The position numbers and the translations under genes are program-made. From NCBI GenBank assembly GCA_017506865.1, contig JAFCMP010000257.1, forward strand, positions 682,001 to 746,000: a DNA stretch of 64,000 nt. Reading direction: 5' to 3'. Numbering within the stretch: position 1 is the stretch's first letter; each line of letters opens with the position of its first letter. Of this stretch, positions 1 through 64,000 are shown piece by piece. Origin of the DNA: Tribonema minus. Its lineage: Eukaryota; Sar; Xanthophyceae; Tribonematales; Tribonemataceae. The notes under the pieces were generated by a model. The model worked only from the letters and a program-made list of their open reading frames with translations. It had not been told where the DNA came from and ran no database searches.

Positions 1-265
1 TCCTACATGCAAGCTGCTGCAGAAGCACGCGCGCGTTCGGGGCCGCGTTGATGAACAGCTTGCTGTACTTGCGGATGCGCTGCTCGGCCGCGGACTTCTG
101 CTACTTCAGCACGTCTTGCTCACACTCGTAGCTGTGCACAAGCTGCATGGCACTCATCTCCGCTGCGTGCCGCCGCTGCTGCTTGTCCCGCACAGCCTCG
201 CCCTCCGCATCTAGCTCGTTCTCGAGTTTGATGAGCTTTCGCTCGACCGCAGCAAGGCTGAGCTG
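1..265 (-). pseudogene. Coiled-coil protein exon fragment, interrupted by a stop
   Basis: Read on the minus strand this stretch gives a charged heptad-like peptide rich in Glu, Lys, Arg and Leu (for example AAVERKLIKLENELDAEGE), followed by an in-frame TAG near 109 and then EQRIRKYSKLFINAAPNAR up to the left edge. The composition is that of a long coiled-coil structural or axonemal protein, but I cannot name a family. A diverged, frameshifted copy lies at about 7,870-8,010, so this belongs to the large duplicated repeat and not to a single-copy gene. The stop and the absence of a matching neighbour exon favour a decayed gene fragment. It could instead be one exon of a gene that continues left of the window, with the stop marking an intron boundary. 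Confidence 0.4.
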
Positions 266-1200
266 CTGCTGCTGCTGCTGGTGGTACTGCTGCTGCTGCT
301 GCTGCTAGCCTGTGACTCCAAACATGGCGCTGCAGTGCCGTCGCACAGTGGACCCGGCTCAGGGTGGGGTGGGGCGGGGGGGACTGCACCGTCAACAGAG
401 CCAGGTCGAAGGCAGGTCTCTTGGCGGGCGGCGCTGCGGACAAAGCGCGCCTACACTCTTCGGCAAGCCACGTCGCGCTGGCGATGTGTGCCTACTAGGT
501 ATTACGCTCCTTTGGCGGGGGTCGCTGCAGCTTGCGGCACGCGCTTACGCTCGTTTCGGCGGGCGGCGCTGCGGTCGCGGTGCGCGCCTACGCTCACTTT
601 GGCGGGTCACAGTGGTGCACCAGCTGGCGGCGCGCACCTATGCTCTTTTGGCGGGCGGCGGCGCGCTTACACGCCGCCGCTCTTGGAGTTTGGCGGCGAC
701 GCACACACGCGTTGCTGCCCCCACACGGCAGCGCGCCTACGCGTCGCTGAGCAGCAGGCGGCGGCGTGCACACGCGCTGCCGTTCTTGACATTCTGTGAC
801 TGCAGGCACACTGCTCACAGGGCTTTCACGTTGCTGCTCCACGCTGCGGTAGCCATAGTCACTACGGTAGCAGTGGCGCCGGGTTTGGTAGTGACAGCTG
901 GCTGATGTGGCTGTTCTGGACGTGCTCCAGGCCTATACTTGCCAGTTTCCGCTTGCCTATAGGCTAGCAGCTCAACATAGCGCAGGCCTTTGGCAGCTCA
1001 ACATAGCGCAGGCCTTTGGCACGATGGCTGGTTTGAGTGTACCCTCTGCAACTTGCTAGCCCCACGCGACTCGCAAGGCGCGCGGGGGGGGGGGGGGGGG
1101 GGGGGGCATTGTGGTAGCATTGCACATGCCCTATGCTTAGGGCGTGCTGAGCGTTGACAATTGGGAGCGTCACCTGCCTCACCGTGCACACTTCCGTCAC
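110..1200. repeat. Large dispersed repeat, copy A, first part
   Basis: This segment matches the sequence at 7,870-8,282 and, after the retrotransposon, at 16,788-17,520 in the same order and orientation. Shared blocks are the coiled-coil fragment, the CTG microsatellite, a G-rich stretch before 'caacagagccaggtc', a GC-rich block of repeated 'ggcgggcggcgctgcgg'-like units and a block around 'gcgcaggcctttgg'. The latter is itself doubled at 969-1,020. A poly-G run of 22 bases lies at about 1,085-1,107. I see no gene in it beyond the decayed coiled-coil exon. Confidence 0.75.
262..306. repeat. CTG/CAG trinucleotide microsatellite
   Basis: A run of GCT/CTG triplets with one interruption. On the minus strand it extends the coiled-coil fragment as poly-Gln. 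The equivalent microsatellite in the second repeat copy lies at about 8,003-8,056. Confidence 0.85.
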
Positions 1201-4130
1201 AATCACTCTTGCACGAGATCTGGTGGTGAGGCATCTCCTTGCTGGCCAACTTGAATGGGCCTCGTGTGGGCCGAAAGGCCCCGTGTTTTAACATCATACC
1301 AACAAAAAAAGACATGCAGTGCCCTCAACTATAGACAAGACCGTACATTACCGTGATGGTGATGTGTCTGCGTGTGTGCCCCCTCTGCGTGCTTAGAAAT
1401 GACATCGTCAGATGGCTGTGCTTCTCCGGAATAAACGCATTCAGCACGATTCAGTCACTCTGCTGCATTATGGGCAGGCAGCCTAATATTGTGCATCCAT
1501 GCCTATGACAAAATGCCACGGCGCGCATAATGACAGTGGTGATGTGCTGAGTGAGCACATGTTTACATTGTTGAGATATTGTGTCACTGGTGTCAGCCTT
1601 GTGCAGCAATTCCCAGAGGGTACCCCGGCAAATGTTCAACGGCCAAGTCTGCATGTGACATTCGGTGACATACTGTGTCAAATGCACTTTTTACTTTCAC
1701 TGATGTGAAGCGCGATGGAGCTTCACAGTTCGCTCCGTTTGCACATCGTGCAAAAGACCCAAAATCGCAATAACTTCTGAACTGGAAGCCTGTTTCTCAT
1801 CCTGTTTGGTGCATGGTACAGACCGTATTGTTAGGTATAATGATGATGCAACAGATCTGCAGCAGACCATGTGTGTGATGCTGTGGGTAATTACAAAGCC
1901 TCAAAAGTAAGGTTTACTCGGGTTAAAAGAGTTTGCGTGTCTGTGTGTGCACCGAAAACCCGATATGTATTGCCGGTATTCATGTCACATCATGAACAGG
2001 CAAGATTGAGGTGATCATGCGACAGAAGCTAGTGGTGGGGCTAGCTTAAAAATGAGGCGCGCACAGCACGAAGGAGCAGCCGTGCGGCACAGCTCGCGGA
2101 GGACAGTCTGTGGCAACACAGTGCAGCTGCCTGAGCGAGGCTAACGCAGCACGCGAGAACTGTTGCCGAGTAAGGTGCAGCAACAGCCTTGCTTCACGGT
2201 AAGCAGTGCTGAGCCACGTGTGGCACCAAGTGCTGGCGCTGACTAGCATCACGGCGAATAAAACGCATGGTATGGCGGGGAAGCAGCAACTTGGTGTGGC
2301 TTGTGAGCTGAGCATGGTAAGGCTCAGCTACACGTGTCTGCCAGCATAAGCCCAGTGCAGCTGTTGAGGAAGCTTTACCCATGGCGTGGGCTGCCTGGAC
2401 GGACGGAGCGTGTCGTGTTCCGACGATGGGCTGCTGCAGGCAATGAGGTAATGCTACTTGACTAGCAGGAGGAGCAAAATACTGGTGGTTAAGGTGACAC
2501 AGATATGCAAAAATTTTTGGTCAGTTGACTTGGCGACCCATCAGCAATCAACCTCCACAAGTGGTACTTGCGACAGTTCGCGACGGCGACTGGCCTGGCT
2601 GGCTGAAGTTGAAGCCATAAGTTAACGTATGAGCCCGAGGCTTGCAGAGCTTCATGCTGTCAAATCGGGCAAGTGAGCAGCAGACTGTCAATTGACTCGG
2701 CGACCCATCAGTCATGAACTTCTGTGGCTAGTGCTTGCCAACTGTTTGCAACGGCAACTGGCTTGGGCTGGCTGCAGCTGAAGACATATGCAACATGCGG
2801 GGCTTGCAGAGCTGCCAGTGCATGCTGTCATACTGGGCCATGTATGCAGTGAGCACGCAGCAGGTTGCGGTTGGCTGACTATGAGCATCAAACAGCCATG
2901 ACCGGTCCTTGCCGACTGTTTACAGTGGTGACTGGCTTGGGCTGGTTGCACCCGAAGACGTAATCCAGCTTTCAGGCTTGCAGAGCGGCCTGAACTAGCA
3001 CTGAGTGGCACCCTCGCGGTATGCCGCAAAGGGTACCAAGGCTTTTACCTGCATGCCACTGCCATGGTCGTGGCATAGCTGCTTCTGGCAGCAGGTGCCA
3101 TGAAAATGCATTCTTCATAAAGGTCAGGTGATACCTCGACGCACTGGTGTCAACAGCATCATGTGGTATGAGAGCAGCTGAGGCGCAGACAAACCTGGCC
3201 CAGCAGGACGTTACAGCAAACTTCTGATGTTGCTATGAAACCTGCATGGAGTAAGTGCATTCCTCTGGGCGGTGTATGCGCTTGAAGCTACATAAAAGTG
3301 ATACCAACAAGAATCTGGCTGAACTTCTGCTTTGCCATGCTTGGTGTGCAATGAAGCAGGTAGAGTGTCTGCTGCTGTGCATTGACAACGGTGTGCCTGC
3401 AGACATGTCTGCAAGGCCAGCTTCCATTGGCAACATGTTTGCAATACAACAACCCCGACGTCAAATTTCCACGGCTTGTGAGCAAACACTGTGACAATGC
3501 TCTTGTTGAATTTTTGTAGCACCAAGGTGCACTCTACTTGCGCGCGTCCCTAGGACTCTCCCCCAGCCCGCAGGGCTATTATACAAAGTACTAAGATGTG
3601 ATGCGTCAATGTTATACAGGAACCCAGATATCTTATACCATATGCATTGTATCGCCAGCTGGTTGCCACCTGGCAGTGCCAGTGGCCCAGAGCGCACACC
3701 TGCACGTCCGAGTCGGGCATGCGCACGTTAACAATTGATGGAAGCTTGTAATAGATTTAATTGTTGTGGCTGCTTGCTGCCCATCGTTGCGTTCATGCAC
3801 ATGGACCCACAAACCACAGCTGCACCTTCGGGGCTGCTAGATAAAACAACTGCAAAACAATTATAGATCATGCTCAGCTTGCGCAGTGCGACACGCACGC
3901 CAAAACTCAATCTTTAAAGCAATTGCAGCCGCCTAGAGATCTCTGGGGCCCCTTCGCCTCGAACGGGGGTACTCTTTGGTATAATATACTTCAAAAGTAT
4001 AAATAAACATGAATGGACGATAAGTCAATACGAAAGCAGCGTTTGAACTATATTAATCGATTTATATTTAATATGGTTCAGCGTTCATACGTTGAACAAA
4101 ATAGCGACCCCCGACCAAATTTTTTACAAG
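1200..4130. other. Segment present only in repeat copy A (about 2.9 kb)
   Basis: Copy B passes almost directly from the 'gggagcgtcacctgcc' block (about 17,500) to the 'gtaaccgccg' block (about 17,605), whereas in copy A these blocks lie about 3 kb apart. The segment is therefore an insertion in A or a deletion in B. It has no convincing gene. It contains a three-unit degenerate tandem repeat (2,515-3,030). The AT-rich stretch at 3,960-4,110 resembles 7,640-7,760. I found no terminal repeats. Confidence 0.45.
2515..3030. repeat. Degenerate tandem repeat, three units of about 175 bp
   Basis: Each unit contains a block like 'gactcggcgacccatcag', then a short 'gccaactgtttgcaacgg'-type block and then 'gactggcttgggctggctgc'. 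Units start near 2,520, 2,690 and 2,880. No coding potential was seen. Confidence 0.7.
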
Positions 4131-5600
4131 TGGATGCAAGCACTCGACACTCGGTCGACACTCGAGTCACCAAGTGAGTGTATAACCGCCGCACAGGGAT
4201 CGCCTTTTTTCTCACACACAGCAGCAAGACTGCCTAGTCTGGCCAAGAGGCCCAGATGATGCTGAGTATCCACCTCAGAGCTTCTGTGGCCCACCTCGTG
4301 TGCCTGCTACGCGCAGCGAGGCCCGTGTGTGTGCTGGGCGCTGCAACAAGCCTGCCATATCTATGGCGCACACACACGGGAGATGGTGTGGGTGGCGATC
4401 ACTGGCAGCGTGTTCGCAGGGGCCATTGTGGCCCTCCCCTGAGGTAGCGCTTACGTACCTGCCTCAGCATCATCCTTGGCGTTCTAGGCGTGGGCAGCTG
4501 GTGTCAGCGGGGTTCAGACCTTGCGTCGGCGGAGTGATAAGCTCAGAGGTCCCATCGCGTCTGCTGCAGCGGATGCCCTGGCCTGGGCTTGGGAGACGAG
4601 CATCGCGAGAGTTCTCAGTGGCATCGACGTGCTTGCGGATTTCAAGGCGTTGCAGGGACATCATCAGGGTCCTTCACCTGCCTACAGCGCTTGGTAAGCA
4701 ACAATCATTTGACAAGCACTCGTGTTCCTGGTCATTCAGCGTTCTTGAGACTCTCAGTAAAGCAATTGGAGCTTGCGAGACAGCGATCTAATCGGCGAAG
4801 TAGCAGCTGGGTTATTGCAGCACAGGACATCACAAACAACGCTGGTCGTCGTGACAGCACTGCTGACGTTTGGCATGGTCACTCTCGATCATCCGCTGCC
4901 CATTTGCTAGTATGCCCCATGTGAGCAGCGCATGAAGATAGTGTCATGTCAAAACGCTAGTAATGCTGATGCGTCGGGCTACTAGCTGGTGTTGTTAGTG
5001 GTCTCATTTGCTGCCAGCACGACACAGCTGCTAATACTGCTGAGGCGTCGCCGTCACATGTCACTGTCAGGCTCCAGCTGCATTACCAAGTTAGTCTCAC
5101 AGGATGCTTTACAGGAATGTGACTCTAGGAGCTTGCTAGATGATAAATGCTCGCCAACCTAGTATGGAGGAGGATAACCCAGGTGCAGCCCATTCGTCTT
5201 GATAGCCTGCGGGAAGAAATGCTGTTGAACATTCTCAACTTTGTGCGGGCATTCGGATATGGAGTCCAGGCAATGTACATTGCTTGGGTTCGGCAGTTGC
5301 AGTGCTGGGAGCTGTTGTGGGAGGCTTGTATGGATGACCTGGGTTCGATGAACACTCAGCCGACACACTGCATAGCGCGGCGTGTGTGCAAGCACGTGAT
5401 CTGACTATAGTCGGTCTTGGGCACTCTCGGTGGCTGGCAACCAGAAGCAGTCTTGTTTGCAGGAGGGCATGATGCGCATGTGTCCTTTTCTGGGGGGCTG
5501 GGGGACTCCGTCGCCCCCTGCCTTCCCGGGCCATCCCCTCTGTCCAAATGCCCTTCAAAGTTTGGATCATCACAGTGAGGCACACTTGCAGTCACTGTGG

Positions 5601-5753
5601 GTGCTGTGCGCCCAGGTGTTGTCGATACAACGCGTCTTGGTACCTGTACGACAGTGATACAATGCATCTCGGTGACTGTACGATGCCACCTGTACAACAC
5701 TGCCGTACAGGTACCGAGATGCGATGTATCGACAACACCTGGGCACACAGTGC
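5601..5753. repeat. Fold-back palindrome, arms about 50 bp
   Basis: The left arm 'gcccaggtgttgtcgataca' and its continuation through 'ggtacctgtacg' reappear reverse-complemented at the right end ('tgtatcgacaacacctgggc'), around a central part of about 50 bp that also contains diverged arm-like sequence. A homologous palindrome is at 19,040-19,192. In DNA or RNA this would form a long hairpin. It could be a small fold-back or MITE-type element carried within the larger repeat. Confidence 0.8.
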
Positions 5754-6707
5754 TGGTGAAACACTGATTTTAGCAAGTGAGCATCGCAGTGTGCTGAAGA
5801 TTTTTTTGGCATTGCTTCACTTGTGGCTTCTTTCTCTCCAACTATTTACCTCAAGTTTTTGTGAAATTACTTCTTGATCAGCCCTGTTTTGAGCAGACCG
5901 CTTTTTAAAACGTACCTGCCCATTATTTACCGGAATTCAGCTTGGAATAGTAGCATGCTGTCTGGAGTTCCAATCTTAGTGTTCAACAAGTTGTAGTGCT
6001 ACCGTTAGACATCTCCAGCAAGCATTACCATATAGCAAGTAGTCGCTGTAGTTAGTGTAGTTTCCTTGCGAAATGTATGCACCTTGCCACGGTGCGGGGG
6101 CCTCGACACAAAGATTGTCCAACTAAGGCAGACCACTACTTCACCAGGCAAGTGTGAGCATGATTTTGTGTTTTCTGCTTCACAGCAAACTTCAAGCGGC
6201 CCGATGGCAGGCAGCTCCCAACACCTAGTCAAGGGCGTGGTTATCAAAGTGAACAACGTGAATCAATGTGCCTAAAATGGAGTGATGTTCTGCCGTTGTC
6301 AACCCAATTGTAATATTCTTCGTCATGCCAAGTGTTTCTCCCATGTCCCACCTGGCAGGTTTGCAAGTTAACACGTTTCTGCAAAGCTGTCCTCAATGTG
6401 TTCAGGGTCCGCACGGAGCAGCAGCCAAGGCGGCGAGGAGCATGAAGGGACATCCGGAGTCCGCTCAACACTTTCTATACTGTAGTAATACTGTTGGCCA
6501 AGACCACTTCTTGTCACACGTGTATTGGTCGGGGGAGAATAAAGTAGGGGAGAACCAGGGGGGCCTTGTGCAATGGCGGGCCAGAATCGACCTTTTCAGG
6601 GCCATTCTCACAGAGGGGTATGTGCCACTGCGAAAATGCTTTCCCCTTTTCTCCTCTCCCCTTGTCCACCAAAACATCAATGCAAACTGAACTTCACAAT
6701 AGGACAT

Positions 6708-6748
6708 CGGTGTGTGTGTGTGTAAGTGTGTGTGTGTGTGTGTGTTTG
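6708..6748. repeat. GT dinucleotide microsatellite
   Basis: A near-pure GT tract. The homologous position in copy B (about 20,195-20,245) also carries an interrupted GT tract. Confidence 0.85.
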
Positions 6749-6990
6749 TATGCTCCAGCTAGTGTGTCTGCATGCACATCATTATAGCTTATGTCTGCAT
6801 GCGCATTATGCTGAATGTGCTCCAAGGCTGATCAAGTGCATGCACATGTGCCACATGCAGCAGTGTCATGAAGTTCAACTTGCTCAAAGTATTGAGGTTG
6901 CATGCATTCACTTGATTGCTTGCTGATTGACCTAGATATGTATTCATGTTCTTCCCATTACCCAACAGACTACTCAGAGCACCGCATGCC

Positions 6991-7869
6991 TCAAAAGTCA
7001 AAGGGAAAACATGCCAAGAGTCGCTGAGTCGTTAAAATGTGTGCGCACAGAACAGAGCTGACAGTTATTCTTGTCTGCACGTGCACCCGACTGGCCAGCC
7101 AGCCTGTTCACCAGGCCTGCAGATCCCTTGCAATCTGGGCAACACATTACCACAGGATGAACAATGAGCGTAAACCAAGCATGCATTTGTGCACCAATTC
7201 TGACATACGTACTTATGTCAAGCGGCGCTCGTCACGGCACTACAACTACGAAGCATGAACGATTGATAGGAGCAACGCTGCTGCAGCTTCAGGCATCGAT
7301 GATGCCTGAATTCCTGAGACTTGGAGCCTCCTGAGTTACGCTGCCATTTCAATTTCCAAATGGCATTTCCCCCTGTTTTCCACAAATGCGAGCTCGATCC
7401 TGGTAGCAAGCCAGGCATCTACCTCCTGTGCTTTTCGCGCTCCAAGTGATCTCTGGCCTGCTCGATGCTAGCCTTGAGCACATGGTCCCATGTCCTTTGG
7501 CTCCACCTTAGGGTTGCTAAGCCTTTTGGTCACAAACACATCACAAAGTTTTTTCTCACACATTGCAAAGTTTTTTTCTCACACATTGCAATGCCCACAA
7601 GGCAGAACCAAGCAACCGCCCACCCTCTCCCCTTCGCCTCAAACAGGCGTACGAGTACATGACAACTACATTAATACAAAAGCCGCGTATGAGTTGAAAA
7701 CAAAGCGACAGCGCTCTACAAAGAAGCCCAGCAGTTCAATGCGGTTGAAAGTTTATACGAATCCGCACCTCACTAGCCCTAACCCTCAACGAGTCAACGA
7801 TCATGAGTCACATTCGAGTCAGGGTGTGTAACGGATTGCAGCGCGTCTCGCTCACCCTCATACCGGTGA
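6991..7869. other. Sequence between repeat copies; no gene seen
   Basis: Nothing coding is convincing here. A short direct duplication around 7,547-7,590 ('acaaagttttttctcacaca' followed by a near copy) is visible. The stretch 7,640-7,760 resembles 3,940-4,110 in copy A, suggesting a further partial copy of the same family. Confidence 0.4.
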
Positions 7870-8016
7870 ACGAGCAGCATCATGGCGCTCATCTCCACCG
7901 CGTGCTGCAGCTACTGCTTGCTGCACAGCCTCGCCCTCCGTACACACGTGTCTAGCTCATCCTCGAGGTCGATGAGCGTCCGCTCGACCGCACTCAGACT
8001 GCGCTGCTGCTGCTGC

Positions 8017-8058
<42 letters not shown>

Positions 8059-8282
8059 GAAAGTGACATCACATACTACAAAACACTCCAGCATTTTTTT
8101 CAGAGCGGTTGCGGTCGCACTGTTCACCTAACCCTAGCCCTAAGCCTAACCCTCAACAAGCAAACATTGCGATGCAGTGCCGTCACATGGTGGACTTGGC
8201 TCTGGGGGGGGAGGGGGGGGGGGGGGGGGGACTCCACCGTCAACAGAGCCAGGTCAAATGCAGCTGCCTATGTCCGACTCTT
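7870..8282. repeat. Large dispersed repeat, copy B, first part (left of LTR element)
   Basis: This is homologous to 130-430. It holds the diverged, frameshifted coiled-coil fragment (7,870-8,010, minus), a CTG/CAG microsatellite at about 8,003-8,056, telomere-like 'ccctaagcctaaccct' at about 8,130-8,157, and a G tract at about 8,207-8,230. It is cut at 8,282/8,283 by insertion of the LTR retrotransposon. The matching uninterrupted sequence in copy A is near 420. Confidence 0.75.
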
Positions 8283-8665
8283 TGATACAGCAAAGCAGCC
8301 TGGAGTCTATGTTCTTGAGCAATAGAGCTGCTGAGCTGCTAGTGACATCAAAGTGCAACCAACTTGCAGGGCAAACATCAGTGGGGCAAACAAAGACACA
8401 CCTGTGTAGACATGACTGAAGAAGGAGAGTGAGCCCAATGGATATGGCTCAGCTCCAGAGGTCTTGCTGTCTCCCAGCCAGGATGGCCTCTTGTTGCTTG
8501 CCTTGTAGGTGCCTCGAGCACTTTGTTGTTGAAGCAAAAAAAGCCGTCCTCCTAGTTGCTGGCACAGGGCTTGAAGTTGAAGTACCGGTCCAGAGAACGG
8601 TCTCCCCCTTCCAGAGCTCCTGGCATTTCATGCTACTTGTAGCATAAAACAGAGAACTTGTATCA
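8283..8665 (-). repeat. 3' LTR of the Ty3/gypsy element
   Basis: 383 bp, TGATAC...GTATCA ends, same length as and reading identical to 16,405-16,787. An internal block, ATGGCTCAGCTCCAGAGG (about 8,446-8,463), also occurs at the rearrangement breakpoint in gag, a likely template-switch homology. Confidence 0.9.
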
Positions 8666-8679
8666 TCCCTCTTCTTTGA
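8666..8679 (-). other. Polypurine tract of the Ty3/gypsy element
   Basis: On the minus strand a run close to AAAGAAGAGGGA directly precedes the TGATAC start of the 3' LTR. This is where plus-strand DNA synthesis would be primed, and it fixes the element's orientation. Confidence 0.75.
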
Positions 8680-8918
8680 AAGGGCCGCCGTCCGCGGCGC
8701 CCACTAGACTGGTGCGCGGAAGTCGACGTTTTATGATACTTGATATTCAGCAATCCGCCTGCTCTGTCGCATCATAGCCAGGTTCTTGTCTTGTCTAGGT
8801 TTAGGGTGCGTCACCGTTCACCGTTCCTTCACGCCAAGCGCGTGAGCTCAACACGGCTTCAGGGTCAACACCGATGCTTCACCGCTCCTTCGCACCACGC
8901 GTGCGAGTTCAACGCGAT

Positions 8919-11900
8919 TCAACATTTGCGCAGGCGTTTCTGGGGTCTAGTATCCCCGGTCTCGTGACTTGCAGCTGGCAAATCAATTTGTATGTCGGCC
9001 TTGAGCGGCTCCTCGGCGAGCTCGCGTGCCAGCATGAGGTTCCAAGATGAAGGTTCAGCTCGAGCGTCATCACGGTAATATTCGGCTCTGAGCTTCAAAC
9101 GCTTCTCTAGAGGCTTTTGTCCTCGCGTGTTGGGGAACTCCACATCAAAAGTGAATTCTCCACAATCGCGCTTGGCGGACACAAGCCTAAGCAAGACGCC
9201 GCGGCTCCATCCGGAAGGGAACCGGTAGCGGAGAACTTGGCCAACGTAGAGTGGTCCAAAGTCAGTTGGCAAGCATGGACTCACAGTCACTCTTACATTA
9301 GCAGGCGGGTCAGCCGTAAGGCTGGAGTCAAAGGTAGGTTCTGGCTCGTTGCGCTGACGCGCTAACCTACGCAGTCTGTCGCGCACGCCTTCGGCCATGA
9401 GCTTAGCAGCTCGTACCTGAGAAGACGTTAAGTCCTCCCACGTGCCATCAGAGTAGCGTACACGCCAGCGGGACAGCGCGAAGTCACGTACCTGGCCCCA
9501 CAAGTAGTCAGTCGAGTTCGGCACATCATTGACTTGCCGGACCACTTGCGTGCCGCAAGGGTATCGCAGCAATGCAGCATCTTTGGACAGCGTGCAATCT
9601 TCGCGAGGAAGGTGACGTTCAGCGTATGGGGGAACGTTACCTTGGTGCTTGAGCTCATACAAAGCATGAAAAGTGTCCAATACCCATGGTGGTATGAACA
9701 CCAGTTCTACAAGCTCTTTCTCGCGCACCCACTCTGAAGTAGTGCCGTCGCGCGCCAGCCACTTGTATGACCAGCCGCCGTCCTCGTCAGCTCTGCGGTC
9801 CAGTATCTGGCACAATTGCTGGTCAGGGTCCAGCTCTTGCAGTTGCGCGGAGTCCAGGAGGGCATGTACTCCCTCAATGTCAAGTCGCGCGGGTCTGGGG
9901 TGATATGGCTTCATGTTTTCAACATGCGCGGTGGTCTCGCGTATGCGCGTGCCCATGAGTTGGCATTGAAAAGAAAGCCCTGAGTCACCGTACGGAGCTA
10001 CTAGCTTCCAGGGGCCAGTGAAATGCTCCTCAATGGCACTTGCGCGGCCGCGTGAAGGTGGTTTCTTGATCCACACATAGTCACCGACCTCCAAGTGTAT
10101 AGTGCGTTGGATTTGGTCATTGCGAGCTTGAATGCGCTCAGCACGTTGCTGCAGCGCCTCGCCAACCGCCTCCTCAGCAAGTTTAAGATTTTCTTGCAGA
10201 CGCTTTACCTCAGCATGTAGGTCTTGTGGACTTGCAACCTCAGAGGTCAAAGCGTCAAGAGGGAAGCGTGCTTCGCGACCATAAACACAGAAGAATGGGG
10301 TCAGACCCGTCTCCTCCCTAGGCGTGTTCCTGAGCGCAAATTGCACGGCATCAAGGTATACATGCCAGCGTGCCTGGTAGCGAGAACAGAGTCTAGCAAG
10401 CGCTCGCTTGACGCGCCCATTCATGTTCTCAACGACGCCGTTAGACTGGGGGTGATATGCGCTGGTTTCAATCTTGTGCACTTTAAAGAAGGTGCAGAGC
10501 GTGGTTATCAGCGCACTCATGAATTCTGCGGCCCTGTCAGACATCAGCTCTTCCACAAGCGCGCCGCACTCAAAGAGCACTCTTGCCAGTAGGGGTGCGG
10601 CCTCAGCTGCTGATCGTGTCTTTACGGGGAAAAGCCAACAGTAGCCTGACCTAGCTTCGGTGATGATGAGCAAGTATCGATGCCCTTCTGAGGAAAGGAC
10701 GCCGACTTCGGTGTAGTCCACATGCAAGCGTTGCCACATGTGTGTAGATGGCATCAGTGCTTGCTTGTACCTGGCAGTGGACTGCGGTTTGGTTTGTTGA
10801 CAAGGGACGCATGAGCGTACGTAGTCTCGGACGTCAGCGCCTAACCCTCTCCAATACATGCGTTCCAGCACCTTGGCGTGCGTGGCAGCAGTCGAGGGGT
10901 GTTGAGCACTGCCATCATCATGGCAAAGACGGAGCACTAGTGGCTTCAAAGCGTCGGGGATCACCCACTGAGTAATTAAGGTGCCCTTCTTTGACCGACT
11001 TGCCATGAAGTGCACGAGTAAACCGTCAGGTTCAACTGTGAAAAACTCTTGGTTCTGGCTGACAAATTTGGCAAGGCTAGGGTCAGGGGTCTGGCCTTGT
11101 GTTTCCAGATAGTGCTTCACAGATGAACAGAAATGGTCACTTTCCTGCCAACGCACAAAGTTTTTGCGTTCCAGCATAGCAGGTGAAGACTCTAGGCGTG
11201 AGTCAGACTCTCCAGTCTGGGTTGACATATTGTCATCTGAAGTATCTGCTTCAGCGTCTTCAGCTCCAAGGGCAAGGTCAGTGATTTCGCTAGTTTCGGT
11301 TGGAGCAGTTGCATCTCTAAGCGGCGAGAGTATCGCAGCGCAGCTGTCCCAAATGTGCTCAGAATACGAGCCCAATTTCATGCTGCAAAGCATGGAAACG
11401 AGGGGAGTGTTTTCTAGTTCTGGTTCACCTCCCTCTTCTTTGAAAAGCGCGGTGTGCACGCACGCGCTCTCGTGCATGGTATCACTGAGGTCATGTACCT
11501 CCTGAGGTGTCAATGTACCCATGCGGTTGCTCAGTTTTGTAGATATTTGTGCAAGTTTGTTAAATTTAAAAGCCGTGCCTCCCAGGCATGCCGTATAAGC
11601 ACCTATGCGGCCTAGAAATGCTGGTGAGTCTTGCAGTTGTTCATCATCAAAACGTACCCCAGACGGAGGTGCAGGTCCAGCATCGGTGCAGTCGGGCCAC
11701 TGCTCGTCAGCGTGCTCGTACTGCCTAGGTCCGATGATCTCCGTCATCTGAGGCATGCGTGAAGGGCAGTCTGCATTGCCATTGTCTTTGCCAGGCCTGT
11801 GTACGACCATGATGTCGTATTCCTGGAGACGCATGGCCCAATGTAGCAGCTTGCTATTGTGATTGTTCAAGGTCAAGAGCCAGCGAAGCGCAGACGCGTC

Positions 11901-14387
11901 GGTTACGACGGTTACAGGTCTGCCCCAAATGTAACCGCGGAAGTTGTTCAAAGCTAGCACTACAGCCAGACACTCTAGTGCAGTAGCACCAAGTTTTGCG
12001 TCCTGCACTGAGTTAATCTTGCTGAAAAATGCCACAACTACCTCTCTGGCAGGTTTGCCGTCAACTGTGTTGACACGGCGCGTGCTGGCCCAGGGGAAGT
12101 CCTTGTGCCGTTTACGTAATTTGTCTAGTGGCACGAATTGAGATAGAACACCAGCAACGGCTAGCTTGCTTGCGTCTGTATGTACTATAAAAGGTAGGTC
12201 AAAGTCTGGGTGCATGATCACAGGAGCGTTTGACATGGCGTGCTTGAGTTTGGCCAGCGCCTCTTGGCGGCGTTTGGTCCACGACATGTCAGCGCCATCA
12301 CGCGTACACTCGACTAGGGGAGCTGCAATATGCGCGAACCGATGTATGTAGCGCCTATAGTAATTGAAGCACCCCATGAGGACTTGCATTAGCCGTTTAT
12401 CTATCTTGCCGTCTTTGCCTACGGGTGGCATCATGTCGACCATGGCTTTTACTTTGTCCTCACATGGCTTGATTCCATACTTGCCCACCTTGTGGCCTAG
12501 GTATGTAACTTCTTCGGCAAAGAGTTGGCACTTGTGTCTAGACACACTCATGCCGTACTCTTCCACGCGTCGAAGTACATCGTCCAAGTGAGCTATATGG
12601 TCTTCTAGATTCTTGCTGTGTACGAGCACATCATCAACGTACACGCATGCATGCGTTTGCCTGGCTGAGCCTAGGAGCTCATGCATGCATCTGGTGAATA
12701 TACTTGGCAGGCACACCAACCCAAACGGCGCGACCTTGTACTCCCAGAGTGAGCCATCAGGTGCCCGGAATGCCGTCTTGCAGGTTGATTCTCTAGTCAT
12801 AGGTATTTGCCTGTAACCAGAAGCAAAGTCTAGTGCCGAGAATATGCGTGAGCCCGAGCATTTCTGAACCAAGTCGTCCATATTGCCAAGCCCATACTCA
12901 TCACGGCGTGTAACTCTGTTGAGCGGCCTATAGTCAACGCAGAAACGGACTTTGTCCTTCTGAGTCACCAGCACTGGATTGCTAGCCCAAGGACCATTGG
13001 CAGGTCTGATCTGTCCGCGTTTGCGCTCATTTTCAATGGCTTCAAATATGATTTTAGCTTCGCGTTCAGCCCACCTGCGTGCCCTGTCGGCGATGGGCGC
13101 TGCGTCGCCTGTGTCAATGTCCACGTCAAAACGGTCCGTCACCTTGGGGTTCTTGGGGTCCTTGGCAAAGGCGCCTCGTCGCCGGCGAAGCACCTCCATG
13201 GCGCGGTCATAATAGGTGACGCCGTGTCGATCGCGTTGCTTGAGGATGTTGAAGATCTCCCCGTTCTTGTCACACAGCACTTCACGTAGCTCCTCGTCTG
13301 TGCAAGTTCCCAGCGAGGCATTGTGCTCCTCTGCCACCTTGTGTCTGAATGCGGCTCGTTCCGCCTCAGCGCGCATGGCAGGGTCTGGTCTTGGCGAGTC
13401 GTGTTCTGGCACACACGAGGGGTCTGGCTGCTGCACAGGTCTTGATCTGTTTACAGCAGGTGTATCTGGTGCGTTTTGCTCAAGGTGTCTCAACGCAATT
13501 CTTGTCAAGTTAGCCACAAGCTCCTCTTTGCCAATGTCTAGGCTGCAGATCATGTCAGGGGCCTCAATGACGCCTAGCACTGCACCTCTAGGCACAAACA
13601 CTGGCGCAGTGGAAGTGTTCTCGACTAACATCCCTAGTGGCTTGTTAGGTGCTACAAAGTCCACCGTATCCATGAGAACGGCACCTCTGGTGGCCAGCCT
13701 GTTTGTCATCACTGACGCCTCTGGCGCGTCAGGGGTGAGTAGCACTTCAACAGGGCCTGTGCACTGTACTGGTGGATGTGACACTACTTCAATGGTTTTA
13801 GCGGTGTCAGCTTTAAGCACCTGGTCACACGTTGTACGCAGCAAATAAGTGCGACTAGGCAAAGTGGGCCTCTGAGAAGACTTGGCTCTTGTAACACCCA
13901 CCTTGATCGTGTTGGCAGCTGGGGGGTCTAGAGTCCCCAACTTAGCTTGTTCATGCATGGCAACGGCAGGTCCAGCGGATCCAGCGGGGTGGAATCGCAT
14001 GCCATGTTCATAGGTGATGGACGAGCCAAATTTGCCAAAGAAATGTGACCCCAAGATTGCCTCGTAAGGCAGGTCCACCACGTAAAAAGCGTGTGTGAAT
14101 ATGGTGTCTTTGAAGCGCACCTGGGCGTGCACTACACCTGAAATTGGCACAGACTTCTTGGCGTCTGCAAGTTCAACCGTGGTAAAATCACCCTCGGAGA
14201 GCGGGCAAATTGAACCCGGCGGCAACTGGTGTGCGCGTTCTGTGTTAATGAATTCGGCCTCGGCGCCGTTATCCACTAGCGCGTCAAGTACCAGTTCTTG
14301 TATGCCGTTACCAACTTGTGACCAGGTGCTTAAAGCTGACACCGCTAAAACCATTGAAGTAGTGTCACATCCACCAGTACAGTGCAC
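8919..14387 (-). CDS. pol: Ty3/gypsy Pol polyprotein (protease, RT, RNase H, integrase, C-terminal Tudor/chromo-like modules)
   Basis: An open frame of 1,822 codons. Domain order is aspartic protease (active site region LVDNGAEAEF, residues 38-47, Asn replacing the usual Ser/Thr after Asp39), reverse transcriptase (YVDD at 583-586), RNase H (HTDAS near 736), integrase HHCC finger (about 1,163-1,196) and integrase core with Asp1224, Asp1284 and Glu1320 (35 residues between the last two, as in retroviral-type integrases). RT before integrase makes it Ty3/gypsy, not Ty1/copia. After the integrase comes a basic GPY-like region, a chromo-like stretch (SYKWLARDGTTSEWVREKEL) and two further beta-rich blocks, VRYSDGTWEDL and a last segment of about 80 residues ending near the stop. 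The first 24 or so codons derive from an inverted copy of an internal pol segment, so the true N-terminus is lost. The frame is otherwise intact. Confidence 0.92.
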   Translation of the reverse strand: MHCTGGCDTTSMVLAVSALSTWSQVGNGIQELVLDALVDNGAEAEFINTERAHQLPPGSICPLSEGDFTTVELADAKKSVPISGVVHAQVRFKDTIFTHAFYVVDLPYEAILGSHFFGKFGSSITYEHGMRFHPAGSAGPAVAMHEQAKLGTLDPPAANTIKVGVTRAKSSQRPTLPSRTYLLRTTCDQVLKADTAKTIEVVSHPPVQCTGPVEVLLTPDAPEASVMTNRLATRGAVLMDTVDFVAPNKPLGMLVENTSTAPVFVPRGAVLGVIEAPDMICSLDIGKEELVANLTRIALRHLEQNAPDTPAVNRSRPVQQPDPSCVPEHDSPRPDPAMRAEAERAAFRHKVAEEHNASLGTCTDEELREVLCDKNGEIFNILKQRDRHGVTYYDRAMEVLRRRRGAFAKDPKNPKVTDRFDVDIDTGDAAPIADRARRWAEREAKIIFEAIENERKRGQIRPANGPWASNPVLVTQKDKVRFCVDYRPLNRVTRRDEYGLGNMDDLVQKCSGSRIFSALDFASGYRQIPMTRESTCKTAFRAPDGSLWEYKVAPFGLVCLPSIFTRCMHELLGSARQTHACVYVDDVLVHSKNLEDHIAHLDDVLRRVEEYGMSVSRHKCQLFAEEVTYLGHKVGKYGIKPCEDKVKAMVDMMPPVGKDGKIDKRLMQVLMGCFNYYRRYIHRFAHIAAPLVECTRDGADMSWTKRRQEALAKLKHAMSNAPVIMHPDFDLPFIVHTDASKLAVAGVLSQFVPLDKLRKRHKDFPWASTRRVNTVDGKPAREVVVAFFSKINSVQDAKLGATALECLAVVLALNNFRGYIWGRPVTVVTDASALRWLLTLNNHNSKLLHWAMRLQEYDIMVVHRPGKDNGNADCPSRMPQMTEIIGPRQYEHADEQWPDCTDAGPAPPSGVRFDDEQLQDSPAFLGRIGAYTACLGGTAFKFNKLAQISTKLSNRMGTLTPQEVHDLSDTMHESACVHTALFKEEGGEPELENTPLVSMLCSMKLGSYSEHIWDSCAAILSPLRDATAPTETSEITDLALGAEDAEADTSDDNMSTQTGESDSRLESSPAMLERKNFVRWQESDHFCSSVKHYLETQGQTPDPSLAKFVSQNQEFFTVEPDGLLVHFMASRSKKGTLITQWVIPDALKPLVLRLCHDDGSAQHPSTAATHAKVLERMYWRGLGADVRDYVRSCVPCQQTKPQSTARYKQALMPSTHMWQRLHVDYTEVGVLSSEGHRYLLIITEARSGYCWLFPVKTRSAAEAAPLLARVLFECGALVEELMSDRAAEFMSALITTLCTFFKVHKIETSAYHPQSNGVVENMNGRVKRALARLCSRYQARWHVYLDAVQFALRNTPREETGLTPFFCVYGREARFPLDALTSEVASPQDLHAEVKRLQENLKLAEEAVGEALQQRAERIQARNDQIQRTIHLEVGDYVWIKKPPSRGRASAIEEHFTGPWKLVAPYGDSGLSFQCQLMGTRIRETTAHVENMKPYHPRPARLDIEGVHALLDSAQLQELDPDQQLCQILDRRADEDGGWSYKWLARDGTTSEWVREKELVELVFIPPWVLDTFHALYELKHQGNVPPYAERHLPREDCTLSKDAALLRYPCGTQVVRQVNDVPNSTDYLWGQVRDFALSRWRVRYSDGTWEDLTSSQVRAAKLMAEGVRDRLRRLARQRNEPEPTFDSSLTADPPANVRVTVSPCLPTDFGPLYVGQVLRYRFPSGWSRGVLLRLVSAKRDCGEFTFDVEFPNTRGQKPLEKRLKLRAEYYRDDARAEPSSWNLMLARELAEEPLKADIQIDLPAASHETGDTRPQKRLRKC

Positions 14388-14390
14388 AGG
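14318..14390. repeat. Inverted copy of an internal pol segment
   Basis: About 70 bp is the reverse complement of 13,756-13,828 (shared core TGTGACACTACTTCAATGG). It supplies the apparent N-terminus of the Pol frame and joins directly to an inverted LTR fragment at 14,391. Confidence 0.85.
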
Positions 14391-14850
14391 GAGCCATATC
14401 CATTGGGCTCACTCTCCTTCTTCAGTCATGTCTACACAGGTGTGTCTTTGTTTGCCCCACTGATGTTTGCCCTGCAAGTTGGTTGCACTTTGATGTCACT
14501 AGCAGCTCAGCAGCTCTATTGCTCAAGAACATAGACTCCAGGCTGCTTTGCTGTATCATGGCTCAGCTCCAGAGGCGTGGCGTGGGCAGTAGGCAGAGGA
14601 CGCCGCTCGCGCTCCTCGTACAGCTCCTTGATCTTGGCGTCCGCGGCTAGAGTGTCGCGCTTGGCTTTGTCACGAGCAGCGTCATCTTGGGTAATGCGCT
14701 GGCCAAGCTCGACCTCGATGCCGCGGGCGACGCGCTCAACGTCGTCAGAAGAGGTCGGGGGGACGGCGGCGGCGCGTGGAGTTGCAGCGGTGCCGGCGCT
14801 GAAGAGGATGGCTGGGTCGAGGCTAGCAGTGGTGCTAGTAGCTGGACGCA
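14391..14850. repeat. Inverted-repeat arm 1 (LTR piece plus gag piece)
   Basis: About 460 bp is the reverse complement of 16,113-16,572. Bases 14,391-14,558 are a partial LTR in the orientation opposite to the flanking LTRs. 14,559-14,850 is gag in coding orientation. The loop between the arms is about 1.26 kb. Confidence 0.9.
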
Positions 14851-15289
14851 CCGAAGCGCTTACGCGCTCTGCAGCACGGCGCAGAGCCTCGTCGCTAATA
14901 GCGGGGAGAGCAGCGCGAAGTCCTCGGACGATGTCGTCCATCTGCTCTCGACCATCACCGGAAGCCGGGGCAGGTGCGGCGGATGTCGCGACCGGCAGGT
15001 TTCCGGAGGACGCGGGGGGACCTTGAGCTTGAGCGGCAGTGACAGGCGGAGTGGCAGTCGGTGCAGTCCCAGCGCTCGCAGGGGTCGAGGCGACCGCAGC
15101 CGACATGCCGCCCTGATCGGCAGGAGGCGCCGACACAGGGTGCACAGGGGGGGGCTGTGCCTGCGGATCCGCACCGCCACCGCTACTCTCACCGCCGGTT
15201 CCCGCGCCACCCGTTTCCCCAACGGAGGCTAAGGCCGTCGCAGGCTGTTCGGCGTTGCCAGTGTGGATAGCACTTCCTCCCTGAGACAC
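14559..15289 (-). pseudogene. gag: Gag-like frame of the Ty3/gypsy element, 3'-truncated
   Basis: Starting at the Met codon at 15,287-15,289 the frame encodes a Pro/Ala/Gly-rich low-complexity N-terminal half followed by a charged helical segment (ELGQRITQDDAARDKAKR). Gag reading ends at 14,559, where the coding strand runs straight into an inverted LTR end. The open frame continues about 13 codons of LTR sequence to a stop at 14,516. No CCHC zinc knuckle is present, so the capsid C-terminus and nucleocapsid appear deleted or displaced. The assignment rests on position upstream of pol and on composition, not on a conserved Gag motif. A second, inverted copy of the same C-terminal part is at 16,113-16,404. 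Confidence 0.6.
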
Positions 15290-16008
15290 ACGACAAAGTT
15301 GGCAACTCGTCGCTAGTACGCACTTCTGTGTAGAGCGGGCAAACGCTCAAAATGTGCGCGTCGACGGCGTGCCAGAGCGCTCAAGATTTTTCAAAGTGCT
15401 CAAAGGTTATGCAATCTGCTCAGAGGTTATGCAGAAGCCGATAATTCCCCTTTCCACTTGAAAAAGCGTGCCAGGGTCGGCCTAGGCGAGTCTAGCCAGC
15501 GTGTGGACAACTCCACATTGTCAACTCAAAATGCGTCGGGGTGATCAGTCCCGTTGCATACATGAGTTTTCACGCTGCACGCAACATTGTGCCGAGGTGC
15601 ACGAATCAGTTAGCGGCGCTCACACTAACTGACGGAAAACGCTGTTGCATGGTTGCGTGTCCATGCTCACGGATTCCTCAAAGTAGCTGGAGCACCTAGT
15701 CTGACAGTACAGCCAGTTGTGCCTAGCAGCCGTGTGCTGGAAGGGAAACACCGTGAGCTTCGTTGATCGCATGCTGTCGTCTGCAGGACTAAACAGCACG
15801 GACTTGCCATAGCATGCGAGCAACTGATAGACGCTGGGCAGTCTAAGTACATAGCAGCGTCCCTATGTGTCTGTTGCACCGCCAGCGCGACCCCGTCGCG
15901 GACGCAGTACTTCAGAACACCTTCGTGGCCTAAGTGCACGGCATTAAACTGTGTCGGAGTAATCGACAGAGTCTTCAAAGTCTAGCACCGATGTTGTCGC
16001 CGGCAAGT
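15290..16008. other. Leader region of the retrotransposon; no gene seen
   Basis: This lies between gag and the rearranged patchwork next to the 5' LTR. No coding frame and no recognisable primer-binding site was found. A primer-binding site would be expected directly inside the LTR, where inverted gag now lies. Confidence 0.4.
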
Positions 16009-16404
16009 GGAGCTGCCTTACGAGGCAATCTTGGGGTCACATTTCTTTGGCAAATTTGGTTGTTCAAAGCTAGCACTACAGCCAGACACTCTAGTGCAGT
16101 AGCACCAAGTTTTGCGTCCAGCTACTAGCACCACTGCTAGCCTCGACCCAGCCATCCTCTTCAGCGCCGGCACCGCTGCAACTCCACGCGCCGCCGCCGT
16201 CCCCCCGACCTCTTCTGACGACGTTGAGCGCGTCGCCCGCGGCATCGAGGTCGAGCTTGGCCAGCGCATTACCCAAGATGACGCTGCTCGTGACAAAGCC
16301 AAGCGCGACACTCTAGCCGCGGACGCCAAGATCAAGGAGCTGTACGAGGAGCGCGAGCGGCGTCCTCTGCCTACTGCCCACGCCACGCCTCTGGAGCTGA
16401 GCCA
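16009..16404. other. Patchwork of internal retrotransposon fragments
   Basis: Three joined pieces are seen. About 16,009-16,060 is the reverse complement of the protease region near 14,025-14,075. About 16,060-16,117 is a direct copy of RNase H-region sequence at 11,946-12,003. 16,113-16,404 is the reverse complement of gag (14,559-14,850). It abuts the 5' LTR exactly at its TGATAC end. Such a mosaic fits reverse-transcriptase template switching or self-integration of the cDNA. Confidence 0.85.
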
Positions 16405-16787
16405 TGATACAGCAAAGCAGCCTGGAGTCTATGTTCTTGAGCAATAGAGCTGCTGAGCTGCTAGTGACATCAAAGTGCAACCAACTTGCAGGGCAAACAT
16501 CAGTGGGGCAAACAAAGACACACCTGTGTAGACATGACTGAAGAAGGAGAGTGAGCCCAATGGATATGGCTCAGCTCCAGAGGTCTTGCTGTCTCCCAGC
16601 CAGGATGGCCTCTTGTTGCTTGCCTTGTAGGTGCCTCGAGCACTTTGTTGTTGAAGCAAAAAAAGCCGTCCTCCTAGTTGCTGGCACAGGGCTTGAAGTT
16701 GAAGTACCGGTCCAGAGAACGGTCTCCCCCTTCCAGAGCTCCTGGCATTTCATGCTACTTGTAGCATAAAACAGAGAACTTGTATCA
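16405..16787 (-). repeat. 5' LTR of the Ty3/gypsy element
   Basis: 383 bp with TGATAC...GTATCA ends, reading identical to the other LTR. It is followed by the TCTT target duplication and then by repeat copy B resuming with 'tcttggcgggcgg'. Confidence 0.9.
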
Positions 16788-19700
16788 TCTTGGCGGGCGG
16801 CATTGCGGACGAAGCGCGCCTACGCTCTTTGGCGGGGCGCGCCGCGCTGGCGGCGTGTGCCTAGGCTCACTTGGCTTGCGGCGCTGCAGCTTGCGCCACG
16901 CGCCTACGCTCATTTCGGCGGGCGGCGCTGCGGTCGCGCGCACGCCTACGCTCACTTTGGCAGGTGGTGCACCAGCTGGCGGCGCGCACCTATGCTCTTT
17001 CGGCAGGCGGCGGCGCGCTTACACGCCGCCACCCTTGGCGTTTGGCGGCGACGCACACGCACGGCGATGCACATGCATGCGTGTCGCCGCCCACTCGCGT
17101 CGCTGCCCCCACACAGCTGCGCGCCTACGCGTTGCTGCGCATGCAGCACGCGGCGCCGCACTCTCGCGCTGTCGTTCTTGAGTTTCTGCGACTGCACGCA
17201 CATTGCTCACACGGCTTTCACGTGGCTGCTCCACGCGGCGATAGTCATAGTAGCAGTGGCGTCGGGCTTCAAGTTGGTAGTGATGTGGGTGATCTGGACA
17301 TGCTCCAGGCCTATATTTGCCAGTTCCCGCTTCCATGCTAGCAGCCCAGCTTAGCGCAGGCCTTTGGTACGATACTCTAGCTGCCAGTCACTGTGGTTTG
17401 AGCGTCCCCTATGCCACTCGCCCGTTCTTCGCGACCCGCTAGGAGCCGGAGGAGGGTTGGGCCAGTGGTAGCTCGCGTGTACCTTGCAGTGACAAGTGGG
17501 AGCGTCACCTGCCTTGCATCAAATTGTGCGAGTTCACAACCTGAACCCTAATCCTCTAAGTCAATCACACGTACCCTTCCTTCAAGAGTCACAGTCGAGT
17601 CATGTGTAACCGCCGAGGCTGATCGCCAGTTTATTCAAACACAGCAGGACCGCCTAGTCCGACCAGGAGGTCCAGAGGATGCTGAGTATTCATCTCAGAA
17701 CTTCTGTGGCCCACCTCGTGTGCTCGCTACGCGCAGCGGGGCCCGTGTGTGTGCTGGGCGCTGCAACAGGCCTGCCATTTCTATGGCGCACACACACGGG
17801 AGATGGTGTGGGTGGCGACCACCGGCAGCGTGGTCGCAGGGGCTATTGCGGCCCTCCCCTGTGGCAGCATTTTCGTGGGTGCCTCAGCATCATCCTTGGC
17901 GTTTTAGGCGTGGCGCAGCTGGTATCAGCGGGGTTCAGACCCTGCGTCGATGGAGTTAGAAGCTCAGAGGTCCCATCGCAGCTGCTGCAGCGGATGCCCT
18001 GGCCTGGGTTTGGGAGAATTGTAGCCTGGAGGACGTTCATCAGCATTGGCTAGCCTGAGGAATTCACGACCAGAGTTGGACAGCATGAGGGCCCTTCCAC
18101 CTACTGCGCTGGTAAGCGGGTGTCGCGTTTGGCAAGCATTCACACATCCTGCCGGTGCAGTATTGTTTGAGATGGCTAGTAATGCTGCGGTGTGCTAAGT
18201 CGCAGCAATATGAGAGCGCCAAGCAGTGTCATCAGCCCCTGCGTCCTGATGCAGCCGTGCGCTCACAAGTGACACTGGCCGACGCAGCCGCACTACCGGT
18301 GCACCGATTTGGCCGTTCTCACCATGGTGATCATGTGCCAGCATGCCCCGCATAACCAATGTGTAGAGAAGGTCAAATTGGAGTGCTGGTAGTGCTGGTG
18401 TGTTGGGCTGCTGGCTGGTGTCGCGAGTGACCGCATGTGCTGCACGCATGATGCTGCTGCTGCTGTAACTGCCGAGGTTTTCAAAGTTTGCTTCCATCGC
18501 CACACAAACATGGATAGCTCCGTTACGCAAGTAATCTCAGACAATGCTGCACAGGGATGAAATGCTTATCAAATGACCTGTGCTAGTGCAATTTTAGTGG
18601 CAGGAGCATCGACTCAAGTGCAGCCTATTCTTTATCGTGATTGCCTGAGGGAAGGAATGCTGTTGAACATGCTCACTTTTGCGCGGGCATTCGAACATGG
18701 AGTCCAGGCAATTCTCATTGCTTGGGTTCGGCAGTTGCAGTGCTGGGAGCTGTTGTGGGAGGCTTGTATGGATGACCTGGGTTCGATGAACACTCAGCCG
18801 ACACACTGCATAGCGCGGCCTGTGTGCTAGCACGTGATCTGACTATAGCCGGACTAGGGCATTTTCGGTGGCTGGCAACCAGAATCAGTCTTGTTTGCAG
18901 GAGGGCATAATGCGCATGTGTCCTTTTCTGGGGGGCTGGGGGACTCCGTCGCCCCCTGCCTTCCCGGGCCATCCCCTCTGTTCGAATGCCCTTAAAAGTT
19001 TTGATCATCGCAGTGAGGCAAACTTGCAGTCACTGTGGGTGCTTTGCGCCCAGGTGTTGTCGATACAACGCATCTCGGTGCCTGTACGACAGTGATACAA
19101 CGCATCTCGGTGACTGTTGCAATGGTACCTGTACGACAATGTCATACAGATACCGAGATGCGTTGTATCGACAACACCTGAGCACACAGTGCTGATAAAC
19201 CACCGGATTGAGCAAGTGAGCATCGCATTGCGCTGAAGTTTTTTTGACATTACTTTACTTGAGGCCTATTTCGCCATCTACTTGCCTACAGCGACCATTT
19301 CTTTTTAAGCTGTCAATACAACTTGGTTCTGGTTGGAGAATAAAGGTAACCAGCAAGTTTTTGTGAAATTACTTCTTGGCCAGCCCTGTTTTAGCAGTCC
19401 GCTTCCCAATACTGACTGCGATTTACCTGCATATGGCATCGGTTATTTCTGGAGCATGCTTTCTGAAGATCCATTTTTAGTTTTGTAATGCTACCATTAG
19501 ACATATCTCATCTCCAGCAAGCACGACCATCAGCAAGTATTTTCTCTCAGACTGTAGTCAGTGTAGTACCCCTGCGAACAGTCTGCACCTTGCCGCAGTG
19601 TGGGGGCCTCGACACAGAGACTGGTGTCCAACTAAGACATACCACTACTTTGCCAGGCAAGTGTGAGCATGTATTTTTCTTATTTCCAGCAAACTTCAAG

Positions 19701-20460
19701 TGGCCCATGCATCTCCCATCACTTGACATGCTGGTTTTTAAAGTGAACAGCGAATGTACCTCAGACAACGCTACGTTCTGTCAATGTCAATCCAAACTCT
19801 GGATTTGTTTGGCATGCGCATGTGTTTTCTCCCATGTCCTGACAGGTTTACAATGTGTGCGCCAGCTGACACATCTCTGCCAAGTTGTTCGCCGTATGTT
19901 CAGGCATGCAAGGAACAGCAGCTAAGGCGACGAGGAGCAACAAGCGACATCCTGAGTCCCCCCACCACTCTCTAAGGCAGTGTGCTGGTCAAAAGCACTT
20001 CTCATTGGAGTATCCTGGTCGGGGGAGAACAAAGGACAGGTGCGGGGGGGCGGGGGGGGTTCAAGTTTGTGCACTGGCAGGGCGAGTAACTGACCCATTA
20101 AGGGCCAGCATCAATCAGGGGTGATGTGAGCATGCTTTTCCCTTCCGCCTCTCCACCAAAAAGTAAATGCAACTTGAACTTGACAAGATGACATCAGTGT
20201 GTGTGTCGGTGTGTTTGCGCGTGTGCGCGTGTGTGTGTCCATGTTGTTGGGTTGTGTGTGCATGCGCATCATGCAAAATGTGATAACAAGTGTTCCATGC
20301 AAGCACAACTGCACTTGCCACCTGCCCGCGCGTCATATTGCCTGACAGTTTCAAGTGAGTTGGTATGTTGAATGCTTGCATAGTGACCTAGACGTGTGCG
20401 TATATGCTTCTACCTCAACACAACGAAGTTAGAGCACGCCATGCCATTGAGCACGCCATT
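16788..20460. repeat. Large dispersed repeat, copy B, second part
   Basis: Homologous to 418-1,200 and then 4,140-6,990, lacking the 2.9-kb segment at 1,200-4,130. It contains the second fold-back palindrome (19,040-19,192), a G-rich stretch at 20,043-20,059 and an interrupted GT microsatellite (about 20,195-20,245). No intact gene was seen. Confidence 0.8.
19040..19192. repeat. Fold-back palindrome, second copy
   Basis: The arms 'caggtgttgtcgatacaacg' and the reverse-complement 'cgttgtatcgacaacacctg' enclose diverged middle sequence, as at 5,601-5,753. In this copy the arms have 'cgcatctcgg' on both sides, restoring pairing that is imperfect in copy A. Confidence 0.8.
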
Positions 20461-22009
20461 CCATTGCTTGCATCGTCGGAAGCAATACCAACAAGAGAAT
20501 CTTGGCCTTTTGTGTGGCTTATGGCCCGTTAGAGCCCGACATGTGCATGCCATTGCTTCCTTCCTCAAAAGCAACGTCACCTTTTTTACTACTTCTGACA
20601 CGTGTGCGAGTTGATGAGTACAGGCGATTGTACAAGGACTTGGAGAGGCGGGATGTGCAAATTTGAGAGGGAAGCGAATGGACCACTGGTGCTGTGATAG
20701 TCTCGTCCAAGCTTGGGGGGGGTAGGTACCTCGCTGGGGGGGTAGGTATCAAGGCTCGCCGGAGGGGGAAAAAAAATGAACTTCCCCAAAAGAAGCCACT
20801 GCACTGCCTAAGGCGTACGAGCGCTGCTGCCGAGAACGAGAACAGAAGCGGGGCCGTCTGTTGTCACAGGTGCGTGCAGCTGTCAGCACGTCAGCGTCGC
20901 TTGCCCGCAACCGTGTTGCCAGGCGGATCCAAAAATCCTTCAAGCTTCTAACACATATTTTGCCGCCTGCCTGAGCGACCTGTGATCATTGGCTGGCATG
21001 CCAGCAGGCTGCTGTTGTGAGATGACCTTACCGTAAGCAATATGCAGTCCGACCTCTGCACTCATCGCGTCAAGAACCAACGATAGCGGAGTGCAACTTC
21101 AACCAAGGATTTCTTGCCTTGCCCTGCAGCCTCCTCCTGCTCTCCTTCCATCTCGGACTTTATCACGGGTTGCTGTAGCGATCGTGCTGCGTCCCCTACC
21201 GCTATCACTCCTGCCGCCTCTCGTCATTGTCAACTCGGCTGGCGATCTTTCTTTTCTTAAGGGCAATTATCGTGTGCTGCTGAAGGTGAAAAACCCTAAG
21301 CTGCCGTATCGTAAGGCTTCGAGTGATTCCGTGAGCCGCATGGACACAAGCAATGCCATGCACGCCTGCAACAGATTCATGCTCAACATTACAACCTTCT
21401 CAGGCACGACCGATTGTGACAAGCAGCCGCATGCTCAATCCACTCACCCCTCACCTTCACCATATGATGCTGTTTGCTGCCATGTTTATAGAATGTTGAC
21501 AGAGCTTCATTCTGCAGCCTGATTCTTATGGAGCTGGCTTTAAAGAGCATATGGCAATCTGTAACATTATTTGAGTCAGTGCGGCAATACTCCAGCATTG
21601 GCAATCCTGCCCATGCATGCTCATGCGCCTCCGCAGCTCATACAGGCATGCCCGATGAGGAGACGCAGTTCCATGGTGCGGCTGTTTCAAGCGCCAGTGC
21701 TGGCCAAGTCCTTCACAAGACCGCAAAGGCATCGTGTGTGCACACTCAACTCCCGCACGTTTCAGCCATCGCTGAGACTTCACAACCAGGCGATCTTTCT
21801 TTTCTTCAGGGCAATCGTGTGCTGAAGGTGAAGAAAAAACATAGTGCACTGGCTGTCACACGCCAGTGCTGCCCACGTCCTTTGAGACAATGCGCCTCTC
21901 CTTTGTGTGCATCATCGCCGCATTTCACTCCACTCGAACTCTGCACATTTCAGCCCATCACTGAAACTTCACTACCTCCTGTCTCAACTCCTCGCTCTTC
22001 TCCAGAGTC
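20461..22009. other. Region upstream of histone H4; a direct duplication, no gene seen
   Basis: A block of about 50 bp containing 'cgatctttcttttctt' and 'cgtgtgctg...aaggtgaa' occurs at about 21,241-21,292 and again at about 21,790-21,835. The spacing is about 550 bp and the second copy is about 180 bp before the H4 start codon. It may be a duplicated promoter or 5' UTR element. G-rich stretches lie near 20,715-20,740. Confidence 0.45.
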
Positions 22010-23478
22010 ATGGCAGGCAAGGAGGGCGAGTTCCCGGGTAAGGCCGCCATCAAGCGCCAGCGCCGCAGGGTCCTTCGCGACAACATCCAGGGCATCACCA
22101 AGCCGGCCATACGGCGTCTCGCGCGGCGCGGCGGCGTGAAGCGCATCAGCGGCCTGGTCTACGACGAGGCGCGCGGCGCGCTCAGGACGTTCCTTACGGA
22201 CATCATTCGTGATGCTGTGTCGTACACGGAGTACTCGCGGCGCGCAACGGTGACAAGGTGCGTGGCTTGAAGCTTTGTGTTGAAGTACGCTTGAGCCGCG
22301 CGACGCGCTCAAGACATTTCTGGCGGACATCATTTGTGATGCTGTGTCGTACACGGAGTACTCGCGGCGCACTACGATGACATGGTGCGTGACTTGAAGT
22401 TTTTGTTGAAGTACACGCGGCGCGCTCAGGACGTTTCTCGCGGACATCATTCGCGATGCTGTGTCGTACATGGAGTACTCGCGGCGCGCAACGGTGACAA
22501 GTTGCGTGACTTGGAGCTTTGTGTTGAAGTATGTTTGAGCCGTGCGACGAGGCGCGCGGCGCGCTCAGGACATTATTCGCGACGCCGTCTCGTACACGGA
22601 GCACTCGCGGCGCACCACGGTGACGTGGTGCGTGACTTGAATTTTGTGTTGAAGTACGCGCGGCGCGCTCAGGACATTTTTTGCGGACAACATTCACGAC
22701 GCCATCTCGTACACGGAGCATTCGAGGCGCGCGACGGTGACGTGGTGCACTACTTGAGGTTTGTGTTGAAGTATGAATCAGCCGCGGTTAGGTCATGCAT
22801 ACACGGAGCGCTCGCGTCGCGTTACCGTGACGCGGTGCGTGACTTTGAAGTTTGTGTTGAAGTACAGATCAGCCGCGGTAGAGTCATGCATAACTGGAGC
22901 ACTCAACGGTAACGTGGTGCGTGACCCTGAAGATTGTGTTGAAGTACGGATCAGCCGCGCGGTTAGTTTGTGCACGGCTGACGCTCCGAGCGTCTGTGTG
23001 GGCAGCATGCTGGCTATCATGTTGAATTGATTGCTGTCTCAACATCAACTCTGAAGTTGAAAGTGCCACCAGGACTGTTGTCACACACAGCTGCATCAGT
23101 CCTTCAAGCATTGTGCTTGCTGACATGGCATTGGGTTGGAAAAGGACTTGCTAGCTCACATGGTTTACAGTACTGCCTGTGGGCCAGGCTTAGAGGTGGG
23201 GTTGACATGAGAGGTTACGTGTGCAGTTGCTACATCATGGCCTAATGCGATGTGCTTCTAGCATGTCACATCATTCGGTGGCAGATGGCAGTTGCGACCG
23301 CCGCTTGTGAGTCACAGGCTCCATACCAAGTGGCTCCACTGACAACCTGCAACTTGACGTTACAATCCTGTCCTGATCCTCATTCTAGTTTTCTGCTCTT
23401 GGTCTCTACTGTTGCAGCATGGACGTAATATACGCCCTGAAGCGACAGGGGCGCACGCTGTACGGCTTTGGCGCGTGA
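22010..23478 (+). CDS. Histone H4, divergent variant with one intron
   Basis: Core nucleosome protein. Exon 1 is 22,010-22,257 and exon 2 is 23,418-23,478. Splicing AG|GTGCGT to GCAG|C restores the reading ...ATVTSMDV... and gives 102 residues against 103 for standard H4. The fold region is clear: [20 protein letters not shown], then GGVKRISGL, then [18 protein letters not shown] at the end. The N-terminal tail is aberrant. It begins [15 protein letters not shown], lacking the GRGKGGKGLGKGG acetylation tail, and the usual KRHRK before VLRDN is KRQRRR, so the Lys20 methylation site is replaced by Arg. An intron and no obvious histone 3' stem-loop suggest a replication-independent variant. The 1.16-kb intron is filled with decaying copies of the exon 1 end. 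A decayed paralogue is possible, but the frame is fully open and every core position I checked is sensible. Confidence 0.88.
22258..22965 (+). repeat. H4 intron: about six tandem copies of the exon 1 end plus 5' splice site
   Basis: Following the true donor at 22,257/22,258, junction-like copies recur with donors near 22,381, 22,494, 22,627, 22,746, 22,842 and 22,917. Each repeats H4 codons around [15 protein letters not shown], the 'gtgcgtgactt' donor and a 'tgttgaagta' tail. Copies become shorter and more diverged with distance. All lack an intact frame or an exon start, so they are decoys and not genes. Confidence 0.9.
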
Positions 23479-25375
23479 GCGGACGGCCACTTTGAGGATG
23501 CTTTCTCCCTAGGGGTACCCCCCTCCTTGTGCCCCCCATACGTGCCATTCTGGGGGGGGGGGGGGGGGGTCCGGGGGACAATGAGAAAGCAGCTTGGAAT
23601 TGTGGGCGCGCGGCAGAGCAAGATCGTTGGCATGGCTCCCCCCTCTACATGTCCACCCATAGGGGCCAATAGGGGGGGTGGGGGAGGGGGGAAACGAGGA
23701 AGCAGAGTGAAGTGTGGACGCGCGGCAGAGTGATAACGTTGGCAGCAGCGGCGTGGCGCGCGCTGCAAGGCTGCGGCACGTGGACAAGCGGCCACAGTGG
23801 CAAGCAGCATACTATGACAAGCAGCGCAGCTCAATCTGAGGACCATGTGGGCGGCCTGCACTGTAAGACGCAGCCACTTGCAGCGCATGACCGGTCGAGG
23901 CGCATCGTTGGCACGGTGGCCCCCAAAATGAGCGGTGAAAATGGGTGGGTGGGTGGGGGGGGGGGGTATGCAAGTGGGATTGATACCTGCCTGGGGCTAC
24001 ACCTCAAGGCCAAAACGCATCTGCCATGGACTGCAATTCTAGGGTTGGAGAACATTGGGCAAGGCGTGAAGCAGTCCGCACCATTGAGCGCCCATCAAGC
24101 TTATAGACGTCAGAATTCGAGCAATTGAGATTGGAGAGAAGAAGACTTGGGGAAGAACCTATGGGTCTGCAGGATGTCGAGGCGCTCAAACCATCTTATA
24201 GCTAGTGTGCCACAGTGCTGTGCCGGTTCTTCTTCCGTTTATTTTTTTTCCCTGCTGCTTTGTCGTGTTCTCTGCACCAGGTGCAGCGTGACTGCCTGAC
24301 AGGTTCAAGGTCATTGCATAGCATGCGATTGAGTAGGACTCTGTCACAACGGGCCTGGCCACAACTGACCGAGCATCCATACTCCATGCGTCTTGTTTTT
24401 TTCGCTGATTTTGTAAATGGATTGTATCTTTAGAAGTAGGAAACAATGCAGCCTTGAGTCGGGGGGGGGGGGTTGCGTGTTGTCATAATTGATGGGTCGC
24501 ACAGCACAAGACGCTTGGACTATTGGTATTAGTGTGATCGGAAAGCGGCTGAGCATCACCCTCTGACAACGCGCACACAATTTGTCAGGTAAGTGAAACG
24601 CAGTCGGGGACTGCAGCCAGCCTTGTTCTCGTATCAAAGCGAGAGTTGCAGCGCATGACGGCCCTGGAATGATAACCCAGCAGTAAATGGTGACTGACAA
24701 CTGGTTTTACAGCGCTGTTCTTGCAGTTTGCAGTACAAAGGCAACAGCCGTTGGATGTGCCGCAGAGGCGCCAGACAAGTTGTCGTGTTTGGACCTTTGC
24801 TGCAGACTCAGTCGGACTGATCATGAGTGAGCAAGTACCGGCCTGAACCCGCACACCTGTGCACTAGGTGAGGGTTGCATATTTTTGCCGTATACAGCTG
24901 TTCGGACAATGCGTGCACAGGAGCACACGACAAAATGGCACCTAACCCGAATGTAGCCCCAACCCTGTCAGGGTAGCAGGCGCTGCGGCAAACGACTGCC
25001 GTGTGCAGCAAACAAACATGGGAGGTGCAGCTTTACACCACACTGATCAGACCATTGTCAAGCATCGATGGCCAGCGGAATACACCGCAGTTGCTGCGGC
25101 AGGTATGAAATCCGATCCAAACCAGCCATATCTCGTGTATTTCTCTTTGTCCAGACAGCACTGCATCGGTCCTTCCCCCCTATCCCCTCAACAAACTACA
25201 ACACAAATCAGCGCTTCAGCATGGCCCCGGGCAGGCCGTGCGAACCGCATAAACTATTAGGCCACATCTGGCAACCCGACTCTGCCCCTGTAGAGAGATG
25301 GACGCTCGGATTCACAATCATGAATACACGAGTGCCCCTGAAGCGGCTGCGCGCAATTCACTTGTGTTTCAAACG
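23479..25375. other. Intergenic region between convergent genes; G-tract repeats
   Basis: This is the 3' flank of H4 and of the gamma-CA-like gene. It holds about two to three degenerate units (23,520-23,640, 23,641-23,760, and partly 23,880-24,000), each with a poly-G run followed by 'gcgcgcggcagag..gttggca'-type sequence. A further poly-G run lies at about 24,461-24,471. No gene was recognised. Confidence 0.4.
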
Positions 25376-28300
25376 CTAGACAGTGATGCCTTTCTTTGCA
25401 AGATCCTCGGCGTGCGTGAAGGCCATGTTGGCGGGGTTGAATTCGTTGACGTGCTCCTCCGAGAGGAGGAATTGCCGCTCCGCCTGCCGCGCAGAGCGCA
25501 AACAAGCGTGGTCAGGAACACAGAACACGAGCAAGTGCGTTCAGAAGTCATGATCTGCCGAATATTGCATTCAGCGAGGGCTTGCAGTAATTTAGCGCAT
25601 GTGTCGTGAATCATGTACACAGTGGTGAAGTTATATAGCCAGTGACGTGCCATTAGCGGAACCGCTGCACTGCAACTGCGTGGAATCAGTGCGCGAGGCG
25701 CACGCTGCACGTAGGCGTATGCATCAGTACAAAGCATTATGTAGTGATAGCCAGCGCCGTTTAATCACAGCATGCCAGCGCATCGGACCACGAAGATCAG
25801 TTAGTCAGTAGCCCCTCAAGCTAGTCTCGCGCCTCAAGTGGCAGTTGCGCACTGGCAGTTACAGAAGCGCGCGCGCTGGCGGTGGGCCGTCACCGAGGGA
25901 ACGCAATGCAATGTGATGGACGATGTTGTGGGCATGACACAAAGTTCAAGTCTGGCTTGAAGTCTGACCACCGTAGTACGTCACAATCAGAGGTTATCAA
26001 TCTCCCTCCACGTAAACGAGGCCCCTGCCATACGCCTTGTGATTCAACACAGGCCGCGCATCGCTGCGCCGCCGGGCTGGCGGGGACCACCTGCTGCAGA
26101 GGAGCGCTGCCACGCTAACCCTAAACCTAACCCTGATTAATGGCTCTGACCGTGACCGTTGTTGGGACATTTGACTAGGGGGTGTGCCACGGTAAATTCA
26201 CGCAAAACCACCTGCTGCAGAGGAGCGCTGCCACGCTCTTGACCCTATACCCTAGCCCTGACTAATGCTTCCAACCGTAAGCGTTGATGGGACGCTTGAC
26301 TAGGGATGTGCCGCAGTCAATTGACGCAAATCGACTCACCAACAGCACGTCGTGGCGCTATCTGACTGATTCATACATGAGCTTCATGTGAGCCAGCTTT
26401 TTGAGATGTGGTTGGTTTGTAAGGCTGTTTCATCCGCCGGCCGAGCGAGCATAGACTTCGTTGCGTTGGGGTTACGGTTAGGCAAGCCAGAGCGCCGGAA
26501 ACCAGGGTTAGGGTTAGGCAAGTCAGAGCGCAACTGTCTGAGCAACGCTCGGATTGCAGTGGCTGCTGATTGCAGTCACACGAGGCATTGCTAGACGAGG
26601 ACACCACTGTACACAGCCAGCCACCATCGGCAGAACATTCACATAGAACTGCGCTCACAATGTGGTTCTTTGTCTCAAGTAATGTCCAGTTGAGCGCTGC
26701 TGGACTCAACAGCTTTCACCATCTGTTGCACCAAACCATGATCGACTTGATGTGGTGCTGCGGTACTGCCATTTGTACGCAAATCACGCGGAGCGTGGCG
26801 CATGCATATATCATACATACCCGGTCCGCAGCACAACTCTAACCCTAACCCTAACCCTAACCCTACACAGCGCTGTACGCACGCTACTCACTCAATCGAA
26901 CGCAGCTCAAGCGCCCATGCACGTGCGTTGTTTACTCGACCGAACCCAGTGTACGGCGCAAACACTCCACCGCATGAGGTCAAGCATGATGCAACTCGTA
27001 CCTCATCTTTGAAGTTTGCAACGCTGTCGGAGTCGACGTCGCCAACATACTGCGCCGGGTTGCCCCCCCAGATCTGGCGCGAAGGCACCAGGCTGCCGGT
27101 GGTGAGGACGCTGCCCGGCAGCAGAATACTCTGCTTCTCCATGATGGCACCTGCAGTAGTTGAAGTACATGCGCGAAGCGACTTTCAGCCCCATTCAGGA
27201 AGCATCTTGATTGTTCCTTCCACGCTTCACACGTCCGTGCTTGCAGAACACACGTCAGGGCTGGGATCGGCTCAGCACTGTGGCTTTGTACGCTGATTGA
27301 GCTTGATCACGTGCGCGCTCGGCAGCACGAGGTGGTGAGTGAAATTCACAACACTTCAAACTTGAGGTTCGCTGGCAAGGACCTTAACTTAACCCTAAAT
27401 GGTGCACGTTCACCGCCCACACAACGTGCAAGGCGGCGCACGCATTCAGAGCAAATAAATGCTCTATTTGCCTTGCAGTTTCTGCACAGACACCGCGCGT
27501 GCCTTGCGATACAAGCGCCGCGCTAGCTTCGACCCTTGCCTAAACCTCAACCCCCTGACGTTACGCGGCACACGGGAAGGCGCTCCCTCGCGACTCACGT
27601 CGAGCAGTAACACACTTGGTGTCGTCACAGGCAGTCTGTACCTGACCACTTGTCGTACGACACAGTGCTGCAACGCCACCTTGACACCTGAGGCTAGTGT
27701 GAGAACGCCCTTGCCTAACCCTAACCCTAGCCCTAACTAAGCACTGAGTGTCGCCACAGACAGCCGGTACAAGACCGACCACAACTGTTTGTAAGACGCC
27801 AGCTCCACCATGGGCACTGACATTAGCATGACAGCAGTGAAAATGATGCTGTGCCCGCTGCGGCATGGCGCTATTGTCGCAATGTCTTTGCAGCGTGTCC
27901 TCGCGCTGCACAACTTCAAACTTCACAATTGAAGTTGACGTGCCCGTCTGCGCACAGCAATCGAGCTGTCGCGTCAAATGTGCAGCTGGCATCGCCAAGG
28001 GCTTGATGTAGACATCCTCTCACGCTTTTAAAAGCTCACTTGAAAACATTGGACGGGAGGCAGCCAAGACTTGCAGCGCTCTGTTTGTGCGAATGCTACA
28101 GTATCCGCAACAATGTTGCAGACTCGCCCTCATAGATGACGCTGCCTCCTGCCGTTTTCGCACTGCGTTGGCCCACCCTGGAAGTCACACAACTTCATAA
28201 TGAAGCTACTCTTGCAGTCACGCAACTTACACTTGAGACTCACCTTCGCAAGCGACGCTGCCCCTGCCGATCTTGGTCGCCCACTCTTGAAGTCACACAA

Positions 28301-31300
28301 GTTTCACATTCTGAGCTACGAAGCCACCCAACTTCACATGTGACTCACCTTCGCAGACGACGCTCCCGCTGCCGATCTTGCTTACCCACTCTCAGAAACA
28401 CATAAATCTCACATTGACGCTACTGTTGAAGTCACACACCTTCACAATGGAGACTCACCCTCGCAGACGACTCTCCCCCTGCTGATCTTGCACTGGTCGC
28501 CCACTCCTGAAGCCATAACAACTTCTACGTTGGAGCTCCTCTGCCACTCTTGTAGTCACATGGGACTACACTTCAAGTTATGCTGTGTGTGTGTGTGTGT
28601 GTGAGACTCGCCCTGGCAGACAACGCTGCCCCTGACAATCTTGCACTGGTCGTCCACTCTCGAACTCACACAACGTCGCATGGTGCTACTCTTAAAGTTA
28701 CTCAACTTCACATGTGACTTACCTTCGCAGACGACGCTCCCCCTGCCGATATTGCACTGGTCGCCCACCATGCACGACGTCAGCGAGCACCCCTCCTCAA
28801 TCACCACGTAGTTGCCAATGACCACCTTGGCGGGGAAGCCAGTGCTCAGCCTGCGTCATACCAGCACACAAAGAGAAGGCAGAAATGACATCAGACAGGA
28901 GGTACAACAGTAGGGAAGCCAGTGTTCAGCCTGCGTCATATTACTAACACACAACAAGAAGGCAGAAATGACATCAGGCATGAGGTACAACAGTGGGAAA
29001 GCCAGTGCTCAGCCTGCATCATATTAACACACAAATAGAAGGGAGAAAAATGACATCAGACAAAAACACAACAGCTAATAGTGTCCAAGGGTACTGAAGG
29101 GGTGATAACATCAGCCTGTTCGCGTTCCTCGCCGCCAGCACACTACAATTTTTAAAGCAAGTACAGGCAAAGGTGTTTGTGACAAGATCAACAGCAATCA
29201 ACCTTGTTCAGCGGGATTTTCAACTTCAACAAAAACAGTGGGGAAAAAACGTGTCACCCTACCTGCGCTAACACTGGCATTGCGCCTGGGATCAGCGACG
29301 TTCCCCGACGATGTGATTTGTCACATGCGCAACTCACAAATACGATGACTTCAAAGTATTGCAACGATTTCAAGAGCACACACTCCAGCTCCCAAGTGCG
29401 CATGAACACCGGCTTCTCCATCCTGCAGCAACTTGATCATTGTCCGCATGCTGCTATTGATGGCAGTGCTTGCCCCCTCATTGTTGAGCTCTACGACTCC
29501 CTCGCTTCCAACAGCGCGGTAAGGACAGGCGTGACCTGGGTTAGGTTTAGGAATAGGTAAAGGGCTAGGGTTAGGTCGCTTACTTGGCAACAGTGTTGAT
29601 GACGGTCTTGTCGCCCACGCTGCTCAGCCCGCCCACCTGCACAGGCACGTCACCGGGCGCAATAGGACAGGTCAGAGTTGAACTTTGAGCCAATATTCGA
29701 ATCGACCACACTGCAGCCCGCCCACCTGCGTAGGCACGTCACCGCGCATGTGGAAGAAGTGAGAGTTGAACATTGAGACAGCATTGAATGTTAATGGCAG
29801 TTTTGCTGTCTACGGTGCTCCATTTGCCAAGGCACGTCACCGCACAATTGGGGAAGTGAGAGTTGAACATTGTGACAGCATCGGTGATAACGGTCTTGCT
29901 GAGCACACTGCGCAGCCCGCTCACCTCAGCAAACAGCAAGCACAGGCACGTCACCGCGCGCAATGACAAATGAGAGTGGATGTTAGTTGAAATTGAAAGC
30001 ATGATCGATGCAGCAAGCTCTGCGTGTTTGCTGCACAGTGTTCGCCCAGACATGATTCGGCAAACCGGCACTACTTTCCCAGCTTTCATCAGGTGACCCT
30101 GGTGCCACCGGTGTGCTCATCAGCACAGCAGCCGTACATTCAAGTGCGCAAGAGAACACTACATCGAACCAACATGCAAGTTGATGATGGTACTGTTGCC
30201 CTCTCCTGTGTGCATGCTGCACAGTCGCCGCCTGAGCACGCAAGTACTTGAATCATTCACGTGTTTGAACCTTCGTCTGTCTTACGCGTTATGTTTTTCT
30301 TTCGTTGCGCAGGCAGCCGCATGTCTTACCACTTCACAGTTCAATATGTTAATGACAGCGGACGTATCGTACTAGCAGAAGATCGTGGCCCTGAGGGTTA
30401 GCCAAACCCTGACCTTAGGGCTAGTTCAACCCTAACCCCAAGTCGGTACTCAGAAACGGGACATTTCATGCATGTCTCGTATGATATTGGGTAGGGGCAC
30501 CGTACCGCGCAGATGGGGCCGTGCATATTGCAGTTGCAGTTGTGCTGATGCGACACAAATGGGAATGCTAAAGATGTGTGTGCGTAGCTTGCTGCGCGCT
30601 GGGCGGACGCATCTGCGCACTCCCGCAGCCTGACAGGAGCATGGGGCCTTGTGAGAATATATCGCTGCAGTGCATAAATCATGGGCTAGTTTACTGCGGC
30701 ATTTGATTCTGATCTGCCTTTGATGATGACAGCAGAGCGAGCTACAGTCAGTGCAGCCTGCACTACACTAGACGTGCAGAGGAAACTTGAGGATTGTCAC
30801 AAATGGCATAGACGTCTATCCGATACTGCAGCAGAGCATCTTGCACTCACATGTATGGAGCTCTTATCTCCGCGCAGCACAGCCCCATACCAGATAGTTG
30901 TCATATCCACCAAATCTACATCCCCAACCACGGATGCATTGGGAGCCACGAAGCAGTTTTCAAAGTCCTTCCTGGGTGCCTTGCCATTGAGGATCATGAG
31001 GGGTCGGTGGCGAGCGACTGCGAGGGACAGCGAGCATAATGTCCGAGAGTTTCTTGGCTCAGGAAACAAGCAGGAAGAGCGATGCAGCAGGCATTTGGCA
31101 AATTGCAGCTGCGAGCAAGGCAGTGTGTCGCAAAGCTGGTGCGGCATCAGCACTTGATGATCGCATTTGCCGGCTGCATGGCAAAATCACAGAAGCCGAT
31201 TATCACGTTGCACAGGATTGCATGCAAAAGGCATTGCAAACACTTGCATCACACTGGCGCACACGGGCGGAGCGTAGGTGGTGGTTTGTGCTGCTGCTGT

Positions 31301-31427
31301 CCTCACCTATCTCTGTTTGTTCACCACTGCTTGGCACCTCTTTCAGCTGTGTGGACAGGCATCGTGAAGCTGTACCAGGCAGCCGAGTCGCCCTGGCGAC
31401 AGCGTACCTGGCTCCCCTAGCCAGCAT
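25376..31427 (-). CDS. Gamma-carbonic-anhydrase-like protein (mitochondrial complex I gamma-CAL type)
   Basis: Six exons: 31,307-31,427; 30,851-31,017; 29,584-29,636; 28,723-28,850; 27,002-27,150; 25,376-25,483. All have GT-AG boundaries and the frame closes on 241 residues. The N-terminus, MLARGARYAVARATRLPG, is a basic, Ser/Ala-rich mitochondrial-type presequence. An in-frame Met 13 codons upstream is possible but weaker. The body is a left-handed beta-helix of hexapeptide repeats: VAPNASVVGDV, IWYGAVLRGDKSSIHV, SVGDKTVINTVAKLSTGFPA, VIGNYVVIEEGCSLTSCMVG, then LVPSRQIWGGNPAQYVGDV and a C-terminal helix ending DLAKKGITV. Arg-Gly-Asp is kept, but the zinc-binding His of true gamma-CAs (VVH, IGH, LHGC) is replaced by Asn-Thr, Ile-Glu and Leu-Thr, as in plant gamma-CAL subunits that build the complex I side domain without catalysis. 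Splice-site arrays flank exons 3 and 4. Confidence 0.9.
26086..26330. repeat. Tandem repeat, two units of about 122 bp
   Basis: 'accacctgctgcagaggagc' starts both units (26,086 and 26,208). Each continues with CCCTAA-like sequence, 'gcttgactaggg' and 'acgcaaa'. It lies in the last intron of the gamma-CA-like gene and does not match an exon of that gene. Confidence 0.85.
26839..26866. repeat. Interstitial telomere-type repeat, CCCTAA x4
   Basis: Four perfect CCCTAA (TTAGGG) units in the last intron of the gamma-CA-like gene. This is the longest such run in the window. Confidence 0.9.
27715..27741. repeat. Interstitial telomere-type repeat
   Basis: 'gcctaaccctaaccctagcc' and continuation: about four CCCTAA-like units, partly degenerate, in intron 4 of the gamma-CA-like gene. 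Confidence 0.8.
28129..28722 (-). repeat. Gamma-CAL exon 4: five donor-side junction copies
   Basis: Minus-strand copies of the exon 4 end (encoding DQCNIGRGSVVCEG) plus its donor occur at about 28,606-28,665, 28,453-28,515, 28,340-28,395, 28,239-28,290 and 28,129-28,185 (partial). Period is about 100-150 bp. TTGAAGT-like heptamers and a GT microsatellite (28,585-28,602) lie between copies. Confidence 0.9.
28851..29012 (-). repeat. Gamma-CAL exon 4: two acceptor-side junction copies
   Basis: The acceptor and exon start (minus-strand TGCAG|GCTGAGCACTGGC) recur at about 28,918-28,940 and 28,998-29,020 as units of about 80 bp that also carry 'aggcagaaatgacatcag'. Confidence 0.85.
29637..29990 (-). 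repeat. Gamma-CAL exon 3: acceptor-side junction copies
   Basis: Copies of the 3' splice region and exon start ('agcccgcccacctgc...aggcacgtcaccg' on the plus strand) recur near 29,716-29,745, 29,815-29,850 and 29,918-29,960. Each is followed by 'gtgagagttgaacattg'-type sequence. The last copy also repeats 'cggtcttgctgagcacact' from the exon body. Confidence 0.8.
30388..30442. repeat. Degenerate telomere-like stretch in both orientations
   Basis: 'ccctgagggttagccaaacc' followed by 'gggctag' and 'ccctaacccc'. Short TTAGGG-like and CCCTAA-like words face each other in intron 2 of the gamma-CA-like gene. Confidence 0.6.
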
Positions 31428-31542
31428 CCTCCTGCTGCTCTCTCTACATTTTTTTTTCACATCCACGCGCGATGATGCTCACTTGTAATGCGGCGCGTCA
31501 CGGCCTCGATGATTCGATGAGCAGGAGACGCTCCCGAAAAAA
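31428..31542. promoter_or_regulatory. Shared 115-bp divergent promoter region
   Basis: The gamma-CA-like gene starts leftward at 31,427 and the unknown gene starts rightward at 31,543. The spacer is too short for two separate promoters, so bidirectional transcription is likely (inference). It contains a T9 tract at about 31,449-31,457. No clear TATA box was seen. Confidence 0.55.
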
Positions 31543-33748
31543 ATGATGTCTTGGATGTGGGGTGATCCACTATACTGGGGAGCGGCTGCGGGGTGGAGTG
31601 GTCCGGAATCAGAAGCCGCCAGCACCCAGGCTGCGGTCAGTGATGCTCTACCTTGCGTCAAACCTGAAGCCACAGAGGTTGGATCTATCGGGCCAGCTGC
31701 ATTTGCCTCGGACAGTCGATGCGATACCCCCTTTGCTGATGAATTTCTTGGCGATGATTATGCGGATGCGGCGCGCACGCTCATCTCCGTCCGCAAGAGC
31801 GTGTCGCCGCCGCTGCCGCCGGAGGTGATCAGTGGCACCACTTGGCAGCCTCGAAGTCCGCCTGCGAGTGCCAGCGAGCCTCTGCTTGCATCTGGTGATA
31901 CAGCCGCGGCGGTCACCTTCAACAGGAAGCGCTTCGTGGGCGGCAAGTGCGCTGTCATGGTACGTACCACCTGCGATGATCAGGTCACAAATACTAACGT
32001 GCGGATGCCGAAAATGTCCCTTGGTTGAAGTCTTCGGCAGTGCCAAACGCTCCCTCGCCAGCTCAACCTTCTGGTCATTAAGAGCATGCTCTACAGAACC
32101 TTGCAAGTGATTTTCGCCGCAAGATGCCTTGCGCAGCGCATGCGTGTGGATATTACATGGCCTTGATCATCACCACCTTCATGGACAAACCTTTTTACTG
32201 CACTACCTGCATCAGAACGCCCCCCCTGCTACATTCAACCCCAGCGGTGGCGCACCAACCTCAACTTGACGTCCTCAAACCTCAACTTTGCAGACGTGCC
32301 ACAGGCCCACGGACGCGCAAGCGTGCGCACTCGATGTGCTGTGCCGCATCCACGCAGAGTTGGAGCCGGAGTATCGCCGTCAGAAGGCTATCATGGTAAG
32401 TGCAAGCGGGCTTGACACCTGCCGTACGGTTACAAAATGTCATCGGCATCGCAAGAAAGTCGCAAGCATTGCTAGCAGTCGTCACGTGGTTGCGTGAGCC
32501 GTGCGCCTGTTGTTGCTGCGAGTGAGGCTGCAGCCAGACGTCGAGGAATGCTTCCAGTTGAGAACCACTCTTGAGGATTGGACGCTACAGGCGGTCAGGA
32601 AAATGCGCCGCCAATACGTGAATTTCGTGCCTCCTGGCAGCTGAAGAATGCCACTCACATTAGCTGCAATGAGTGCCCAGCTGAGCATACATGCAGCAAT
32701 TGAATTGTTCTTTGACGTGCCGTGCTCCACTTCAAGTTTCTGCACTGCTCAGGACACTCCTGCGGCCGACTCAATTCTTGGTGTGGTGCCAATCCCCCGT
32801 GCAGGATGCCCCCAAGCTGCAGATGAAAGAGAAGCAGCAGCTGCAGCGCAAGAGCCGTCCCATGGCGAGGTTTCGCCAGGTTCTGCCAGGGCTGCTGCGC
32901 CCAGTTTCGCCAGTGGAGCAGGAGCAGAAACCGGCGGTGCGGCAGGCGGGGAGAGCTCACCATGCGGCCAGCGCACACCGCTCTACTCGGCGTGCAGGCA
33001 CTAAGGTACTGTTTACTTGAAGTATGAAATTCTGCTCGCGCAGAAAGAAAGCCCAGATGATAGAAATGATGCGTAAGCGTGTAGCACATATTTACTTCTG
33101 TATACATACATGCGCATTGCTGTCTTGGGAGCCGGGGTTCAAATTCCAACAGCCAGACCGCTTTTTGATCTGTACCATACCGTGCCAGCTCCTTATCGGG
33201 GCACAAGCTATTCCAGCTTTCACTGTTACCTTATGAACCATTTTCAGTGACGCGTCGGCGCATGCGCGTGCGCGCACTTGCGCAACGAGCATCGCCACGC
33301 TTCCAGTGCTGCATCATCGCGCGCGCCGCGCTGCATATGCTGGGACATCGCCCGCCAATCGAATGCTGCGGCAGCGCTCGCCGTGCCACACAGTGTGCTC
33401 AGCGCCTCAGCCACGCCAGTGTCGCATCGCGCGGGACACGAAGCGCCGGTTGCCTCCATGATCTTTTGTGTCAGTGCTCAGTATATGCGCCCTCTGTACC
33501 AAAGTCGAACACTGCAAACACACAAGTGCAGTACTCGACACAGCATGCTGACCTGCATCATGATTCATTTATAAACAAGAGACATACCAGACTACAAAGC
33601 GCTGAAAACAAAAGTCATAGCACACTACAAAGCGCTGAGCGCTACTGCATCGCCCTCTTCCGCCGTCTTTTTTCCTGTGTCCCAGCGCAAGGCGAACGCC
33701 GTCGAGATCAAGATGGAGCCCGCAGAGATGTTCCCGCGCCTGCTCTGA
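31543..33748 (+). CDS. Unknown four-exon protein, 260 residues
   Basis: I do not recognise this protein. Exons are 31,543-31,959, 32,294-32,395, 32,805-33,005 and 33,686-33,748. All introns are GT-AG and phase 0, and the frame closes at TGA. Exon 1 encodes an acidic, Ser/Pro-rich start (MMSWMWGDPLYWG, later FLGDDYADAARTLISVRKS and VTFNRKRFVGGKCAVM). Exon 2 is a helical, Cys-containing segment (ALDVLCRIHAELEPEYRRQK). Exon 3 is very basic and coiled-coil-like (LQMKEKQQLQRKSRPMARF). Exon 4 ends KANAVEIKMEPAEMFPRLL. There is no signal peptide or membrane segment, and the charge pattern suggests a nuclear or RNA/DNA-associated adaptor (inference only). It is divergent from the gamma-CA-like gene and convergent with the HECT ligase. 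Unlike its neighbours I see no splice-junction arrays in its introns. The start could be the second Met, two codons in. Confidence 0.6.
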
Positions 33749-34879
33749 CACGCCGGCAAACGGACGCTCGGGGTCACGTCGAGCGCTGCTGCCGACGGAA
33801 GTGGTTGAGCACTGAGGCTAACAACAACTTGAAGGCAGCAACGCTCAGCTTCTTGTGCTGATTTTCGCCGCCGCCGCCGCCGCTGCGCACACGTCGCTGT
33901 GGCGCACTGTGGCAGGCATGCTCAGCGGTGCTGCAAGTCGAGCTGGCGCGCATCCTACGGGGCATACTCGATCAGTTTATACGAGATGGGTGCTGCAGAT
34001 GCATCAGTGCGGCGACGGAGCAACGCCCTCGGCTGAGGGCGCACAGCACAGCACGGCGCAAGTTGAAGTGTGTGTGGCTGCATGTGTGCGGCGTGTTGGT
34101 CCCTTGAACGCACCCCTACTTCCGTGCTCTCGGCACGCGAAAGTGGCAGCAGGGGCTTGCAGCTTGTACGGATGCGTTCATGTGTATGCGCAGGTGGGGG
34201 ATTTGGGGGGGGGATGATGGTGGAAACTCAGGACTGAAGTTGCAAGGCGTGCCTCGGACGCAAGACCGAGCACAGCGTCTTGTGTGTAGGCCAGCTTGGC
34301 GCGATCTTGTGTAGCTGAAAACCGATGGGGAGCATGAGTGTGCACTGCAGCACGTGATTAGTGTGTGCGATTTGCGGCCTTCGCTGAGAATGGAAACTGC
34401 TGTGGCCAGTACCTGTGTGCACACAGCAGTACATGCGTATGTACAGCCTGCACTGCGCCAGACAGAGACAGGGAGCACTGCACTGCCGAGAGACTTTGCA
34501 AGCTGCCAAGCAACTTTGCAGGCTCGATTCTATCAGCAGTGATTCAGCACTGGTGGACCACACCTGTCAAATGGTGATGATGCGGAGTAAAGCATGTTTG
34601 TGGCCTACTCAGCTGTTTTTGATGCTGCGATTGTCTGTCAAGCGATCACTTGCTCTATGCCGAAATCCGCACCCCTGATGTATGTGTGGAATGCTGGTAA
34701 AGGCAAACACCAGCAGAAGCGACCAGCATGAAACGAAGGCGCTTCCGTTGCAGCTTCGTGAACACAAGTGCATTGTCCAAGCCACCGCACAACACCACCA
34801 TATCATCAAGCGCTGTCCGCCATTACACCAAGAATCGCAACACTGCAGCAATACATACATAAGCCAGCGCAGCAGCGCT
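33749..34879. other. Convergent intergenic region; no gene seen
   Basis: This lies between the 3' ends of the unknown gene and the HECT ligase. There is a short G tract at about 34,195-34,213. Open frames here (for example 33,855-34,217 +) are GC/Ala-rich and have no supporting splice or family evidence. Confidence 0.4.
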
Positions 34880-37800
34880 CTATGTGAGCTCAAACCCCGC
34901 GCCAGCGCTGATCGCATATAGCAGCTTCTCGCGCAGCGTTTCGCGGCTGTCATAGCGTGGCAGCTTGAGCAGGTTCATGCACGTGGCACTGCTTGGGAGC
35001 TTGTTGCCGCGTTCGCCGGACTCAACCTGTAGAAAATGCGAAACAGAGTTGAAGATGCCGCGAAGGTGAGGTTTCTGTTGAAGTAAATATATCAGAATTG
35101 AAAAGCACATCTGTTTAGAACTTCTTCTCAAGTGCCGAAGGTTGAGCATGCACGTTACACTGCTGGGCAGCTTGTTGCTGCATTCGCTGGACTCCACCTG
35201 CAGGTTGAAGGCGGAGTTGAAGATGTGTGACGGGAGGTTTGTAGAGGTGAAAGAGTTGTTGCGTTCATCCGAAATACTTCAAGCACACGCTACAGTGGGG
35301 GTTATGCAGCTTGAAGCACATGATATCTCTGTCAGCCCTCGCCTATTGTATGCAAAGGTAGTATCTCTAGCAGCCCTCGCAATCGTCAACGGCATGCCAC
35401 AAAAGCACCTGTAGTCTGTGGTATCACACATGGCATACACCTTGAACTGGGCTTTTGTGCCCCCAGCGAGAATGAATGGATGTACTCTGTTTCATCAAAG
35501 CATGCGCTCTCACGTGCTGTATGCACGTTGGCGGCGAGAGGTGCTTGAAGCCCGCTGCGAAGTACATGCAAGCATCTACACGCTCACGATGAATGGATGT
35601 CAAAGTCTACACTCATAGACAGCGGAACATGTACTTTTGATTAATGCTCGCTCAGGGCGCGAAAAAGCCCAGGTGATTGGCATCTAGCTGTAAGGAATCT
35701 ACATGTCGTATGACAGTCTGAAAGTGTCGCAACGACAACCACTACTTCAAAGTTGTAAATTCAGACGCAGAAGTGCGCAAAGTCTCTTGTTGTAACTTCA
35801 GACGCAGAAGTGCGCAAAGTCTCTTACCTGTTGTATGCACATGGACGGCGAGAGGTGCTAAAAGCCCAGCAGCTGCCGCGAGCACGACGTGACATATTCG
35901 TACCTCGAAAAACATGGTACATAACACTTCTACATGCGGCGAGTCTAAACTTCAAGAGACAGCAAGAGCAAAACAGGTACTTCAGCGTTGCAACTCAGGA
36001 GATATAAGAGTGCAATAACTCGTACCTGTTGTATGCACATGGGTGGCGAGAGGTGCTTGAAGCCCAGCAGCGGCTGGCGCGAGCACGAAGTCACAAACTT
36101 CAAGAACAGTGCCTGCTGCGCGGGTGTGAAGTTAGCGATGATGTCCCAGAACCAGTGCATCACCGGCTGGCTCTCGTGATACCCGCCGCCGTATGTCTGC
36201 AAAAATCCAGGACCACAGCAGTGACCAGTGAGCAGCGGCTTTCACTTCTTGGTTGAAGTAATGTGAGATGAGGTTAGCTACTTGGTTGAAGAAGTGCGCG
36301 GTCGGCATGTTGAGGTTGAGGTCGATTGTTGCGCTCGCCGTCGATGAAGCTGCAGCTCTTTACTTCAAGCCTTCAGCTTCAATGCATGACTCACCATGCG
36401 CGCGCATCCGCAATGTCAATGCCGCCCTCGCCGTCGCCGCCCACGAGGCGATGGCTCACGCCCTACTTCAAGCCTGAAACTTCAAATTAAGAGCCGCTGC
36501 AGCTCATGTCCCACCTACAAGCTGCAACTTCAAGCCGCAACACACCGTGTGCGCACGCAGGTCCGCGATGTCAATGCCAACCAGCCGTTGAAATTCGTAC
36601 TTCAAGCCTCAACTTCGGCTTCTACTTCCAAACTAACTTCAATCCGCAACTCGCCGTGTGTGCGCGCAGGTCCGCAGTGACGCCTCGCTCGCCGACAAGC
36701 CGCTGCTCGCGCCCTACTTCAAGCCTGCGACTTCATTGCGTGACTCACCGTGCGCGCACGCAGGTCCCCGACGTCGATTTGCCGACCAGCCGTTGTGCTC
36801 TCACTTCAAGCCTCAACTCCGAGCGCAAGCGCGCGCAGGTCTGCACTGTCGATGCCGCGCACGCCGCCGACGAGCTGCTGCAGCTTACTCCCTACTTCAA
36901 GCCTGAAAATTCAAGTCATGATTAACTCGAAAGCTGTGCCCTACTTCAAAACTGCAACTTCAGTCCGCAACTCACAGTGTGCGCGCGCAGGTCCGCGAAG
37001 TAGCTCGCGCCCTACTTCAAGCCTGCAACTTCAAGCCACGACTCACCGTAAGCGCGCCAGGACCGCACTGTCATCCTACTTTCAGGCTGCAACTTCAATC
37101 CGCAACTCACCGTGTGCGCGCGCAGATCCGCGATATCAATCCTGCGCTCGCCGTCGCCGCCGACGAGCCGCTGCAGCTCGCGCGGCGCAAAGAGGCGCAC
37201 CCACTGCGTGGGCACGAGCGCGCGGAACCCGCGCAGGAACGCGCGCGTCTGCCGCGCCGTCGCCCTGTCGAGGCGGTAGTGCGCGAGCAGCAGCACGTAG
37301 CTCGCGACGTTCGCGTTCGTCACGTCGAGCGCGCGGCCGCCGGGGACCAGGTCCACCACGCGCTGCTGCGCACTGCCGCCGCCGCCGCCGCCGCCGGTGT
37401 TGAAGTTCTGGTGCGCGCCGCCGCCACCGCCACTGACACCTTGCTGTGCGCTGCTGCCGCCGCCGCCGCTACTGCTGCCACCAATGACACCCTGCTGCGC
37501 GCTGCCGCCGCCGCCGCCGCCGCTGAAGCGCGCCGGCGCGAGCGGCGGCAGCGCGACGCTGAAGGTGAGCGCGAGGTCCGCTACGTCCTGGCCCGGCGTC
37601 GCGGCGAGCGCCTTGAGCTGGACGAGCGACCTGTAGAGCGCGGGGTCTAGGGTGAAGAGGTCGTCGATGATGTTGTCGCGCCCCAGCAGCGTGTTGAGGA
37701 AGGTCGGCGAGAGCTGCGGCTCGACCAGGATGCCCTCGAACACGGCCTTGCCGAGGATGGAGCCCGCGAACTCGAAGCGCGCGAGGGTGTCGGCGTCGGC

Positions 37801-40800
37801 CGTGTCAACATCGGGGCTCGGGTAGAGCAGCTGCTCGTCGGTCGCCTGGAACAGGCCCAGGGCGGGGTCGAAGGTGCACTGCAGGCCGAGGAAGGGGGGG
37901 GGGGGGGGGGCATGAGGTGAGTAAATGGGGTCAGAGGTGCGCTGCACACAGGGGCGGGGGGGGGGGGGGGGGGCATGAGGAGTACGGTGAGTAAACGGGG
38001 TTGAAGGTGTACTGCCCGGGGGGGGGGGGGGGGGCATGAGGAGTATGGTCAGAAAACGGGATCGAACGTGCACTGCACACAGGGGGGGGGGGGGGTTCAA
38101 AGGTGCACTGCAGGGGGGGGGGGGGGAGGGGGGGGGGCATGAGGGGTATGGTGAGTAAACGGGGTCGAAGGTGCACTGCACAAGGGGGGGGGGGGCATGA
38201 GGAATACGGTGAGTAAACGGGGTTGAAGGTGCACACTGCACGCAGGGTGGGGCTGGGGGAGGAAAGGAGCAAGCGATGGTGAGTAAACGGGGTCGAAGGT
38301 GCACTGCAGGGGGGGGGGGGGGCGGGCACGAAGAGTACGGTAAGTGAGAAGTTCGATGCTTCGCAGGCGGGCGAGCGGCACAAGAATGCGGCAAGAGTGA
38401 AAATCTGATGCTATGCAGGGTGTGTGGTACATGCTTTCTTTGCCAGCGGGTGATCCGGTTAACAGCCCAGCTCTGGCACAGTGCTCAGCCAGGGCATCCA
38501 GTAAAGCAGTTAAATTTGCCATGCACCTCTCCGCCACTTTGAGCGTGCTGGTGTCCATCGACGCTGTTGTTGCCAAACTGCAGTAGTGCTGTTGGCGGCT
38601 GCTGAAGCCAGGCTGGCCACACAGCCCATGATGGGCACCAGCGCGATCAAACAGGCGGACAGGCGCATGGCAAAGCTAACTGCTGGCGCTGAATGCCTGG
38701 GCTCAGGTGCAGTGTGCCAGGGGGGGCTGTGTACACTGGCAAAGCACTACCGCGGTTTGGCAACAACAGGGTCGACAAAGAGCCATTTGCGACATTCAAC
38801 CAAGAGCAGTCTGATGCCTCGCGAGCGTTCGGCGAAACGGCGCCAGGTGGTGTGGTGTGGGCCTTCAAACGGCGGCCGACGTGCGGCTGTTCGAAATTCG
38901 TCAGGAGCAGCCGAAGGCGGCTGAGGAAACAGAAAGGGGGTGAACACACTTGAGACTACCATGGTCAGAAAGCTCGGAGTCATAAACGGCGACGTCGTGG
39001 AACTCCCTGAGTACGCCGCCGCCGACGACTCTTTTGACACTTCAACTGCAACATTTGAAGTTCAGCTCTGTGTAGTTCAACTGACCTTGGTGAGCGCATC
39101 GATGAGCTCCTTGAGCACGCCGCCGCCAACTCCCTAAAACTTCAACTACAACATTCAAAGTTCAGCTGTGTAGTGCAACTGACCTTGGTGAAGGCATCGC
39201 TGAACTCTTTGTGAGTGCATAAATGAATTCCTTGGGTCCTTGGGCCGCCGCCTTGAAACTTCAACTACATCCTGCAAAGTTCAAACTGACCTTGGTGAGT
39301 GCATCTATGAACTCGTTGAGTACGCTGCCTCCGACTCCCTCGAAAATGCAACTTCATCCTACAAAGTTCAACTACTGACCTTGGTGAGTGCATCGATGAA
39401 CTCCTTGAGTACGCCGCCGCCGTCAATCCCAGCCTCCTCCATGCCATGCTCGTTGACGAATGTGACCTGTTGCGCGCGCGCAGAGGATGGGGCGGGGGGT
39501 CAGTAGGGGAGTCACCTTGGAAGTAGTGCGGACGGCGTTGGTGAACCTACCGAAGTGCGACTTTGTTCCGTGTATGGCGCACATCAGAAGCGAGGGAAAC
39601 AGGCCGGACGCTCCAGTGCACCTACGGGACTGCAGACAATGCAGCCGTATCGACCGTGGCGCAACCTCTAGCGACGTGCAGTGCACGCGGGGGGCTGGAG
39701 ACACTTGGTACTTATTAAAACACTGGAAAAAGGTAGTTTGCAACATGGAAAAGCATGAACGGGAAGCGGCCTGCAATGCCCCTGGTGCGCGCCGTACGCG
39801 GCAGCAGTACACAGTACAACACATTACACAACGCAGTACAACACAGTACACAACGCACTGCTCGTCGCTCGAGGACATCGCAAAGGCTGCCAGAGCGCTG
39901 GGGCCGCAGCCGTGTTTTTTCTTCACCATGGTGATGCAGCGTATGGCCTCTTAGGTCAGAGTTAGGGTTAGGACTCGCGGCTGCGGACGGCTGGTGTGAC
40001 GGGATGGTGGGTTCACAATCAGAGCCACCACCGGCCCGGGAAGAAGGGGCATGGATCACTTGCCAACAAGTTTGAGAACTGAGGTCCAGAAAATCTTGCC
40101 GCCAACAGAGCATGCACCGCATACACACAATGTTACGTGCACACCCTAACCCTACTTGCGTGCCCCGCTCCAAACCCTAACCCCCTGCGTAGCTCAGACT
40201 CATGTTTACGTGCATCGGTAGCCAACTGTGCAACACGCAATCTAGACGTAGCCGTAGCCCTAGCCCCGACCCTAGCGCTAACGCCAGCTGGTCCCGCTTG
40301 ACCAGCACGCATTGCAACTGCCGCTAGACGAAGGCGCTGGCCTCCGCACACGAAAACTCGCGTCAAACAGGAGCGCGAGCCCCTGTTGAGCATCACTGCC
40401 AAAGGGGGCAACACCTTTAGATTCCAGAATTCATCTCTGAACTTGAACATGAAGTGACATATGCAGGGCTTGAGCCCGACGACGCCCCCACCTACGTCAA
40501 TCCGGCAGTTACGCACCTGTAACCGCCGCCGCAGCCCCGCGCCGAGCCCCCCCAGCGCCTCAAAGCTGTCGTCAAAGAGGTGAGTGCGGCGCACGCGAAT
40601 ACGCTGCGTGTCCCCCGGCCGCCCCCCCCACGCCGCCATGGGCGCCGCGTGCGAGCGCTCTGCGTCCACGAGGCGCCTGAAGATGGCCACGCGCTGCTGG
40701 AAGGGGACCACCTGTGAAGGGGGGGTTTCATTTTGGGTGGGGGGGGAGGGGGGGAGGGGCGTGGGGTGGGGGGGGGCATGAGCAGGCTGCCAAAATGAAG

Positions 40801-43800
40801 CATCCCCAGCACAAGCCCAGTGTGAGCCTGGCATTGTGAAAAAGCGCATGCGTTGCTGGAAGGGGACACCTGATGAAGGGGGAGGTTTGGGGGGCGTGGG
40901 GGCGCATGCATTAGCAGGTTGGAGAGCATCTCAGCACTTGCTCAATGTGAGATTTTAATGGGGGGGGGGGGTGGCTGTCGGCGTCACATATCGGCTACAC
41001 ATATGATTTGAATGAACAATTGTTTACGGACGAACAGGCAATACCTGGGGAATGTTGGCAAGCACCAGCGCCAGCGGGGCGCCGCTGATATAATGTCCTT
41101 TGTTCAAGTATTTGGGGCATGTATGAGTATTATGGAAAAAAACACTGCAATATACATACCTGGGGGATGTCAGCAAGCACCAGTGCCAGCCGGCCGCCGC
41201 CGAGCAGCATGCCGCCAGCTTGCATCCTGAGCCAGGACTTTAAGGCTCTCGGCGTTTTCCTGGATTCTCTCTTTTGCATCGTGCTTGTTGGTATGTTTGG
41301 CTGCTTTCGGTTCAGTTAGCCTGGAAGTTTGATTCACCTTTACTATTCATACCTGGGGGATGTTGGCGAGCACCAGCGCCAGTGGGCCGCCGCCGAGCAG
41401 CTGCGCGACTGCGTCGTCAGGGTCCCCGCTGGCCGTCGTGTCCCCCATGTCCGGGGGCACAAACAACTGCAACAATGGCAACACACATAAAGACACCTGT
41501 CAGCTGCGTACGAGGCGAATGCCAGCATTCATGCTGCCAGGTGTCCAGTTACTTGGATACAGCGGCGACACGCACACACCTGCCAGCTGCATACAAGGTG
41601 AATGTCAGCAGACACCTGTCAGCTGCATACGAGGCGAATGCCAGCATTCATGCTGCCACGTGTCCAGGTTACTTGAATACAATGGCGACACGAACACACC
41701 TGTCGGCTGCATACAAGGTGAATGTGGATGTCATATGCATGCCAGGTGTCCACGCGCTTGAAAGCAGCCATCTGCCGGCCCGGCCAGCGAGGCGTCAGCA
41801 GCAGTGTCACCGCGCAAAGCCTACCCGTGAATGACATGTAGTGGTGAAACCTGTAGTTGCCAACTACTAGTTGGTCTACAGCCCTTGAACCACACTTCGA
41901 CTTCGAATATCAAACAACCATTCATAAAACATGTGTTCGCCTGATCACGACAGGTGTCAAAGTGCCACAGGTCCAGCGCCGCCTGGCTGCGCCATCGTGT
42001 CGCTCTTGTACAAGTGCAACACCCAACTTGAAGAACAAATTGCATCGCGCGAGTCCCCTGATCACAACGTATCGGTGTCACAGGTCCGCTGACGTGAGCT
42101 GAGCCCGGCAGTGCACTGCGTATTCGCGCTTGTACCTCAACTTCCCTGAACTTTATAAAAAAGGGGCGGCGCGTCGCCTGATCGCAAACAGTGTCCCAGT
42201 GCCACAGGTCCGCCGGTGCATATAGTTGCATCTCGAATCACACACATAGAGCAGGTTAAACAGCCGCGTCGCCGCCAGCATGTTGCCTCCGCATTGTCTC
42301 ACCGCAAACTTTAACCTTGAACTTGCAAACTTCAACTTCAAACTTATTACCTACTGTCAATAAACCAACAATAATTTCACTGCTTCGCTGCGCATCACCT
42401 GATCGCGGACGGTGTCCCAGTGCCACAGATCCGCAGGCGCATAGCCTGTGTATTTCGCTCGTACAGCAGATTGAACAGCCGCGTTGACGCCAGCATGTAG
42501 CGCAGCTCCCGGAGCGCTGCCTCTGCATCGCCTGATCCACAAACTTCAACCTTGAACATGCAAACTTCAACTTCAACCTTATTTCTACATATCAATATTT
42601 CTACATGAACAACGGTTTCACTGCGCATCACCTGATCGCGGACGGTGTCCCAGTGCCACAGATCCGCCGGCGCGTAGCTGCGCCGCGTATCACGCTCGTA
42701 CAGCAGATTGAACAGCCGCGTTGCTGCCAGCATGTAGCGCAGCTCCCTGAGCGCTGCCTCTGCATCGCCAGTGTCCTGTGCCGCCGTGATGGCACGTGGG
42801 GGCTGCGTCCAGTACAGGCGCAGCAGCCAGGCCTTGAGGAACTCCACGACTCCCAGCTGCAGGGATGGGGAAGGGGGGGGGGGGGGGGGGGTTCAGGCCA
42901 GCATGAGATGCATTTGAAGTTTGAGAGGAAAGCACCCTTAGGGGGGGAGTTAGGCTAGGCCAGTACGATATGCTTGTGAGATTGGACAGGAAAGAAAGAA
43001 CCCCCCAGAGAAGGGGGAGGGGGGGCAGGCTAGGCATGTACGACATGCTTGTAAAGTTTGACAGGAACGCACCCCCCGGAGAGGGGGTCGGTCAGGATAG
43101 GCCAGTACAACATGCTTGTAAAGTTTGACAGGAAGGAAAGAGCCCCCCGGTGAGGGGGTCGGTCAGGCTAGTACAACATGCTTGTAAAGTTTGACAGGAA
43201 GGAAAGAGCCCCCCGGTGAGGGGGGGGGGGGTCAGGCCAGGCCAGTACGACATGCTTGTAAACTTTGACAGGAATACACCCCCCGGAGAGGGGGCGGGTC
43301 AGGCTAGGCCAGTACGACATGCTTGTGAAGTTTAACAGGAATGCACACTCCTGGTGGAGGATTTGAGAGTGAGAGACCCCATGATGGGGTCATGTGACAC
43401 GGCTGCGCCGCAGCACAAAGGGGGCATGAACGCAGCGGCCGTAGCTGGGTGCGCGAGGCGCGAGTAGTAGTTGGCAGTTACAAAGCGCCACTAGCCGGGC
43501 TGGTACTTTGGTACCAAACTGGGGCGCGCGTGAACCAGAGTGTTGAAGTTCGCTCTACAGTGTATGATATGAAATGTCAAGGAAATACTTTGGCCATGGC
43601 CTTAGGGTCAGGGTTAGGGTCACTCTGCCCACGTCCAGATGACTCAGCTGACGTCGGCCCACCCGAGAATGTACCAGAAGTTACTGTTGTAGAAGTACAT
43701 GAAGATGGCGAACAGAGCGCGTGGCGACTCAGTGACACTCAGCGCATGCGGTCGTCACGTCATTCAGCAGCGCACTGCAAGGCACGTGCTTCTCCCTGTG

Positions 43801-46800
43801 AACTTCAACATGTGACTTTCCTGTGCAGGCGCTGTCACACAAGAGCGCTCCCACGCTTCAGGTTACTGGTGACGCACCCACTTCAAGCCACAGATTGTAA
43901 GCGCGCCGTTTGTGGATTCCTCTCAGTTTTGTTTCATGTGCCTCGCGCAGATTTACAGTGTGCACGCACACGCTCACGCAGGATGTGGCAACCGTAAAGT
44001 GATGTACCTTTCAAAATGATGTAAGCTCTCATAGGGTGGCCTTCTGCTAAAAGAAGCCGTCGGTGCACAACGCTCATCCAACGTGACCGCGAGTCCGATG
44101 TGTTGCAGTACTGCAATGAGGCGTCGCTCGAGCTGGTGCAGCTCTATTTGGCCGCTTCTTGCTGACGTAAACCGTGAAAGCACAGTGCTCATCCCACACA
44201 TCATTACACTGTGTGGCCTACTCTGTCGTCACAAGGCAATATATGTTGAACAAACTGATAAGGTGCATGCGTGATACCTACATACCTTGCGCTTCGTGTC
44301 AGTACTCCGCAAGCGCCACCATGTGGGCTGCACACTGCGCCAGTGGGCAAAGTAACTGCAGTGGCGGTGACAAACGAACTGTGGAGCCGACCACTGACAC
44401 GGATGCTGCTGCCCACAGCTACAGCAACATCCAAAGACGTTACCAGCGACTTCGCCAACAGAAAAAGCCATTGCCCTGATGCTCATAAGAAGATTTCGGA
44501 GCCAGCCACACACATTGACGCCGCTACTCACAACTTCAATAACATCTGGAGACTTACCAGCGACTTCGCCAGCGCGACTGCGCCAACACAAAAAGTCATT
44601 GCCCTGACTCTTGCAAGATCCTTTGACACGTTTCCGGTAAGAAAATCTCGGTGCCAACAAGAAACACGGACACCGCTGCTCACGCTCAGTAACAGGACAC
44701 TCACCAGCGACTGCAGCGGCAGCAGGTACTGCCATTGGCTGACGCTCATAAGGGAATCTTGGAGCCAACCAGACATGCGAACACCGCTACTCACTGCTTC
44801 CAACACCTTCCGGAGTCTCACCAGCGACTGCACCAACAGAAAAAGGAGCTGCCCTGACGATCACGACACAATTGCGGAAGCCAATAAAAAAAACGCAAAT
44901 GCCGCTACTCGCAACCTCAGCGACTTCCGCAGACTCACCAGCGACTGCAGCGGCAGCGGGTACTGGCGCGTGTAGAACTCCTCGTCGTCCAGCAGCGCCA
45001 GCGCGTGGCTGTACACGCTGCAGAACAGAAACACGGCGGGGCCCACGTCCACCCCCCCAACGCCGCCCCCCCCCCGCCCCTCCGCGAACCCCCGCAGCAG
45101 CGCTCCACACCCCGCCCCATTCGCCCCCCCCAGATGCCGCCACAGCCGCTGCACCACCGGAGAATCGCGGCTGCCGAACGCCAGCGTCCCCAGCAGCGCC
45201 TTGGAAAAGCACGCGCCCGCCCCCCGCACCCCCCGCCCCCGCCCCCCTGCCGCCGCTGCCGCCGCCGCCGCCGCCGGGCAGCACGTCCGGCGCCGCCGCC
45301 GCCGCCGCCGCGCCCGCGCCGAGCTCCGCCTGCGCGTGCAGCAGCAGGTCGCCGTACAGCGCGCACAGCGCGAGGGCGGGGTCTACAGCCGCTGAAGTTG
45401 AACTTGAAGTTGAAGTTAAGGTTGAACTTGAACTTGAAGAGGGCAGGATGACCGCGAACAGCGCGCTGACGGCGGCGGGGTCCATGAGCTGCGCGACGGT
45501 GCGCTCCGCGGCGACGACGTCCTCCGCGGCGAACGCCGCGAGCGGCGGCGCTGTGGCGGCGAGCGCCGCCACGCGCCGCTGGCAGCGCCCCACCAGCGCC
45601 TCCACCTTGGTCATGCCGCCGCCGCCACCGGCAGCAGCGCTCGACGCGTCATCGACGCCCTCCAAATCGCTGTCGCTGTCCAGCACGGCGACGCCGGCGG
45701 CAGCGGCGGAGGGCGGTTGCGGCGCCAGCAGAGCGCGCAGCGGCACGCGCTGCAGCAGCCCGTGCAGCAGCCGCACGAAGCCGGCGGCGTCGGCGGGCGG
45801 CACCGCCCCCAGCCGCGCCGCGCCCGCCGCCTCCAGCGCCAGCAGGTTCGCGACGGCGCGCGCGGCGGCGCCGGCGCCGAAGCGCGCCGCGAGCGGCGCC
45901 GCGGGCGCGTCCAGCGCGCCGAGGACGCGCCACCACAGGCCGCCGCGCAGCAGCGGCTCCGCGAGCGCCGCGCGCAGCGGGTGGCGCAGCACGTCGGGCT
46001 GCGCGAGGACGGCGGCGGCGAACGACTGCAGCGCCACGGGGGCGGCGGCGGCGGAAGCTGGCGGCGGCGCCGCGGCGGCCGCATCGCCGTCGACGTCCAT
46101 GGCGGTCGTGGCGCTGGTGCCGTCGCCGCTCGCTGCTGCCGCTGCTGCTGCTGCTGCTTCGGCGTCCAGTGCAGCAGCGAGGGCGCGCAGGGCAACGGCG
46201 CACACCGCGGCTCCTGCTTCGGCGGCAGCGGCGGACAGCGGCGCCTTTTCGCAGCGCGTCAGCACCACCACGAGCGTGCCGAAGACGCTGGGCAGCGCCA
46301 CTGCGGAAGCGCGGTTTCCGAGCCGCACGGACAGCGCAGCATCCGGCACAGCAAGGCGCAGCAGTATCTGCGACCGGCACACGCGCGCGGCAGCATCGGC
46401 GGGCACGCCCGCAGCCGCCCACGCCTGCTCATCGGTGAGCAGTGACAGGACCTGCAGCAGTGGGTCTGCTGCAGCGCCATCAGTGCTCAGCTGGTGCAGG
46501 CACAGCGCCGCCACGCGCCTCATGGTCAGCGTCCACAGTGCCGCGAGCGGCGGCTGCTGCGTCAGGAGGAAGAAGGCGCTGCAGCCCGCAGCCACGCCCG
46601 GCGCCAGCGCTGCCGCCAGCAGCGAGCACAGGGCCTGCAGGCGCGCGCCATCTGCCGCTGCGTCGTGAAAGAAGGTCAGCTGCGCTGTGAGTTCCATGAG
46701 GACTGGCGCTGGGGGCATGAAAGCCGTTCCGCTGGCTGCCAGTATCGCCCGCAGTCTGCCCAGGTCCTGCATTTTCCTGTCCCATGCCTGCCGCTCGACT

Positions 46801-47003
46801 GCGCGCTGCAGAGCAGTGGAAGATCGCCTCCTCCAGAACAGTTGAATTGTTGTAGCGCCATTGGCTTCCCTGCGGGACTTGGCTCGTATCTCCCTCTCGG
46901 CATCGGCACGACGTTTGAGTGCGGACTTGTCCTCCTCTACGCTTCTGCCCCTCAGAGAGACATTCCGCCGTTTGGTAACGCTCCCGTCAAACGCATCAAA
47001 CAT
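34880..47003 (-). CDS. HECT-type E3 ubiquitin ligase, UBE3C/UPL family
   Basis: Transfers ubiquitin from an E2 to substrates through a catalytic Cys. Exons: 44,939-47,003; 42,632-42,856; 41,353-41,466; 40,517-40,711; 39,380-39,466; 37,111-37,878; 36,026-36,196; 34,880-35,026, all GT-AG, phase 0, about 1,256 residues against about 1,080 for human UBE3C. The N-terminus [19 protein letters not shown] and an IQ motif ([10 protein letters not shown], near residue 52) are UBE3C hallmarks. The middle is Ala-rich helical. The HECT domain runs through [75 protein letters not shown] and [18 protein letters not shown], whose Cys (codon 34,979-34,981) is the active site. Oddities: exon 1 is one base out of frame inside C-runs at about 45,215-45,247; a Gly-rich AQQG repeat of about 60 residues interrupts the HECT domain (37,340-37,530); most introns hold junction arrays. 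Confidence 0.92.
35027..35230 (-). repeat. HECT exon 8: acceptor-side junction copy
   Basis: About 35,145-35,235 repeats the exon 8 start and its acceptor (minus-strand protein-like [16 protein letters not shown] beside the true [16 protein letters not shown]) and the following 'agttgaagatg' intron sequence. One unit of about 175 bp. Confidence 0.9.
35505..36025 (-). repeat. HECT exon 7: donor-side junction copies
   Basis: Copies of the exon 7 end (encoding [13 protein letters not shown]) with its donor lie at about 35,820-35,915 and 35,513-35,575. The stretch 35,735-35,822 also contains a doubled 'cttcagacgcagaagtgcgc' block. Confidence 0.85.
36300..37110 (-). repeat. HECT exon 6: about eight donor-side junction copies
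   Basis: Copies of the exon end (DIADLRAHT plus GTGAGTTGCGG) lie near 37,045, 36,975, 36,835, 36,746, 36,650, 36,545, 36,390 and 36,310. Each is joined by a spacer with the plus-strand words CCCTACTTCAAGCCTGCAACTTCAA or variants. The longest copies keep 'gccctcgccgtcgccgcccac' (codons for the [11 protein letters not shown] region), 36,840-36,890 and 36,395-36,460. Confidence 0.92.
37340..37530 (-). repeat. In-frame minisatellite inside the HECT domain
   Basis: Three to four degenerate units encode (Gly)n-Ser-Ala-Gln-Gln-Gly-Val. It lies between [15 protein letters not shown] and [13 protein letters not shown], segments adjacent in UBE3C relatives, so it is an insertion of about 60 residues within the N-lobe. 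Confidence 0.9.
37879..38330 (-). repeat. HECT exon 6: about seven acceptor-side junction copies
   Basis: Each unit of about 60-75 bp on the minus strand has a poly-C tract (8-18 C), an AG and the exon start TGCACCTTCGACCCC, then GTTTACTCACC and 'ctcatgcc'. Exon-start copies lie near 37,925, 38,000, 38,060, 38,097, 38,162, 38,222 and 38,290. The exon itself starts at 37,878. Confidence 0.92.
38960..39379 (-). repeat. HECT exon 5: four donor-side junction copies
   Basis: Copies of the exon end ([14 protein letters not shown]) plus its GTCAGT donor and a TTGAA-rich spacer lie near 39,288-39,355, 39,177-39,255, 39,082-39,140 and 38,975-39,030 (most decayed). Period is about 95-115 bp. Confidence 0.9.
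40712..40930 (-). repeat. HECT exon 4: acceptor-side junction copy with G/C tracts
   Basis: 'gctgctggaaggggaccacctg' at the exon start is repeated as 'gttgctggaaggggacacctg' at about 40,853. Both are followed by G-rich (minus C-rich) polypyrimidine tracts and 'gcatgagcaggctg'/'gcattagcaggttg'. Confidence 0.85.
41040..41352 (-). repeat. HECT exon 3: two donor-side junction copies
   Basis: The exon end (encoding [11 protein letters not shown] plus GTATG donor) is repeated at about 41,158-41,222 and 41,043-41,090. Confidence 0.9.
41490..41745. repeat. Tandem repeat, about 2.5 units of 116 bp, in HECT intron 2
   Basis: 'cacctgtcagctgc..acgaggcgaatgccagcattcatgctgcca' recurs at about 41,492 and 41,610, with a partial third. 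I do not find an exon match for this unit, unlike the neighbouring arrays. Confidence 0.85.
41940..42631 (-). repeat. HECT exon 2: three to four donor-side junction copies
   Basis: Long copies of the exon 2 end (encoding [19 protein letters not shown] and the donor) lie at about 42,409-42,545, 42,176-42,292, 42,055-42,100 and 41,945-42,020. The first keeps about 130 bp of exon with recognisable peptide throughout. All show TTGAAGTT-like spacers. Confidence 0.92.
42857..43372. repeat. HECT intron 1: tandem array of about seven 70-95-bp units with G/C tracts
   Basis: Units contain 'gtacgacatgcttgtaaagtttgacagg' variants followed by a G-rich tract. On the minus strand these give repeated polypyrimidine tracts leading to the exon 2 acceptor at 42,856/42,857. 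Units are much more alike than those of the donor arrays, suggesting recent expansion. Confidence 0.85.
44330..44938 (-). repeat. HECT exon 1: four to five donor-side junction copies
   Basis: The exon end (encoding YPLPLQSL) and its GTGAGT donor recur near 44,815, 44,700, 44,548 and 44,435 (plus-strand 'ctcaccagcgactgcag' variants), with linkers like 'gaacaccgctactcac' and 'ccctgac'. Period is about 110-150 bp. Confidence 0.88.
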
Positions 47004-47345
47004 GGGCCGAGCTGCCTATGTGTGTGTTGTCTGGTGTGTGTGCTGCCAGCGATGAGGACACTATCGGCTAGCTGGTGATGATGATGTTATCCCGACAGCC
47101 CTGCTGATGCTTGTTTTGCGCTCGGTGTTAACTCCGCCTCTCCTGCTAGGGTTCTGTCGAAGCATGATGATTGCAGTTGGTTGACACGCCGCCCTGGAAG
47201 TAAAGTCGCAGCAAAGAACTTTACCGGGTGTTGCTTCTGGTGCAGGCCGTGGAGGTTGCAATGGTCATACGGCGGTGTAGCGATCGCTCTTGCCGCACAG
47301 CGCTAGTCGTTGCTACTACAGCATACTGATTCCAAGGCGCGGAGA
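47004..47345. promoter_or_regulatory. 342-bp divergent promoter region between HECT ligase and acyltransferase
   Basis: The two start codons face away from each other across 342 bp. No TATA-like box is obvious and no other gene fits, so a bidirectional promoter plus both 5' UTRs must lie here (inference from layout). Confidence 0.5.
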
Positions 47346-50300
47346 ATGAATTCAGCTGTGGCGGAAGCTTCAGCTCCTCTGCTGAAGCCTCCCACCTCTT
47401 TCACGGATATCGACAGCACCTTCAGGCCGTACCTGAGGCTGACGGGCAGCGCCGACCGCGGCAGGAGGGCCTACGATGCTGTCAGGAGCGCAGTCTGTGG
47501 CATTGTGCTGCTGCCGCTGCGCCTGGCAACTTTGATGGTTTGCTTGCTGCTGAGCTACCTAGTGGCCAAGCTGTCGATGCTGGGTCTGGAAGGCGATGAT
47601 CTGGCAGCAGTCAATGCCTCAGACACTCACAGCCCTCTGAAACCTCGGCCATACTGGAGGATTCTGCTGCTGCAGCCAATCGGGCCGCTGGCGAGGGGGC
47701 TGCTATGGAGCCTGGCGGTATGGCGCATCGATGTCGCTGCGCATGATGGGGAGAGTGTGCAGTCAGGGATCCGTGAGCAGGGCACAGCTGCTTTGTCACC
47801 CATGGTAATTGTCAGGTATGCGAAACACCACCTTAGGACATGACTAGGAAAGGACTCGATCCTCGGAGTACCGGTGCTGTGAAGCTTCTGTTGTGGAGTG
47901 CTTCATGTCGCTCATACGTCAAATGTAGTGCTTTGTCCTGATTTGAATATGGAATGCACAGCAGCATTACCGCCTTGGATTCAGTGCCATTTTCCACCAG
48001 ATTTGCCCAGATGCATGCGCAGCATCTGTTGTGCTGCTTGAGAGGGTTTCTCTCCCAGGCAGGCAGCGCACCTGCAGCAAGGTGCACAGTGCTTACATCT
48101 GCCTGCTGAGTTCTGGTATGCTGTCTAGCCAGTTCTGGCGCAGGCTACTATATAGTGCTGAGCACTGCAGGTGCAGTAGTAGCTAGGTATGCTAATTAAG
48201 CCAGTTCTGGCACAGGGCTGCTTTTCAGTACTGAACGCTGCAGATGCCAGTGTCGGCGTGGCACGTCAACCCACTCAAAGGCTTGCAGACAGCGCACTCC
48301 GTGTGCATGTCGCTGTTTGGTGTGCTGCTCCGTTCTCTTGTGCCATAGCAAATAGTTGGTTTTTTTGCACGCGTGACATGGTGCTTGGCAGACATCTGTT
48401 GCGCACGGCATGTATGGCATTATCATCATATGTTGAGCAACGCGGAGGCACAGCGTGGCTCGTTCGCTTGCCCTGTGCAGCGCTGAACCCAACCACTTTA
48501 TCGACGCTCTCGCCGCGCAGCAACCACACGGGCTACCTGGACATCCTGGCGATCATCGCGGTGCACGGACCATGCGCATTTGTGGCCAAGCATGCCATCA
48601 GCGCCGTGCCGTGCATCGGCGCCGTCGCCGCTGCCATGCAAGCGGTGTTTGTGGGCAGCGGGTGCCCCGCGGCAGACGCCATCGCTCAGCGCGCGCGCGC
48701 CGCGCACGCCTGGCAGTTACGCCAGTTACAGCAGGCCGGCAGCAGCGCCAGTTGCCCTTCCGGCAACAGCGGTGATGACTCCGGTCGCGGTTCTGTCTGC
48801 GGCCGTAATGGTTGCGGCGGCAGCGGAGGCGGCAGCAGCTGTGACGCGAGTAGCAGTTGTGGCGGTGGCGGCAGCAGCAGCAGTTGTGATGGCGGCAGCA
48901 GCATGGGTGGCGGCAGCTGCCGCAGCAGCGGCGGCGGCGGCGGCGGCATGATAGGCAGTGCTCAGCGAAAGCTTCGAGTGCTGCTGCAGCGGCTGCGTGA
49001 GCCGACGTACCTGCCGCTGGTGATCTTTCCGGAGGGCACCACCACCAACGGGGCCGCCATGATCCGCTTCCGCACGGGGGTGTTCCGCGCACAGGTGAGC
49101 AGCTGATCGCTGTCACTGCCGTTACCTCACTCTAACCCTAACACGGGGGATCTCCGCACACAGGTCAGCCACTGATCGCTGTCACCACCATGACCCTAAA
49201 CCTCGCACACAGGTCAGCAGCTGATCGCAGTCACCGCCGTAGCCCTGACCGCAACCCTCGTCTATTCCTAAGCCTACCCGCGCAGGCACGACGACGCGCA
49301 CCTACATACCTTTGCTTGCTTTCGTCAGCGCTCCTCGATGAGCACCGGCGGCTGCGCATGCATCAGACGGTGGCGTCGTTGTGTTGTTGGCACGCGTTGA
49401 CTCGAGTGCTTGAAGTGCGCAAAGCATCACTTGTCATGCGTGCATCACGCCTCAAGCTGCTGTAGTGTAATGCGCGCGCGCGCGGTCGTGAGACCTGTGC
49501 GAGGTGCGAGCCGTGTCCTAACCCTAACCTCCCAATAGCCCTAATCTAACCCTAACCCTCAGGTGCGAGCCGTGATCACGCCGCGTTGCGACGCTGATGA
49601 AACGGCGGCGCAGCAGCGATGCCACACGCACATGGCTCTCGCCAGGCAATGCAGATCCCATGCCAGCGCCGTCATCAAGATGTACACCCTTGCGTGCGCA
49701 GCTGGCTAGACCCATAAACCCCGATGCAGCATTGCTCAATGCTCCCCCCCCCCCCCCCCCCCCCCCCTCGTGCCACCCCCCTTGCAGGTGCCCGTACAGC
49801 CGCTGGTGATCGCGTTCCCGTTCCGCCACTTCAACCCCTCCTGGGAGACGATCCACTTCCACCACCACCTGCTGCGCATCATGACGCAGCTCACGTGCGC
49901 GTGCAGCGTGACGGTGCTGCCGCCCTGTCGGCCCAGCGAACCCCCCCTCCCGAAGCCTGTCTGCACCGACCAATCAGGAGCGGAGGGGGGGCTGGGGGGG
50001 GGCGTGGCGGGCCAATCGGACGTTGCCAGAATAGCGGGCGAGCAGCAGCAGCAGCAGCGAGGCAAAGACGCATCGCTCAACAACTCAGCACGCCCTCCTC
50101 TTGACAACGTGGCCAGTGACGCTGGGGTCTCTGCCAGGGGGCACTGCTCAGCAGCAGTGGGGGGCGATGGCAAGCCCTATGCGGCGCGGTTCGGGGTTGA
50201 TGCCGCGCGACTAGGGCTAGGGCTGGGGCTGCTAGGGGGCGCGCGCGAGTACGCGGACGAGGTGCAGCGCGCTATGGCAGCAGTGCTCAGGCAGGGGGTG

Positions 50301-51206
50301 TACCCCCTCAACCGGAAGCACAAGCAGGTGCGTGCGGCTTGGACTATAGCAAGGCTCACCAGACAGCCGGCGACGAGGTGCACGGAGGCGGTAGGTAGGC
50401 AGGCTGCGATCGACCATGGACGCTGCATGATGTGGCATGGCGGCTGCTCGACGAAGCCGCTTTGCACCACAAAGAAAACTTCAGTACGCACAATTTGACC
50501 TGAAACAAAAAAAGCCTCACTGGACATCGCCATAGGTTGAACGGGGTAGGGGGGTGGGGGCAGTCTCACAGTGACACGAGCTCACGGCACCGGGATTGCA
50601 CATCGCGACTGGCGCGTCAGCACATGTAGGCGGATGTAGTGCGCTGGGGTGTTGCGCGTGAGCACTGCCGCATCACCACGCGCTGAGCTGCAGTGCCGCG
50701 TACACTTGAGCACTGTCACGTCAAAACATGTGCTGAGCGCTGCTCCCGCCGCCGCCCTTGAGCACTGCCACATCGCCGCATGCCGAGCACTCACCGCACT
50801 GCTCGCTCATGAGCACTGCCGTGTCCACACTGCTGAATGCGCTTTGTCCCCCAACGCGCTCTGCTGCATCACAAGCACACGGAGCACTGTCCCCTTCGCC
50901 ACCACTGAGCGCTGTCGCGTCACAACACGCGCTAAGCACTGCCCCCGCCACCACCCCGCGCAGGTGTACCACGCCTACTGCCTGGGCCGGATCACAGCGG
51001 CCGAGGCGCTCGCCATGGCCGAAACCGTCACGGCGCAGGACCCAGGCCTGCTGCCGCCGCCTGTCGCCACGCCTGACGGCCATGCGCTGGCAGCGGAGAC
51101 AGAGGGGCGTATGGGGGTATGTATGGGTATGGGTATGGCGCCGCTGCCTGTCGATGAATGCACCGGAGAGCTTGAGGGGCGGGGCGCCGCCACAGCGGGC
51201 GGGTGA
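47346..51206 (+). CDS. Lysophospholipid acyltransferase, LPCAT/LPEAT type
   Basis: Transfers an acyl group from acyl-CoA to a lysophospholipid in the Lands remodelling pathway, at the ER membrane. Exons: 47,346-47,815; 48,521-49,094; 49,788-50,327; 50,964-51,206, giving 608 residues with closed frame. A hydrophobic segment at residues 48-77 (SAVCGIVLLPLRLATLMVC...) is the membrane anchor. Motif I is NHTGYLD (His159, Asp164), completed across the first splice (GTC AG|C AAC CAC). The acyl-acceptor motif is FPEGTTTNG (326-334). VQPLVIAFPFRHFNPSWE is typical of the LPCAT1/2-LPEAT branch. Oddities: a Ser/Gly/Cys-rich low-complexity insertion at about residues 230-302 between motif I and FPEG, another low-complexity stretch in exon 3, and no EF-hands, whereas many relatives have them. 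The start chosen is the Met before NSAVAEASAPLL. A Met 12 codons upstream is also in frame. Junction arrays lie in introns 2 and 3. Confidence 0.88.
49095..49240 (+). repeat. Acyltransferase exon 2: two donor-side junction copies
   Basis: 'cgcacaggtgagcagctgatcgctgtcac' at the true donor is followed by copies at about 49,155-49,190 and 49,203-49,240 with slight changes. A CCCTAAC word lies between the first two. Confidence 0.9.
49515..49562. repeat. Interstitial telomere-like repeats
   Basis: Several CCCTAAC/CCCTAAT words in about 48 bp of intron 2 of the acyltransferase gene. Confidence 0.75.
49743..49767 (+). other. Uninterrupted poly-C tract before the exon 3 acceptor
   Basis: About 24 consecutive C residues, 20 bp before the CAG at 49,785-49,787. 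It would serve as the polypyrimidine tract. The equivalent tracts of minus-strand genes appear as poly-G on the plus strand. Confidence 0.85.
50655..50963 (+). repeat. Acyltransferase intron 3: tandem array of about 50-bp units
   Basis: 'gagcactgccgcatcaccacgc' and variants start units near 50,658, 50,707, 50,758, 50,811, 50,881 and 50,935. The last leads into the CAG of exon 4, so the repeated part is the acceptor region. Confidence 0.85.
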
Positions 51207-51525
51207 AGGGCGGCGGCGCTCGCGCACTCCGTTGAGCGCCGGCCCTAACCTTAACCCTAGCTGTGTGCTGAGCACTGATTCGTGCCTGGCCATGGCGCTC
51301 GGCGCGCCGCTGTATAATGTGGCAGGCGGGAAAGGCGCGGCAGCGCTCGCGCGCCTTTGTGAGCGCTGCTGCTGCTGCTGCTGCAGTGTTGAGCGCTGTC
51401 TCGTGCATGGCGTTCGAGCGCGCCGCCACGTAGTGTGGCGGGCAGGGGAGGCGCGGCGGCGGTCGTGCCCCTGGAGCACTGCTGCTGCTGCCGCTGCGTT
51501 GAGCGTTGACACGTGCATGGCACGT
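51207..51525. repeat. Degenerate tandem repeat in the acyltransferase 3' flank
   Basis: 'ggcggcgctcgcgcactccgttgagcgc' right after the stop recurs near 51,335 and 51,445 with 'gttgagcgctgtctcgtgcatggc'-type tails. Three units of about 110-120 bp. Confidence 0.75.
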
Positions 51526-53370
51526 GCGCCGCAGAGCAAGAGGTCTCATGAACAACACCGGAAGGGAGGGGGCAGAAAGCTGCTTAACCTGGGCATGCCG
51601 TGACCGCAGCCATCGGTGCGATGTACGCAGTTCTGCAGTTGAAGTTGATCAATCCATCCTCCTGAGCCCGACTTAAGATCCAGCATGGGGTTCCCAGTTC
51701 CCTGAAGTAGAGAAAACGGCAAGGACATGCCACTTGCATGAATCTCCGTCGGGCTTTTCCATTCTACATTTGTTAGCAGCCGTGTATTCTACCGCTGTCA
51801 AAGCGTCAGTGACTGGAGAACTGCTGGGCGCTATCGAGCAGGCACTACAGCCACCCTGCGCAGTTCAGGCCAGGCACGCCTCGTTGTTGAAGTACATCAC
51901 ATTTCCGACAGAGCGGTGATCGTGTCGCTAGCGCCGACTGCGGCAGTGCGCAACAGTTGCGCGCGCGCAGCGCCGTTCAGGCCCCATCGCTGGTGCTGGT
52001 GCTGGTGCATTGTCTACTTCAACGTGAAGTTAGCAGCGTCACCATGCAGTGGCGACGGCGTTCGTCCATGTCTTACACATGGGACTTGCGGCGCCATGTG
52101 CTGCTGCGCGACAGGTGCAGCAACGCTCAGTAGTGACAGGCGGCGAGCCTCGGCCAGCATTTATACTGTTTGAGGCGCATATGCGCACGCAGGGCTGTTT
52201 GTGTGTGCAGTCTGTGCTGGGGATGGGACTGTGTGCGATCCATGTTGTATCATGACGGAGAGGTCCATGTATAATGTCTACTTTTTTCACATCAGACTGT
52301 GTGTGTGCGACCCATGTTGCTGTGGTCGGGTGTATAAGTTGTCCAGCACCCGCTCGCAACTGCAATGCTCAATGATATCGTCATCGTTTGCAATTTTGAG
52401 AGTGTGGGTATACATTGTTGCATGTTACATCGCAACCACGATTGGCCTCCTCTTCGACCGTGCACAAAACGGTTTTGCGAAGTGATGATCACGCCCCTGA
52501 TGTTTACCAATCGGAGATGATCAGCAGTGCAGGGTGGCCAAGGCTCCCGCGGGTTCACGCTGCAATGCTCAGTCAAGGTTTATTATCCCGTGCTCGTTGC
52601 GACATTGACGTGCCATCATTGAAGTTGTCATGAGATGCAGAATGCTCATTAAGTTTCACTGCACAGTCATCTGATGTACATCAAGGCATAGTTACATCTG
52701 CCATAACCATACGACGAACTTGAAAATATCATCACCGCTGTCAGCGCCTGCAAAAGCATTCGTGATGTTGGGTGCTGCTTTCAATGACTGCGACTTTGTT
52801 GAGGCTCACGAACTTGTAGATGCGGTCCCGTCGGACAATGGATGTCCGAGGGTGGATGTTGTGCCATGCCAACATGCAGCAGCTTGCCAGTAGTGCTGTT
52901 GCACAGCCCAGCGTCGGGGTAGAGGACCAGGCGAGCCGCTAATGTTCCACCCATCGTCTTCTGTCGGGCGTGAAAGATTATTAGGAGCTGGGGGCATTTT
53001 AACTTCATTTACGCTTGATGCTTAGCCTGAGGTAGTATGCTGATTGGTCCAACTGCCTTAAAGCCTACACGGTGTTAGTGGTTGAGGTCATGCTGGTTGA
53101 GTCCGTCGCTGCTGTCGGTGCGGTAGCTGCACTACAGGTCGGTTGGACATCCCGAGATCACGAGATGACTGATCCAGATCCCACCACACAATCCCCATGA
53201 TACGTCGGTCAACCCTGGTATTTGCCTGAACCGAGGCTGAAGCTGTGGGCGGAAGTCAAGCTCCGTGGAGAGATTGTCAGCGGTGCCGCAAGGGGTCTCC
53301 AGCAGCCACATAGGACGAGTGTCAACAGCAGGCTTTTTTGAACACTCTCAAACTTCAACTTCTCACTTTG
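51526..53370. other. Intergenic region; no gene seen
   Basis: No open frame here has splice or family support. A direct near-copy 'gactgtgtgcgatccatgttg'/'gactgtgtgtgcgacccatgttg' lies at about 52,228 and 52,296. Confidence 0.4.
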
Positions 53371-56300
53371 ATGAACTTCAAACAGCCTGCATTCACCGTG
53401 GCGGAGCGGACAAGGAGCGGCTTCACGGACGACGGGATCTGCGATCAGAGGTTTGAGTACAGTGTTAACCGAGCCAGGAGCTCCAGGCCTCACTGCAACA
53501 GGTTAGTGAAAAAATTCCCTGCATCACTCCAACTGCCACAGCGCATGGACAAACAACGCAAGCAGACTCCGTGCAGTGCCTTGAGATCAGGCAGCATATG
53601 GCATCCCGATTGAACGTGCTCTATCACAGCTAGTCAGAGAAGCACTCGCGTGTCACCAGGCCTTGTTCCCCGTTCAGCTGCGCCCCCATGTAGCAACTGT
53701 AGCATTAGTTGCCCTTCCAGTGAGCTGCGAGAGTCGCAGCCATGACCACGATTATGAAAAGCCTCGTTGTGCAAACGCTTCCAGTCTGGTTGACTGCTTC
53801 CTCAAACGCCGAGTCAACCCGCCTTGTGTGCGTTGTGCACACAGAAGCTTCCCCGCAGATGCCGAAGCAGGCAGCCCCGACTTGTTTGCCGAGTCTTTGT
53901 CGAGTGGTATTTGCGTGTGTTGTGTTCACTGCCGTCCATGCAAGTGATCAAGGTTCAGCGAACAGCTTACGCTAACCCACAGCGAAGTACCTTCTGAGCA
54001 CTTGAATTGGTCGACCAACTGCCACCAACAGCTTACTGCCGTGTCAGAGAAACGCACTAAATCTAACTGTAATGGAGAGTAGGGCCATTATTGCAGCAGC
54101 AGATCCCTTCCTCCGCTTGATGCGTGTTCCAGTCCCAAGTCAGTCAACTGCCATCAATGCCCCCAGTGCAGCCACAGCTTGAAGTAGCTGCTTGACGAGG
54201 TCCCACTTCTTGAATGCTCACAACTGGTGCCGTGGCAGCGTGTGAGCTTGTACCGCGCTGAATCCTGTACACAGCTACACAGGTCCCTCTTGAATGCACG
54301 CACCTCGTGCCGTGACAGCTTGCGAGCTTGTACCGTGCTGTGTCCTGTGCATTTCAACAAAGCAGCTGTACAATTCCACAAAGCAGCGCGGTACAAGCTC
54401 GCAAGCTGTCATGGCACGGGGTGCGTGCGTTCACAAAGGACCTCGTGAAGCAGCTACTTCAATCAAGCGGCAAGCACAAGAGCCGCCTGAGCAAGGCTGC
54501 AGGGAAGCTGGCGTCGTTAGGAGAGGCCTCACGCCTAGCGGCCCGACATGATAGGGCACGCCAAATGAGCGTTGATGTGTATACCTATATATACATGTAT
54601 ACTAATAAAAATAAATGTTGACGCTCATTTGGCACGCCTTATGAAGTCGCGTCGTCGGTCCCGAGACCTCCCCTAATGTCGCCAACTTCCCTGCAGCCTT
54701 GCTCAGCCTCCTCTTGTGCTTGTATCGCCACCGACTTGAGCGCTGCTGCCGCTTGATTGAAGTCAGCTACGGCCGTCGTGCTGATTTTTCTTTCACGCGT
54801 AAATACATTATGCATGTATACATGTACATGCTGGCGATGTCGTTTAGAAGTGATGGGCTATGCGCATCGAGACACTTTCAAGGTGTTCACAAAGACACAT
54901 GTAGATTCTGGTTGCAAGTCCATGGACATCCACGATCTGGGGTTTTCCGCACCCTGAGCGAGAAAGAATATATGTTACATCCTGCTCACCTCTGTTTGTG
55001 AGGCCATGGCTACCATGCCTATCTTCACCACAGTGCCAGCCGTTGATTGTCGCAGCACCACGTGCCCCAGGTTTAGGACGACAGGGAACTTGACCGCTAT
55101 CTCCCACCCACGTGTACCTTACTCCAACTACCGTGCATGCCCTCATGATCAAATGGATCCTTGTGAACCACATTTTAAACATACAGTGCCACCCGTTGAT
55201 TGCCGCAGGAGCGCGTGCCCGAGCTTTTTTTGCGGAGACGGGGGCATCAGCGCCTCGGCACCGACAACTTCAAGGCCCCGTAAGTGCTGAGCGTTGACAT
55301 GTTGCCCTAACCCTAACCCTAACGCTTTATTAGAGCTGGCATCCATGACAGCCATGATGTGAATCTGGACGTGAGTTCGATTTCATGCGATGGAAGCTTG
55401 GGCCGTAGTTTTGTGCAGCAATGGCCTACCCTCTGTAGAGCGGCGGTCTCACGTGCCTCAGCTGTTTATATGCATGAAAACGGTAAATGTAGCATAAAAA
55501 ACGTAAATGTAGCACTGGTGCCGAGCTTCTCAGCACGCACACGCGCCCTCCTTGCCACGGGACTCGGTTCATCGCCGTGTTCAAATCTGATGACTCCCAG
55601 TAAGGGTAGTATGCCTCAGCTGTTGAAAGTCATCATCAATTGGTGAGTTGTCCTCTAATAAGTGTGCCGGTCTGCTCTCCCCTGCAGGTTTTCCAAGTTC
55701 CACTGCTTGAGGCCCGGCTGTGTGAGTCGGCAACAAGTTGAGGTGAGCTCGGGACTTCAATTCTGGAAGTTTAGCTCGTCATGTTGGCTCACTGCACAAC
55801 AAAAGCTACACAAATTATTTTCATTTCCAATTCTTGCTGTTCAGAACTGTGCTTGGGCAAGCGCTGCTTTGATGGAAATATTTCGTTTGCAACAGGTTCA
55901 CTTGTTGTGACGTACTCCAGGCTTGCGCACGGCAGTGATTTCCGCACAAAATAATGGGATGAATTAAGTGTATGGTTGAAGAGCTTCTCAGCCTTAGCAG
56001 GTGAAAGTGCATGCGCAAATGCAAAAATTTTATTGAAGTTAACCTGGGCTAGAAGCGCATCTTACCTACACAAGGGTCTGACAACGTTTTTTTTTTCAGA
56101 TTTCTCATTTCGATCTTATTCATGAAATGAATATAATGTCATTTGCAATGCAAGCTTTCTGCAACGTTTGTCAACACGTCGCAGAGGACTACGGGTCTCT
56201 GCGGTTGAGAGCCAACAGCGGCACAGATCACCCCTTGCTGCTCAAACCGACGTGATGATAAGCAAGTTTGGCTCCATGTGCTCAAGGCATCTGTGCGTTG

Positions 56301-59300
56301 GTACTGGGCATAACACAAGGCCAGACCACATTCTCCTAAAGGCGAGAGTGAACGGGCCGGTGGCAGCCAGTGCGCACTTGGCACCTGCTGGCAGCGAAGG
56401 AAGCGCAAACAGTGTGAGCCTGCGTGTTCACGTGGCTACCTCATGGCACCTGAGCGCTGCTGTCTGCATGCGCCTCCGTGGCAGATACTTGCAGTGAAAA
56501 AAGCCGCCGTGGTGGCAACAGCATCTATTCAGTGAAAGCGGCAATGGTGGCAATGGCACGCATGCGGCGCTTGGGTCTGTGTCCCGCTTTCATGGACGCC
56601 TGACGTTGTGGTGACGTGCCACGCTGAATTGTCCCCTGAAGTTGCTCACTTGAAGTTGGTGATCCCGCTATAGAGCATGGCGCGGACGTGCTTTCTGTCT
56701 CATCCTGTGCAGAATGTGCTAGGCAGAAGGTCAGGTACAACTTTCAAGCGAAGGCTGGAGCGGTGACAACCCACAGCGATGTGACATAATCACAGCTCTG
56801 CGAATGTAGTTTGATGGCTGTGCATGTGAGCATCCTGTGTTGTCTCAACAGACCGTGCTGAGTAGACACGGCTCCCAAGAGGCCATGGCGGAGCAGTGGC
56901 AACCTCTACCAACATGACCAAATGCACTGTAACGCCTTCTAGTTGAATCTGGCAACTTCATTCATGAAGCATGGCATGGTGACTTGCCTTCCCGTGGTGT
57001 ATCACTTGAAGTTGGCAATTCCACTGGTGAAGTACGGCGCGGTGACGTGCCATCCGCCTTATCCTCGCAGCACGTGCTAAGCAGACATCCATAGCAATGT
57101 GGCACGAACGCGGGTTCTACTCATGTGGTGGTACGACTTGAAGTTGTCAGTCCCACCGATGACAAACGCCGCGGTGACGTGCCTTACGCTTTGTCCTCGC
57201 AGCACGTGCCAAGCAGACACGGGTCCTACGAGGCTGTGACAGGCATGGCGGAGCTGCCGGAACAAGTGCGGGATACAGCCGTCAGCGGCGTCGAAAGCAT
57301 CCACATGGTGAGTGCGCAGTAACTTCAACAAGCAACTTCAAGCACTACCGCCGTCAGCGGCGTCGAAAGCGTCCAAGCGGTGAGCACCGCATAACTTCAA
57401 CAAGCAACTTCAAGCACTTGAAGAAGACGTCATTGCAGCAGCCCTTTGAATGGGTTATTTGTGATGTCGCGCTTATTTGAGAACGCTGCCTCCCCCTCCC
57501 AAATGTAAGATTAAGGGTAGGTATCAGGGTGAGGTTTAGGGTTCAGCGATACCGCCGTCAGCGGCCTCGAAGGCATCCCAGCGGTGAGTACATTGTATCT
57601 TCAACAAGCAACTTCAAAGCACTTGAAGACGTCATCGCAGCAGCTCTTCTTGCATGCTTTGTCATGTCGCGCTTGTTCGACAACGCTGCCTCGCCTCCCA
57701 ATTGTAAGAGTTCGGGTGAGGGTCAGGATAAGGGTTAGGGCTAGGGTTCAGCGTCAGCGGCAAGCCCTGTGCACTGCAGTACATTGCAGTACAGCTGCGC
57801 ACTACGCTGCTGAGGCACTGAGCACTGCTGCTGTGGCCCTCCGCGATGGGATTTTCATGTTGTGTCACAATTATGCGAAGCACTTATGTGCGTTGTTGCG
57901 ACAAGAAGCTGGCAGTGCAAGTTCTCCATCATGTGCCTTACCATCTCCCATGAGCATTCCAATCAACTCCTCAACTCCTTGACGTGACTTCTCAACTCCT
58001 TGACGTGATTAGACTGGCGATGGCGTGGCTACAGCCATGATTTCACATGTGATGTGGGACACATCGAGCTGAGAGTTAGCGCTAGGGTTACGAAGACAGA
58101 AACCTGTAAAAAAACGCAATCTTCTACCGCCAGGCAATTAAGTACAGAAACCTGTACTTGAATGCAACAGCTCCACTGCCTACACAATAAACTATAGAAA
58201 TTTGCACCAAGTTCGACTGCCACGGCAACTGAGTGTAGACACCTGCAATTGAACACAAAGTTCGACTGCCAAAGCACCTGGGTGCAGCTATGTTTGAAAT
58301 ACCTCAATTGGCAAACTGATTTCTCACTTTCTTTGCATTCTTTGAACGCACCAGGGCACAGATGGCGCCTCGAACGTGCAGCCCGCCCTTCAGCCGGAGG
58401 CCCCTCCTCCCGCAGCGGAAGCGCACGTACCAGCACCGCTGCCGCTGCCGCCAGTGACCACCGAAACCAAACCCCAGGGCCAACTTGAAATTGAAGTTGG
58501 CAGCCCACTCGACGCCGAAGGTGTTGGCAGTCCACTTAGGGCTGAAGCTGGCGGCGAAAGCCGTGCCCACGGCGCGAGCGGCGCAGGGGCTCCACCCAAA
58601 GGTGAAGTTGGCAGTCCGCTCAGAGTTGAAGCTGGCGGCGCAAGCCGCGCCGCCGCGCGCAGCGCGGCAGCAGCAGCGGCGGCGGCGGCGGAGGATGCGG
58701 GCGGCAGCCCCGGGAAGAGGAAGAGGAAGCCGTCGGCCAGGATGAAGGAGGCAGCGGTGAGTCGCGAGTCATGAGTCATGTATGGAGTCGCTCTAACGCC
58801 AGTCATGAGTCGTGTACTGAGTCACTGTCGCCCTAGTTGAGCACTGAAGCGCCGGAAAGAGGAAGGGGAAGCGGTTGACTGAGATTAAAGAGGCAGCGGT
58901 GAGTCATGAGTAATGCAGAGTGAGTCGCCCTAGCCCTAGTTGCGCACCGAAGACATGCTGTGCCGGGGGTCGATGTGAAGGAGGCAGTGGTTCGTCGTGA
59001 GTCATGAGTCGAGTAATGAGTCACCCTAGCCCTAGTCACGCTCTGCAGCTGTGCGGTGCCGGGGGCGAAGATGGAGGCAGCAGTAAGTATGAGTCATGTA
59101 GGATGAGTCGCCCTAGCTCTAGTTGCGCACGGACGCCGTGCTGTGCGGGGGGGCGCACGCTTTTGAGTCAAGAAGGTGACTCTGCTGAGCATGGACAAGG
59201 GGCGGCGTGTCACGTCTTGAAGTTGAAGCGGCACTGGCTTGTGCTGTGAATCTTGAAATGGTGAACTGCATTCGAACGCAGTACTCGACCTCAGAGCTCA

Positions 59301-59894
59301 CTCTGCAGGTCCGTGAGGGCACCTTGGTGTCTTCAGCTGCGCGTGCGTCGCATATAGCTCGAGGCTGCAGTCCCTACGCGACGCAGTGGGTCAGTAGTTG
59401 AAGTGGCAAAGTGCAACGCAATTTGCAGTTCTTGTTCAATGGCGATCATCGTTGACTCGTGGCCAATTGCTGCAGCAGCGGCAACCACGGTTATTGGTGG
59501 GCGGCATTCAATGTGCCGGCTAACCGCACCTTGTCACCTAGAGCTCTGCGATGTTTTGATTCGTTTTCATCCATGCTGTGGCTATCACAGGAGGCGGCGT
59601 TACATGTGAACTTGACAACCGCGTGTGTCCGAGCTCGAGGCTGCAGTCGGCGCGCGACGCTGTGGGTCAGCAGCAGTTGAAGTGGCAAACTGCAACTGGT
59701 CCACACAATGCGCGGCTCTCGCTGAATTGGAAACGAACCAAAAGATCGTAGAGCTGAATTGCGATGTCTGCGCTGTGGCCATCTTACAGGAGGCGGCGAA
59801 CGAGGCTGCAGCGGCCAGCGACGACGAGGACTTTGGCCCCATGAGGAGCCCCAAGAAGCGAGGCGGCAAGCGCCGCAGCAAGGGTCTGGAGTAA
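53371..59894 (+). CDS. Basic nuclear-type protein with weak PARP-zinc-finger resemblance
   Basis: Six proposed exons: 53,371-53,501; 55,238-55,279; 55,688-55,742; 57,203-57,307; 58,355-58,756; 59,790-59,894, closing in frame on 279 residues. The start FEYSVNRARSSRPHCNR, then RLGTDNFKAP, FSKFHCLRPGCVSRQQVE and HGSYEAVTGMAELPEQVRD follow the layout of a PARP-type zinc finger (Cys cluster, aromatic-His-Cys, then the 'GF..L...d' helix). However, the CxxC pair is not clear, so the fold may be degenerate or my exon 2 wrong. The C-terminal half is Ala/Pro/Gly-rich with repeated VGSPLRAEAGG units, a basic stretch KRKRKPSARMKEAA and the tail DDEDFGPMRSPKKRGGKRR, typical of nuclear DNA-binding proteins. 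Exons 4-6 are well supported; exon 2 (42 bp) and the start are tentative. Almost every intron has junction copies. Confidence 0.58.
54290..54440. repeat. Inverted repeat, arms about 50 bp
   Basis: 'cttgaatgcacgcacctcgtg'-type sequence with 'gcttgcgagcttgtaccg' (54,290-54,340) is reverse-complemented at about 54,390-54,440. A third, more diverged, copy is at about 54,185-54,262. It lies in intron 1 of the PARP-finger-like gene. Confidence 0.8.
54440..54775. repeat. Large imperfect palindrome, arms 130-155 bp
   Basis: The left arm (about 54,440-54,575) and right arm (about 54,612-54,775) are reverse complements with small indels. Ends are 'gcagctacttcaatcaagcgg' / 'ccgcttgattgaagtcagctac' and the inner ends are 'ccaaatgagcgt' / 'acgctcatttgg'. 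The loop is AT-rich (about 40 bp). The right arm on the minus strand reads as open peptide (DFNQAAAALKSVAIQAQEEA) to a TAA at 54,639, so an exon-derived origin is possible. Confidence 0.88.
55020..55237 (+). repeat. Acceptor-region duplication before exon 2 of the PARP-finger-like gene
   Basis: 'acagtgccagccgttgattgtcgcag' (about 55,030) is repeated as 'acagtgccacccgttgattgccgcag' (about 55,183), each followed by a 'gtgcccaggttt/gtgcccgagcttt' stretch. The spacing is about 153 bp. Confidence 0.8.
55303..55324. repeat. Interstitial telomere-type repeat, CCCTAA x3
   Basis: Three perfect CCCTAA units just downstream of exon 2 of the PARP-finger-like gene. Confidence 0.85.
56580..57202 (+). repeat. 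Exon 4 acceptor-side junction copies (PARP-finger-like gene)
   Basis: Copies of 'cggtgacgtgcc...tcctcgcagcacgtgc' occur near 56,610-56,720, 56,860-56,905 (with 'agacacggctcc...ggccatggcggag' from the exon body) and 57,030-57,095, before the true acceptor at 57,202/57,203. 'cacttgaagttg' words are present in most. Confidence 0.85.
57308..57620 (+). repeat. Exon 4 donor-side junction copies (PARP-finger-like gene)
   Basis: The exon end 'gccgtcagcggcgtcgaaag' plus GTGAGT recurs at about 57,350-57,385 and 57,550-57,590. Each is followed by 'cttcaacaagcaacttcaa'. Degenerate TTAGGG words lie between and after the copies. Confidence 0.92.
57520..57760. repeat. TTAGGG-like words scattered in intron 4
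   Basis: 'gtttagggttcagcg' (about 57,533) and 'gggttagggctagggttcag' (about 57,733) sit next to exon-junction copies. They are on the plus strand in G-rich orientation. Confidence 0.6.
58757..59100 (+). repeat. Exon 5 donor-side junction copies (PARP-finger-like gene)
   Basis: The exon end 'aggatgaaggaggcagcg|gtgagtc' is repeated near 58,853-58,915, 58,975-59,010 and 59,068-59,100, with 'catgagtc' and 'gccctagccctagttg' linkers. Four donors in total. Confidence 0.92.
59330..59789 (+). repeat. Exon 6 acceptor-side duplication (PARP-finger-like gene)
   Basis: A unit of about 195-275 bp is duplicated. 'ctcgaggctgcagtc...gttgaagtggcaaa' occurs at 59,358 and 59,635. 'ctgtggctatcacaggaggcggcg' (59,577) matches the true acceptor 'ctgtggccatcttacaggaggcggcg' (59,772). 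Confidence 0.88.
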
Positions 59895-61775
59895 AACCAT
59901 TGGGGGGACGCGCGGCCATGTCTGTATTCGGCGATATGCCATCAGTGGGGCCACCTGGGGGGGGTTGGGGAGGGGGGGGGTGCATGCGACGCTGCGTTGA
60001 GTGTGTTTGCAGGGGGCTCCGCAGCAGGACGGTCCGGGGTCCTCTGTAACTGGTGACAGGAGAGCGCGCAGGACGGTCTGGGGTCCTCTGTAACTGGCAA
60101 CTAGGAGAGAACGCAGGGGGCACATGCGCACAGCGCTTCACGCAGCGCGGAGAGCGCTGCCCGCCTCCCTTATGTAGGTATGTATGCTTGCACGCGCGGG
60201 CAGCCGCTGTGATGAGGGTCATGCGCGACAAGCTGCATTTTATTTTATTTAAGTGTGCGGCTGCGCTGCAGATGCAACGCGCGGCGGCGGCGGCGGCGCC
60301 GCTGCGTGGCGCGCTGCATTACGCGCCGCCACTTGTCTCCTGCCATTTATTTACGCCTGCGCGAGAGGCCGCGAGGAATGCGGCATAGCGCGCGTGCGTG
60401 TCTGTGGCAGCGCACAGCGGCAGCGCTTCTTCCTGGGCTGGTGAGCACGCACGCGCGCGCAAGGGGCGAGGCAGGGTTTCACGCTTTGATGTACGTGCTG
60501 TCGGCACCCCCCCCGAAGCGCGCTGTTGCGGTCAGTGTGGGCAGTAATAGGAAGCCGATTTGCACCTGAAAGCGGGATCATGCACGTCTCTCGCGTGCAG
60601 TTTGCCTTTTGCAACAGCCGTCGTGCACATCTGAATTGAGGTCCTTCATGAAGTCTGGTGTACGAAGGTAGCTAGCTGCCCAAGGCAGTTGGACCAGCCC
60701 AACCATGCACTTCAAGTTGACATTTGTGGGTCCGCAGCACGTGCGCATGATGCCTGCCAGTGACACCCCACCCCCCATCTACTGCACTTCACCATTTGCA
60801 ATGCACTGTGAAACGGTCAGGCAGCATGTTGCCATATGTGTGCCCAACAATGCCAGCGAAGCAAGGCAGCGCTGCAAGATGTGTCAAGCCGTGAGCGCAA
60901 GCAGCCGGTAAATGGCGCCACTGAGTGCGTCAGCTCACATGCCGGGACACGCATGCACGGACAGTACAGCCACAAATGACCGAGTACATTGAACATGCAC
61001 GGTCCTCCATCGCGACGCGCGAACGCAGCCGCGCAACATGAACTTCAACTTGAAGTAGGTGGTGTGCTGCACAATGTGCCGTGCATCACCGCATAGCGCG
61101 TCTGTTGCCCGTGCCGCACTCATGAAAACTGAAGCTGAGCACTGCTGCTTGCGGCACGTACGTGCATCAGACGAGAGTGAGTGTAGGGGGGTAGTAAAGC
61201 TGTGCAGGTTAGGTTACTGCGGTCAAAAATGAGCGCTGCTGCCGCTGGCTGGCGTGCCAGGCCAAAAATATCAATGGTGCCGTGTGCCGCTGTACCGAGA
61301 CCGTAAAGGGGCGCCGCACAATAGCGTAAGTGGCACGTCACCAACAGCAACTTCAGGTGGCGACCAAACCGGCCTTTTCTGGCCGCTAACCGCAAATTTT
61401 CTAAGGCACAAGCATCTGGAGGAAGGTCGCCAGAGGCGTCTGCGGCGCCGATAGGGTACGAGTTTGAAGTGTCCCCAAACATCAGCTTCGGGGTGCCAGG
61501 GATGCCCCGCCTTGCCTTGCGTCCTGCTGGCAGCCCCTGAAGGACGACCTGCCAGACAGGAGGTGGCATTGTCATCGATTGTTCTGGCGCGTGATAGCGT
61601 ACGAGCCCGCTCATCGCTCGCTGACAGCACATCACGACCGACGCGTGTGTCTCTCCCTAGCCGGCAGCAGCGACCGCCGCCGCCGCCGCTGCCGCTGCGA
61701 AAGCCGCGCGCAATGCGCATCGGATTCCAGCAGCAGAGCGTGCTGAGCGCTGAGGCAAGTTGAGGTTGAGCGCTG
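59895..61775. other. Convergent intergenic region; short tandem repeat, no gene seen
   Basis: 'ggacggtc.ggggtcctctgtaactgg' is tandemly repeated at about 60,028 and 60,073. An Ala-rich open stretch at about 61,660-61,740 (+) has no clear splice partners. Confidence 0.45.
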
Positions 61776-63715
61776 TCACACCGAGTTCTGCACGCCCCCC
61801 TGCAGCAGCCACGCGCGCGCAAACTCATCGCTGCCGACCGGCTTGAATATGGCGCGCAGCCCTCGGCTGTTGCCGCCGTCGCCGCCACCGCCGCCGCCGC
61901 CGCCGCCTCCGCCGCCGCTGCTGCCGTCGGCGGTGCTGCCGTACGCGCTGTTGTAGGCAGCGACGAGAACGGGAGAGCCGTCTCTGCTGCCGCCGCTGGC
62001 GAGGCTGGTGGCGATGCTGGTGGCGCTGGTGCTGCCGGCGGCGTTGAGCGTTGCCAGCAGGTTTTTTAGGGGTTGAGCGCTGCTCTCGGCGTCGGCGGGT
62101 TCGATGAAGACTAGGTCCGCGCGGTCGCGCTGCGCCGACAGGAATGGGCGCCCTTCGCATTCGCAGGGACAGAGTACATGTAAAATGCATAAATCAGCTG
62201 CTGGTGTACATGTGCTTGAAGTATGTGTGTATGCGCAAGTGTGTGTGAAGCAACACCGTTTTTTGAATTACTCTGACTCTGGCTCTCGAGTACGTCAAGT
62301 AGACGAGGTCCGCGCGGTCGCGCTGCACCGAGAGGAATGGGCGCCCTGCGCAGCGGTATGTATGTATACACAGTCGTCAGTGTATGCATATATACTTCGG
62401 TAATACTTCTAGTCTACCTCACTGGTAAAACTGATACATTTCAGATGCTTTGTGAAGGATTGTACATACAGAGCGTATGAAGATATTGCATTGAACGTTT
62501 GTGGGTATGTATGTATGCGGGCCGCACAGCAGCGTGCTTGCATACTGAGCTGATAAATCGCGGCGACCTTAAGACTGCGCGTATACACACTGCAGCATTG
62601 GGCAGTCCTTGGAGCACTTGGCAGTACAACGCACTTGTTCATGCATTTTGACACGAGAATGGCCTGGATGCTGATGCTGCTTCCTGAAGCTGCGTTCAAT
62701 TAACAGCGTTCACTGCGTAGTGGCTCCCATGTGTGACCTCCTGTTTGCGACCGACGCTTGAAGCAACGCACTGTACTGCATAATCGCGTTTCAGCATAGT
62801 AGTGCGTCACGCAACACGTGGGGTACGTATCTCCCAACCCTCACCGCACCCCTCATCCACTCATGCAGCGCACCCTCACCTTTGCTCAGGAACAGCGACA
62901 TCAGCGCCACGGCGACTGTATTCTGATCTCAACCCTACCGCTAGACCTCGCTAGCGGTGCTGTGATGGCACCCAACCTTAATTCCATCCCCAAACTATTC
63001 TTAGAGCGATGCCCTCACCATCTACCCACGACCCTGCTCACCTTTGGTCAGGAACAGCGACGTGAGCGCTGCCGTCATTCAATTCTGACCTCATCCTACC
63101 CCCCCAACCACCCTCAACAACAGCCAATATCCCTCGCGCTTCCCTTCCGTCAGGAACAGCAACATGAGCGCCGCCGTGAATCAATTCTGACCTTGTCCCA
63201 CCCCCCCAACCAACCCTAGAAACAACCACTACGCGGCGCCCCCCCTCACCTTCGGTCAGAAACAGCGACGTGTGCGCCGCGGTGATCTCATTCAGACCCC
63301 AACACCGCTAGACCTAAGCTGGCTTTATGCCACTCCAACCCTAGTAACATCCCGCAACTATCAGCCAATACCCAGCGGCGTCACGACTTGATTCTAACAT
63401 CATTCTACCCCCCCCCCAACCAACTCTAATAACAGCCAATACTCAGCGCGCTTACCTTCGGTCAGGAACAGCGACGTCAGCGCCGCCGTGATCACCGGCA
63501 CCGCCGCGTGCGGCTGCCCGCTGAGCACCGTCAGTATCAGCGCCGACGCGAACGGCGTGCGCGTGACGCTGACGTTGAGCGCTGCCGCGAGTCCCATGCA
63601 AACTACCGCGCGTGACGCTCCTACTGCGGCGAGCGCTGTCACCGCGGTGTGTGGCAGCAGCGCCTCGAGGGCGCGCCCCGCCGCCGCCCCCGTGAAGAAC
63701 AGGGGGAAGATGAAC
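61776..63715 (-). CDS. CLC-type chloride channel/transporter, C-terminal part (5' end outside window)
   Basis: Voltage-gated chloride channel or Cl-/H+ exchanger family, an integral membrane protein. Two exons are visible: 63,456-63,715 and 61,776-62,152 (stop TGA at 61,776-61,778). The phase-1 splice GAA G|GG CGC closes the frame. Exon 1 here begins FIFPLFFTGAAAGRALEAL, the helix N region of CLC proteins, then helix O/P sequence AALNVSVTRTPFASALILTV and a last membrane segment AVPVITAALTSLFLT. The last exon starts GRPFLSAQRDRADLVF and becomes a Gly/Ser-rich tail ending LLQGGVQNSV. No CBS domains are seen, which makes it resemble prokaryotic-type CLCs. Upstream membrane helices must lie right of 64,000. 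Donor-side and acceptor-side arrays surround both exons, and a second acceptor with an alternative exon start is at about 62,357. Confidence 0.75.
62293..62358 (-). repeat. CLC last exon: acceptor-side copy (possible alternative exon)
   Basis: On the minus strand GCGCAG|GGCGCCCATTCC is followed by codons for GRPFLSVQRDRADLVYL, about 200 bp upstream of the true last exon's GRPFLSAQRDRADLVF. It has a good acceptor and the same phase, so it could be spliced as an alternative start of the last exon. Confidence 0.85.
62870..63455 (-). repeat. CLC helix exon: four donor-side junction copies
   Basis: Copies of the exon end (minus-strand codons for AALTSLFLTE plus GTAAGC-like donor) lie near 63,240-63,290, 63,140-63,185, 63,030-63,085 and 62,875-62,930. 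Linkers contain 'ccccccaacca' and 'caattctgacc'. Period is about 105-200 bp. Confidence 0.92.
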
Positions 63716-63905
63716 CTGCGGCATGGGGGGGCATGGGGGGTCAGTCAGTCAGTCAGTCAGTGTTGTTCGGTCATTTTCAATTGTTGTCAGGTCTTGACGG
63801 TGGCGCTCTATCACTCAACTGCCGCAGTTGCGGCCGTAGAGAACAGGGGGAAGATGAAGCTGCCGCACAGGGATCAGTCAGTCAGTTCAGTCAGTCAGTC
63901 AGTCG
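63716..63905 (-). repeat. CLC helix exon: acceptor-side copy with TCAG repeats
   Basis: 'gaacagggggaagatgaacctgc' (63,697-63,719, exon start plus acceptor) recurs as 'gaacagggggaagatgaagctgc' at about 63,842. Each is followed by a (TCAG)n microsatellite (63,740-63,760 and 63,877-63,909) and 'tgttgttcggtc..attttca'-type sequence. Confidence 0.9.
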
Positions 63906-64000
63906 GTCAGTGTTGTTCAGTTGTATTCGGACGTTATCAGTCCTCGACAGAGATGCTCTATCACTCAACTGTCGCAGTTGCGCTTCACCATCACTGCTTA

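Follow-up and report, generated by a model that had tools for sequence, protein, structure and literature searches.

In birds, introns on the dot chromosomes of chicken contain copies of parts of exons together with splice sites, a phenomenon termed sequence stuttering or exon stuttering (PMC12954441, Genome Biol Evol 2026). An exon edge of 20-187 bp and its adjacent donor or acceptor are repeated imperfectly and in tandem within the intron alongside. Avian copies are concentrated on the GC-rich dot chromosomes, where they occur in 190 of 5,572 introns. The introns concerned are also highly length-polymorphic, and purely intronic repeats have been described as well (PMC12954441).

In Tribonema minus we found what characterizes exon stuttering: partial copies of the adjacent exon with its splice site, a local origin, and introns rich in imperfect tandem repeats. 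The exon part of the copies measures 22-138 nt. As in the avian case (PMC12954441), the copies are strictly local, shuffled controls were used, and the coding sequence is intact. The differences are that Tribonema is a stramenopile with introns of 54% GC, that 27 of 34 long introns carry copies, and that 33 of 42 repeat families span a splice junction. Concentration on a GC-rich chromosome class appears to be specific to the avian case and no part of the phenomenon itself. An origin of the copies from the exon edge, an age gradient and neutral decay, all reported below, are not described for exon stuttering in the accessible text of that report (PMC12954441). New relative to exon stuttering are the lineage, the breadth and the age structure. 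An initial annotation of the Tribonema locus had named no described system of this breadth as known, which the avian report of February 2026 shows to be overstated.

Tandem-duplication intron gain, as in potato RdRp (PMC4974935), likewise duplicates splice signals in tandem and leaves exon sequence inside an intron. There, however, a new intron arises from an AGGT segment or a duplicated intron-exon unit, whereas in Tribonema an existing intron appears to become longer and the used sites stay. The GT and AG in use are not part of the copies, so that this looks like growth of existing introns and not like intron gain by duplication of an exonic AGGT, the model cited in the initial annotation. 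Caenorhabditis F-box introns lengthen by local repeats of tens of bp, but the repeats described there lie within introns and are not copies of splice junctions as in Tribonema (PMC8665587). Introners also remodel introns widely in one genome, but as dispersed families in many genes (PMC9860276). No dispersed intron family was detected in Tribonema: exon-edge probes gave 0/184 cross-gene matches, and the window contained 9 far versus 73 close direct repeat pairs.

Samples and tests

The DNA studied was a 64-kb stretch of the genome of T. minus (Xanthophyceae), referred to as the window, and samples from other contigs. The main test set comprised 41 introns on eight contigs with junctions placed by homology. 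They were retained from 53 introns, 47 from the aligner and 6 HECT introns placed by hand; 2 of 6 gamma-carbonic-anhydrase-like (gamma-CA), 4 of 6 arp_C155 and 6 of 9 C201 introns were dropped by eye before the probe test, on splice-site quality and alignment. The analyses of copies, families, gradient, codon positions, sharing, decoys and age used an earlier set of 36 introns or its 29 long ones (over 400 bp). Two gamma-tubulin introns, whose sequence was missing there, are absent from the set of 36 and present in that of 41. A 45-nt exon edge served as the probe and was searched in its own intron; p was obtained by fitting a Gumbel distribution to the scores of 60 resamples. For window introns the cut-off was p<1e-3.

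Exon-edge copies in the window

At this cut-off, 9 of 11 window introns carried copies (H4 1/1, HECT 5/6, gamma-CA 3/4), in line with what had been annotated for these three genes. The features are as follows.

22010-22257, plus strand: exon 1 of a divergent histone H4 gene, source of donor-side copies (spliced alignment)
22258-23417, plus strand: H4 intron, 1160 bp; one donor-spanning repeat family covers 62%
22293-22831, plus strand: five decaying copies of the H4 exon 1 end and donor (exon probe), at 22293-22382, 22416-22501, 22545-22624, 22657-22741 and 22800-22831, identity 0.88, 0.94, 0.77, 0.82 and 0.81
28134-28657, minus strand: gamma-CA-like gene, intron 28722-27151, five donor-side copies (exon probe), identity 0.86, 0.93, 0.94, 0.80 and 0.79
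28851-29924, minus strand: gamma-CA-like introns 30850-29637 and 29583-28851, acceptor-side copies (probes p=2e-9 and 3e-6)
29924-29885, minus strand: gamma-CA-like acceptor-side copy (exon probe)
34880-42856, minus strand: last seven exons of a UBE3C-like HECT ligase gene with six phase-0 GT-AG introns; exons placed by hand at 42856-42632, 41466-41353, 40711-40517, 39466-39380, 37878-37111, 36196-36026 and 35026-34880
41941-42532, minus strand: HECT intron 1, three donor-side copies, exon part 138, 107 and 71 nt
41045-41208, minus strand: HECT intron 2, two donor-side copies (exon probe)
39000-39333, minus strand: HECT intron 4, four donor-side copies, each beginning 42-43 nt inside the exon
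37879-38345, minus strand: HECT intron 4, acceptor-side array in which poly-C tract, TGCAG and exon start recur (probe p=3e-4)
36397-36998, minus strand: HECT intron 5, five donor-side copies; one family covers 86% of the intron
35147-35894, minus strand: HECT intron 6, two donor-side copies and one acceptor-side copy at 35197-35147 (exon probe)
49086-49122 and 49204-49240, plus strand: acyltransferase gene, donor-spanning duplicate pair, 37 bp (BLAST E 1.4e-8)
62153-63455, minus strand: CLC-like gene intron, 1303 bp, four donor-side copies and one acceptor-side copy

In the spliced alignment to H4, exon 1 ends at a phase-2 donor (ACAAG followed by GTGCGTG). For two further H4 loci, L005 and L008, the alignment covered one strand only. 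A HECT domain was found in the UBE3C-like gene, and its last four junctions match P0001 (T. minus) and, at the protein level, P0003 of Ectocarpus. The copies in HECT intron 1 show identities of 0.91, 0.80 and 0.77 going away from the junction. In intron 4 the acceptor-spanning family covers 467 bp, and the array was confirmed by reading the sequence.

The CLC-like gene also carries the copies annotated there. The exon part of its donor copies is 29-38 nt at 89-90% identity; the acceptor copy, 193 bp before the acceptor, has 93% identity, and a 25-nt copy lies upstream of the gene's other acceptor. Pfam gave nothing on the minus strand of 54-64 kb, and the name CLC is that of the initial annotation, with no database match in its support; Rfam gave no match anywhere in the window. 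For the acyltransferase gene, in which the corresponding domain is present, the claim holds for one pair, while the signal is weak overall. The two members are 118 bp apart and read CACAG followed by GTGAGCAGC and CACAG followed by GTCAGCAGC, the donor having been placed by reading; one further repeat pair there has a position not assigned to a junction. The sequence TTGAAGTT was considered as a duplication breakpoint motif; judged by eye, its distance to the unit ends varies, and it is mentioned here as an incidental observation.

Breadth of the phenomenon

Exon-edge copies were present in 27 of the 41 introns and on 6 of the 8 contigs examined, including five other contigs with gamma-tubulin-, divergent-tubulin- and actin-related genes. 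The copies are thus real and extend beyond the window. All 27 introns belong to the 34 longer than 400 bp; copies were absent from 7 of these 34 and from all 7 short alpha- and beta-tubulin introns, on whose contigs none were found. The generality claimed at the outset therefore holds for most long introns and is not universal. Probes from the wrong exon end gave 0/44 matches and cross-gene probes 0/184, which confines the copies to their own gene; interior-exon probes gave 4/145. By exon probe, 1 to 6 copies were counted per junction, and most copies extend to the junction.

Copies were found at 1/18 start or stop coding edges vs 35/82 splice edges (p=0.002); the start and stop edges tested are few, and their count is 2/19 without the post-test reclassification of the C538 'start' edge (p=8e-5), which was moved to the splice class on account of a poly-C TGCAG acceptor there. 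The stop match of C155 (p=4.6e-4) is a 16-nt match. Five more edges were left out because their flanks were too short. Among the few tested, coding start and stop edges are hardly affected by copies.

Local tandem repetition is common. Self-BLAST of the window gave 73 direct repeat pairs separated by under 3 kb, 9 farther direct pairs and 5 inverted ones, and no close pairs were left after order-1 Markov resampling (one per block; 7 window blocks and 11 genome samples), the shuffled control that the annotation had called for. Local repeats were present in all 11 arbitrary samples of 10 kb (52-61% GC). There, 34 of 95 local pairs straddled called coding edges (null 13.0 +/- 4.1; 0/500 shifts matched the observed number) and 46 of 95 touched no called coding segment, as judged by a caller that recovered only 5 of 8 held-out exons. 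Local direct repeats make up 39% of the bases of the 36 introns.

Origin, age and decay of the copies

The 70 copies are 0.72-1.00 identical to the exon, 65 of them within 0.75-0.96, and are therefore not identical assembly duplicates. Of the 85 untied pairs, 58 had the nearer copy as the one that resembles the exon more (permutation p=0.004), and with codon positions 1 and 2 alone the split was 57 to 22 in favour of the nearer copy. Decay with distance, as annotated, thus holds on average but not strictly: under strict serial addition 82-87% of pairs should follow the gradient, more than the 68% observed. Within an array the copies differ in age (p=0.0006). When shared synonymous sites were used to test for stratigraphy, the outcome was not significant (39 vs 22, p=0.15).

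Copies differ from the exon by 0.091, 0.069 and 0.193 at codon positions 1, 2 and 3. Their decay is about neutral, and the exon meanwhile undergoes drift at synonymous sites. Another copy had the same difference in 16/145 cases at positions 1 and 2 vs 100/205 at position 3 (Fisher p=2e-14, the copies being not fully independent). Because it is concentrated at position 3, this sharing mostly reflects synonymous drift of the exon and not copying from copy to copy. The observed sharing of 0.11 compares with 0.05-0.11 in simulations with the edge as the only source and 0.37-0.48 with slippage among copies; a cruder edge-only simulation gave 0.20-0.23, above the observed value. Decoy donors are still GT in 35 of 42 cases and decoy acceptors still AG in 19 of 21, which is persistence at about a neutral rate.

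These results show that the exon edge, and not other copies, is the source of the copies, and that nearer copies are younger on average. The low sharing, the unequal ages and the gradient uphold the proposal that units are added at the exon edge over time, a process that lengthens introns and leaves many decoy splice sites.

Probable mode of intron lengthening

Of the 42 repeat families, 17 span a donor, 16 an acceptor and 9 neither, a junction-spanning fraction of 0.79 at a repeat coverage of 0.39. Simulated uniform duplication at coverage 0.46-0.55 (32 sets) gave 0.23-0.53 per set (binomial p=5.5e-4 for 0.79 against 0.53). Junction spanning is thus more than a uniform tandem-duplication model yields. 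The smallest repeat spacing per junction family is 63-237 bp. Exon-side breakpoints are similar within arrays; 0/2000 shuffles were equally close.

Junction spanning, edge derivation, age structure, near-neutral decay and the scarcity of copies at the few coding start and stop edges tested together make it probable that T. minus introns lengthen through repeated tandem duplication of segments straddling the used splice junction. On the donor side, the order exon end, donor, intron would become exon end, donor, exon-end copy, donor copy, intron. Splicing would continue to use the junction adjoining the exon body. The acceptor side would be the mirror image. Each round would add one fossil exon edge and one decoy splice site; the fossils would decay about neutrally and seldom be duplicated themselves. 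The decoys are presumably harmless because splicing by exon definition would pair the sites nearest each exon and ignore those farther away. Ectocarpus is a brown alga and kin to Tribonema. Its reported mammal-like exonic splice motifs and long introns (PMC4476162, PMC12477816) count in favour of this explanation.

A rather unlikely alternative is minisatellite-like polar growth, in which one founding junction-spanning duplication is followed by slippage or unequal exchange. Exchange would be limited to the live unit and the youngest copy beside it, since pairing requires a similarity that no other copies retain. Register-keeping slippage predicts the alike exon-side breakpoints within arrays, and the observed gradient of 0.68 falls inside the simulated range for slippage (0.63-0.69). 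Yet even strongly similarity-dependent slippage simulations share 0.37-0.48 (95% lower limits at least 0.24) against 0.11, and the junction preference of the founding events is left unexplained.

We regard it as unlikely that neutral duplication occurs uniformly, with exonic events purged and the conserved exon easing detection. Local tandem duplication is clearly common, copies decay about neutrally, and the 9 families without a junction suit this model. Young simulated arrays can exceed a junction fraction of 0.8, but this needs a repeat coverage of at least 0.94, and at 0.46-0.55 the observed 0.79 is not reached. Moreover, the model predicts sharing of 0.26-0.49, with a minimum of 0.16 over 50 sets, where 0.11 was observed, and the predicted copies of stop-codon edges are nearly absent among the few tested.

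Amplification of a whole array in a single burst, with independent decay thereafter, would account for the few shared changes and the constant unit register. As the sole process it is disfavoured and very improbable, since copy ages differ within arrays and divergence is lower in the nearer copies; bursts may have contributed to some arrays. An assembly artefact or mobile-element family, for which no evidence was found, is next to excluded by the identities of 0.75-0.96 in 65 of 70 copies, the 0/184 cross-gene matches and the predominance of close over far repeat pairs.

As to what causes duplication of junctions, the candidate that we favour, as a guess, is breakage or template switching tied to the junction in use, with breakpoints that recur. 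More tentatively, the mutation might need a site engaged in splicing or attached to a full exon, because duplication seldom affects the decoys, whose sequence is nearly the same on both sides, and largely spares coding edges that lack a splice site. In that case an intron would preserve former exon ends in approximate order of age. A transcription-driven cause fits poorly with the copy-free introns (7 of 34 long ones and the 7 of alpha- and beta-tubulin), unless selection keeps them short.

Implications

How introns lengthen is an open question, and transposons are often held responsible. Tribonema shows a local junction-copying process in most of the long introns that were examined, and it is only remotely related to the birds in which a similar phenomenon was described. 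It can now be tested why junctions are prone to duplication, how splicing passes over decoys that include as much as 138 nt of genuine exon sequence, and whether the fossils in introns allow synonymous exon changes to be dated and polarised. Gene finders can be misled, as is seen in the public Tribonema HECT model, which begins in intron sequence between an acceptor decoy and the true acceptor.

Curated introns

The analysis is based on one genome assembly of 158 Mb from the xanthophyte alga Tribonema minus, in which the window occupies bases 682001-746000 of contig C257 (1067145 bp). Gene structures were derived from protein homology, by hand for the HECT gene and with our own spliced aligner for the remaining genes. 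Junctions may be misplaced where conservation is weak; most kept junctions have consensus-like sites. From 53 introns 41 were kept, spread over eight contigs.

Genes with curated structures
Histone H4, in the window (22010-23482), by spliced aligner; a divergent, intron-bearing variant
UBE3C-like HECT gene, last seven exons, in the window, by hand; best protein match from Tribonema minus (88% identity over 80% of the query); the last four junctions match the deposited Tribonema model
Gamma-carbonic-anhydrase-like gene, in the window, by spliced alignment
Alpha-, beta- and gamma-tubulin, outside the window, by spliced alignment
A further divergent tubulin (contig C201), outside the window, by spliced alignment
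Three actin-related genes, outside the window, by spliced alignment

Two more H4 genes (sampled loci L004 and L007), one of them nearly canonical, align without an intron.

Exon edges recur in their own introns

The last or first 45 nt of each exon were aligned as probes to the adjacent intron, with the Markov-resampled intron as control. At p<1e-3, a first set of 36 introns showed donor-side recurrence in 17 introns, acceptor-side recurrence in 15 and one or the other in 24; the final 41 introns gave 19, 16 and 27. Control probes taken from the opposite end of each exon gave 0/44 in the final set. In the first set, no match was found when probes were tested on introns of other genes (0/184), and exon-interior probes matched in 4 of 145 cases, two of them within long H4 and HECT copies. 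The claim of the initial annotation that introns hold copies of the neighbouring exon edge is borne out in 27 of 41 introns. Seven of 34 longer introns had no copies in the probe test, and neither had any of the seven introns of alpha- and beta-tubulin (234-288 bp). These genes we assume to be strongly expressed; their copy-free introns suggest that strong expression is not sufficient, unless selection removes copies there.

Coding starts and stops are borders between coding and non-coding DNA as well and were therefore compared with splice edges. One of 18 start/stop edges gave a match, a weak one of 16 nt, whereas 35 of the 82 splice edges matched (p=0.002). The sample is small, and eight of its 18 start/stop edges come from genes that lack arrays (tubulins and intronless H4 genes). 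A nineteenth edge, a supposed start codon, lies at a poly-C TGCAG acceptor, and there a copy is present. The comparison of the 18 edges suggests that a splice junction contributes to the cause, and not just the fact that non-coding DNA tolerates copies.

Array anatomy

The exon part of a copy measures 22-138 nt in donor arrays and 22-117 nt in acceptor arrays. Most copies reach the exon boundary, and many extend further into the intron or the polypyrimidine tract. The exon-side breakpoint is recurrent in some arrays (HECT, 42-43 nt, four times; gamma-tubulin, 80-87 nt, six times) and variable in others; its mean within-array difference was 15 nt versus 28 nt after shuffling, and none of 2000 shuffles was as low.

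Local repeats cover 39% of the sequence in the set of 36 introns. They fall into 42 families; the donor is spanned by 17, the acceptor by 16, and the other 9 cross neither junction, which makes 33/42 or 0.79 junction-spanning. Introns were also simulated as growing by uniformly placed tandem duplications, exon-internal ones being discarded, and analyzed with the identical detector. At a repeat coverage near that observed (0.46-0.55) this gave junction-spanning fractions of 0.23-0.53 (32 sets of 29 introns), and settings with a mean above 0.55 had a coverage of at least 0.78; these figures hold for uniform duplication and may differ for other histories, for example one whose founders vary widely in length.

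Long poly-C tracts precede CAG in several acceptors and their decoys:
HECT gene, near 37879, and its decoys
Actin-related gene on contig C538, first exon
Gamma-tubulin on contig C124, 8329 in the joined sequence

Arbitrary regions

Eleven regions of 10 kb, from 20 places chosen, contained 95 close (<1.5 kb) direct repeat pairs, 5 farther ones and 8 inverted pairs; one Markov resample per region gave no close pairs. Coding segments were marked by a codon-usage model, which had found 5 of 8 held-out exons and had called 4 segments within 31.5 kb of intron sequence; it was retrained with these exons added before marking. Of the close pairs, 49 touched a called coding segment (null 23.4 +/- 6.4) and 34 straddled its edge (null 13.0 +/- 4.1), counts reached by none of 500 circular shifts in either case. 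The remaining 46 touched no called segment.

Descent and age of the copies

Copies differ from their exon by 0.091, 0.069 and 0.193 at codon positions 1, 2 and 3. This is close to the expectation for neutral copies combined with synonymous drift of the exon, in which one lineage changes at positions 1 and 2 and two lineages at position 3. In arrays of at least two copies, 100 of 205 differences at position 3 were common to another copy, versus 16 of 145 when positions 1 and 2 are taken together (Fisher p=2e-14). What the copies share is thus mostly earlier exon states that they have retained; copies made from copies would show as much sharing at positions 1 and 2. With the observed array sizes, simulated sharing was 0.05-0.11 for an origin at the edge only and 0.37-0.48 for slippage among units; the figure was 0.26-0.49 under uniform duplication and 0.20-0.23 when an edge-only origin was simulated more crudely.

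Ages are heterogeneous within single arrays (p=0.0006). That copies farther from the junction are more diverged, as had been proposed, holds on average: the nearer copy was less diverged in 58 versus 27 pairs and in 14 versus 4 arrays (p=0.004). Two results speak against a strict ladder: the gradient (0.68) is weaker than in simulated serial addition (0.82-0.87), and the ordering of shared synonymous states was not significant (p=0.15).

Decoy splice sites

Of 42 decoy donors, 35 retain GT and 4 more have GC; of 21 decoy acceptors, 19 retain AG. Neutral decay at about 8% change per constrained site predicts about 85% retention; decoys are not purged, nor are they visibly protected. By homology the used site adjoins the exon body on both the donor and the acceptor side. 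This is the choice made by exon definition, and we infer that exon definition operates in Tribonema. In Ectocarpus, introns are reported to be long and exonic splice motifs to be mammal-like (PMC12477816, PMC4476162).

The deposited HECT protein P0001 departs from our structure at two places, reflecting either mis-annotation or a young intron:
40834-40712, minus strand, intron sequence 3' of an acceptor decoy, in which P0001 begins
37557-37408, minus strand, internally repetitive exonic stretch of 50 codons rich in Gly, Ser and Gln, omitted from P0001

Relation to exon stuttering

In the open literature searched, a single close precedent was found (Genome Biol Evol 2026, PMC12954441), and it was also the sole return there for its authors' own terms. 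It describes, under the name exon stuttering, copies of part of an exon including the splice site in introns of chicken dot chromosomes; 190 of the 236 introns concerned lie on such chromosomes. The pattern is reported there in birds; for gerbil genes rich in GC a comparable one is mentioned as data not shown. Its authors leave the mechanism open. Compared with these cases, Tribonema is a distant lineage in which most long introns examined are affected; to phenomena of this kind it contributes evidence on descent and age.

Other sequence features

In the arbitrary samples the word TTGAAGTT is 27-fold over-represented when both strands are counted together. Curated introns show a strand bias for it, with 0.92 per kb in sense and 0.13 in antisense orientation, and 13 of 36 contain it. 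Its excess is partly due to duplicated units that contain it; possibly it is an intronic signal or repair filler. Telomere-like words are 22-51-fold over-represented in the arbitrary samples, and one of them, TAACCCTA, was found in 9 of 36 curated introns.

Features
22258-23417, H4 intron with TTGAAGTT
37110-36197, HECT intron with TTGAAGTT
26504-26515, 26840-26863, 27716-27727, 49547-49558 and 55305-55322, interstitial telomere-like TTAGGG/CCCTAA, also at random loci L009-L019
8919-14408, minus strand, 1829-codon open frame resembling a Ty3/gypsy-type retroelement polyprotein in our own reading of the sequence
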